Below, one piece after another: positions 1 through 38,290 of a DNA stretch of 38,290 bases. Location: positions 1-38,290 of the IMG/VR virus record IMGVR_UViG_3300005617_000159, one strand, 5' to 3'. The notes under the pieces were generated by a model. That model did no database searches and had not been told where the DNA came from. It was given only the letters and a program-made list of their open reading frames with translations. The position numbers and the translations under genes are program-made. The number at the start of each line of letters is the position of its first letter. The first letter of the stretch is position 1. This DNA is from a virus.

Positions 1-241
1 CCACGACGTGCGAGCTTCCCCACGCCTCGACGTGCGAGCTTTCCCGCGCCTCGACGTGCGAGCTTCCCCGCGCCACGACGTGCGAGCTTCCCCACGCCTC
101 GACGTGCGAGCTTTCCCGCGCCGTAGTGACCGCAATCCGGTCGTATTGCGTGCCGCCGTGGATTTCGATGACGGTGTATTCCTTAAAAGACGCGGGAAGC
201 GCGTCGAGTTCGGCCTGAGTTTTGATGATGATAGTTGGCAT
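1..241 (-). CDS. Octapeptide-repeat protein (C-terminus beyond window edge)
   Basis: Reads leftward from an ATG at 241 and runs off the window without a stop, so only the first 80 residues are visible. Residues 1-40 form a non-repetitive head (starts MPTIIIKTQAELDALP). From about residue 41 the protein becomes an 8-residue repeat of the type A-R/W-E/G-S-S-H-V-E/V, five units here, encoded by the 24-bp DNA repeat at 3-122. Alternating small and polar residues with a regular Val suggest a beta-solenoid; I recall similar octapeptide repeats in uncharacterised phage and bacterial proteins, but no function is known to me. The rightward reading of the same DNA is also open but gives an Arg/Pro-rich peptide and is probably a shadow. 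No ribosome binding site is visible. Confidence 0.7.
   Translation of the reverse strand, partial: MPTIIIKTQAELDALPASFKEYTVIEIHGGTQYDRIAVTTARESSHVEAWGSSHVVARGSSHVEARESSHVEAWGSSHVV
3..122. repeat. Five tandem 24-bp repeats
   Basis: Five head-to-tail copies of a 24-bp unit (3-26, 27-50, 51-74, 75-98, 99-122) with the core cgacgtgcgagctt. They differ at three positions (first base a/t, a c/t after gctt, a/g near the end) in an alternating pattern. The period is a multiple of three, so the array encodes the octapeptide repeat of the leftward gene. The array continues to the window edge and may be longer outside. Confidence 0.9.
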
Positions 242-449
242 GGTGAGTCTGTTTTTTGTTGTGGTTGTTTAGGTTGTTTATGGTGAATTAGGGGTTGGCG
301 GTAGGCGCGTTCTTTCATTGTTTCGGGCCGGTCGGCGAATTTCATTTTGTTTTTTTGTTGGCGTTGACCGCAGCGGAAGTGCTGCCTTTCAATAACCACA
401 CTCTCAACAAACTCCCGCCGAAACGCACGCCAGAAATCAGCATTTATTT
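242..449. other. Intergenic stretch without a clear gene
   Basis: About 210 bases between two leftward genes. On the minus strand an ATG near 345 opens a frame that stays open into the repeat gene in another phase (starts MKFADRPETMKERAY), but it has no family resemblance and overlaps the better gene, so I do not call it. No convincing terminator is visible. Confidence 0.4.
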
Positions 450-818
450 TCACCCAGTCTCCACACTTGGCACGATTCTTGAACGCGCCGAGTCCGCCTC
501 CGAATTTCCCTTCGCGTGGTGCTCTAGGTGGTGCTTCCGGCAGAACCAGCGCACCAATGTCGGCCTCGCATAGTCGTCGTGGTGCATCTCGGAATTGCCT
601 GACCCGCAAACTTCGCACGGCTCCCACTCAATTTTTCCGCGCCTCAGATAAACGTGAGCGTAGCTCCTCGCGTTCATCTTCATCCGCTGATCAGGCGTAA
701 GCGCGTGCGTCCGCCGATACTCTCGCATCCATGCATTCGCGCACGCTCGGCAATAACCCGCGCTGGTTTGAACCGGCGCGGCTTCGCACTTTGGACAAGT
801 TTTGTTTGGGTTTCGCAT
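450..818 (-). CDS. HNH-like zinc-binding protein
   Basis: A 122-residue protein with two zinc-knuckle-like parts. The N-terminal part has C8-x2-C11 and C23-x2-C26. The C-terminal part has C68-x2-C71, then E77-M-H-H80, then C93-x2-H-H97, the spacing seen in small phage HNH or HNH-like proteins (Cys-x2-Cys, His pair, Cys-x2-His). The middle (about 30-66) is basic and likely contacts nucleic acid. It probably is a DNA-binding or nicking protein, but a catalytic His-Asn-His triad cannot be assigned with certainty. It is transcribed leftward and divergently from the TerS gene, with a 112-base shared upstream region. Unlike the two HNH-AP2 endonucleases in this window it has no terminator hairpin before its start. 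Confidence 0.7.
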   Translation of the reverse strand: MRNPNKTCPKCEAAPVQTSAGYCRACANAWMREYRRTHALTPDQRMKMNARSYAHVYLRRGKIEWEPCEVCGSGNSEMHHDDYARPTLVRWFCRKHHLEHHAKGNSEADSARSRIVPSVETG

Positions 819-930
819 AGGCCGCTAAGTTGACCGCCTCTTCTGTTAATGTAAAGCAAAACGTGGAACATCTCTCTTTTCCCCCCTGTTTTCTCTTGCC
901 CCGCGCAACTTACCTGCTACACGCTGAGAC
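819..930. promoter_or_regulatory. Divergent intergenic region between HNH-like gene and terS
   Basis: 112 bases between two divergent genes, so it should carry promoters for both. It contains a marked pyrimidine-rich run on the + strand at about 871-904. A TTGACC box on the + strand (about 829) lacks a good -10 at 16-18 bases, so I do not assign promoters precisely. Confidence 0.35.
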
Positions 931-1494
931 ATGGCGAACATCAAACTAGACTTCGAGAAGGCGTTGGCGGCGTTGCGCGAGGGGAAAAGCGCGCGGGCGG
1001 CGGCGAGGGAGCAGAACTGCTCTGATGCGGCGGTGCGGTTGCACGCTGGGCTTAAGCCGGAGCGGCGGCGGCGGTTCGAGGAGGCTGAGAGGGAGGGTCT
1101 GGACGTGATGGCGGACGGTCTGGTGGACGTGGCGGACGTATGGGACAAGCGATTTCAGGACGCTATGGACAGCGGCGTGCCGGGTGCGGCGAGCGCGGTG
1201 GTGCAAATGGCGAAGTTGGAAGTTGACGCGAGGAAGTGGGCGTTGGCGAAGCGGCATCCGGGGCGTTACGGGGATAAACTGGCGATAGAGCACGGGGGCG
1301 GTGTGGCGGTGGGGGTGGGGCTGCTGGCGGGGGATGGTGAGGTGAGGGAGAAGCTGCGGCAGGTGTTCGAGCTGGGAGGTGCGGGTCGGGCGATTGAGGG
1401 CGGCGCGGTGGCCGTTGGAAAGACCGGCGAGGCGGAAGCCGAGTCCGGGAAGGTTGGGCGAGCGGACGGTGTTGACTCAGGCGGCGTCGGATGA
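931..1494 (+). CDS. Terminase small subunit
   Basis: A 187-residue protein. Residues 1-45 look like a helix-turn-helix (repeated-Ala helices, then a CSDAAVRLHAGLKPE turn), which in small terminases recognises the packaging site. Residues 60-125 contain the segment typical of TerS proteins in which Ala/Arg-rich helices end in HPGRYGDKLAIEHGG; this closing motif (…YGDK…H.G) is frequent in phage small terminases. The tail after residue 125 is Gly/Ala/Glu-rich and looks disordered. The large subunit lies 1.6 kb downstream on the same strand, supporting the call. The last 18 bases overlap the end of the convergent leftward winged-helix gene. The ATG at 931 has no SD sequence. Confidence 0.8.
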   Translation: MANIKLDFEKALAALREGKSARAAAREQNCSDAAVRLHAGLKPERRRRFEEAEREGLDVMADGLVDVADVWDKRFQDAMDSGVPGAASAVVQMAKLEVDARKWALAKRHPGRYGDKLAIEHGGGVAVGVGLLAGDGEVREKLRQVFELGGAGRAIEGGAVAVGKTGEAEAESGKVGRADGVDSGGVG

Positions 1495-2154
1495 ACGGGC
1501 GAAGGAAAGCAGGCCAGCTCGCCAGTCGCGGTCTGGTGGGGTGCTGCCGTCGGCGTTAGTGGGGAATGACTGATAAGCGTCGTCGCTTGCGAAATAGACG
1601 GTGGCGATGCGATCGGAAAGGTTGTTGGCGGCTAGGAAGGCGGCGAGTTCTGCTGGTGGCGGGATTGGCCGGTTATTGGGCGCCTTATCCGTTTTCGTGG
1701 TTTGGACTGTTTCTTTATGAACATCGCCTTGTTTTACCGACGTTCGGGTTTTCAGGCGGTCTCCTATGAAACCCTTGGGTGTTGCTGGTGATGCGAGGAT
1801 TTCTGCGAGATCGGCTGGATCGGCGAAAACGTGCCAACGTGAGCCGCTAAAGCTGTCGGAGGTTCGTCCCGATATGGCGAAGCGGTGCATATGGCCAGCG
1901 CGGGCTAGTTCGCGGAAGGCTCGGCGAAGGCGGTCGCGTCCAAGGCCGGTTTTAGTTTGGGATGTGTCCATGCGGATTTCCCATTTCTTTGGAAGGCTGA
2001 GAAGGTAGATTAGAACGCCGCGCGCGGTGATGGACAAGTTTTCGTCTTGGGCAAGGCTGTTGGGGACAAGTGTGAAGTTGGCGAGCGCGCGGGATTTGTG
2101 GATGGTGGTCTCGGTTGGCTGCGAGTTTGTCGGGAGAGAGTGGAGTTTGGCCAT
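1477..2154 (-). CDS. Winged-helix DNA-binding protein (replication-initiator-like)
   Basis: A 225-residue protein. Residues about 26-100 form a winged-helix domain: a beta entry (FTLVPNSLAQDENL), SITARGVLIYLLSLPKKWE as the first helices, then a recognition helix in GLGRDRLRRAFRELARAGH. This arrangement is typical of phage and plasmid helix-turn-helix proteins related to RepA N-terminal domains. The middle is Lys/Thr/Pro-rich, and the C-terminal 70 residues end in DRDWRAGLLSFARSSDAA, a Trp-containing tail often seen in such proteins. The role is probably replication initiation or transcription control. The ATG directly follows the T-run of an intrinsic terminator belonging to RNA element 1, so expression is likely controlled by read-through. 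Confidence 0.7.
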   Translation of the reverse strand: MAKLHSLPTNSQPTETTIHKSRALANFTLVPNSLAQDENLSITARGVLIYLLSLPKKWEIRMDTSQTKTGLGRDRLRRAFRELARAGHMHRFAISGRTSDSFSGSRWHVFADPADLAEILASPATPKGFIGDRLKTRTSVKQGDVHKETVQTTKTDKAPNNRPIPPPAELAAFLAANNLSDRIATVYFASDDAYQSFPTNADGSTPPDRDWRAGLLSFARSSDAA

Positions 2155-2191
2155 AAATAAAAGAGCCGCAACGCGTCCACGTTGCGGCTCT
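2155..2191 (-). terminator. Intrinsic terminator of element 1
   Basis: An 11-bp perfect stem (2162-2172 with 2181-2191), 8-base loop, followed on the minus strand by TTTATTT and then directly by the start codon at 2154. Confidence 0.8.
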
Positions 2192-2296
2192 CAACCGGCC
2201 TTGCGGCTGGTTCCCCGGTGAAGGGAGAATGGTTTATGTCGTGGCGTGGACGCGCTTTGACTGCGGTTAGTGTTATGGTCAGAGCGCATATGTCAA
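2155..2296 (-). ncRNA. Switch-like leader RNA, element 1
   Basis: Minus-strand promoter: TTGACA at 2296-2291, 16-base spacer, AACACT at 2274-2269, so transcription should begin near 2262. The RNA then has a 5' arm CGCGUCCACG (2254-2245), a CCC/GGG hairpin, a GCAA-tetraloop hairpin, and a terminator hairpin (2191-2162). The terminator loop plus two stem bases, CGUGGACGCG (2181-2172), is perfectly complementary to the 5' arm. The two pairings exclude each other, as in terminator/antiterminator switches. The T-run ends at the ATG of the winged-helix gene. Compare elements 2-4. Confidence 0.7.
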
Positions 2297-2377
2297 GCCA
2301 AAGCAGCTCCGCGCGGTATTCACAAGGGACACACGAAACATCCTACCTCAACCCGGTGCGGCCTCTCGGCTCGCCTC

Positions 2378-2686
2378 CTAGCTCCGGCGGACTGCGGGCG
2401 TAAGGTGGGGCGGGACGGGAGCGGTGTCAAGCGCACGCGCGTTGATGGCCTCGGCCTCTCGCACGATGGCAATGAAATCTAGCTTTAGCGCATCCCAGCG
2501 CGCCTGCGGCATGATGGCGGTGATTTCGTGGCCGAAGTTCTCGCCGGTCGGTTGATTGGCGGCGGCAGAGTAGCAAACCTCCACTTGGCCGGTGCGGTGA
2601 ACGCGGCGAATGCGCCATGCGCCGGTTGCTTGGCTCTCGTGGTCGTTGGACGGGTAAAGACCCAGAATGATCGGGCGTGTTTTCAT
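2378..2686 (-). CDS. Hypothetical protein
   Basis: A 102-residue protein starting MKTRPIILGLYPSNDHESQ. It reads as a folded small protein: a beta-rich front (GAWRIRRVHRTGQVEVCYSA) and a helical back (ARWDALKLDFIAIVREAEAI). I recognise no family. A TTG seven codons upstream (2707) would add MSHRFLH, but the ATG is preferred. It ends about 80 bases before the promoter of element 1 and shares the strand of the winged-helix gene, so it may belong to the same early-type leftward set. The opposite strand around 2667-2715 starts a rightward gene. Confidence 0.6.
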   Translation of the reverse strand: MKTRPIILGLYPSNDHESQATGAWRIRRVHRTGQVEVCYSAAANQPTGENFGHEITAIMPQARWDALKLDFIAIVREAEAINARALDTAPVPPHLTPAVRRS

Positions 2687-2714
2687 GTGTAGGAAACGAT
2701 GGGACAAAATCGTT

Positions 2715-3056
2715 ATGCGTCAAGCGTGGTTCGGCATTGCGGTTTGTGCTTGCGCCGTGCGTGTGGCGTGCCATTGGTGCCGCGTGCAAACAAAAACTCA
2801 ACCCACACAAATTCCGTCGCCGTCGCGGGAACTCACCGACGGCTTTCGCAAACAATCGGGCCGTGGCGCACTCTACTCGGTCGTGTTCACGACACCGCGC
2901 ACGGGAGACGACACGCAGGACATAAAGCCGATGCTTGAGGCGGTGCTGGCTGAGTTCCCGAAGGCCGACCCTAACGAGGTGTGGCGGTGGTTCGCTGAAA
3001 AGCTATGCCGACAAGATGGCGACACCCTTGGTGGATTTATGAAACTACGGTTTTAG
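2715..3056 (+). CDS. Hypothetical protein upstream of terL
   Basis: A 113-residue reading frame ending 32 bases before terL. The C-terminal two thirds (from ELTDGFRKQSGRGALYSVV to GGFMKLRF) look protein-like, with an acidic helical part (LEAVLAEFPKADPNEVWRWF). The first 27 residues are Cys- and Ala-rich and less convincing, so translation may begin at an internal GTG near 2787. No family is recognised. Genes in this position between TerS and TerL are often small accessory proteins, but nothing here shows a function. Confidence 0.5.
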   Translation: MRQAWFGIAVCACAVRVACHWCRVQTKTQPTQIPSPSRELTDGFRKQSGRGALYSVVFTTPRTGDDTQDIKPMLEAVLAEFPKADPNEVWRWFAEKLCRQDGDTLGGFMKLRF

Positions 3057-3088
3057 GGCGGGCGCTATTCTGTGGTTGACGAAACCTT

Positions 3089-5188
3089 ATGCCGATAACC
3101 ATTGACGAAGCGCGGGCGATGCGCGGCTGGCTGCTGGACGTGCGGAAGAATGGGAGCACGCCACTGGCCGTGGCGGCGGCGAAACGGTGCGTGCTGCTGC
3201 TGGCGGATAAGGAGGCTGATTTCCTGCGGGCGCACGCGCATTTGTTCGCCAACACGGCGACGGGCATCAACGACATTGCGGTTGCGTTCGTGGCGTGGCT
3301 GTCGGCGGTTGGACGAAAGACGGCGGCGGCGGCGGTTTTGTGGGATGAAGACCAGTTCACAGCGGAGCCGGTTTGCGTGCGGAGGATATGGGCGGCGTTG
3401 GACGCTAACAACTATGTGGCGTTCATAGGCGCGAGTGGCCTTGGCAAGTCAATGTCACCTGCGATTTGGCTGCTGCTGGACTGGCTGAGTGACCCGACAG
3501 GGACGCGGGTGGATTTGGTGAGCACGGACGACCAGAAGTTGAAGGGGGCGCTTTATGCGAAGATTGTGAACCTGCACCAATCGGCGAGCATCAAACTGCC
3601 GGGCGTGGCGGCGGCTGAGACGCTGTCGCTGGACAGCAAGGCTGGGTTTGGCTTTCACCTGCAACTGATTCAGCGCGGGTTGATGTCGTCGGGCGAGTTG
3701 AAGGGTATGCACTTGTCGGCGCGGCCAATCCCGCACGCAATCTATGGGAAATACACGCGGCGGCGAGTGATGCTGGACGAGGCCGAGGAAATCCCGGTGA
3801 ACGTGTGGGGGCAGATTCCGAACGTGCTGGCGTCGTCGGACGCGGGGACGGACGGGGTTAAGATTATTGCGACGGCGAACCCTAAGAACCAAAACTCGAC
3901 CTTTGGCGAGCATTGCAAACCGGCGGATGGGTGGGGCGCGCTGCCGGAGGAGCCGCAGGAATGGAAGGCGGCGAAGGGCGCGACTGTCATCCGGCTGGAT
4001 GTGCGGAAGACGGAGAACATCATGCGAAACAAGGTGGTGTTTCGCGGGTTTCAGTCGCCGGATGGGTTTCGGGCGTTGCTAGATTCTTGCGGCGGTGATG
4101 AGAACCACCCCGACATGTGGACGTTCGGTTACGGGTTTTTCCCGCCGAATGGGAACGCGACGAACCTGATACCGCAGCGGTGGTTGATTGCGTGTCAGGG
4201 TGAATGGATTTTCACGCAGATGCCGATGCCGGTGGCGGGGTTTGATGTGGCGTTGGACGGCGGGGACTTGCCGATTCTGTGCACGGCGAGCGTGGGGCTG
4301 GCGGCGAAGTGGCGGAACTACGCCGGGCAGGAATTCACGCTAAAGGAGCCGAGGTGGGTGGTGCAGGTGGAGGCCGACATCAACGTGCCGCCGGGAGACA
4401 CGCAGGACGTGGCGGACGAGGCAATGGCGCGGTGTAGGTCGCTAGGGATTGAGGCGGAGAACTTGGCGGTGGACATAACGGGTATGCCGGGGGTGGGCGA
4501 CGTGATGGCGGTGCAATGGAACCGGAAAGTGCTGGGGCTGGCGTCGCACGATGCGCGGGCCGAGGAGCGTGCGCCGATTATCCGGGTGAACTATTCGGAG
4601 AAGCCGAGCACGATGAAGATTTCAGCGGAGGACAGCAAGACGCCGCGTGACCTGTATGACCGGACGGCTACGGAGCTTTGGTATCGGCTGTCGAAGTGGC
4701 TGGAACTGGACATTGTGCGGATAGGGCGTGGGGTGACGGCCAGCGCGATTGAGCAGTTGACATCGCGGCGCGGCGGTTACTCGGCGGTGCGTGGCGGGAA
4801 GAAAACGATTGAGCCAAAGAGCGTGCATAAGAAGCGGCTTGCGGGGAAGTCATGCGATCGGGCCGACGCCATAACGCTCGCCATATTTTCCGCCGCGATG
4901 CGCTGCGAAGGACTGGCCCCGCGCGCCAAGGACACTCCGGGGGATAGGCCGCTGCCCTACTCGCAATGGGGGCAGGAGAAGGCGTTTGGGCGTAGCTGGC
5001 GTGACCCGCTGGCGGTTGCGCCGGGTCAGCCTGCTAACTTGGGTGGTGCGCCGAGGTTTGCGCCGACCTTGGAGGGGTTGGAGGCGGCGCGGCAGGGCGA
5101 CACGCAGATTCCGGGGTTGCCGTCTCAGTTTGGCGGTGCGCCGATGCCGGTTGAGCCGACGCAGGGCGGCGCGTTGGGGATTTGGTAG
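3089..5188 (+). CDS. Terminase large subunit
   Basis: The DNA-packaging ATPase and nuclease, 699 residues. The ATPase domain shows Walker A GASGLGKS (114-121), Walker B RRVMLDEAEE (225-234; the acidic pair follows the hydrophobic strand) and the coupling motif IIATANP (259-265). The RNase H-like nuclease domain begins with GFDVALDGGD (384-393, first metal-binding Asp), continues with LAVDITGMPGVGD, and ends with the acidic motif in CDRADAITLA. An N-terminal extension of about 100 residues precedes Walker A, and a Pro/Gly-rich tail of about 70 residues follows the nuclease; such a tail often contacts the portal. It lies between TerS and portal. The ATG at 3089 is preceded by a pyrimidine-rich context without SD. 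The protein is complete and shows no frameshift. Confidence 0.93.
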   Translation: MPITIDEARAMRGWLLDVRKNGSTPLAVAAAKRCVLLLADKEADFLRAHAHLFANTATGINDIAVAFVAWLSAVGRKTAAAAVLWDEDQFTAEPVCVRRIWAALDANNYVAFIGASGLGKSMSPAIWLLLDWLSDPTGTRVDLVSTDDQKLKGALYAKIVNLHQSASIKLPGVAAAETLSLDSKAGFGFHLQLIQRGLMSSGELKGMHLSARPIPHAIYGKYTRRRVMLDEAEEIPVNVWGQIPNVLASSDAGTDGVKIIATANPKNQNSTFGEHCKPADGWGALPEEPQEWKAAKGATVIRLDVRKTENIMRNKVVFRGFQSPDGFRALLDSCGGDENHPDMWTFGYGFFPPNGNATNLIPQRWLIACQGEWIFTQMPMPVAGFDVALDGGDLPILCTASVGLAAKWRNYAGQEFTLKEPRWVVQVEADINVPPGDTQDVADEAMARCRSLGIEAENLAVDITGMPGVGDVMAVQWNRKVLGLASHDARAEERAPIIRVNYSEKPSTMKISAEDSKTPRDLYDRTATELWYRLSKWLELDIVRIGRGVTASAIEQLTSRRGGYSAVRGGKKTIEPKSVHKKRLAGKSCDRADAITLAIFSAAMRCEGLAPRAKDTPGDRPLPYSQWGQEKAFGRSWRDPLAVAPGQPANLGGAPRFAPTLEGLEAARQGDTQIPGLPSQFGGAPMPVEPTQGGALGIW

Positions 5189-5205
5189 CGGATGTGTGCC
5201 GACGT

Positions 5206-5439
5206 TCAGAACAGGGCGGTTTGGCCTTTGCATTCTCCGCGAGGAAGCCCTTTGGCGCGTGGTAGCTGCGAGGTGGAAACGAGTTGGTCGTAACGGTCGC
5301 GGTCAATTTCCATTCCGCGCATCCGATGAAGCCATCCTTTCACTTTTGGGTCAACGCCGAGATAGACGGTGAGAAAGGTTTTGGCTCCGCCGTTTTCTGT
5401 GCGACAAGCCTGTTCAATGTCGAGTTCGGTAAGTTGCAT
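5206..5439 (-). CDS. Small hypothetical protein, possibly longer
   Basis: A 77-residue protein from the ATG at 5439 (starts MQLTELDIEQACRTENGG, then TFLTVYLGVDPKVKGWLHRM). It has no recognised domain and is charged and probably helical. The frame stays open upstream for a further 94 codons to a TTG at 5721, and that TTG touches the T-run of RNA element 3 exactly as the ATGs of three other genes touch theirs. The extension (171 residues in all) is Gly/Arg-rich and not convincingly protein-like, so I call the short form and note the long form as an alternative. It is convergent with terL, whose stop is 17 bases away. Confidence 0.5.
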   Translation of the reverse strand: MQLTELDIEQACRTENGGAKTFLTVYLGVDPKVKGWLHRMRGMEIDRDRYDQLVSTSQLPRAKGLPRGECKGQTALF

Positions 5440-5972
5440 TGGGTAGTGTGTGAGAAAACTTGTTCTCCCCCCAAGCCGGGGGAATTCCTTGGCGGCGAGG
5501 CCAAGAATTGAGGGCGTCGGCCCGTCTCTCAAAAAATGGTCGGCTTTAGTGAGTCCGCCCCTTGTCCGCGTTGGCCCTTGTTCCCCCGCCCGCACCGAGT
5601 CACCTCCTGCCATGCCGGAAAGAATTCCCCTAAAGAACCGACATGGGCTTGTTGCCACTGCGTATTTTGAGAGTTCCGCCGTTCGGGGGCTGTGCCGTGG
5701 TAGTCTTTGGTTGACGGGCAAGAAAAGGCCCGGCCCACGGGTTCAGCGTAGGTCGGGCGGGATTTTCAAGGCGGGGGGCTTGGCGGCTTACCCCGTGAAA
5801 GTGTGCTCGATAGTCGCCGCTGAACCCGGTGACGGCGCAAAGTTGGGGCGACGTTTCCCCCGCCGTCAAGCGTTTTTTTCAACTATTTTTTACTTTCCAA
5901 TCTACCGAATAGCGGCCAACAAATACAGGTATAGACAACAACCCGAAACAAAATGGCGGTTATGCCAGTCTG
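5440..5972. other. Gene-poor stretch with RNA element 3 and hairpins
   Basis: About 530 bases without a confident gene. It contains RNA element 3 on the minus strand (5720-5869), an imperfect inverted repeat near 5611-5650 (ccatgccgg / ccgacatgg around an EcoRI-like gaattc), a second gaattc near 5483, and several short G/C hairpins. Being between terL and portal, it could also hold a packaging signal, but nothing proves that. Confidence 0.5.
5720..5869 (-). ncRNA. Switch-like leader RNA, element 3
   Basis: Minus-strand promoter-like sequence: an A-tract, then TTGACG at 5869-5864 and a weak -10 (CAACTT, 5845-5840, 18-base spacer). The RNA has a 5' arm GGGUUCAGCG (5827-5818) and ends in a terminator-type hairpin (5758-5728, one A-C mismatch) followed by CTTTTCTT. 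The hairpin loop plus one base, CGCUGAACCC (5748-5739), is perfectly complementary to the 5' arm. The geometry matches elements 1, 2 and 4, but the internal GCAA hairpin is not clear here. Confidence 0.6.
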
Positions 5973-6155
5973 ATGAGGAACTGGCTATGGTCGCAGATTG
6001 CTATTAAGGACGCAGAACTTGCGGCGCAGGAGCGCGGTGAATCCGGCGACGTTGCCGGGGCAATTCAGAGCGTGCTTGAAGATGTGACGCCAAACGCAAT
6101 CATGGCGGATGCTTTCGAGTCAGACGATGTTTTCCCTGAGCCAGGGGTCAACTGA
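5973..6155 (+). CDS. Small hypothetical protein
   Basis: A 60-residue, strongly acidic protein (starts MRNWLWSQIAIKDAELAAQE, later IQSVLEDVTPN and AFESDDVFPEPG). Composition is plausible for a real small phage protein, with a predicted helical first half. No family is recognised. It lies rightward between terL and portal; its end overlaps the end of the convergent leftward Cys-rich gene by eight bases. No SD sequence is visible. Confidence 0.45.
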   Translation: MRNWLWSQIAIKDAELAAQERGESGDVAGAIQSVLEDVTPNAIMADAFESDDVFPEPGVN

Positions 6156-6786
6156 CTTGTGCCGCTAGTTCCTGCCGCACCCAGCAAGATTCGGGAGCGT
6201 TGAGTGCGGCCATGCTTGCGGCGGTGACGGGTGAGCCGTCGGGATGGCGAAGATCGGAAATCGGCAGATTGCAAGCGACCGAGCAACCCCAGCCGGTAGC
6301 TAGGCAGGATTGGTTGACGATTCCGCGTGGAGATGAGGCGCGTGCGTAGGACAACTTTTGGAGGGCTTGCTCGACGCGGGCGTCAGAACCACAGCCACAA
6401 CCCCAAGTTTGGCGCATGGGACAGGCCATGCAGACGTTCATACGGGCGGTGGCCTTGGACTCGGCTACGGCCCCGTAGCCGCCTTGTGGTTTGCGCTGAA
6501 CGAGGCTGGCAATCCAGATGCCTAGGCGGTGGAAAATGTCGGTGATGCCGGGGCGCGCGTCGGTGAAGCCCAAATCCTTTGGTTCTTTGTCGCAGGCGGT
6601 GGGCCAGCGGTGGCAAATGTAGGTGGCAACGTCGCCGACGACATCGCCAACCGGGATGCCGCGACGGGCGCGGGAGTCGGCAATGACAGGGTAGAGCAGC
6701 GCGATGGTGGGTGCCTCGATGCGCGTGCCGTCCGTGTCAACGAAGTGCGGGCCTTCGGGCGGCTGGGTGTTTTCGCGGACTTTCAT
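6148..6786 (-). CDS. Cysteine-rich hypothetical protein
   Basis: A 212-residue protein starting MKVRENTQPPEGPHF. The first 115 residues have no Cys cluster beyond two isolated Cys (in YICHRWPTACDKE). After that comes a dense set: MNVCMACPMRQTWGCGCG, then SCLATGWGCSVACNLP and a late Cys in APESCWVRQEL. The spacing suggests one or two metal sites (zinc or iron-sulfur), but no known family is recognised. An ATG 22 codons upstream (6852) would add a hydrophobic leader (IATFFGVAFLF), giving a possible membrane anchor; I prefer the shorter form because the longer one would overlap the region just before the portal start. It is transcribed against the flanking morphogenesis genes. Confidence 0.6.
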   Translation of the reverse strand: MKVRENTQPPEGPHFVDTDGTRIEAPTIALLYPVIADSRARRGIPVGDVVGDVATYICHRWPTACDKEPKDLGFTDARPGITDIFHRLGIWIASLVQRKPQGGYGAVAESKATARMNVCMACPMRQTWGCGCGSDARVEQALQKLSYARASSPRGIVNQSCLATGWGCSVACNLPISDLRHPDGSPVTAASMAALNAPESCWVRQELAAQVS

Positions 6787-6886
6787 TGGGTGGTTGGGTG
6801 CAGGCAATAGCGGGCGAAATAAAAACGCAACACCGAAAAAGGTTGCAATCATAGCAAATATGCTTTTGCGACTGAGTCACAATCCC

Positions 6887-9337
6887 ATGCAAGACGATAA
6901 CCTGAAAGGCCCGCCGCCTGTAAACGCGAATGATACTCAGCCGGGCGATAGCACGTCGCCGGAATACACGGCGGCGATTTCCGCCCCGGCCACAGGCAAG
7001 GACGGCAAGCCGATTTTGGAGGCGCGCAGCGTGCGCGACGTTTCTCAGATGGTGGGGATATGCACGACGGCAGAAATGAACAACCGCTCACGGGCATGGC
7101 GGTGTAAGGCGGTGCAGGATTTACACGACATGGCCCCGCCGCGCGCGTTTGGGGACAAGTTGCAGCAGGGGCAGACGTGGCAGACCAATCTTTCAACGGG
7201 CAGCCTGTCGGGTCTGACGCAGCGCGTGACGCAGCGGCTGGTGCAAACCATCACCACGGCGCAAACGCTCACCCATTCCATGCTGCCGGAGAGCTATTCC
7301 GAATGGAAGGACAAGAGCGATTTGCTGCAAGCGTCCATGACGGAGCTTTTCCGCGAATGGGACGGGTTTGTGCCGTTCGTTAACATGGTGGCGACGGAGA
7401 ACGTGCTGCAAGGCTACACGCTCCCGTTATGGCTCTCGCCGGAGGACTGGAAGCCGCAGTTTTTCAAGCAGGAGCGCGTGCTTATCCCGGAAGGTTCGCG
7501 GATGGACGTGAAGGAACTGCAATGGGTGGTTGGCAAGATGGACTACCCAATCAATGAGTTTTGCGCGTTGTTTAAGGACGAGGACGCGGCGGAGAAAAAC
7601 GGCTACCAGATTAAGAATTGCGAGATTGCGGCGACTCACGCGGTCGTAGCACAGGAGGGGGACGACTATCTCACGACCGAGCCGCGCCGGTTCAGCGATT
7701 TGCTCAACCAAGGGACGTGGGGCATCGCCTATGGGAACGGCGGTGTGCGCTGCGTTAAGTGCTGGCTGTTGGCGAGCACGGAATACGACGGAGCGGTGAC
7801 GTTCTCGCTTATCGCGCGCGAGGCTCCGTTGGAAAAGGCATTGCTGCGCTATTCGTTTAAGGCGTTGCCGTCCATGCTGGATTTCGCCGGTCTGTTTTCA
7901 TTTGAGCCGGGCAATGGCACGGTGCATAGCAGCAAGGGGCTGGGTAGAAAACTATTCAACCTTTGCACGGTGATTGAGCAGTCGCGGTGCAACATGGTGG
8001 ACGCAGCGTTCATGCAGAACCTAATCATGCTGAAAGGCGACGCCCCGGCGCGCAACCGGGCTAACATGATTGTGAACGCGCCGTTTTTGCACCTGCCGAG
8101 CGCGGTGGAATTGCAGCAGTTCAAGTTTGGCTCGACTCCGGCGGACTTGGCCGCGCTGGACAACCTGATTGCCGCATGGATGGAGCAGGCGATTGGCTCC
8201 TACATCGCGGACGTTGCCAATCCGTCTGAGGAAGACCCGAACAAGACGGCGACGGCGAAGAAAATTGACTATGCGCGCGAGCAGGAAAGCGCGGCAATGG
8301 CGTTGGCGCGCTGGGAAGACCAATTTTATGGCAGCATTTCCACGAATATGCAGAAACGCGCGCTATCGGACGCGAATTTGTCGGCAGCGAAGGAGATTTT
8401 CCTTAAAATCGTGAATGACAGCACGGGGAAAGTGGAGCGGCCTTCGCTTTACGATAAAATTGAAGGCACCGAGGCCAAGGCGGTCGAAAAAATCGTGCAA
8501 GTGCTGAAAAAGTGGCCGTCCGACGAGGTGGTTGACGTGGACGACAATGGAGAACCGCAAAGCCCGGACGAATTCTTGGAAGACGTGCTCGATGAAATCC
8601 GTGTTTGGCGCGACACGTCGGCCAGCGTGCGGGCAAACATCCTGAAATTCACGCAGGCGCAAAATGTGGCCGGAATGATTGCGAAATATGCCGGGACGCC
8701 GCTTGGGCTGAATCTAGACTTGGAGGCGATGCAGATGGCGGACGTGGAAAACACGCTTGGGCCGGTGCTCGCCAAGAAATACATAATCCCGAAAGGCGCG
8801 GAGACGCAACAGGCCGAAGGGAAACGGGCGCAGATGGAGGAAATCGCCACGATGCTGACGCTCACGGCGGAAGTGCCGGTTTCCCCGCGCGACCCGCATC
8901 TGGTTCACGCGCAGGCTTGCCAAGAATGGCTGTCGCAGGTGGCCGCGCCGCAGTTGGCCGACCCAAGCGCAGAGCAGCGGTTTGTTGTTTGCACGGGCCA
9001 TGTCTTGAACCATATGGGCGCGCACTTGCAGGCGTTGGAGGCGACGCCTGACGGCAAGACGCCGGAAGCGCGAGAACTGGCTAAGTTTCATGCTGGTATG
9101 TCGCAGCAGCTAGGTGAGGTTGTTAGCATTCGTGCTCACGCACGCGAGGCGGCGCATCTAGCGGCGGCAAAAATAATTGTTGACGGCGAGCAGAGCGGGG
9201 GCAATGTGGGGCAAAACGGGGCAAGTGATATTGAGTCACAATCCCAACCAACACCGATGCCAACCGCCACGCCAGCCGCCACGATTGCACCCGAACCAGT
9301 GATGCCGGGGCAGGCGACGTTGCCGCCGACCGCCTGA
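6887..9337 (+). CDS. Portal protein
   Basis: An 816-residue protein from the ATG at 6887 (preceded by CCC); an in-frame ATG at 6860 would add nine residues. It has the size and architecture of large podovirus-type portal or head-tail connector proteins: a soluble N-terminus, a Trp-rich alpha/beta middle, a region with LLKALLRYSF-like and FEPGNGTVHSSKGLGRKLFN segments, and a long helical stem-crown part at 440-640 (QAIGSYIADVANPSEEDPNK, then RALSDANLSAAKEIF). The last 60 residues are low-complexity Gln/Pro/Thr. It forms the dodecameric ring through which DNA is packaged. Position after terL supports this. The call rests on length, position and general resemblance; no single invariant motif is available for portals. 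Confidence 0.75.
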   Translation: MQDDNLKGPPPVNANDTQPGDSTSPEYTAAISAPATGKDGKPILEARSVRDVSQMVGICTTAEMNNRSRAWRCKAVQDLHDMAPPRAFGDKLQQGQTWQTNLSTGSLSGLTQRVTQRLVQTITTAQTLTHSMLPESYSEWKDKSDLLQASMTELFREWDGFVPFVNMVATENVLQGYTLPLWLSPEDWKPQFFKQERVLIPEGSRMDVKELQWVVGKMDYPINEFCALFKDEDAAEKNGYQIKNCEIAATHAVVAQEGDDYLTTEPRRFSDLLNQGTWGIAYGNGGVRCVKCWLLASTEYDGAVTFSLIAREAPLEKALLRYSFKALPSMLDFAGLFSFEPGNGTVHSSKGLGRKLFNLCTVIEQSRCNMVDAAFMQNLIMLKGDAPARNRANMIVNAPFLHLPSAVELQQFKFGSTPADLAALDNLIAAWMEQAIGSYIADVANPSEEDPNKTATAKKIDYAREQESAAMALARWEDQFYGSISTNMQKRALSDANLSAAKEIFLKIVNDSTGKVERPSLYDKIEGTEAKAVEKIVQVLKKWPSDEVVDVDDNGEPQSPDEFLEDVLDEIRVWRDTSASVRANILKFTQAQNVAGMIAKYAGTPLGLNLDLEAMQMADVENTLGPVLAKKYIIPKGAETQQAEGKRAQMEEIATMLTLTAEVPVSPRDPHLVHAQACQEWLSQVAAPQLADPSAEQRFVVCTGHVLNHMGAHLQALEATPDGKTPEARELAKFHAGMSQQLGEVVSIRAHAREAAHLAAAKIIVDGEQSGGNVGQNGASDIESQSQPTPMPTATPAATIAPEPVMPGQATLPPTA

Positions 9338-9341
9338 GTTT

Positions 9342-9707
9342 ATGCCGCTGCAAAAACACAACCTAGACACGGTGGCCGCATTTCTGCGCTCCCCGGCATG
9401 GCCGGATTTGCGCCAATGCGCGGAGGCAAGCGCGAAAATCTCGCCGCCTAGTGTTATGGCCGCGCCTGATGTGGCGGCGGCGATTGCCCACCAGCGGGCC
9501 GGGTTTGAGGCGTGCTTGGCGGCAATCGAGGATAGTGTGCGGCAGCAACCGATTGACCCTAATGCGACATCGGGTTCGCCGAGCAATGGCGGGAATGGTG
9601 GAGGTGGCGGCGTAGGAGCCGACGGGGTTTCTCCCATTATCCATCGCATCGCCACTGACGAGGGCGTAAGCGCATCAGAAGTTCTCGCTAGTTTCAATAA
9701 GGACTAA
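9342..9707 (+). CDS. Hypothetical protein between portal and scaffold
   Basis: A 121-residue protein starting four bases after the portal stop, so probably co-translated. Residues 1-75 are helical (NLDTVAAFLRSPAWPDLRQC, then AAIAHQRAGFEACLAAIED). A Gly-rich linker follows (GNGGGGGVGADG), then a short helix near the end (IIHRIATDEGVSASEVLASF). No known family is recognised. Small proteins in this position can be head-assembly chaperones or minor head proteins, which remains inference. Confidence 0.65.
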   Translation: MPLQKHNLDTVAAFLRSPAWPDLRQCAEASAKISPPSVMAAPDVAAAIAHQRAGFEACLAAIEDSVRQQPIDPNATSGSPSNGGNGGGGGVGADGVSPIIHRIATDEGVSASEVLASFNKD

Positions 9708-9727
9708 TTTAACCGCCAATCCAACCT

Positions 9728-11209
9728 ATGACCGCCCAAGACCCTGCCTCTGCAATCGCCGGTATGTTTCAGCCAAGTGCGCCCGTCGCGCCTGCCGTAG
9801 TTTCAGCCCCGCCTCCACAACAGCAGCAATCCTCATCTTCGCAAGATGGCGGTTCAGGCGGTGGCGGGGACAATGGCGGTTCACGCCATAGTGACACGCA
9901 GCGATTTGGCCAGTCCATGACCAAGGAAGACCAATACGGGTATGGTGATGAGGCGTTTCAGGCCGCGCTTGATGGGAAGAAACCGCAGGACGCCAAAGAT
10001 GGCGAGGAGGGCGGTGGCGGCGAAGTAAAAGACGGTGAGGATGACGCTAACAAAGTCGGAGAGGCCAAGGCCGATGACGGTTCAGGCGAGAAACCCGCGC
10101 CAACCGATGAGGAGCTTGACGCGCACCTGAACAAGAGCAACCTCCCCAAGCAACAAAAAGAAAACTGGAAGCAGATGCGCTCCGCTCGCGCCGCGCTGGA
10201 AAAGGCCAACCAAGAACTTCTCGCAAAAAACAAAGAGTATGAGGAGCGTCTTGGTAAGGCTGGCCCCGTGCCTGACGACCTTAAAAAAGAGGTTGAGGCG
10301 ACCAATCGCAAGTATCAGGAGGCGGCGGCTAAACTGCGCGAGCAGGAAATCACCGCCGACCCTGAGTTTGTAAGAAAATACGTCGAGCCGGTGAAAGCCA
10401 ATAATAACCAGATTCGTGAAATTCTACTAAAGAATGGTAGAAACAACGGACATAGCGAGGAGGTTATTCAACAGGCATTAGCTCATTACGATACCACCGG
10501 ATACACCCTTAAAGGACTTAAAGAGGAGTTTAAAGCTTTTGAGGAAAACGGCGATTTGGACGCAGCAGAAACCGTGCGGGAGCTAATTCGTGCTAACATC
10601 CGACTTGGCACCGAAAAGGCCAACGAGATGAAATCATGGCAGGAAGGTTACACGGCTCGCTCCGCCGACCGCGAGCAGCGGCAACGCGCGGAAATGGAGG
10701 AGGCCATTCGCATCGGCAATGAATCGGCGCAATCTACGTTCACGGCCAACCTGCGCGACCTCGCCGAAAAGTTCCCGCTACTGAAAGAGCCGCCCAAGCC
10801 GCTCTCCACTGACTCGCCCGCCGTTTCCAAGGCGAAGCAGGCGGCGTATGACCAATGGAGCAAAGCCATGGATGTGCAGGCCGACCTCGATGCACTCAAT
10901 AACGAGCTTGGACTGCCCGACCAAAAGAAAGTAGCGGCTGCGCGCGGGCGTATCTTCGCGCTGGCGAAACAGGGGTTGGCCTTGCAGCGTATCATCGCCA
11001 ACCAATACCCGCAAAGCGAGGCGGCGACGAAGAAGGAGCTTGCCGAGTTGAAATCCAAGCTGGCCGCGATGAACAAGACCGGCGACCTGAGCCGGGCGCA
11101 CGCTGGCGACATGGGCGCACAGCAGCAACAGCCGCTTAAGGCGAGTGGCAATACGGAGCAGGATTTTGAGCGTGCGTTGCGGGCGGCGATGCCGGGCGCG
11201 GGCGGCTGA
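9728..11209 (+). CDS. Scaffold-like protein
   Basis: A 493-residue acidic protein. Residues 1-130 are disordered (Pro/Gln/Ser/Gly runs, then Asp/Glu/Lys-rich). Residues 130-210 are a coiled coil (KQQKENWKQMRSARAALEKA and following heptads). The remainder is mostly helical with a second helical block near 430-460 and a short C-terminal segment (FERALRAAMPGAGG). Disordered acidic head, coiled coil and short basic or helical end are the usual features of phage scaffolding proteins, and the gene follows the portal. In most phages the capsid gene comes next; here the best capsid candidate lies 24 kb away, which is odd. Confidence 0.6.
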   Translation: MTAQDPASAIAGMFQPSAPVAPAVVSAPPPQQQQSSSSQDGGSGGGGDNGGSRHSDTQRFGQSMTKEDQYGYGDEAFQAALDGKKPQDAKDGEEGGGGEVKDGEDDANKVGEAKADDGSGEKPAPTDEELDAHLNKSNLPKQQKENWKQMRSARAALEKANQELLAKNKEYEERLGKAGPVPDDLKKEVEATNRKYQEAAAKLREQEITADPEFVRKYVEPVKANNNQIREILLKNGRNNGHSEEVIQQALAHYDTTGYTLKGLKEEFKAFEENGDLDAAETVRELIRANIRLGTEKANEMKSWQEGYTARSADREQRQRAEMEEAIRIGNESAQSTFTANLRDLAEKFPLLKEPPKPLSTDSPAVSKAKQAAYDQWSKAMDVQADLDALNNELGLPDQKKVAAARGRIFALAKQGLALQRIIANQYPQSEAATKKELAELKSKLAAMNKTGDLSRAHAGDMGAQQQQPLKASGNTEQDFERALRAAMPGAGG

Positions 11210-11229
11210 TAGCGTGAACCGCATAACCT

Positions 11230-11598
11230 ATGAAAACAGAACGTCCGCCGTTCGATACATCAAATAACCCCGTGATTGCGGAGCTTAACGCGCTTGTTTA
11301 TGAAACCTTCAAGCCAAAGTGGTCTAAGCGTGGGTGGATTTATCGTCGCATTTACTATTTGGGGGATAATGAACTTCCCTATGGCTGGACATGGATACTT
11401 GGAGGAATCACCCCAATAGCTTACGATTACGTCCTTGAAATTCTTAAGGCAGAAGGCAAAGACGTTTCCAAGTTCGAGATGTTTTTTGATGAAGAGAAAC
11501 GGAAGGGTGATGAACAGTGGAAAAGAGATGATGCGTTGCGCTCCTCCGCCAAGACGAAATTGACCGAAGCAGAGCGAAATGCGTGCGGCCTAGCATAA
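11230..11598 (+). CDS. Hypothetical protein, paralogue of the gene at 33437
   Basis: A 122-residue protein. Its first 80 residues match the protein at 33437-33691 in pattern: PPFDTSN, then I-A-x-L-N-x-LVY, P-x-W-x3-GW-x-Y, YY-x-GD, and TWIL-x-G-x-TP. The pattern is rich in Trp and Tyr and looks like one compact domain. The C-terminal 40 residues are charged and helical and absent from the shorter paralogue. The function is unknown. It opens a run of AT-richer small genes between the scaffold-like gene and the glycan island, suggesting recent acquisition. Confidence 0.7.
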   Translation: MKTERPPFDTSNNPVIAELNALVYETFKPKWSKRGWIYRRIYYLGDNELPYGWTWILGGITPIAYDYVLEILKAEGKDVSKFEMFFDEEKRKGDEQWKRDDALRSSAKTKLTEAERNACGLA

Positions 11599-11607
11599 AT
11601 AACAGCC

Positions 11608-11820
11608 ATGAAACCAAAATTTCCCGCCTGCGCGCCGAAAGACGTGGTAAAATGCCCCAAAAAGATGCAAGTGCGTTTGTCGCACGAAGCGGCGGCAATC
11701 GTGCGCCGCCATTGCAAGCGTGAGAAGCGCACGCCACCCCAGCAGGCCAGCCTTATCATTGAACAGTCTGAAATCGTCCACAATCACAAAACCCAATCCG
11801 ACTATAAAACCGCAAAGTAG
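11608..11820 (+). CDS. Small basic hypothetical protein
   Basis: A 70-residue basic protein. It opens with KFPACAPKDVVKCPKKMQV, then a helix SHEAAAIVRRHCKREKRTPP and a short second helix (QQASLIIEQSE). The helix pair with a basic front could be a DNA-binding ribbon-helix-helix-like fold, but the beta strand expected for that family (KMQVRLS) is short, so I give no function. It starts 10 bases after the preceding gene and ends two bases before the next. Confidence 0.55.
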   Translation: MKPKFPACAPKDVVKCPKKMQVRLSHEAAAIVRRHCKREKRTPPQQASLIIEQSEIVHNHKTQSDYKTAK

Positions 11821-11822
11821 CC

Positions 11823-12083
11823 ATGAAAAAACTAAATAAATTACTTCTCGCTTACATTCTTTGTGGCGTGCTATCTATTTGTCTAAATACGGGAGCCGAA
11901 CTCGCTTATTTCCAAGGCCAATATCCAACCGTAAGACACCCGCGTCAAGACCTCGCCCAAGCACTTGGGCATAACATCTTGTTTTCCCCAGTGTGGCCCA
12001 TTAATACATCTATCTTATTTTTCTACAGCGGATTTTACGAATACGGCTGGTATCTTGTTCCTAAATCAAACGGTCAACCATGA
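11823..12083 (+). CDS. Small membrane protein
   Basis: An 86-residue protein with an N-terminal hydrophobic segment (residues 7-22, LLLAYILCGVLSICLN) after a basic MKKLNK start, and a second hydrophobic stretch near 57-80 (NTSILFFYSGFYEYGWYLV). It is therefore likely a two-pass inner-membrane protein or has a signal anchor. Its stop overlaps the ATG of the following glycosyltransferase (ATGA), so translation is coupled. No family is recognised; a holin-like or glycan-island membrane accessory role are both only guesses. Confidence 0.6.
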   Translation: MKKLNKLLLAYILCGVLSICLNTGAELAYFQGQYPTVRHPRQDLAQALGHNILFSPVWPINTSILFFYSGFYEYGWYLVPKSNGQP

Positions 12084-14107
12084 AACCACTCACCCCAGAA
12101 CAACTAGCCGCCGCGAACATTTGGTATTGCGAAAACGTAAAGGCGTCGGTTATCCGTTCGGCCACTGGCAAGAAAGGCGGTCGAATCGGCCCCATGCTCA
12201 AGGCGAAGTGCCTAGACGAGTCTTTGCTACGGCGGCTTTGTCGCGTTATGCCGTGCGCGGCGATTGCGGACTGGCAGGAGGAGTATTCGGCAGAGCGTAT
12301 CCAGAAAACAGGTGCAGCTAAAAACCCACAACCTGAGCCGCTTGCGCCGGTTACTTTGGGCGATGTCCTGAAAGCTGATAAGAAACCCGCGCCGATTGCG
12401 AAGGCGCAACTTCCTTCCGCACGCCCTGAACTGAAAGACCCGCGCCGGATGGTCGTTACGCTCTCATTTTGGGACGGCGACGCGGCGGAGGCATCCGCGC
12501 TCATGGATTTGATTTTTGACTTGGGCGATGGCGTTGACCCGGATTGCGAGTTTTTCCTTTTCCGGCGCAATGACTGCCAACGCTGGGCGGCAAACACCCC
12601 GCCGCGTGACCTAACGCGCCGGTTTGCCCGTGTGGAGGGAGGAACTAGCAAGACGCCAGCCAACGGCTTCCCGCAGGCGTGCAACGCCATGTTCTACGAC
12701 TTGGCAGAAGCGGTGGCGATTAAGAACGCCGAGCGTGGGTATTTGTGCTGGCTGAACCTAGAGCCGGACGTTGTTCCGACGCGAAAAACGTGGCTAAAGG
12801 AAATCCGCCAAGAATACCTGTATGCGCTGAAAGAGGGCAAAATGTGCGTGGGGGAGGTTCGCACCGACCCGCAACCGCATCTGAACGGCGTTGCGGTCTA
12901 TCCTGCCGACCTTTATGCGCGCTATCCTGAAATTGCGGCGCGTGGTTGCCCGCCGGAAGGCTGGGCGTATGACATTTTCCATGCCTCGCAAATTCTGCCT
13001 GACGCCGTTGACAGCCCGCTTTTCAGCACGGACTGGAAACTGGCGACGGCGACGCCTGAGCGGGTGTTTCGCCCGCGCATTGGAAATGTCATACCTACCC
13101 TATTTCACGGCTGCAAGGACGGGTCGGCGGTTGAGGCGGTGAGAAAGTCAATTTTGGTTTCCGCTTCGTTGCGGCCCGGCCCCGTGACCATTACTCAACC
13201 TACAGTGACGGCAAGTTCATCCGACTATCTGCTTCCCATTTCTATCTCGGTTGCTTCCCCCCCGCCCCAAACCGCCATTGTGACGCCCCCGCCGACGGCC
13301 CCTAGTGCGCCATTGCCGCGAAAACTAGCCACTTCGGACGCCATACCCGCCCCAACACCCCTACCGGCCACGAAATTGACCGTTCTTGTGGCCTCTAATC
13401 GCGGTTTGCTCGCCCCGACCGTGGAAAGCCTGTTTCGCAACATCCGTCAAGGCGGTAGCGAATTCAACCTGCGAGACGTGGAGATTTTCACCGAAAGCGG
13501 GTATGACATTTTTGACAACCGCAACAACTTGGCGGCTCGCTTCCTGCAATACGGCGGCGAGTGGAGCCTGTGGATGGATGACGATGTTATCCTGCCGTGT
13601 GGCGATGCTGACTGGTTCAAGCGCGTGACCAGCGCAATCTACGACGACAAGTTTTGCGCCATTCCGGCCATTAACCGCCTGCTTTGGGTGGCACGCGAGA
13701 ATAACCGCAAGATTGTGGGTGGCTGCTATTTCGACCGAGCGCATCATGGAATTCCTTCTTTTCATGGTGGGCGCGTGAACTCCGACCTTCGCCAATCGCT
13801 GCAAACGCGCGGCCCGCGTGACGAAGTGATGCCGACCGCATGGGCGGCTACCGGCTGCCTACTTGTCCATCGCCAAGTCTATCTCGACATCATTCGCACG
13901 CGCCCGCAAGATGCGGTCAATGACCGCGACCGCAAGCCGTGGATTAGGCACGCCAACCGATTTTTCGACAAGATTGACGACAACGGCGACGATGTTTCCT
14001 TCTGCCAGCGCGCCCGTGAGGCAGGACATGAGCCAGTCGTTGACCTAGCGACGTTCTGCGGACACATCGGAAACCGCGTGGCGTTGAATGTTCCGATTGT
14101 AAAATAA
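12080..14107 (+). CDS. Two-domain glycosyltransferase
   Basis: A 675-residue protein with two GT-A-like parts. Residues 120-360 contain an acidic strand end (LNLEPDV, 226-231) and the motifs HLNGVAVY (267-274), GCPPEGWAYDIFH and HGCKDGSAVEAVR, all shared with the first half of the next gene. A Pro/Thr/Ala linker (365-430) follows. Residues 432-675 are a family-2-like domain with WSLWMDDDV (496-503; the DDD is the metal and nucleotide-sugar binding site), a TAWAATGCLLVHR acceptor-side motif and GDDVSFCQRAREAGH (general base region). It probably transfers two different sugars, or one domain is regulatory. It is the first of the glycan-island genes and overlaps its upstream neighbour by ATGA. 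Confidence 0.75.
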   Translation: MKPLTPEQLAAANIWYCENVKASVIRSATGKKGGRIGPMLKAKCLDESLLRRLCRVMPCAAIADWQEEYSAERIQKTGAAKNPQPEPLAPVTLGDVLKADKKPAPIAKAQLPSARPELKDPRRMVVTLSFWDGDAAEASALMDLIFDLGDGVDPDCEFFLFRRNDCQRWAANTPPRDLTRRFARVEGGTSKTPANGFPQACNAMFYDLAEAVAIKNAERGYLCWLNLEPDVVPTRKTWLKEIRQEYLYALKEGKMCVGEVRTDPQPHLNGVAVYPADLYARYPEIAARGCPPEGWAYDIFHASQILPDAVDSPLFSTDWKLATATPERVFRPRIGNVIPTLFHGCKDGSAVEAVRKSILVSASLRPGPVTITQPTVTASSSDYLLPISISVASPPPQTAIVTPPPTAPSAPLPRKLATSDAIPAPTPLPATKLTVLVASNRGLLAPTVESLFRNIRQGGSEFNLRDVEIFTESGYDIFDNRNNLAARFLQYGGEWSLWMDDDVILPCGDADWFKRVTSAIYDDKFCAIPAINRLLWVARENNRKIVGGCYFDRAHHGIPSFHGGRVNSDLRQSLQTRGPRDEVMPTAWAATGCLLVHRQVYLDIIRTRPQDAVNDRDRKPWIRHANRFFDKIDDNGDDVSFCQRAREAGHEPVVDLATFCGHIGNRVALNVPIVK

Positions 14108-14112
14108 TCACC

Positions 14113-15858
14113 ATGACTAACCAACCAGTCCCTTCCGGTTTCGTCCGCAACCTCGCGGGCGAACTTCACCCTGTTGCCATTCTCAACGACGGTATGCAGC
14201 GGACATCCAGTGAGCCGCGCTTCCTCGTTGTGATGGGCTACTATCATGGCGACTTGGCTCGCGTCATTCGGACGTGTGAGATAATCGCAGACTTGGAGCC
14301 GGACGTTAATCCGGTGGCTGATTTCTTGCTATGGGGCCGCTTCGACGCGACGGGCTTCCCTGACGATACACTGGCGCGTCTGCGCGCCAAGTTTCAGACT
14401 GTTCACGTCCAAAAGTCGGGGCGGCACGGCGCAACTGGTTTCCCTTATGGTGCAAACGAGATGTGGCACGACCTTGTGCATACCATGTCCGGCAAAGCGT
14501 GGAGCGAGCGTTACTATGCCTTTTTCAATATGGAGTGGGATGCGGTGCCTCTGCGGCGCGGCTGGATTCAGGAGCTAGATGCGGCGTGGAAAGCGGCGAA
14601 GGCGCAAGGAAAGGCTGTGCTGGGAGTTCACCAGACGACGCCAGCCCTACACGTCAATGGTGTTGCGGTGTATGACACGAAGCTGGCCGCGCTTGCGCCC
14701 AATGCGCGTCTCGGTGGTTGCAACCCGCAGGGGGCGTATGACGTGGAGCATAGGGACATCATCGTGCCAATGTCCAAGAACACTGGTCTAATCAAACTCG
14801 ACTATCGGCGTGCCACTATCTCGGCGGCTGAACTTTTGGGCGCGAATGACGGGCGCGGCCCATGCGTGCATCATGGCGTGCAGGATAGCTCCGCGATTGA
14901 TGCGGTGCGCGATGAGATTGTATTGGGGAAGGCGCGGGCGCAATCCAAGGCCGTTGTTTTCCACCAAAATTTTCCTGTGCCTCCCGGTTTTACGCCTGTG
15001 ACCGCTACTATTTCAACCAATCAGCCGCATTATCTTTTCATCCGCTCCTACACGAAAGACTTTCCATTTCTGAAATACTGTCTGCAAAGTGTGGCGAAGT
15101 TTGCGAGTGGGTTTGTTGGTATTAAGGTTGTTGTTCCGCAAACAGATGCCGCTACATTTACGGATGCCGGAGTTGATTTTACCGTCTGCGAGGCAGACCC
15201 GTGCAAAGGCTACCTCGCGCAGCAAATCACCAAACTTTATGCCGATAAGTTTCTGCCGGATGACGGCTGGGTTAGCTACATTGATTCGGACTGCATTTTT
15301 ACAGATGCTATCGCCCCTGCCGATTTCTTTCATGGCGGTAAGCCCATCGCGCTTTACCAGTCCTACGCCGAGTTGAAAGAGCAAGTGCCGTGGAAAGAGT
15401 CCACCGAGAAAGCACTTGGCTTCACCGTGGAAAACGAGCTAATGCGACGGCACGGCGCGACCTATCATACCAGCGAGCTTGCCGAGTTCCGGCAATGGTT
15501 CCTTTCCAATCGTGGCGTTACCGTGCGCGACTACATAATTGCCGAAGCGAACGCGGGCCGCTGTCTGGCGGAGTTCAATCTAATGGGCGCGTGGCTGTTC
15601 CGCTACAAGCATGGCACGCGGGCTTGGTTCAAGACGGAGAAGTATGAGGCTCCGCGTCTTCCGCTTAGTCAGTTCTGGTCGTGGGGCGGCATTGAGACGG
15701 CGCGGGCGCAGATTGAGTCATTGCTTGGAATCGGGGATGGCTCGACTCCGCCACCTATTGAACCTACTCGGCAGCCTGTCATTGCGCCTGTCGCCGATGC
15801 CGCGCCTGCGTCTAAGCGCGGGAGGAAGTCCAAGACAACGCTAGAGACCGCGCCATGA
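14113..15858 (+). CDS. Two-domain glycosyltransferase, DSD type
   Basis: A 581-residue protein. Residues 35-270 are related to the N-terminal half of the preceding gene (FFNMEWDAVP, LHVNGVAVY, GCNPQGAYDVEH, HHGVQDSSAIDAVR). Residues 305-540 form a second domain with RSYTKDFPFLKYCLQSV at its start, the metal-binding motif SYIDSDCIF (388-396) and a late EFNLMGAWLF motif; the DSD with a preceding Tyr resembles the DUF6492 group of putative glycosyltransferases. The C-terminal 40 residues are Pro/Ala/Lys-rich. It begins five bases after its neighbour and overlaps the next gene by ATGA, so the three are one translation unit. Substrates are unknown. Confidence 0.75.
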   Translation: MTNQPVPSGFVRNLAGELHPVAILNDGMQRTSSEPRFLVVMGYYHGDLARVIRTCEIIADLEPDVNPVADFLLWGRFDATGFPDDTLARLRAKFQTVHVQKSGRHGATGFPYGANEMWHDLVHTMSGKAWSERYYAFFNMEWDAVPLRRGWIQELDAAWKAAKAQGKAVLGVHQTTPALHVNGVAVYDTKLAALAPNARLGGCNPQGAYDVEHRDIIVPMSKNTGLIKLDYRRATISAAELLGANDGRGPCVHHGVQDSSAIDAVRDEIVLGKARAQSKAVVFHQNFPVPPGFTPVTATISTNQPHYLFIRSYTKDFPFLKYCLQSVAKFASGFVGIKVVVPQTDAATFTDAGVDFTVCEADPCKGYLAQQITKLYADKFLPDDGWVSYIDSDCIFTDAIAPADFFHGGKPIALYQSYAELKEQVPWKESTEKALGFTVENELMRRHGATYHTSELAEFRQWFLSNRGVTVRDYIIAEANAGRCLAEFNLMGAWLFRYKHGTRAWFKTEKYEAPRLPLSQFWSWGGIETARAQIESLLGIGDGSTPPPIEPTRQPVIAPVADAAPASKRGRKSKTTLETAP

Positions 15859-16499
15859 GAATTCTCTTAATTCACACTCACGGAAGCGTCAACGCTACCG
15901 TGGCTCGGCATTACCCGTATTATCTGGCAGCCGGTTGCGACCGCACGGTGGGAGTCCAAACGACTAAGGGCGATTGCAAGTGGCCTTCCGCTGATACGGT
16001 TGTCATCGGTGGAGATTCCTACGTTTCTGGAAATCACCTTCCAAGCCGACTTATCAGGACGTTGGAATATGCCGTCAAGGAAGGGGGAACTGAAATCTTG
16101 GTTGCCGAGTATGACACGATTTTCTTTAAGCCGCTCCCGCCTTTCCCGACTGGTTTTGTTCTAAACGAAACCGGCGGGGCAATGCCGGGTTATCGGTGCA
16201 GCCGATTTTTCCATGGGCCTTGGTGTATGGACGCAGAGACGGCAAAGGCTACGGTAGAACTTGGAGACAAGTTGCTTTTCCATGGGATTAACGAGGGCGG
16301 CTCTCCCGATACTTTCCTCGGTTACATCACCGACTTGCTTCAAATTCCTGTGCATGGTGGGGTATTCAAAAACTTCACTAGGAATTCGCTTGACCGTCCC
16401 GGCGACCTAGAGCTTGCGCGGCAAGCCTACCGCGACGGGGTGCATTGCATCCACGGCATCAAGCACGAACGGGAGCTAAACTTTATCCTAGCAAAATGA
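15855..16499 (+). CDS. Glycosyltransferase-like protein
   Basis: A 214-residue protein with a first beta strand MRILLIHTHG, a strand plus acidic motif ILVAEYDTIFF (81-91, position of a DxD-like metal site) and a conserved-looking HGGVFKNF segment. The fold pattern (alternating strands and helices, acidic strand end at about residue 85) resembles small GT-A enzymes, and both neighbours are glycosyltransferases. The acidic motif is EYD rather than DxD, so activity is not assured. It overlaps both neighbours by ATGA. Confidence 0.55.
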   Translation: MRILLIHTHGSVNATVARHYPYYLAAGCDRTVGVQTTKGDCKWPSADTVVIGGDSYVSGNHLPSRLIRTLEYAVKEGGTEILVAEYDTIFFKPLPPFPTGFVLNETGGAMPGYRCSRFFHGPWCMDAETAKATVELGDKLLFHGINEGGSPDTFLGYITDLLQIPVHGGVFKNFTRNSLDRPGDLELARQAYRDGVHCIHGIKHERELNFILAK

Positions 16500-17041
16500 A
16501 ACCCAAAAAAACCTCCATCAGTGGTAATAAACTAGAAGAACTTCCGGTTAGTATCGGATTGATGTTTGCATATGAAACCGAGAAGATACCAACCAAGGCT
16601 GGTTGCATCGCCCCGTCCACAATACTTGATTACACGTCGGCAGGTTTCGAGTATTTCTGTGACGCCTACTACGGTGGGAGCCCTTATCGTGGCGACATAG
16701 CCAAGGAAGGCTGGCGATCAAAAGAGCGCGGTTGGTGGATTTCAACAGATGATTCCGCTGCCATCAAGCACTTCTCTCACAAGTCCGACGAGAAAGAAAG
16801 TCCAAGGAATAATCTGCAAATGACGGAGCGTGCAGCCCAACGGGCGGCCATGCTTGGAATGAATGTGTCATTGATTCGTTACAACACAACTACTTTTACC
16901 AGAGAAACTATTCATCACCGCTCTCTTAGGTGCCGCCAAAACCTATTCCATGGGAATATCGAGTTGAATGACACCATCGCACTGATTTCCGACACCCATA
17001 AAACCGAGGAAAGGAAGTCGGGTTCTTGGTCTAGTTTGTGA
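16496..17041 (+). CDS. Hypothetical protein in the glycan island
   Basis: A 181-residue protein of lower GC content than its neighbours, coupled by ATGA to the preceding gene. It starts MKPKKTSISGNKLEELPVS and has a Tyr/Gly-rich stretch (YTSAGFEYFCDAYYGG) and a Lys/Arg/Trp-rich one (EGWRSKERGWWIS). No domain is recognised. The odd composition suggests acquisition separate from the flanking sugar genes. An upstream in-frame start (16445) exists but lies inside the previous gene. Confidence 0.55.
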   Translation: MKPKKTSISGNKLEELPVSIGLMFAYETEKIPTKAGCIAPSTILDYTSAGFEYFCDAYYGGSPYRGDIAKEGWRSKERGWWISTDDSAAIKHFSHKSDEKESPRNNLQMTERAAQRAAMLGMNVSLIRYNTTTFTRETIHHRSLRCRQNLFHGNIELNDTIALISDTHKTEERKSGSWSSL

Positions 17042-17054
17042 ACCGTATCGCACC

Positions 17055-17252
17055 ATGAAAAAACAATCCCACCTAGGCGACACAAGAACCATAACAAAGT
17101 TCTTATGGTTCCCGGCTATCTGCTATTCACCGAAAGGCGATGACAAGCGAAACATAAGATGGCTTGAGACGGCCACTATTCAGCAAAGATTATGCGTATT
17201 TGGACATGACGCAGGAGCGGGGGTTTGTTGGGTTAATGAGTCTTGGGTTTAA
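17055..17252 (+). CDS. Small Trp-rich hypothetical protein
   Basis: A 65-residue protein with the segment TKFLWFP, then RNIRWLETATIQQR and an ending VNESWV. The FLWFP…RWLE…Q…W pattern looks like small phage proteins of unknown function. It begins 13 bases after the preceding gene with ACC-ATG and ends seven bases before the rmlB-like gene. A 9-bp inverted repeat lies inside it (17086-17111). Confidence 0.55.
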   Translation: MKKQSHLGDTRTITKFLWFPAICYSPKGDDKRNIRWLETATIQQRLCVFGHDAGAGVCWVNESWV

Positions 17253-17259
17253 ATCATCT

Positions 17260-18270
17260 ATGAACATCCTCGTAACAGGCGGCTGCGGCTTCATCGGAAG
17301 CGCGTTTATCCGGCAACGGCTGGCGCGGCATGACGAGGGCGTGGACAAAATCGTGAACCTAGACGCGCTGACCTACGCGGGTAGCCGAAACAACTTGGCG
17401 GCGGTCGAGAACGACCCGCGCTACGTTTTCGCATACGGTGACATTGGCGATTACTGGCTCGTCACGCGCCTACTGAAAGAGCACGCGATTGACTGCGTGG
17501 TGAACTTTGCGGCTGAGTCGCACGTTGACCATTCGATTGACTCGCCGGAGCCGTTTTTCCAAACGAACGTCATTGGCACGCTGCGGCTGATAAACTGCGC
17601 GCGGTTTCACTGGATGGGTGGCGATGATTATGAAAAGGCGAAGTTCCGGTTCCTGCACGTCTCAACCGACGAGGTTTATGGTTCGCTAACACCAGACGCA
17701 CCCGCGTTCAAAGAGACGACCGCCTTTGCGCCAAACTCTCCGTATGCCGCAAGCAAGGCCGCGAGCGATTGTCTATGCCGCTCCTATTTTCACACCTACG
17801 GATTCCCCGTCATCACGACTAACTGCTCTAACAACTACGGGCCATACCAGTTCCCCGAAAAGCTGATACCGCGCATCATCACGCGAGCCCTAGAAGGACT
17901 AGAGCTTACAGTTCACGGCGACGGCCAGCAAATCCGCGACTGGATACACGTTGATGACCATTGCGCGGCGATTTGGGCGGTTATTCAGCGAGGGCGCGTT
18001 GGCGAGAGCTACGCCATTGGCGCGGATAACGAGATGATGAATCTTGGCGTGGTGAACGCCATTTGCGAGATATTAGATGACCGTCAAAAACTGACTGGCG
18101 AACGTTCCTACACGCGCAAAATCAAGCACACTGACGACCGCCCCGGAAACGACCGCCGATATGCGATAGACTCGGCCAAGGTTCGCCATGAAACCGGATG
18201 GATACCTTTAAAACGATTCGCTCAAGGATTAGCCGAAACGGTTGAGTTCTACGAGTCGCTTCACTTCTAA
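17260..18270 (+). CDS. rmlB: dTDP/UDP-glucose 4,6-dehydratase
   Basis: A 336-residue short-chain dehydrogenase/reductase of the RmlB type, converting a nucleotide-activated glucose to the 4-keto-6-deoxy sugar, the first dedicated step to rhamnose. It shows the NAD-binding motif TGGCGFIG (6-13), the Asp-Glu pair in STDEVYG (135-141; needed for dehydration), the catalytic Y162-x3-K166 (YAASK), and the CSNNYGPYQFPEKLIP signature of the family. The length is the usual one. I chose the ATG at 17260 because it starts the dinucleotide-binding strand directly; longer in-frame starts reach into the previous gene. It is followed at 18281 by an epimerase-reductase, so the two probably make an activated L-rhamnose. 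Confidence 0.92.
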   Translation: MNILVTGGCGFIGSAFIRQRLARHDEGVDKIVNLDALTYAGSRNNLAAVENDPRYVFAYGDIGDYWLVTRLLKEHAIDCVVNFAAESHVDHSIDSPEPFFQTNVIGTLRLINCARFHWMGGDDYEKAKFRFLHVSTDEVYGSLTPDAPAFKETTAFAPNSPYAASKAASDCLCRSYFHTYGFPVITTNCSNNYGPYQFPEKLIPRIITRALEGLELTVHGDGQQIRDWIHVDDHCAAIWAVIQRGRVGESYAIGADNEMMNLGVVNAICEILDDRQKLTGERSYTRKIKHTDDRPGNDRRYAIDSAKVRHETGWIPLKRFAQGLAETVEFYESLHF

Positions 18271-18280
18271 TCCACGCACC

Positions 18281-19159
18281 ATGATTTACCTACTCGGAGC
18301 ATCCGGCTACGTCGGGCAAGCCTACCAAGCGGCTATGCGGCGGCGTGGGATTGAGTTTCGCGTGATTGAGTCGAGAGACATAAACGTAATCGCTAGACAT
18401 TTCCAATGGAAGCAGCCGCTTCTTCACCCGGAATTCCTGATAAATTGCGCCGGTTTCACGGGGAAACCAAATGTAGAATCCTGTGAACAGACCAACATTA
18501 AGCCAACGTGCCTGTATTCAAATGCGGTGCTTCCGGGCCTTCTCGCCAATCTTTGTGAAGGCGTAGGCGTGCCATGGGGCCACGTCTCAAGCGGTTGCAT
18601 CTACTCAGGCACGCGCCCCGACTGGCAACCATGGCGCGAGGATGACCCGCCTAATTTCTGCTTCGGCTCGCCGCGCAGTAGCTTTTACAGCGGAACAAAG
18701 GCGCTCGGCGAACAAATCTTAGCCGGACGCCCAAACTGCTACATCTGGCGGATGCGCGTGCCATTCAACAACGTCGCTGGCCCTCGAAATTTCCTCTCGA
18801 AGCTCATGGCGTATGACCGCATCCTAGATAGCATGGAGTCACTAACCGAGCTTGACGAGTTTTGCAACGCAACGCTCGACTGCTGGCTGAAACGAGTGCC
18901 GTTCGGCACCTACAACGTGGTGAACCCCGGATCGGTCACGAAACGCGAGATTATCGGACTCATGGATAAAACCGGCTTGTGCCGCAAAGAGTTTCGCTAC
19001 TGGCAGGACGAGGCCGAGTTTATGCGCGAGTGTGGAAAAACGCCGCGCTCCTCCTGCGTGCTTGACGGCGGAAAGCTAGCCCGTTGTGGTGTGACCATGA
19101 CGCCCGTTCACGCCGTGCTTGAACGCGCCATGCGGAACTGGCAACCTACCACCGCATGA
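18281..19159 (+). CDS. Bifunctional 3,5-epimerase/4-keto-reductase, UER1-like
   Basis: A 292-residue reductase-fold protein. LLGASGYVG (4-12) binds NAD(P)H, and Y136-x3-K140 (YSGTK) is the catalytic pair. It resembles the plant NRS/ER (UER1) and mimivirus L780 type enzymes rather than bacterial RmlD: INCAGFTGKPNVESCE (54-69), SGCIYSG (104-110), an EDDPPNF element, RVPFN, and NFLSKLMAYDRILDSMESLT (170-189). In that family a Cys in the GCI motif and a Lys in the F-x-K segment act in epimerisation; C106 and K174 are both present and 68 residues apart, the spacing I recall for the plant enzyme. It would thus replace both RmlC and RmlD. It overlaps the next gene by ATGA. Confidence 0.82.
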   Translation: MIYLLGASGYVGQAYQAAMRRRGIEFRVIESRDINVIARHFQWKQPLLHPEFLINCAGFTGKPNVESCEQTNIKPTCLYSNAVLPGLLANLCEGVGVPWGHVSSGCIYSGTRPDWQPWREDDPPNFCFGSPRSSFYSGTKALGEQILAGRPNCYIWRMRVPFNNVAGPRNFLSKLMAYDRILDSMESLTELDEFCNATLDCWLKRVPFGTYNVVNPGSVTKREIIGLMDKTGLCRKEFRYWQDEAEFMRECGKTPRSSCVLDGGKLARCGVTMTPVHAVLERAMRNWQPTTA

Positions 19160-19920
19160 AAATTCACTTTCATACAAACTGTCAGGGCTACGGGCTTGAA
19201 TGGTTTTTCAAGCAGTCGCCGGATGCTTCCACGTTCACTACGGCGGTTATCCAAAACTTTCGCATTTGCACAAAGGAGGAAACGCGGGAGCAGGAAAAGG
19301 AGGTCGTAGAAAATGCTGACATACTTTTTTACCACGCGACCAAGCGTGTGTTTCCGTGGCCGGAGAGCGTGACGCCGCGCGCTGGCTGCACTCTCATCCC
19401 GATTTCCGTGTTTTACCAAGGGGCCAACTTTTTCATGGAGAATGCGAAGCAGGAGACTTGGCATCCGGTTATCGAGATGGCGAAGGCGGACGGAATCGAG
19501 CGCGCCGTGGGATGGCTGGTTGAGGAGGCCGACCTAAATTATGCCGCCCGATGGGAATCAGACTGCTTGCACATGGCAAACAAGGAGGACGAGGAAGGCG
19601 TTGACCCGGCCATCCGTATTTCGGGCTGGCAGCCGCAAGGTCGGGTTGAGCAACTATTCCTTACCAAGAACCACCCTACGTCGCTCGCGTTTGTCCGCTG
19701 GGCAAACGTGCTGCTGCGCCATATCGGGAAACAACCACTATCGTCGGAGTGGATTGAAAAGAGCCACGCTAACAATAATCTTGTAAATCTGCCGTGCGAG
19801 GATTGGGTGACAACCGCCGCCCGCAGGCATCTTGGCATGGCGTGGGGAGCGACCGACTACGAAAACAGACGGGCGCGCGAGTTCGCCAAAAACAAGCTGA
19901 CCGAATGGCTGGAGCATTAG
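19156..19920 (+). CDS. WcbI-like polysaccharide biosynthesis protein
   Basis: A 254-residue protein whose start, FHTNCQGYGLEWFF (5-18), carries the N-C-Q-G motif of the WcbI family (capsule proteins thought to be acyltransferases acting on capsular sugars), followed by a VIQNFRI segment and further strands (ADILFYHATKR, TLIPISVFYQGANF) usual for it. The middle contains a Trp-x-Val-x2 helix and an acidic stretch NKEDEEGVDP; the C-terminus has HANNNLVNLPCEDW. It probably acylates or otherwise modifies the glycan built by the neighbours. It is coupled by ATGA to the rhamnose gene. Confidence 0.65.
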   Translation: MKIHFHTNCQGYGLEWFFKQSPDASTFTTAVIQNFRICTKEETREQEKEVVENADILFYHATKRVFPWPESVTPRAGCTLIPISVFYQGANFFMENAKQETWHPVIEMAKADGIERAVGWLVEEADLNYAARWESDCLHMANKEDEEGVDPAIRISGWQPQGRVEQLFLTKNHPTSLAFVRWANVLLRHIGKQPLSSEWIEKSHANNNLVNLPCEDWVTTAARRHLGMAWGATDYENRRAREFAKNKLTEWLEH

Positions 19921-19931
19921 AAACCTATCCA

Positions 19932-20225
19932 ATGAAAAACATTCAATCAGAATCAGGCTGGATTTTATTTCGTGACCTTTGGCCGTCTAACGAAGTTGGT
20001 CGTTTCCCCAACGACGGCGGACACCACCTAGACATCGGCTATGAATGCATGAAACCGGATGGGATGGTTTATTTTTGGCGCAGCTATGATCTTCCCGTGA
20101 TTGCGGTTTCTTGGAGGCCGCTAACCTTTAAGACAAACCTGAACGAAAGAGAATGGACGCGGCCTCCTGAAGATTTACTGAAAGACAAAACCTACAATTC
20201 CTACGAATTCGCTGCCCATCCATGA
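19932..20225 (+). CDS. Small hypothetical protein
   Basis: A 97-residue Trp-rich protein (MKNIQSESGWILFRDLWPS…DGMVYFWRSYDLPVI). It probably forms one compact beta-rich domain. It is followed by a 4-base ATGA overlap with the next tiny gene. No family is recognised. Its base composition is AT-richer than the sugar genes, like the other small genes inserted in this island. Confidence 0.55.
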   Translation: MKNIQSESGWILFRDLWPSNEVGRFPNDGGHHLDIGYECMKPDGMVYFWRSYDLPVIAVSWRPLTFKTNLNEREWTRPPEDLLKDKTYNSYEFAAHP

Positions 20226-20392
20226 GCAAATACCAAGAAAATACAGTTATTCAATTTAATGACGGCCTTGGGTGGCGGGGCGGAGTTATTGAGAAAACCT
20301 ACGAAGGCGGTTACTTAACAATCCGCCCAGATGACCCCAAAGAAATGATTCAACACGTGCATGAAACTTTGGTGAAAATCCGTCTAACATGA
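20222..20392 (+). CDS. Tiny hypothetical protein (56 aa)
   Basis: A 56-residue protein: begins MSKYQENTVIQFNDGLGWRG, then a beta-rich segment (GGVIEKTYEGGYLTIRPDD) and ends ETLVKIRLT. Sheet-like pattern (SH3-like in appearance) with no known family. Both ends overlap neighbours by ATGA, which strongly supports it as a real translated gene. Confidence 0.65.
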   Translation: MSKYQENTVIQFNDGLGWRGGVIEKTYEGGYLTIRPDDPKEMIQHVHETLVKIRLT

Positions 20393-20925
20393 CCATCCAA
20401 GAATGCTACGAAAAACTGCTCACGGAGCCAACCGACGTAATGGCGCACGTCCCTATTCTGCGCGAGTGCGCGGCGGGCAAGCGCGTTGTCGAGTTTGGAA
20501 CGAGACGCGGCGTGTCCACCATGGCGATGCTCGCGGGGCGTCCGCTTGAGTTGACGACTTACGACCTAGTGAGAACGGACGACGTTGACACGATGCAGGC
20601 GATGGCGATGGCGGAAGGGCTGATGCTTAATTTCGTGCAGGCGGACGTTGACAGGATTGCAGAAATCCCGCCGTGCGATTTCGTCTTTTGCGGCGTTCAC
20701 CATAACGGCAACGCCGTGGCGATTAACTTGCGGCTCGCCAAGGCCGCTGGTGCTACAAAGATAGCCAGCCATGACACCGAGATTTTCGGGCTGGTCGGCG
20801 ACTTGCCGGGGACACCGGGCATACTTTCTGCGTTCGATGCCTTCCTAGCAGAAAACAAGGATTGGCGCATTTGCTACCAGACGCAGGAAAGTTTTGGCCT
20901 CACAATAATTGAACGAATCACATGA
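20389..20925 (+). CDS. SAM-dependent methyltransferase-like protein
   Basis: A 178-residue class I methyltransferase-like protein. It shows the SAM-binding glycine motif VVEFGTRRGVST (33-44), an acidic strand end (LTTYDLVRTDD), a third strand CDFVFCGVHHNG and a final KIASHDTEIFG…GI…A segment, the arrangement seen in small sugar-type methyltransferases and cephalosporin-hydroxylase-like (CmcI) proteins. It probably methylates a sugar of the glycan. The DxH-type metal residues H-D-T are present, so a CmcI-like metal-dependent mode is possible. ATGA overlaps on both sides. Confidence 0.6.
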   Translation: MTIQECYEKLLTEPTDVMAHVPILRECAAGKRVVEFGTRRGVSTMAMLAGRPLELTTYDLVRTDDVDTMQAMAMAEGLMLNFVQADVDRIAEIPPCDFVFCGVHHNGNAVAINLRLAKAAGATKIASHDTEIFGLVGDLPGTPGILSAFDAFLAENKDWRICYQTQESFGLTIIERIT

Positions 20926-21674
20926 GCACTATTCGTCTTTCATCCGGCATCACGCCCAATTATTTGGGCCGCGCCACGCGGTTTATTGAGTCAATCAAGA
21001 AGCATCTAAACGTGCCTGCGCTTATCTTCGCGTTCGACTTCCCGGATGACACGAAAGACGTGCTGGGCGTGCCGTGCGTGGCTGCGCCTTACAGCCGGTG
21101 CTCGCTGAACCTGCCGAAGTTCATGGCGCAGAACGGCGCGTTCGTTGACTTCGTCCCCGCCGATTGGAAAGAGGACGACGTGGTTATCTTCACCGATGCG
21201 GATGCCTACTTTCAACGCCCATTCACGGACGATGAACTAGTCGCCTTCGCCGCCGTCAAGCCGGGGCAATTCTTGGGCTCATACAATATGCCAAACGAGC
21301 CGCAGTCGCTTTTGAGCGAGGCTGGCGACCTGTTTCCAAAGAAGCCGATGGCTGAAATTGAGCGCGAGTTTCCGGGAATGGCCGGTATGGCGACGGTGAA
21401 TTGGGGGTTCATCGTCGCGCGGCTAGATAGCTGGCGCGAGCTTCATAAGCGCACGGTTGCGCTTTGGCCTACGGTGGATGCCTGCTTTGGAAACCCGGCA
21501 AGGGTGCAATTAGCTTGCATCTATGCGGCCAGCCAGCCGGCGCTTGAGATTGGGAAGTTGCCGCCGCTGACGCACCATCACGCCCATCGCGGATTGAAAG
21601 AAGGTTTGAGCAAAAACAGCGATGGGGATTGGGTTTTCATGGGAGAAAAAATATGTTTCGCCCACGCACTTTAG
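20922..21674 (+). CDS. Glycosyltransferase (GT-A, DxD)
   Basis: A 250-residue protein with the metal-binding motif VVIFTDADAYFQRPF (87-101, DAD at 92-94) after a beta strand, an N-terminal strand (LIFAFDFPDD) that may bind the sugar nucleotide, a mid-segment TVNWGFIVAR that resembles acceptor-binding segments, and a final H-H-H element (LTHHHAHRG). This is the layout of small family-8/DUF-type GT-A enzymes. The substrate is unknown. It is coupled by ATGA to the methyltransferase-like gene; its stop lies only five bases before the promoter of RNA element 4. Confidence 0.7.
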   Translation: MSTIRLSSGITPNYLGRATRFIESIKKHLNVPALIFAFDFPDDTKDVLGVPCVAAPYSRCSLNLPKFMAQNGAFVDFVPADWKEDDVVIFTDADAYFQRPFTDDELVAFAAVKPGQFLGSYNMPNEPQSLLSEAGDLFPKKPMAEIEREFPGMAGMATVNWGFIVARLDSWRELHKRTVALWPTVDACFGNPARVQLACIYAASQPALEIGKLPPLTHHHAHRGLKEGLSKNSDGDWVFMGEKICFAHAL

Positions 21675-21677
21675 TTG

Positions 21678-21808
21678 TTGACGCCATGCGCCGATTGAAC
21701 ATTCTCCTGTTGTCCTCGCGTGGTAGCGTGGCGACAAAATCACTTTCCCGTATGGGACGTTCGGCGCAAGCTGGGCGGGTCGTGACGCTACCACGTCACG
21801 ACTTTTTT
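21678..21808 (+). ncRNA. Switch-like leader RNA, element 4
   Basis: Plus-strand promoter: TTGACG (21678-21683), 16-base spacer, CATTCT (21700-21705), start near 21712. The RNA has a 5' arm CGUGGUAGCGU (21719-21729), a UCCC/GGGA hairpin, a GCAA-tetraloop hairpin (CGGC/GCUG), and a terminator (21779-21802). The terminator loop with part of its stem, ACGCUACCACG (21785-21795), is perfectly complementary to the 5' arm. It aligns well with element 2 between the arms (shared ACUUUC, CGUA, GACG, GCGCAAGC, GUGACGC). The T-run is followed at once by the ATG of the homing endonuclease. Confidence 0.75.
21779..21808 (+). terminator. Intrinsic terminator of element 4
   Basis: A 9-bp perfect stem (21779-21787 with 21794-21802), 6-base loop, then six T and the ATG at 21809. 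It would also stop transcription arriving from the upstream glycosyltransferase genes unless antitermination occurs. Confidence 0.8.
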
Positions 21809-22309
21809 ATGGGATTCCAAATAGGCAATACTCTAAATCGTGGCCATAGCCGTAAAGGCAATAGCGTAGTTCAAATTTATGACCCCGGAGATAAAATAAT
21901 CGAAGGGTTTTGGTGGAAACTTTCTTCGTGGGGATATGCGAGAAGGGCTGGCCCATGGAATAACGGGAAACCCACTAGGATTTGCGCGCACAAGGCAATC
22001 ATGGAGGACATTCTAGGTAGAAAATTAACCAAGGGTGAACTCGTTGACCACATAAACGGAAACAAGTTAGATAACCGTAGGTCAAATCTTCGGCTTACGA
22101 ATAAGGTTGGGAACGGCCAGAATAGGCACGACCTAGGAGAATTTCGGGGAACTTGTTGGTCTAAATGCAACATGGCATGGAGGGCATACGCAACAATACG
22201 AGGCAAGCAGCATCATGCCGGGCTTTTTCAAGATAGAAAAGACGCGGTTATCGCGGCAACTGCCAAGAGAAAAGAACTTGGATACCTGACATCTAATTCA
22301 ACACCATGA
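21809..22309 (+). CDS. HNH homing endonuclease with AP2-like domain
   Basis: A 166-residue protein. An N-terminal beta-rich part is followed by an HNH core: ICAHKAIMEDILGRKL, then VDHINGNKLDNRRSNLR (D-H-x-N-G…N-R-R-S-N-L-R), and a C-terminal AP2-type DNA-binding domain (FRGTCWSKCNMAWRAYATIR, then HAGLFQDRKDAVIA). It is paralogous to the leftward gene at 27819. Such genes are free-standing selfish elements cutting near their own site. I chose the ATG at 21809, directly after a T-run; longer frames read through the RNA element. It sits inside the glycan operon, and its stop overlaps the next gene start by ATGA, so it is fitted to the operon rather than randomly placed. Confidence 0.85.
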   Translation: MGFQIGNTLNRGHSRKGNSVVQIYDPGDKIIEGFWWKLSSWGYARRAGPWNNGKPTRICAHKAIMEDILGRKLTKGELVDHINGNKLDNRRSNLRLTNKVGNGQNRHDLGEFRGTCWSKCNMAWRAYATIRGKQHHAGLFQDRKDAVIAATAKRKELGYLTSNSTP

Positions 22310-23166
22310 CCAAACTCCCATTCGCCGTCTGCACTCCTTGGCACAACCCTGAGCAGCGAGATAAGTTTCTCGCCGCATGGGGAATCATGACCGACGACAT
22401 CCCGCCGTATCTTTTCCTTCAGCAAGACACTGACCGCAGTGGTTGCGCGATTACAAAAAATCGGGCGATTCAGTGCGCCTACGATGCTGGCGCAGAAGTT
22501 ATTATCGTGCTAGACGACGATTGCTTTCCATCGCCAGAAGATAGTTACGCAAAGAACTTTTGCCATTGGAGGTCTTTGTGCAATCCGACGCCTAACCCGA
22601 TTCCGAAATTTATGCGGCCTTTTGAAAACTTTGCAGAGGCCCACGTCGCCGCACTTGAACCGAAACCTGTCCAGCTTTTTCGCACCGTCACGACTCCGTT
22701 CTCTCGCGGCACGCCGTTCCTTCCGCAAAACCGCACAGTAACGATGCCTGTAGCTGCTTCAATGGGCCATTGGACGGAGGTTGGTGACTACGACGCGCCG
22801 TCTCAACTCGTTCACGGCGCGACGCATCCGATGACGTTTGACCGTGAATCTGTCCACGGCCAATACTTCGCGTTATCGGGCATGAATTTGGCCTTTCGCC
22901 GTGAGTGGTGGCCGGTAGCGCAGTTCATCAACGTCGCTAGATATGACGACATCTGGCAAGGAATAATCTGGCAACGAATCGCGTATGAGCGCGGTTATTG
23001 TTTCAATCTGGCGGGGCCGCTCGTTCGCCACAGCCGACAGAGCAACGTATGGGCCAACCTACGCGACGAGACGGTTCACGTGGAAGCCAACGATACGCTC
23101 TGGCAGAAAATCCACGCGAGCAAGGCAACCGACTATGCCAGCCTGCGCGCCCTGCTGCCCGTGTGA
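22306..23166 (+). CDS. RGP/UDP-arabinopyranose-mutase-like protein (GT75-like)
   Basis: A 286-residue protein closely patterned on plant reversibly glycosylated polypeptides, which interconvert UDP-arabinopyranose and UDP-arabinofuranose and self-glycosylate. Visible: the acidic motif VLDDDCFPS (68-76; nucleotide sugar binding), R143 near the position of the glycosylated Arg, GHWTEVGDYDAPSQL (154-168), ALSGMNLAFRREWW (189-202), RYDDIWQG (212-219) and an ending with RHSRQSNVWANL. Length is shorter than the plant proteins (about 350). It could convert an activated pentose or act as a glycosyltransferase on the phage glycan. It is rare in bacterial or phage genomes to my knowledge. Confidence 0.75.
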   Translation: MTKLPFAVCTPWHNPEQRDKFLAAWGIMTDDIPPYLFLQQDTDRSGCAITKNRAIQCAYDAGAEVIIVLDDDCFPSPEDSYAKNFCHWRSLCNPTPNPIPKFMRPFENFAEAHVAALEPKPVQLFRTVTTPFSRGTPFLPQNRTVTMPVAASMGHWTEVGDYDAPSQLVHGATHPMTFDRESVHGQYFALSGMNLAFRREWWPVAQFINVARYDDIWQGIIWQRIAYERGYCFNLAGPLVRHSRQSNVWANLRDETVHVEANDTLWQKIHASKATDYASLRALLPV

Positions 23167-23211
23167 ATAAACTTGCGCTTCCGCTAGTCGGACGCGTAAA
23201 ATCGAATCACC

Positions 23212-23448
23212 ATGAAAACCCTAGGAATCATCAACCAAGCACCCGACGGAATTTGTGTCCGATTTGGCGGCTTCGTTTTTGACGACCAAGGGAATCCTGT
23301 ATCGTTCATCAAGCTTCTTCCCGGCCAGCCCGGTTACGACGATGCTAGGTATGGACTGACATTTGAGAATTGTGGTGGGAGGGAGGTTAAGGCATCTGAT
23401 TACCCTTTGACTTTCTCAGAGCTTCGTGAACAGACTGCCGCGCTATGA
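23212..23448 (+). CDS. Small hypothetical protein
   Basis: A 78-residue protein (MKTLGIINQAPDGICVRFGG…FVFDDQGNPVSFIKLLPGQ). It looks beta-rich with a compact fold and has no known family. It starts 45 bases after the RGP-like gene with ACC-ATG and overlaps the next gene by ATGA. It marks the end of the glycan island. Confidence 0.55.
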   Translation: MKTLGIINQAPDGICVRFGGFVFDDQGNPVSFIKLLPGQPGYDDARYGLTFENCGGREVKASDYPLTFSELREQTAAL

Positions 23449-23687
23449 CCGCCTCCTCTCCCGCTAGCCAAGACCTGCCAACCAACCCAACCCAGCTTCC
23501 CATGACGCACTCCAAGACCATTCTCGCCCGCAAAGCGCATCCCGGCTTCAAGGCCGCTGAACAGAGCATCGCCAGACGCGAGGGCATCAGCAAAGACCGC
23601 GCTGGGGCCATTCTGGCCTCCGCCGCGCGCAATGCCTCGCCAGCGGCCAAGCGCGCCAATCCCAATCTCGCGCGTGTTCAGGCGTGA
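23445..23687 (+). CDS. Small helical phage protein
   Basis: An 80-residue protein. The part from residue 20 on (MTHSKTILARKAHPGFKAAE, then GISKDRAGAILASAARNASP and AKRANPNLARVQ) follows a pattern I recall from many phage genomes: a Lys-rich helix, then G-I-S-K-x2-A-G-A-I-L-A, then an Ala/Lys-rich end and a final NP-x-L-x-RV. The first 19 residues are Pro/Ser/Thr-rich and may not be translated; an in-frame ATG at 23502 would give a 61-residue form. The function is unknown. Confidence 0.6.
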   Translation: MTASSPASQDLPTNPTQLPMTHSKTILARKAHPGFKAAEQSIARREGISKDRAGAILASAARNASPAAKRANPNLARVQA

Positions 23688-23705
23688 GACTCATTCGCAA
23701 ATAAG

Positions 23706-23740
23706 TTGACAAGCGGGAAAACCCCGCTCAATAGCGGGGC
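23706..23740 (+). promoter_or_regulatory. TTGACA box and alternative hairpins before the adaptor gene
   Basis: TTGACA (23706-23711) is followed by three alternating arms: AGCGGG (23712-23717), CCCCGCT (23722-23728) and AGCGGGG (23733-23739). The middle arm can pair with either outer arm, and the second hairpin ends one base before the ATG at 23741. No good -10 is seen at 16-18 bases; a promoter here would give an almost leaderless mRNA. Confidence 0.45.
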
Positions 23741-24754
23741 ATGAGCAATCCGATTACCCTCGGCACCATTATCGAGGACACCAAGAGCGCGGCCTTTCTC
23801 GGCATCAGCGACCGCGATGTTATTATCGGCTACATCGAGCGCGCCCTTTCGCTTGGAATTTATGAGGAGAACTACAATCCGAGCATCGGAACGCTTGACC
23901 TGAATAGTGATGCGTGCGGATGGGTGACACTCCCGTATTTTGTTGGAACGCCGCTGGCCACAAACGTTGCTGGGCAACCGGCGATTTTTCGCAATGCATG
24001 GTTTGAGTATTCGCAGAATGGCCCCGGAAGCACGCCGAACAACGGGAACGCATGGGGCGCGACAGGCTGGTATGGCGCGGGGTCTAATTCAGCGATGGGC
24101 AGCAGTTGGAATGGGCAGACGTGGGATGACCGCGAGTTTTCCCCGACTTTTAGGGATTTGCGCGAGTGGAGCACACTGGCGGCTATCACCGAGAATCCGG
24201 CGGACGGCGCAGGCGACCTAAAGCTGATTGTGACGGGCGAGACGCAAAACGCGGCAGGTGACCCGCAGATTGTCACGCGGGAAATCCCGTTGCTTGCTAA
24301 CACGGCTTCGCAAGATGCCAATGTGACGCTTTGGCGCAAAATTACGCGGGTGCTCAAGCCGGTGACGAAAGGCTACGTCAAGCTGCTGGCCTGCCCGCCG
24401 CATCAGGGCGCGATGGGCGTCGTTGTCGGCTACTACTCACCGCGCGAGACAACGCCCAACTATCGGCGCATCCGAGTTTCGCAATCCTGCTGCTGGGTGC
24501 GCGTGCGCTACCGTATTGCCGACCTCAAACTGCTTTACGATTACGACATTCTGCCAATCAATAACCGCGAGGCCATGCTTGAGCTAATCAAAAGCATCCG
24601 CATGAGCGACACGAACAACCTAGAGGCGTCAGAAGCCTACCGCGCGCGAGCCATTGACATAATGAACAAGGTTCAGTCCATCGAGGACGGCCCCGGCACG
24701 TTCAACATTCAAGTGAATCCGGGTTACGGCATCGGGACGCAGGATATTCGCTAA
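23741..24754 (+). CDS. Head-tail adaptor / tail protein
   Basis: A 337-residue protein with an N-terminal helical part (residues 1-40, IIEDTKSAAFLGISDRDVII), a Gly/Asn/Trp-rich middle (NNGNAWGATGWYGAGSNS), and a beta-rich region with LKLIVTGETQ and TLWRKITRVLKP, ending in helices (REAMLELIKSIR). Its position just before the nozzle-like gene matches the adaptor or tail tubular A protein of podoviruses, though it is longer than the usual 200 residues. I did not find a diagnostic motif; the call is by position and gene order. Confidence 0.5.
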   Translation: MSNPITLGTIIEDTKSAAFLGISDRDVIIGYIERALSLGIYEENYNPSIGTLDLNSDACGWVTLPYFVGTPLATNVAGQPAIFRNAWFEYSQNGPGSTPNNGNAWGATGWYGAGSNSAMGSSWNGQTWDDREFSPTFRDLREWSTLAAITENPADGAGDLKLIVTGETQNAAGDPQIVTREIPLLANTASQDANVTLWRKITRVLKPVTKGYVKLLACPPHQGAMGVVVGYYSPRETTPNYRRIRVSQSCCWVRVRYRIADLKLLYDYDILPINNREAMLELIKSIRMSDTNNLEASEAYRARAIDIMNKVQSIEDGPGTFNIQVNPGYGIGTQDIR

Positions 24755-24763
24755 TTTGCAGCC

Positions 24764-27265
24764 ATGTCGCAAACAAACCCTCAATCACGGCTCCAACAGG
24801 ACTTTTCCGGTTGGGTGGGCGGCGTGGACAGCTACCTCTCGCCGCTAATTCAGAAACCGGGCATCGTGCGATGGGCGGTAAATGCCGTTAACAAAGGTGG
24901 ACTCTGGCAGACGCGCCCCGGTTTTGACCCGCGTTTCACTTGGCCGACTTTGTCCGGTGCGGTCAACGTGCAGGGGATGGACTGGTTTAGGCCGACAAAC
25001 GGAAACCCGTATCTCGTGACGGCGATTGCTGGCGTCGTCTATGCCCAAAAGGTGAACTACAACGGCACGCTGGGCGACCCGTTCACGCTGTCAAACGTCG
25101 CCTTTTCTTCCAACGCCAAGACGGTGGTTTTTACCCGTGCGCTGCAAAGCCAGACCATCGAGAATGGCATCGTTGTGCCGCGAGTGGCACGTAATGTGCT
25201 TATCATGCAGGACGGCGGCTCACGGGCCTGCTATTGGGACGGGACTAATAGCGGCGCGCTCAATCCGCAAAAGAGCGTGACGGTTACGGCGGGTGGCGAC
25301 ACGTTGTTTGACGCCGGTTACAACGAGACGCGCATCGGCCTTTGGATGGCTTGGAGCGGCAACCGCCTTTTCGTCAGCAATGGCCCGCAGGTTTTTGCCA
25401 GTGACATCAACGACCCGTTGCACTTCACTGAGGAACTGAATCTGCTTTCCGTCCCAGTCATTAACATCGAGGGGAATGTGACTGGCATGAGCGACCGTGG
25501 CACAAGTGGCAGCGTCAACTCGCAATGCCTGATAATGACGCAGGATGCGACTTTCGCCATTATTACCGGCATACAACAGCGCGCCCAAGACCTTACCAAC
25601 GGCATCCCCGGCTGGATTGGCACGCCCAACTTTCTCAGCAAGGTTTTCGCTGGGACGGGCTGCGTGGCTGGCAAGTCCATCATCAACCATCGCGGCCTGA
25701 TTTATTGGATGTCGCCTGCTGGCATCGTGGAATTTGACAACATCAACAGCGTGACGAGCACGCAGAATATGCCGCCCATCAACACGCAGATGGCATACAG
25801 CAACGTGCTTATGTCCCCCGACCAGAGCGGGTGCTGCGCGGGGTCTTTCAATAGCTATGTGTTTTGGAGCGTGACCAGTGGCGCAACGGCGTCAGGAACA
25901 CCAGTTAACTCGCAAACGCAGGTGCTAGACAAGCAGCCCATCCCAGAGATGCAGGATAACTCATATTCATGGCAGGGTGTGTGGACGGGCGTTCGCCCCG
26001 TGCAATGGGTCACGTTGGAGGCTTACGGACAGTTCCGATGCTACTGCCTATCGCTAGACGTGGATGGCGTTGTCCGCACTTACGAGGCGTTTCAGGCCAA
26101 TCGCGCCGACGCGGGCAAGCAAATCCCGTGGATGGTGGAAACGCCCCTGCATCTGCTATCCGGCTCGCTCTTTGGCCGCTGCAATTTCCTCTATGCACGG
26201 GCCTTCATGGAAAACGTGCTGGGCAACTTGGATATGGTTTGGATGTGGAAGGGGACGCGCGGCAAATGGCATGAAATCCTGACAACCCGTGTGACGGCGA
26301 CGCCGGGCAGCATCCTTACGCCAACGTCGGAATACTATCCCCTCAAATTTGACACGGCCACACGCAACTTCATCCCGCAGGTGCGCGACATCATCAGCCG
26401 CAACGTGCGTGGGCCGCAGGACGATTGCGACTCGTCCAAGGTTGAGGCGCGCGGGCTGGCCCCCGACGAGAGCGACCGCGCCTTTGCGCTACAATTCCAG
26501 TTTCTAGGGCGAGGATGCCTGACCGGCTACCGCATGGCGGCGGATAACGTGCCGCAGAACACCGAAGGGGCGGTTGTCCCTCCTGAGACTGGGTTTCATA
26601 TTTTGCCGGGTGGCGACGCCTGCCCTGAGCTTATCGAGGGGACGACGCCGGATTTCATAATGCAGCCGGAAAATCCAGCGGGTGCCGTCGTGGGCTTCCC
26701 GTCTCAGGAGCAGACGCACTTTTCAACTAACAACCTGATAGACTATCAGGCCGCTCCTTCCGCGCTTCTGGCCGGTCAACTGCTAACGAGTTTGTTGCCG
26801 TGCCAAGGCGTGATTTTCCCCGGTGTATGCTCCTGCCCAGACAACAACTCACAAGCGGTCGTTTTTGATGGGCCTCCCGGTGATTACGATGTCGTTGTGA
26901 GAATCGCTGGTGTGGCTGAAAACTGCGCCGGTTATTCCGGTGGCGTCCAAGGCAACGGTTGGTATGTTGGCGGCTCAAATACGGGCGGAGCAAACTTCAA
27001 CGTCTATTCGCTTGTCGTGAGCGACCCGCCACAGACGTATTTCTTAAATCCGGCGGCGGGGTTGGCGGTGCAGACGTGGGATTACACGAACACGATTCGC
27101 ATCCGGTCGGGTGCGACTCTCACCCTTTCGGCTGACTCTGGCGACGGCAGCCAACTTTCCAATGCGTCGCTTTTGGCTGTGCCGGACGTTCCCGGAATTG
27201 TTCAGCCCTACAATGGGCAGTTTATGACCATGAAGATTATTCAGGCAACGAAAGCGACGGCATAG
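24764..27265 (+). CDS. Tail nozzle-like protein
   Basis: An 833-residue beta-rich protein. The N-terminus contains GGVDSYLSPLIQ and AVNAVNKGGLWQTRPGF, a pattern like the start of podovirus nozzle (tail tubular protein B) proteins with N…G…RPG. Long runs of strand-forming residues with many Trp/Tyr/Asn follow, consistent with a beta-propeller. The C-terminal 250 residues include a Gly-rich section (GVQGNGWYVGGSNTGG) and end in a jelly-roll-like part. Length fits the nozzle (about 800). It is followed by a small fibre-like protein. No lysozyme domain is visible. Confidence 0.6.
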   Translation: MSQTNPQSRLQQDFSGWVGGVDSYLSPLIQKPGIVRWAVNAVNKGGLWQTRPGFDPRFTWPTLSGAVNVQGMDWFRPTNGNPYLVTAIAGVVYAQKVNYNGTLGDPFTLSNVAFSSNAKTVVFTRALQSQTIENGIVVPRVARNVLIMQDGGSRACYWDGTNSGALNPQKSVTVTAGGDTLFDAGYNETRIGLWMAWSGNRLFVSNGPQVFASDINDPLHFTEELNLLSVPVINIEGNVTGMSDRGTSGSVNSQCLIMTQDATFAIITGIQQRAQDLTNGIPGWIGTPNFLSKVFAGTGCVAGKSIINHRGLIYWMSPAGIVEFDNINSVTSTQNMPPINTQMAYSNVLMSPDQSGCCAGSFNSYVFWSVTSGATASGTPVNSQTQVLDKQPIPEMQDNSYSWQGVWTGVRPVQWVTLEAYGQFRCYCLSLDVDGVVRTYEAFQANRADAGKQIPWMVETPLHLLSGSLFGRCNFLYARAFMENVLGNLDMVWMWKGTRGKWHEILTTRVTATPGSILTPTSEYYPLKFDTATRNFIPQVRDIISRNVRGPQDDCDSSKVEARGLAPDESDRAFALQFQFLGRGCLTGYRMAADNVPQNTEGAVVPPETGFHILPGGDACPELIEGTTPDFIMQPENPAGAVVGFPSQEQTHFSTNNLIDYQAAPSALLAGQLLTSLLPCQGVIFPGVCSCPDNNSQAVVFDGPPGDYDVVVRIAGVAENCAGYSGGVQGNGWYVGGSNTGGANFNVYSLVVSDPPQTYFLNPAAGLAVQTWDYTNTIRIRSGATLTLSADSGDGSQLSNASLLAVPDVPGIVQPYNGQFMTMKIIQATKATA

Positions 27266-27318
27266 CCCGTTCGTGTAAAAACTTGACTTTGTAACAACCT
27301 CCCGCAAACCCTTCCAAT

Positions 27319-27834
27319 ATGGCGCAGCAAACTTTCCCCGTCACGCTCATTGCGATTCCGGCTCCGGTCGGCATCGAGGCTTTCACGTTTAACCAGTTGA
27401 CGCAGTTGCTGGCGCAATACCTGAGTGCGAGCGTTAGCACGGATGTTACGTTTTTTGAGCAGGGAAGCGTTTTGCCGACGACCGACCAAGGCGTCGTGTT
27501 TTTTAGCACGACTACTGGGTGTTTTTATTTCTGGAATAGCACCGTAGGGGCTTACGTGGTTGTAGGGCAAAACTTGGTTCCCGGAGACGTAAAGTTCGAT
27601 TATGATTCTGCCGATGAACTTTCATCCGGTTGGGTTCTAGCAAGTGGAAGCCGAGCTATTGATAGCATCACTACACTTTCCACTAATCAGAATACGGCGG
27701 CTCATACGCTTTGGGGCGCAGGGGCCACCGTTCAGGTTCCGAACATCACCGCGCCTGTTTCTACCGTCGGGGGTGGCGGGGGTAGCGGCGGGACGCTTTA
27801 CCCGAAGGTATTTTTGGGTTATCCAATATCTTGA
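27319..27834 (+). CDS. Small tail-fibre-like protein
   Basis: A 171-residue protein rich in Thr/Val/Ser with FFEQGSVLPTTDQGVVFFST, TTGCFYFWNSTVGAYVVV and a Gly-rich stretch (STVGGGGGSGG) near its end. Such short beta-rich proteins after the nozzle are often fibre-tip or tail-spike assembly pieces. It overlaps the 3' end of the convergent homing endonuclease by 16 bases. A TTGACT occurs about 40 bases upstream (near 27282), but without a good -10. Confidence 0.5.
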   Translation: MAQQTFPVTLIAIPAPVGIEAFTFNQLTQLLAQYLSASVSTDVTFFEQGSVLPTTDQGVVFFSTTTGCFYFWNSTVGAYVVVGQNLVPGDVKFDYDSADELSSGWVLASGSRAIDSITTLSTNQNTAAHTLWGAGATVQVPNITAPVSTVGGGGGSGGTLYPKVFLGYPIS

Positions 27835-28271
27835 AAACAGAAAAAACCAAGTTCACGTCTTTTCTTCTTGGCGGCTTCTGCCGCATCTTTTCTGCGTTCA
27901 AATATCCCGGCGTAATGTTTTTTTCGTTTGTGAATAACTTCGGCAACCCACTTCCCGCTTCTTTTTTCAAACCACGTTCCCCTGAATCTGCCTCTGGTGT
28001 GTTGGTTTTGGATGTTTTCTCGTTGAGATACGACTCTAAGATTAGACCTTCGGTTATCCCATTTATCCCCGTTGATATGGTCGCATACCTCGTGTCTAAG
28101 TGGATGCCTGCCCAAAGTCCTAGCGATTATGATTCTGTGAATTGTAATAGGAATTTCGCCAGTTGGCTTTCTGAATGCATAGCCAATTTTTGCTCTAGTC
28201 CATCGGAATATAAGAAGGTCTTTGTCTTCTTCGGAAACGATGGGCGGTGGGAAGCGTTGTGTGATAGCCAT
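27819..28271 (-). CDS. HNH homing endonuclease with AP2-like domain
   Basis: A 150-residue paralogue of the endonuclease at 21809: ITIHRIIIARTLGRHPLR, then CDHINGDKWDNRRSNLR (HNH core), and an AP2-type C-terminus (FRGTWFEKRSGKWVAEVI, HYAGIFERRKDAAEAA). It lies on the minus strand inside the rightward tail genes. The ATG at 28271 directly follows the T-run of the terminator of RNA element 2, and it overlaps the end of the convergent fibre-like gene by 16 bases. It is a free-standing selfish endonuclease. Confidence 0.85.
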   Translation of the reverse strand: MAITQRFPPPIVSEEDKDLLIFRWTRAKIGYAFRKPTGEIPITIHRIIIARTLGRHPLRHEVCDHINGDKWDNRRSNLRVVSQRENIQNQHTRGRFRGTWFEKRSGKWVAEVIHKRKKHYAGIFERRKDAAEAAKKKRRELGFFCFQDIG

Positions 28272-28303
28272 AAAAAAGGCCGCAACGCGGGGGCGTCACG
28301 GCC
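28272..28303 (-). terminator. Intrinsic terminator of element 2
   Basis: An 11-bp stem with CCCC loop followed on the minus strand by six T and then the start codon at 28271. Confidence 0.8.
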
Positions 28304-28404
28304 CGCCGAGCTTGCGCGCGGCGTCTCTTACGAGAAAGTTTTTTGGTCACAACGCCCCCGCGCTTTGACATGGGCTAGAATGATTGACTTCATACCCAAT
28401 GCAA
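28272..28404 (-). ncRNA. Switch-like leader RNA, element 2
   Basis: Minus-strand promoter: TTGCAT (28404-28399), 16-base spacer, CATTCT (28382-28377), the same -10 and spacing as element 4. The RNA has a 5' arm CGCGGGGGCGU (28362-28352), a UCUC/GAGA hairpin, a GCAA-tetraloop hairpin, and an 11-bp terminator (28303-28278, two G-U pairs, CCCC loop). The loop plus flanking stem, ACGCCCCCGCG (28296-28286), is perfectly complementary to the 5' arm. The T-run ends at the ATG of the endonuclease. Confidence 0.75.
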
Positions 28405-28424
28405 GAACTATTTTCGCATAAACC

Positions 28425-28658
28425 ATGCCTCCTATCCACATCACCGCCATTGTCGTCACCGCATTCATATTGGCGGCGCATTGCTTCGCCGACGCTGCTG
28501 GTATCACGCTAGGGCGGCAGGTGCGCTACGTCGTCGCGCCTTTCGTGTGGCTGATTTACGGTCTGACGTTTGGTCGAATTGACCTTCGAAAATGCAAGTC
28601 CTGCAAAGAGCGCGAGGAGTTTTTAGACAATCTGTTCGGCCCAAAGGAGGGCAAATAA
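28425..28658 (+). CDS. Small membrane protein
   Basis: A 77-residue protein with a hydrophobic N-terminal segment (residues 5-25, HITAIVVTAFILAAHCFADAA) and a second one (YVVAPFVWLIYGLTFG), then a basic, charged tail with a CKSCKERE motif (two Cys two residues apart). Two-pass membrane topology is likely. It could be a holin or a host-membrane modifier; neither is shown. It starts with ACC-ATG and is followed two bases later by an internal-protein gene. Confidence 0.55.
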   Translation: MPPIHITAIVVTAFILAAHCFADAAGITLGRQVRYVVAPFVWLIYGLTFGRIDLRKCKSCKEREEFLDNLFGPKEGK

Positions 28659-28659
28659 C

Positions 28660-29511
28660 ATGGGAAACCTATCCGCCACCGTCGCCGCGCAAATCGCCGC
28701 CGCCAATAGCAACTACAACGCGCAGCTTGCGGCCTCTAGGGCGAACCTTACTGCGCTTACGTCTGGAAAATCTGCCGGTTCATCGCCCGCGCTGGCTTCG
28801 CAGGCCACCGCCGTCAGCAATCTCAAATACCAGCCTATTGACATCGCCGCTCTCACGAAGTCGGCAGAGGAACAGGCGGCGCATAATGTCGCGTCGTCCA
28901 TCGGCCTAGAGAAGCAGTTTTCTCCCGGCGTGGCAGCGGCTCGAACGGGCCTGCAAGACCAAGTTGCGGCCAATCTCGCGCAGGGCGGAAACTTGCCCGC
29001 TGACGTGCAAACGAGGGTGGCACGAAACGTGGGAGCGCAGGCTGGCGCGTCCGGCCTATCGGCTTCCGCTGGCCCTATCACCGCTGCATCACTTGGCCTG
29101 ACTTCGCTTGACCTGCAACGCCAGCGCATGGCGGACGCTGGCGCGCTGCTCGCGCAAAACCAGCTTCCCACGGCTGGGCTTGACCCTAGCCACACGACTG
29201 ACCTCGCTGTTGCCAATAATCAACAGGCCAACCAATTTGCTCTTTCCAAGTTGGGAGCGCAGGCCAATCTCGCCAATTCCAGCATCGCCGCGCAACAGGC
29301 ACAGAACGAGGCGGCGACGGCAGCCAACGCGCCTCAACCCACTTACACATTTAGCGCGATGCCGTATCAGCCGACAAGTTATGCGCCAGTCACGACCTAC
29401 GGGCTGAATGGTGCGCCGCAACAGCCGGGACAGTTGAGCTATGGGCAGCAGCTTTACAATACCCAGAGCCAAGCGTCTATTACCAAGGCCAAGGCCGCCA
29501 GCCGCACTTAA
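28660..29511 (+). CDS. Internal virion-type protein A
   Basis: A 283-residue, Ala/Gln/Ser/Asn-rich protein (NSNYNAQLAASRANLTALTS, then many NQQANQ and AQQAQN patches). Low complexity and helical character match podovirus internal or ejection proteins that sit in the capsid or are injected with DNA. It is the first of three such genes in tandem. It is the only gene in the window with a good SD-like sequence (aaaggagg about 10 bases upstream), which however also encodes the end of the previous protein. Confidence 0.5.
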   Translation: MGNLSATVAAQIAAANSNYNAQLAASRANLTALTSGKSAGSSPALASQATAVSNLKYQPIDIAALTKSAEEQAAHNVASSIGLEKQFSPGVAAARTGLQDQVAANLAQGGNLPADVQTRVARNVGAQAGASGLSASAGPITAASLGLTSLDLQRQRMADAGALLAQNQLPTAGLDPSHTTDLAVANNQQANQFALSKLGAQANLANSSIAAQQAQNEAATAANAPQPTYTFSAMPYQPTSYAPVTTYGLNGAPQQPGQLSYGQQLYNTQSQASITKAKAASRT

Positions 29512-29522
29512 TCGCAACCAAC

Positions 29523-30791
29523 ATGGGACTCCCAACACAAGGCTTCATAGGTCGAGCACTTCCGGCCCCTCTGACAATTCCTAGCAACGTCGGCGTCGTC
29601 CAGCCGCTTGACCCGGCGCGCATCGCTCAACTCGCCGTGCAACTTCGTGCGGCGGCACAGAATGAAAGCATTCAGAACCAACAGGCGATGAACGCGGACA
29701 ATGCGGCGCGGCAAAACATCGTGTTGGCGCGCTTGGCTGAATCGCGCAAACAGCAGGCGTTTCCGCTTGAGCAACAGGCGGCGACGCTGGAAAACCAAGG
29801 GCGGGCGCAGAACATCGCGCAAGGGGCGGAACAGTTCATAACTGCCGCTCCGCAACGCGCTTTGCTGGCAAAACAGGCGCAATACAGCCAAGCACTTGTC
29901 GGGCCGGAAGGTGTGTCGGAAACCTATGAAAAGAACCCTGATGGTTCCTACACCGTCACGCAGACTGAGACGCGCAACGGCAACGTTATTAGCCAGTCCA
30001 AGAAGCAGGCTTTCCTTCCTCCCGGAATGACGGCGGCAATGGTTGGGTTTACCAAAGGGCCGGTTCTTTACGATGCCAATGGCGGCCCGGTGTCCACGCT
30101 ACAAAATCGCATGGGTCATGTCATCCGGGCGGATACTGGTGAAGCGGTTGACCCGGCTCAGTTTTCGGCAGTAGCCCCTAGTAAAGCGGCGGTGGCGGGG
30201 GCGGTGGAAGGAGCAAAGTCTGGATTTGTTGGTCAGCGGGCATTATCCAAGGAAGACGCCCAAGACATTTCCGAATATCCGCAAGAGAAAGCCAAACTAG
30301 CAAATGCTGAAACCGCACTAGCGGCGGAATTGCAAAACATCCAAGAGGCGAAGAAACTGGCATCGGTTTACAGTCCGAGAATTTGGGCGAATCTGACCGC
30401 GCAAATCCCCGGAACAGATGCCTACAATCTGGCGGCGAAATTGCAAGCCGTCCAAGGAGCGGCAGGGCGTGAAGCCCTAGCTAACGTCAAGAATGTGCGG
30501 AGCATGGCGGAATACAACGGCCTCACGCAGTCACTTGGGTCAATCAAGTTGGCACAAGACCCGGTGGCATTGCAGGCATCTTTGGATAATTATGCCCATG
30601 CGGCTACTGTTGCTTACAACGCGGCTAAGAACGCGATTGAGACGCGGCATCAGCAGGCTTTGCAGCGGCTAGGGCAACCCGATTTCGTGGGCGCGCAAGG
30701 TGGCGGACAGGTCGAGGAAATCGCCCACAACCCACAAACTGGCGAGGAGCTTGTGAAGCGTAACGGTCAATGGGTTCCGCGCACGCCATGA
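29523..30791 (+). CDS. Internal virion-type protein B
   Basis: A 422-residue helical protein. The N-terminal half has long Ala/Gln-rich helices (residues 40-120, ARQNIVLARLAESRKQQAFP), a short beta region follows (YEKNPDGSYTVTQTETRNGN), and the C-terminal half is again helical (KLANAETALAAELQNIQEAK). The C-terminus has a Gly/Glu-rich bend and a NPQTGEELVKRNGQWVPRTP ending, a pattern common at the end of phage internal proteins. It overlaps the next gene by ATGA, so the two should be made in matched amounts. No lytic motif is seen. Confidence 0.5.
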   Translation: MGLPTQGFIGRALPAPLTIPSNVGVVQPLDPARIAQLAVQLRAAAQNESIQNQQAMNADNAARQNIVLARLAESRKQQAFPLEQQAATLENQGRAQNIAQGAEQFITAAPQRALLAKQAQYSQALVGPEGVSETYEKNPDGSYTVTQTETRNGNVISQSKKQAFLPPGMTAAMVGFTKGPVLYDANGGPVSTLQNRMGHVIRADTGEAVDPAQFSAVAPSKAAVAGAVEGAKSGFVGQRALSKEDAQDISEYPQEKAKLANAETALAAELQNIQEAKKLASVYSPRIWANLTAQIPGTDAYNLAAKLQAVQGAAGREALANVKNVRSMAEYNGLTQSLGSIKLAQDPVALQASLDNYAHAATVAYNAAKNAIETRHQQALQRLGQPDFVGAQGGGQVEEIAHNPQTGEELVKRNGQWVPRTP

Positions 30792-33091
30792 ACGACCTTC
30801 CACAAGGATTTTTGCCGGGGCCGTTGCCGCGCACGGCACAACCGGCATCGGATGGATTGCCGCCGGGCTTCGTGCTTGGGCCTTCGCCCGGCACGTCGGT
30901 TCCGTCTTCGTCCGCACCGCAATCATTCCAAATTCCGCAACTGACGCCGGAACAGGCGGCGACGCAATCCGCGATGGAGGCCGAGAAGAAACGCAGTGAG
31001 AATGCCACATCTCTGCCGTCTGTTTGGGAGAAAATCGGCCTCGGTGAAATGTCCGCTTCGGGTGCGCCAGCAGAACATATTTCGCAAATGATAGACTCGC
31101 ACCGTGAGCGAGAGAAAAAGTTCGTGGCCGAGAACACTGCGCCCGACAATGTTCCGCTGGACATCAACGATACACTGGACGCCAGCACGCGCTTTGCGTT
31201 CAGCCACAAGGGAGGCAAGGAGCTTTTCGACGCTCTGGAAAGCGAAGGGCTTCACCCCCGCCCTTCCGCCGATGGGCAGAACATCATCGTCCGCACGCCT
31301 GACCAGAAAAAGGACGTTCTTTATTATCCGTATGGCTTGCCTAACATCGCTGGTGACATTGCGCCTGTTTTGGAGGGGGCCGGTAAAATGGCGGCGGGTG
31401 CTCTCGTTGGTCAGCCGGAACTTGGCATGGCTGGCCGGGGTGCTGCGTTGCTATCCGTGCCTGCAACGACGCTCGCGGCTGGCGGTAGCGGCAAGCAGGC
31501 GGCGATTGACACGGCCCTGACCGCCGCGCCCGTGCTTGCCACTGGCGCATTGGGCGCGCTTGGCCGTAAAGTCGCCACGGGCGCACAAACGCCGATTGAG
31601 ACTCGCGGCGTTCCCGCTCTTTCGCGCCTAACAGGCGAGGCCGTCCCCGCTGAAATTTCCACGGGCCGTCCCGTGCTTGCCCGCGCTGCCAATGCGCCGC
31701 TCACCGGCAATCTCCCACAGACATCGAGCACGATTGATAGTGCGCTTGCCGCCGAGAAATACCGCGTGGCTGGCGAGGCTATGCCACAAGCGCAACTGCA
31801 TGAGGCGGTGCAAGGCGCGCTTAAAGGCGAAGGCGGCTACTTGGACACCGCGATAAAGGAATTTTCCGCAAAAGAGGCTCCTATTCTTTCCGCCGTCGCA
31901 GAGTCGGACGTGGCCCCGTCTCTTTCCAAAACGTCGCAATATGTGGAAGGCGTCGCGCAGAAATACGGCAAGCAAATCAACGAAAACAGCCATATCATGC
32001 CCGGTGAGATTTCCGCCGATGCGTCCACCAAAAGCACGGGCGATGCGTTTAACCGTGCCGTCTCGGATATTCGTAAGAAGCAAATGGCTCTCGAAAATAC
32101 GGATGGGCTTACGGTTGACAACCTGCTTGCGAATCGCCGCGCGCTAGATAACTCCATTGATTTTGAGGCTACGGATGACGTTTCGCGTGACATCCTGAAA
32201 GGTTACCGCGACGCCATTAACGACGACATCGAGGCGACGCTTAAAACCATCCCTAAAGAGCAGCAGGCCGCTTTCTCAAAAGCCAACAATGATCTGACGC
32301 CAGCCGCCGCCTTCCGCGCCAATAACGAGGCATTTACCGAAGCGTCTGGCGCGTTGGATAACCGCGCTATTCGTTCCGCCCTTGCGCCCGGCTCAAACCC
32401 GGAAAAACTGTTCACCTACTTGCGCGGTGACGGAAGCGATGCCAAGTCAATTTCAGGCCTTTACGACACGCTCGACAAGGTGAACCCAGAAACTTCCGCG
32501 TCGCTTCGCCAAGGCGTGCTGGGCGACGTTCTGAATGACGTGCGAGCCAAGCCTCCTGCCAACGTTGACGCTAGCCAATACAACCGCGTGGACGCCGACA
32601 AACTGGACAAACTAACAGGGCGGGTCGGCGGCGAAATCGTGGACAAAGACGCCCGCTCCAAATACACCGCGCTTCTTGGCGATGAGGGTATCGCGTTTCT
32701 TGACGACCTGTCGGATACGTCGCGTTTGTTGGAAAAAAACAAGGCTTTGTCAGAAGGTGAACGACTGACCTCTCCCAAGGTTTTCAGCAAAGAGTTGCTG
32801 GCGGCAAAGGGTGGTGTCATCACACAAAGCGCAAAGGCTCTGGTTGACCTTGCTACGGCGATTCCTCGCATTGGGATGGGAGCAGGTTTGCGTAATGAAG
32901 CCGTGAACCGATTCCTCGCTACCGGCGAATTGCCTGCCTTCGTTGCGCCGCTCACTCAGGCGACCGCAGCCGCAGGAGCCGTCGCGCGCCCTGTATTGGC
33001 CGCGCCCGTTGACACGCGAACGCTAAAGACCGAGCCAACCTCGACGGGCGTCACTTCGCAGACGGTTCTATCGAGAAAGCCCAGCCGTTGA
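30788..33091 (+). CDS. Large internal virion / ejection protein
   Basis: A 767-residue protein. It starts with Pro/Gly-rich repeats (DLPQGFLPGPLPRT, then DGLPPGFVLGPSPG), followed by a beta-rich patch (LHPRPSADGQNIIVRTPD), a hydrophobic helical stretch (PVLEGAGKMAAGALVG and around ALTAAPVLATGALGALG) that may span or disturb membranes, and a long helical C-terminal half (LLEKNKALSEGERLTSP). This fits podovirus ejection proteins that form a channel through the cell envelope. No transglycosylase Glu motif is obvious. The ATG at 30788 overlaps the previous stop (ATGA), so the upstream start 30770 is not chosen. Confidence 0.55.
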   Translation: MNDLPQGFLPGPLPRTAQPASDGLPPGFVLGPSPGTSVPSSSAPQSFQIPQLTPEQAATQSAMEAEKKRSENATSLPSVWEKIGLGEMSASGAPAEHISQMIDSHREREKKFVAENTAPDNVPLDINDTLDASTRFAFSHKGGKELFDALESEGLHPRPSADGQNIIVRTPDQKKDVLYYPYGLPNIAGDIAPVLEGAGKMAAGALVGQPELGMAGRGAALLSVPATTLAAGGSGKQAAIDTALTAAPVLATGALGALGRKVATGAQTPIETRGVPALSRLTGEAVPAEISTGRPVLARAANAPLTGNLPQTSSTIDSALAAEKYRVAGEAMPQAQLHEAVQGALKGEGGYLDTAIKEFSAKEAPILSAVAESDVAPSLSKTSQYVEGVAQKYGKQINENSHIMPGEISADASTKSTGDAFNRAVSDIRKKQMALENTDGLTVDNLLANRRALDNSIDFEATDDVSRDILKGYRDAINDDIEATLKTIPKEQQAAFSKANNDLTPAAAFRANNEAFTEASGALDNRAIRSALAPGSNPEKLFTYLRGDGSDAKSISGLYDTLDKVNPETSASLRQGVLGDVLNDVRAKPPANVDASQYNRVDADKLDKLTGRVGGEIVDKDARSKYTALLGDEGIAFLDDLSDTSRLLEKNKALSEGERLTSPKVFSKELLAAKGGVITQSAKALVDLATAIPRIGMGAGLRNEAVNRFLATGELPAFVAPLTQATAAAGAVARPVLAAPVDTRTLKTEPTSTGVTSQTVLSRKPSR

Positions 33092-33400
33092 CGGAATGGC
33101 AGAGCGACCAAAGTGTTGCTGGTATCTTTCCTGAACCCATAACGGCGGCGCGCAGAATAGCGAGCCGGGCGCGTCCTCCGCGCTCCACGGCGTCTGTCCC
33201 GGCGTCCATGTGGCAGGCGCGGCATCGGGAAACGCGGGTGAAAATCGGTTATCAGGCGCGTCGCACGACGGCAACGGCGTGGGCGAGCCTACCGCGCCGC
33301 CGGTCACGTCGCATCCGCTCACAAGCGCGGGCTGGCCGTCTCGGCACACGATGACCGGATTGACGATAACGCTTTCCGTGGAGTGGCAGCAGGTGCTCAT
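33068..33400 (-). CDS. Small Cys/Pro-rich hypothetical protein
   Basis: A 110-residue protein (MSTCCHSTESVIVNPVIVCR, then DVTGGAVGSPTPLPSCDAPD). It ends inside the last codons of the convergent large internal protein (24-base overlap). It looks protein-like (beta strand VIVNPVIVC, later WVQERYQQHFG helix) and continues the leftward operon, 36 bases after the preceding gene. Two rightward open frames over the same DNA are Arg-rich and less convincing. No family is recognised. Confidence 0.55.
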   Translation of the reverse strand: MSTCCHSTESVIVNPVIVCRDGQPALVSGCDVTGGAVGSPTPLPSCDAPDNRFSPAFPDAAPATWTPGQTPWSAEDAPGSLFCAPPLWVQERYQQHFGRSAIPSTAGLSR

Positions 33401-33436
33401 GCGCGCAACGTGCCGCCGCTCGCACAGATTGCAAGC

Positions 33437-33691
33437 CTATTTCCGCTTGGACTTAATAAATCCAAGCCCCGTAAGGTGCGAAACAACGAAGTCGGTATGA
33501 ACCGGCGTCATGCCGTCTAGAATCCAAGTCGCGCATCCATCGCCAGTCCAAGCAAAATAATCACCCCAGTAGTAGAGTTTCCCGTAGTTCCATCCCCCTT
33601 GCCACCACCTCGGCGGATAAGCGCGATAGACTAGGCGGTTAAGCCTAGCTATCGCCTTATCTTTGGACGTGTTAAACGGAGGTTTTTTCAT
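33437..33691 (-). CDS. Hypothetical protein, paralogue of the gene at 11230
   Basis: An 84-residue Trp/Tyr-rich protein that shares with the rightward gene at 11230 the order PPF-[DN]-TS, I-A-x-L-N-x-LVY, P-x-W, GW-x-Y, YY-x-GD, TWIL-x-G-x-TP. It lacks the charged C-terminal tail of that protein. It belongs to the leftward operon and overlaps the end of the upstream gene by 20 bases. The function is unknown, but keeping two copies on different strands suggests a domain useful to this phage. Confidence 0.65.
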   Translation of the reverse strand: MKKPPFNTSKDKAIARLNRLVYRAYPPRWWQGGWNYGKLYYWGDYFAWTGDGCATWILDGMTPVHTDFVVSHLTGLGFIKSKRK

Positions 33692-34043
33692 CGGTGTCCG
33701 CAGCCTTCGGCATCGTCTCGACCTCGGCCAGCGCGGGTGCTATGGGCGGGATGTAGCCCTTTTGCAGCAACTCCCACGTCCCGCCGTGGTGGACGGCAAT
33801 CGCCTCCTTGCCCGCGTAAATCGTTAGGCACGCCGCGTTGTTGATTTCCCAATGCGTGACTGGCGGCAGCGGATAGGTGGCGACAACGACGCGCTGCTGT
33901 GTGCGCTGCGTGCCGTCGCCGCCGGGGACGACGACGCCAGCCGGGTTAAAGCCGGGGTCTTGTGGGCCTGCGGCGCGCGTGATGACGATGACGTTGTTGG
34001 CGGGAGGCTTTTCGGCCTTGGTGGTGTTGGCTGGTTTGGACAT
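33672..34043 (-). CDS. Hypothetical protein
   Basis: A 123-residue protein with a disordered Lys/Pro/Ala start (MSKPANTTKAEKPPANNVIV) and a beta-rich core (QQRVVVATYPLPPVTHWEIN, AGKEAIAVHHGGTWELLQKG) and an acidic end. Part of the leftward six-gene operon; six bases separate it from the preceding gene. No family is recognised. Confidence 0.6.
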   Translation of the reverse strand: MSKPANTTKAEKPPANNVIVITRAAGPQDPGFNPAGVVVPGGDGTQRTQQRVVVATYPLPPVTHWEINNAACLTIYAGKEAIAVHHGGTWELLQKGYIPPIAPALAEVETMPKAADTDEKTSV

Positions 34044-34049
34044 GGTAAG

Positions 34050-34289
34050 TTATTTGGTTCCTGTGATGCGCGCGCAGACCTGTTCAAGTGTTTTTGTCTT
34101 TGCGCCCGGATTGTCGTCGGCGAAGGCCCGCATTGTTACGGCAGCTTTCTCGAAAATCCGCGCGACTTGCTCATAAGTCAACCCACCATAAAAAGCGCGT
34201 CGTTCTACCCTAGACGTGACAAAAGCGATGCCGCTAGGATGCGTGTCGTCGCCGTGTTCTAGGCAAACTTTTATTTCAGGCAGATTCAT
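34050..34289 (-). CDS. Small hypothetical protein
   Basis: A 79-residue protein (MNLPEIKVCLEHGDD…RVERRAFYGGLTYEQVARIF). It appears beta-alpha with a helical end (EKAAVTMRAFADDN). Its ATG overlaps the stop of the preceding leftward gene (ATGA), indicating coupled translation. No family is recognised. Confidence 0.6.
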   Translation of the reverse strand: MNLPEIKVCLEHGDDTHPSGIAFVTSRVERRAFYGGLTYEQVARIFEKAAVTMRAFADDNPGAKTKTLEQVCARITGTK

Positions 34290-34528
34290 GGGACATTCTT
34301 AGGATACGGAATTCCTGAGCGGATTTTATCTGTAAAAAACTTTTCTACGGCTTCTCTGGCCTCTTGCTGAGTGCGCCCATTCCCGATTATTCCGAATTCA
34401 TATGGCCTCCAAACGGCGTAGGCCGGTTCAATGAAAAACCGAGCGTTGGGTTCAGGCGGCTCCCCATCTCGTTCAAAGTGGGATTCATCGAAAGAATCGA
34501 ATTTAACATAAATGCTGTGAATTTTCAT
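34286..34528 (-). CDS. Small hypothetical protein
   Basis: An 80-residue acidic protein (MKIHSIYVKFDSFDESHFER, then YEFGIIGNGRTQQEAREAVE). A beta-sheet front and a helix ending in AVEKFFTDKI suggest a small alpha/beta fold. It follows the helix-turn-helix gene by ten bases in the leftward operon and overlaps the next gene by ATGA. No family is recognised. Confidence 0.6.
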   Translation of the reverse strand: MKIHSIYVKFDSFDESHFERDGEPPEPNARFFIEPAYAVWRPYEFGIIGNGRTQQEAREAVEKFFTDKIRSGIPYPKNVP

Positions 34529-34538
34529 GGCGTGGTTC

Positions 34539-34769
34539 TCATGTTAGATCAAATCCTTCGCGGGTCTTGATAAATTCCTCTGCGGCCTCTAGCGGTATGC
34601 AAACCGTGGTGGCGTGCTTTGCCCCCGGAATCTTAAAGCGGCGTAACTTGATAAACCCCTTGGATTCCCAACGTAGCCATGTCGAACGCGAACGTCCAAA
34701 CACTTCATCCCCGCCGCTCTTGGGGAGAGGAATACAGGTTTGTGCGGTAAAAGTTTCGCCGGATTTCAT
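34539..34769 (-). CDS. Helix-turn-helix DNA-binding protein
   Basis: A 76-residue protein with the pattern of a MerR/excisionase-like winged helix: DEVFGRSRSTWLRWESKGF (helix-turn-helix with W-x2-W) then a wing-like LRRFKIPGAKHATTVCIPLE and a helix EAAEEFIKTRE. It heads the leftward operon, so it may regulate it or the capsid leader opposite. Its ATG is only about seven bases after the expected transcription start of the promoter at 34783-34811, so its mRNA may be almost leaderless. Confidence 0.65.
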   Translation of the reverse strand: MKSGETFTAQTCIPLPKSGGDEVFGRSRSTWLRWESKGFIKLRRFKIPGAKHATTVCIPLEAAEEFIKTREGFDLT

Positions 34770-34782
34770 GCCGTTGCGCGGG

Positions 34783-34811
34783 ATACTTTGTCATTCCAAA
34801 TCCCCCGTCAA
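34783..34811 (-). promoter_or_regulatory. Promoter of the leftward six-gene operon
   Basis: TTGACG (34811-34806), 17-base spacer, AAGTAT (34788-34783) on the minus strand, preceded by an A-tract (34821-34815) that would act as an UP element. The same 18 bases around A-tract and TTGACG are found at 5863-5880 before RNA element 3. Confidence 0.6.
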
Positions 34812-34829
34812 GCGTTTTTTTCTGTTATG

Positions 34830-34995
34830 GTGCCGTCACGGTGGCATCGCAAGATGCAGTCTCGCCCCTTCACCGTAGGGGAATAGGTGGGCCGAAAGGC
34901 CATAGGAACGGATTCACCCCCGGTCGAAGGAAGTAAGTTAGTCAACCGCCATGCGCTTTCGCGCAGGCATTCCTCGCAACCGCAACTGTTCGTAA
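34830..34995 (+). promoter_or_regulatory. Structured 5' leader of the capsid gene
   Basis: Some 165 bases rich in hairpins: GCATC-GCAA-GATGC (34844-34857), CCCC/GGGG (34865-34881), GGCC-GAAA-GGCC (34890-34901, GNRA loop) enclosed by GGTG/CACC (34886-34889 with 34915-34918), and TGCGC-TTTC-GCGCA (34952-34965). There is no T-run before the ATG, so it is unlike elements 1-4. It may protect or control translation of the abundant capsid mRNA. No known riboswitch class is recognised. Confidence 0.5.
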
Positions 34996-35008
34996 AACCT
35001 TTCCCGTC

Positions 35009-36262
35009 ATGGCCAATCCTTCTGCCTGCACCGTAATTACCGCCGATCAGGTTAATCAAGCCTTCGCTACCAACCCGACGCTGCTCCTCGGCCCCATCGC
35101 CGAAACGTCGCTGCCCAACGCCCCGTGGCTCACGTCGCTCGACACCGGCACTTTCCCGGCCAATAGCGCGGCGACCCTGCAAACCGTCACGCAGGCCATC
35201 CCCGACCTTGGCACCAACTTCGCCGCGCCGACCTTTCAGGCATTCAACACGACCTGCGGCTCGTGTAACCTGAACACCGCGACCAGCGGCTCGTTCACCT
35301 ACAACTACACGGCGGGCATCTTCTCCGGCGTCTCCACGCCCATCTGTTTGACCGCCGGTTTCAATGCCATGAAGACTGCGCTGCTCTCGCAGCTTCGCAT
35401 GATTGGTAGCACGGTCAAGACGCTGATGAACGGCGACATTCAGTATCAGATGTTCGTCAACTCCGGCGTGAAGGTGGTTGCGCTCCAAGGCAACAGCGTG
35501 GCGAACATGGTCTACGGTGGCCGCTATCAGTATCAGGTGGCGGTTCCGGCGGTGCAGGCTACGGCCCCGGCCTCGTTCAACCTCGTTAATGCCATTAACG
35601 GCTATGCCAAGACGACCCTCTGGCTGCAAGGCTATGACAGCGGAAACGCGCGCCTGATTGCCGGTTATGAGTCGCTTGAGGCCATCCGCAACGACCTCGG
35701 CGGGGCGGCCAGCACGACCAGCGTAAACATCGTCCCGTTGGGCCAGCTTGCCAGCGGCGGCAACAAGACCGCGATGGATGCCCTGCTCAATTTCGCCTTC
35801 GTTCCCACGATGCGTGGCGTCGAGTATGCCCTGATTGACCAGCCGCTCCGGCTGAACTACTCCGGCGGCACTTACACGCCGGTTAATCCCTTCATCACGA
35901 CTGCCCCGACGACTGGCGGTAACGTGCTGACCGACAACCCCGGCTATGCGCTAGCGTCGCACGAGGTGCTGTTCCTCCTCTATCGCTACGACGGCCAGAC
36001 GGCGTTTAAGCGCGAGATTCCTGAGTCCTACACGGGCGAGGGCCAGATTCGCTTTATGAACCAGATGTTCAACGGCGACATCCGCTTCGTGATGGACAAC
36101 CTTGGCTCGACGCCGAACATCTACAAGGATTTCGGCGTGCTGGCCTACCGTGTGGGCCGCGCCTACCGCCCGCAGATTCCGTGGGCTGTCATCCCGATCA
36201 TCGTCAAGCGTTGCGTGCAGCCTGTCTTGGGTGGTTGCACGGGTGTGAGCACCTTCGTCTAA
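35009..36262 (+). CDS. Probable major capsid protein
   Basis: A 417-residue protein with strongly C-ending, biased codons unlike its neighbours, a sign of very high expression. It contains an N-terminal region with many Thr/Ala/Asn and a CGSC pair, alpha/beta middle parts (GYESLEAIRNDLGG, then VEYALIDQPLRLNY), and a C-terminal segment (GQIRFMNQMFNGDIRFVMDN and AYRVGRAYRPQIPWAVIPII) that resembles the end of HK97-fold capsid proteins. It is preceded by a structured leader and followed by a strong terminator, as expected for a separately controlled capsid gene. It lies far from the portal and scaffold-like genes, which is unusual. An alternative is another abundant virion protein. Confidence 0.7.
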   Translation: MANPSACTVITADQVNQAFATNPTLLLGPIAETSLPNAPWLTSLDTGTFPANSAATLQTVTQAIPDLGTNFAAPTFQAFNTTCGSCNLNTATSGSFTYNYTAGIFSGVSTPICLTAGFNAMKTALLSQLRMIGSTVKTLMNGDIQYQMFVNSGVKVVALQGNSVANMVYGGRYQYQVAVPAVQATAPASFNLVNAINGYAKTTLWLQGYDSGNARLIAGYESLEAIRNDLGGAASTTSVNIVPLGQLASGGNKTAMDALLNFAFVPTMRGVEYALIDQPLRLNYSGGTYTPVNPFITTAPTTGGNVLTDNPGYALASHEVLFLLYRYDGQTAFKREIPESYTGEGQIRFMNQMFNGDIRFVMDNLGSTPNIYKDFGVLAYRVGRAYRPQIPWAVIPIIVKRCVQPVLGGCTGVSTFV

Positions 36263-36320
36263 GCGCGGCCTGACGCCGTTCCGCGAAGGCCAGCGCGTCA
36301 CGGGACACGACCAACTAGCG

Positions 36321-36367
36321 GGGCGGCGTCAGGGGCCAAAAGCCTTCTGACGCCGCCCTTCCCTTTT
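36321..36367 (+). terminator. Strong intrinsic terminator after the capsid gene
   Basis: A perfect 12-bp stem (GGGCGGCGTCAG at 36321-36332 with CTGACGCCGCCC at 36347-36358), a 14-base loop, then TTCCCTTTT on the plus strand. It ends the capsid transcript. Confidence 0.85.
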
Positions 36368-36409
36368 CTGTGTGTTGCCAACGCCTACGCTAACAAAAAC
36401 GCCGACGAC

Positions 36410-36964
36410 ATGAGCACTTGGACACAATACGTCAACCAGACCGTCCCTAATGGGGCCAGCGGAACTACATTGACTTGGCCGGTGCGCTTCCTGAGCGTGC
36501 CAATCGCCGTCCAGTTGTGGCTTGTGGCCCCTAATGGGTTTGCGCCAGCGGTTGCGGTTGTCGCTTCGGCGGTCACGACAAGCGGATGTGCAGCGACATT
36601 CAGCGATGCGTTGACGGAGGACGGGTATGTTTTGCAAGGGCAGGTCACGGCGCAGCAGGCCAGCCCTCAAACCAGCGGTTGCGGTTGTGCGCCGAGCACC
36701 CTGACTCCCTGCGTGAACCGGCCTGTTACTCAGGGGGACACAGTGGAAATACCATCTGGCGACGACACGATTGAAGTCACATTTCCGATTGCATTTGGGG
36801 GCGTCCCATCAGTTGTGGCCATGGTTATTAAAGCGGACGCCGACCATAGCAACATTGCGGTGGTTGGCTACACCGTCACAGCGACTGGATTTATCGCGTC
36901 TCTCGGTGCTCCCACTGACGATGACACCTATCAACTCAGTTACGTCGCCACCTACACACCATGA
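36410..36964 (+). CDS. Duplicated beta-domain protein (fibre or decoration)
   Basis: A 184-residue protein built from two similar halves. Half one (about 11-85): VPNGASGTTLTWPVRFLSVP…LWLVAPNG…TTSGCAATFSD. Half two (about 112-184): IPSGDDTIEVTFPIAFGGVP…AMVIKADAD…TATGFIASLG. Each has the shape of a small beta-sandwich with a V-P-x-V/I turn, like H-type lectin or fibre-tip domains. A Cys-rich linker with CGCAPSTLTPC lies between. It probably decorates the capsid or tail, possibly binding sugars. It starts after the capsid terminator and overlaps the next gene by ATGA. Confidence 0.55.
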   Translation: MSTWTQYVNQTVPNGASGTTLTWPVRFLSVPIAVQLWLVAPNGFAPAVAVVASAVTTSGCAATFSDALTEDGYVLQGQVTAQQASPQTSGCGCAPSTLTPCVNRPVTQGDTVEIPSGDDTIEVTFPIAFGGVPSVVAMVIKADADHSNIAVVGYTVTATGFIASLGAPTDDDTYQLSYVATYTP

Positions 36965-37632
36965 GCTGCAATTCCTGCCTTTCTACGCCATGCTGCTGCA
37001 ACCCAACGGCGTGCGAGCCGCGCAACCCGCAGCTTTACTACCTGCAAGGTATGCAGGGCGCGCGCGGGCCGCTGGCATTCTATCGCGGTGGGTTTGATGC
37101 CACGCAGATTTACTACGACAACGTGAACCGTGAGGATGTCGTGAGTTATGGCGGTTTTTATTGGGCGGCGAACAACACGGCCCTGAACGCGACGAATTCA
37201 TGGGGAACGCCAACCGTGGGAAGTGGGGATTGGACGCTGCTTGGGCCAACTGCCTACGGGCTTCTTGGCGGCTACAATTCCGCCGGGACGACGGCCAACA
37301 TCACCGGCGACTCAACCATCACGCCTGCCTCGGCAAACCACACGGAGGCGGTTACTGTCACGGGCGTCGCCTCTACGCGCATTTTTGCGGTTGCCACGGC
37401 TGGGCGGAACGGTGGCGACCGTTGTAGCCTTGTTTTCACGCTACCCGCGACGGCGAGCATCATCCTGTATGTCCGCAACAACACGGTGGGCGGAACGCAA
37501 CTGCTCCCGGCTGAGACTTACACGACCCCGGCCAACGGTTACACGACAGACGGGACGGTTATCTCGCTGACGGTTGAACTGTTCTACACCGGCTCCGCTT
37601 GGGCCTACAAAAGCTCGCAATCGCCCGCCTAA
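36961..37632 (+). CDS. Fibre-like protein with Cys-rich N-terminus
   Basis: A 223-residue protein. The N-terminus is Cys-rich (CNSCLSTPCCCNPTACEP), then a short collagen-like piece GMQGARGP, followed by FYRGGFDATQIYYDN and YGGFYWAANNT, the pattern of small carbohydrate-binding modules found in phage fibres. The remainder is Thr/Ala/Val-rich and beta-forming (TITPASANHTEAVTVTG, SLVFTLPATASIILYV). It is likely a fibre or head decoration that binds glycans. The Cys cluster could bind metal or form disulfides outside the cell. It is coupled to the preceding gene by ATGA. Confidence 0.6.
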   Translation: MSCNSCLSTPCCCNPTACEPRNPQLYYLQGMQGARGPLAFYRGGFDATQIYYDNVNREDVVSYGGFYWAANNTALNATNSWGTPTVGSGDWTLLGPTAYGLLGGYNSAGTTANITGDSTITPASANHTEAVTVTGVASTRIFAVATAGRNGGDRCSLVFTLPATASIILYVRNNTVGGTQLLPAETYTTPANGYTTDGTVISLTVELFYTGSAWAYKSSQSPA

Positions 37633-37648
37633 CCCATCCCGCACGACC

Positions 37649-38290
37649 ATGAAACGGATTCTCAAGCTCATCGCTCGCAATATGCGCCGTGTCGCCCGGT
37701 TGGCTGGCATGGCTGGCGCGGTTGCCTATTTTGGCACAGTGGGCGCGCACGCCCAACAGACTGTTACCAAAATTAGCGGCGGGACTGGTTCTCTCGCCAA
37801 CACGTTGCAGGCGGACTTGCAGGTGGCGAATGGACGCACGCTGACGTTTGGGAGCGCGGGGACGCTGGTTCTAGGGACGGGCAGCACGCTTTCGCTATCT
37901 GGCGCAACCATCAGCGGTTCTTTCTCGCTTTCTGGGGTCACGCTCAACTCGCCAACCATAACCAACGCGGCGGTTATCAGCACGAGCGCGGCGGTCACGC
38001 TGAATGGAACGACATCGGCCACGTCGCTATCTGCCACGACAGCCACCCTTTCGACAGCCACCATTTCCACCTCAACAGTGACGACCGAGACGGTTTCAAC
38101 CGCCAGCATTAGCACGTCGAGTATTAGCACGCTGACGATTGCAAACACGCTACGGGCCATATCGCCCACTGGCGGTATCGGTTACGGCGCGGGCAGCGGC
38201 AGCACGTCCACGCAGCTAACCAACAAATCTACCGCCGTCACCATCAACGCCGTTAACGGGCAAATCACGCTCAATAGCTTTTCCATGTCG
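37649..38290 (+). CDS. Fibre protein with a signal-peptide-like start (C-terminus beyond window edge)
   Basis: 214 residues are visible, no stop before the window end. The start KRILKLIARNMRRVARLAGM is basic and is followed by a hydrophobic helix and GAHAQQ, a signal-peptide-like sequence with an Ala-x-Ala site near residue 34. After that comes a Thr/Ser-rich repetitive stem (STATISTSTVTTETVST, STSSISTLTIANTL). Near the edge it shows GAGSGSTSTQLTNKSTAVTI and NGQITLNSFSM, a pattern common in phage tail and head fibres. A signal peptide is unusual for a virion protein. ATG at 37649 with ACC in front. Confidence 0.65.
   Translation, partial: MKRILKLIARNMRRVARLAGMAGAVAYFGTVGAHAQQTVTKISGGTGSLANTLQADLQVANGRTLTFGSAGTLVLGTGSTLSLSGATISGSFSLSGVTLNSPTITNAAVISTSAAVTLNGTTSATSLSATTATLSTATISTSTVTTETVSTASISTSSISTLTIANTLRAISPTGGIGYGAGSGSTSTQLTNKSTAVTINAVNGQITLNSFSMS

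Follow-up and report, generated by a model that had tools for sequence, protein, structure and literature searches.

The window analysed here, namely the whole of IMG/VR record IMGVR_UViG_3300005617_000159 (38,290 bases, classed as linear), carries a tailed-phage-like gene set that includes large structural-type ORFs without an assignment and a terminase gene (3089-5188; phrog_2 match). The terminase, portal-like and capsid-like proteins had no matches among 50,697 phage records, the terminase and portal-like proteins had none in viral contigs, and judged from these proteins this would be a phage without a recognisable relative. By eye, across the whole window, the start context of most genes is ACC-ATG-like with almost no Shine-Dalgarno sequences, which suggests a host with Shine-Dalgarno-independent initiation.

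A run of sugar-related genes (12080-19920, plus strand) lies within the structural region. One of its products resembles dTDP-glucose 4,6-dehydratase (about 57% identity to a plasmid-borne RfbB), and the run also holds ORFs that look like glycosyltransferases, together with one resembling a dTDP-sugar reductase; glycan decoration by these genes is possible. Elsewhere, two small proteins encoded on opposite strands (11230-11598, plus; 33437-33691, minus) look paralogue-like by eye, sharing a start PPFxTSxxxxIAxLNxLVY... and a stretch WIL-G-TP.

Anatomy of the four elements

Four elements, c1 to c4, each combine a -35-like site, a conserved GTC, an arm of 10-11 nt, internal hairpins and an intrinsic terminator. 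In the RNA the order is GUC, 2-4 nt, the arm, GAC, P2, P3, terminator and T-run, with an A-rich 10-nt junction after the GAC in c1, c3 and c4. The elements and the genes behind them are:

2155-2296, minus strand: element c1
2291-2296, minus strand: c1 -35-like TTGACA, followed after 16 nt by the -10-like AACACT (2269-2274) and after a further 7 nt by GTC at 2261
2155-2261, minus strand: c1 RNA, with GUC as probable +1, arm CGCGTCCACG (2245-2254), P2, P3 (GCAA), terminator (2162-2191) and T-run
1477-2154, minus strand: gene for an HTH_36-like/DnaD-like protein of replication-initiation type, 225 aa, its ATG abutting the c1 T-run
5722-5869, minus strand: element c2
5864-5869, minus strand: c2 -35-like TTGACG, 18 nt from CAACTT and lying within AAAAAACGCTTGACGG
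5722-5833, minus strand: c2 RNA, with GTC start, arm CGGGTTCAGCG (5818-5828), diverged interior, terminator (5728-5758) and T-run
21678-21808, plus strand: element c3
21678-21683, plus strand: c3 -35-like TTGACG, followed after 16 nt by the -10-like CATTCT (21700-21705)
21712-21808, plus strand: c3 RNA, with arm CGTGGTAGCGT (21719-21729), P2, P3 (GCAA), terminator (21779-21802) and T6
21809-22309, plus strand: gene for an HNH_3 endonuclease, 166 aa (PF13392 E=6e-9, phrog_99 E=1e-23), its ATG abutting the c3 T-run
28272-28404, minus strand: element c4
28399-28404, minus strand: c4 -35-like TTGCAT, followed after 16 nt by the -10-like CATTCT (28377-28382)
28272-28369, minus strand: c4 RNA, with arm CGCGGGGGCGT (28352-28362), P2 (GUAA loop), P3 (GCAA), terminator (28278-28303) and T6
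27819-28271, minus strand: gene for an HNH_3 endonuclease, 150 aa (PF13392 E=2e-11, phrog_99 E=1e-25), its ATG abutting the c4 T-run

An earlier, sequence-only reading of this DNA had described four arm/terminator pairs and a GCAA tetraloop in three copies, and both are present: the arm is exactly complementary to the terminator loop and inner 3' stem in all four elements, and the GCAA loop is found in P3 of c1, c3 and c4. It had also placed a start codon right after every T-run. An ATG directly abuts the T-run in c1, c3 and c4, but the TTG-initiated ORF of c2 (171 aa) has no family match and no codon-usage support, the latter being weak evidence as both HNH genes score low too; on its sequence the c2 "TTG gene" is not supported. 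The promoter-like sequence assigned to each copy has a conserved spacing, the -35-like site being followed by 16-18 nt, a -10-like xAxxxT, 6-7 nt and GTC. In three of the four elements TTGAC precedes the GTC by 34-36 nt (c4 has TTGCAT), for which we obtained P ~6.5e-7 as a post hoc estimate given the 105 TTGAC sites on both strands of the window. None of the element promoters, however, reaches the cut-off of a generic promoter scan (9-of-12 consensus). The GTC is the probable +1 from its position, and with this start the RNAs would be about 97-112 nt long.

The promoter-like region of c2 has a second occurrence in the window, as the identical 16-nt AAAAAACGCTTGACGG is found at 5863-5878 (minus) and at 34805-34820 (minus), where the site stands before the minus-strand gene run 34769-33437, with TTGACG-17-AAGTAT shortly upstream of the first ATG. 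We also note that GTCAA at the starts of c1 (2257-2261) and c4 (28365-28369) reads as TTGAC on the opposite strand; in the case of c4 this TTGAC is oriented towards a plus-strand gene at 28425, and divergent overlapping promoters are therefore possible.

Membership in a single class is solid for c1, c3 and c4, but less so for c2, which shares with the others the promoter, the GTC start, the arm and the terminator geometry, but whose core has diverged and which has no credible gene behind it. The conserved core (GAC, the A-rich 10-nt junction and GCAAG) is limited to c1, c3 and c4. Similarity of c2 to these three is weak (z 1.1-3.1), as is that of the c1 interior to c3 and c4 (z 2.5-2.9).

The product of the gene behind c1 matches phrog_1456 (E=7e-12) and phrog_4707 (E=8e-11), with a Pfam HTH_36 match (E=1.2e-4) below the curated cut-off. 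The HNH_3 proteins behind c3 and c4 are 43-44% identical to one another, and the GC3 of their genes (0.40-0.43) is low compared with several other phage genes, for which reason they were probably acquired. The stop codon of the c3 HNH gene overlaps the ATG of the next gene (22306), and c3 is located within a same-strand gene run, so that full termination there would lower expression of the downstream genes too, unless these have promoters of their own. The U-run followed by ATG at c1, c3 and c4 is a distinct layout, given that most other genes have an ACC-ATG-like start, and the absence of a Shine-Dalgarno before these three ATGs presents no problem because most genes here have none. A further endonuclease-like ORF (450-818, minus; phrog_2340 E=4e-11) has no RNA element upstream.

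Two mutually exclusive folds

Each RNA can be drawn in two ways. In the ON fold the arm and inner bases pair with the terminator loop region; the resulting helix, P1, closes a three-way junction whose other two helices are P2 and P3. In the OFF fold the arm is enclosed in P0 (GUC..GAC), which is followed by P2, P3 and the terminator hairpin. The GUC can pair either with GAC in P0 or with GAC/GGC of the terminator 3' strand (c1, c3, c4). The 4-nt loops of P0 and the terminator are exact complements of one another (c1 GUCC/GGAC, c3 GGUA/UACC, c4 GGGG/CCCC), and in c2 the two loops are complementary across 7 nt (GGUUCAG/CUGAACC). The inner pairs of P0 add little, because they are implied automatically by the complementarity of arm and terminator.

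Compensatory covariation in both structures, as claimed from the sequence, holds for c1, c3 and c4, three sequences from one genome. In their alignment both sides have changed in 10 of the 26 pairs of the ON fold (94.9% of cells paired; 0/500 shuffles) and in 8 of the 21 pairs of the OFF fold (95.2% paired; 1/500 shuffles), and pairing falls to 29-49% in slid-alignment controls. c2 is weakly similar to these three and was missed by the covariance model built from them. A conserved peptide encoded in the RNA region was ruled out; a stop interrupts the c1 frame and the changes are compensatory.

Predicted energies of the ON and OFF folds (in kcal/mol) are -39.7 and -45.6 for c1, -40.6 and -38.9 for c2, -51.4 and -44.2 for c3, and -51.7 and -48.7 for c4, the predicted default state being OFF for c1 and ON for c2, c3 and c4. 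The ON prediction for c3 fits its place in a same-strand gene run; a logic shared by the copies is not obvious, because the predicted default states differ. Direct-path barriers between the folds are predicted at 22-33 kcal/mol, from which interconversion would be slow after synthesis and the choice presumably made while RNA polymerase nears the T-run. The earlier proposal of a terminator/antiterminator switch is well supported by exclusive covarying folds of near-equal predicted energies with a promoter-like site just before the arm.

The arms stand out from the background of this DNA. Of the five strong terminators that a scan for terminators and arms detected in the window, four had an exact arm, as compared to arms on 0 of 36 terminators in ten dinucleotide-shuffled windows. 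Among 20,000 shuffled leaders an arm recurred 8 times for c1, never for c2, twice for c3 and 11 times for c4. Fold stability gave z of -3.6 to -4.2 for c1, c3 and c4, and of -2.1 for c2.

Search for relatives

The sequence-only reading recognised no known RNA class and had proposed both a comparison with Rfam and a covariance-model search for homologues. In agreement with the former, Rfam 15 gave no match above the gathering score in the entire window, and E-value scans of each element gave either nothing or matches far below threshold. The latter brought no convincing homologue in the viral contigs searched: over 50 HNH-linked viral contigs the best match of our model had E=0.49, and the same search recovered c1, c3 and c4 in the window as a positive control. 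The combination of arm and terminator was absent from 80 viral HNH_3 loci, the sole match in that scan being this phage's own c4, and no copy of the element was found in these 80 loci or in 58 viral contigs searched whole. Given its absence from the 80 HNH_3 loci and the 50 HNH-linked contigs, HNH_3 (phrog_99) genes do not carry the element as a rule.

Other routes led no further. The promoter-like repeat AAAAAAACGCTTGACGG is present in eight viral contigs, none of which has the RNA element. One DNA pattern of the core gave two matches, dismissed as chance (one is within a coding gene), and a second pattern gave none. Searching viral contigs with the c4 HNH protein, the terminase, the portal and the c1 protein returned one distant HNH locus only, and the c1 protein and a sugar epimerase against genomes, like c3 by blastn against plasmids, returned nothing useful. 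The sole blastn match of c4 was a generic GCGGCC terminator in Salmonella phage SEN34. Weak opposite-strand matches of the covariance model were the P1 palindrome read backwards, and its match at 36316 overlaps an ordinary terminator; there, a long strong hairpin with a T-rich tail and without an arm (36320-36359, plus) follows the capsid-like gene at 35009-36262. The lack of homologues may reflect the isolation of this phage and the scope of the covariance-model search, which covered viral contigs in collections from which close neighbours of this record may be missing, and on these comparisons the RNA family is apparently new and so far a singleton.

Proposed mechanism and alternatives

We consider it probable that the elements are promoter-proximal, cis-acting transcription attenuators whose fate is decided during transcription, and in our best reading such an attenuator has spread, by copying or shuffling, among several genes within one phage. 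Sequence and counts show both helices, that they exclude each other and that c1, c3 and c4 conserve the two together, as well as a matching geometry in c2; transcription start, termination, read-through into the gene and regulation are inferred. RNA polymerase would start at the conserved GUC, and the first ~24 nt would fold as P0, GUC...GAC enclosing the arm. P2, and then P3 with its GCAA loop, would form before the terminator strand emerges. In the OFF state P0, P2, P3 and the terminator would stand side by side, transcription would stop in the U-run and the gene would not be made. In the ON state the arm would take the terminator loop and inner stem (P1), blocking the terminator and letting the polymerase enter the gene a few nucleotides later. 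Most likely the choice would be biased, via the A-rich junction, P2 and P3, by a phage or host RNA-binding protein, by the polymerase/Nus state or by a ligand. Ligand sensing had been suggested in the earlier reading; as no homologue was found, there is no basis on which to argue for a conserved ligand pocket. Nearly as likely is an unregulated leak at a fixed level, by which the amount of a DNA-cutting enzyme would be kept small.

A bolder proposal, which we put forward tentatively and hold to be less probable than not, is that these are a new bistable class of phage RNA, in which the three-way-junction core senses a phage or host factor and a portable cassette sits on DNA-cutting and replication genes. 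If so, several small genes would be switched together, each copy having its private arm sequence. For a phage, multi-copy terminator/antiterminator leaders positioned right at start codons would be an unusual arrangement; they would show homing endonucleases and a replication-type gene under one common RNA control cassette, with covariation that is readable within a single genome.

Other explanations share part of this evidence. Small RNA genes, each made up of a promoter, a ~100-nt structured RNA and a terminator and acting in trans with the gene as a mere neighbour, would account for the promoter-like site and terminator of every unit, for the compact, highly structured RNAs and for the want of a convincing gene behind c2. 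Such RNAs would, however, have no need of an arm that competes with the terminator of the same RNA, or of T-runs that end on a start codon in three instances, and their arms and loops differ per copy and so offer no common target sequence; we regard this as unlikely. An attenuator of the pT181/pIP501 kind, in which the terminator forms once an antisense RNA has bound the 5' hairpin, has the same layout, namely an antiterminator in the 5' hairpin, a terminator beside the start codon and loops suited to kissing. Its divergent arms would prevent cross-talk, and the c1 target is indeed a replication-initiator-like gene. Two of the targets, though, are HNH and not rep genes, and the ~150 bp that follow the terminators of c1, c3 and c4 contain no TTGAC-type antisense promoter. 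We hold a countertranscript to be very improbable.

Ribosome-mediated attenuation of the trp type would use the same 1:2, 2:3 and 3:4 pairing logic, and short ORFs do cross c1 and c4. The ATGs of both ORFs nevertheless precede the inferred +1, by 2 nt in the case of c4; in c2 and c3 no ATG occurs from the inferred +1 to the arm end, and there is no shared peptide, no Shine-Dalgarno and no common leader ORF after the inferred +1, so that a leader peptide seems scarcely credible. We give equally little credence to a DNA-level element, such as a MITE-like inverted-repeat transposon remnant or an operator palindrome with an incidental RNA fold. Long inverted repeats do flank a spacer of ~45 nt, and the HNH genes are of a mobile kind with a foreign base composition. 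Shared sequence would be expected of transposon ends or operators, however, and here the arms differ in every copy, the changes are compensatory and the T-run orientation always agrees with the gene.

Comparison with known systems

In trp-type attenuators a pause hairpin, an antiterminator and a terminator provide a three-state logic; the elements described here share this pairing logic, in copies without a common leader peptide. They also resemble Rfam riboswitch and leader families in that a three-way junction feeds a terminator/antiterminator platform, but have no Rfam match.

Among phages, the homing endonucleases of T4-like phages (mobE, segF, segB, I-TevI) have their expression limited by RNA structures, including 5'-end terminators in mobE and segF (PMC2988022). 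There the terminators are located within the coding sequence or hairpins hide the ribosome-binding site, and no antiterminator arm is mentioned in these descriptions (PMC2988022). Here, in contrast, the terminator ends exactly before the ATG, and in one case the gene behind it is not an HNH gene. We found no T4-type hairpin sequestering a ribosome-binding site in the elements, there being no Shine-Dalgarno and only a U-run between stem and ATG. In cluster K mycobacteriophages the SAS/ESAS sequences likewise occur in multiple copies at start codons, and in some of them imperfect inverted repeats of 17 bp enclose a variable spacer (PMC3203893). Their copies have a common consensus sequence and are tied to translation initiation (PMC3203893), whereas here the arm sequence is free and the pairing is kept.

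Judged by sequence, the layout most resembles that of the pT181-type rep leaders, whose attenuator mechanism has been described (PMC4878617). As in the repC and repR leaders of pT181 and pIP501, an antiterminator is held in a 5' hairpin, a mutually exclusive terminator precedes the gene, and the loops are of a kissing type (for pT181, PMC4878617). Unlike in those leaders, the arm here pairs with the terminator loop and inner stem rather than with the 5' stem only, no antisense promoter of the TTGAC type was recognised near c1, c3 and c4, and multiple copies stand before unrelated phage genes.
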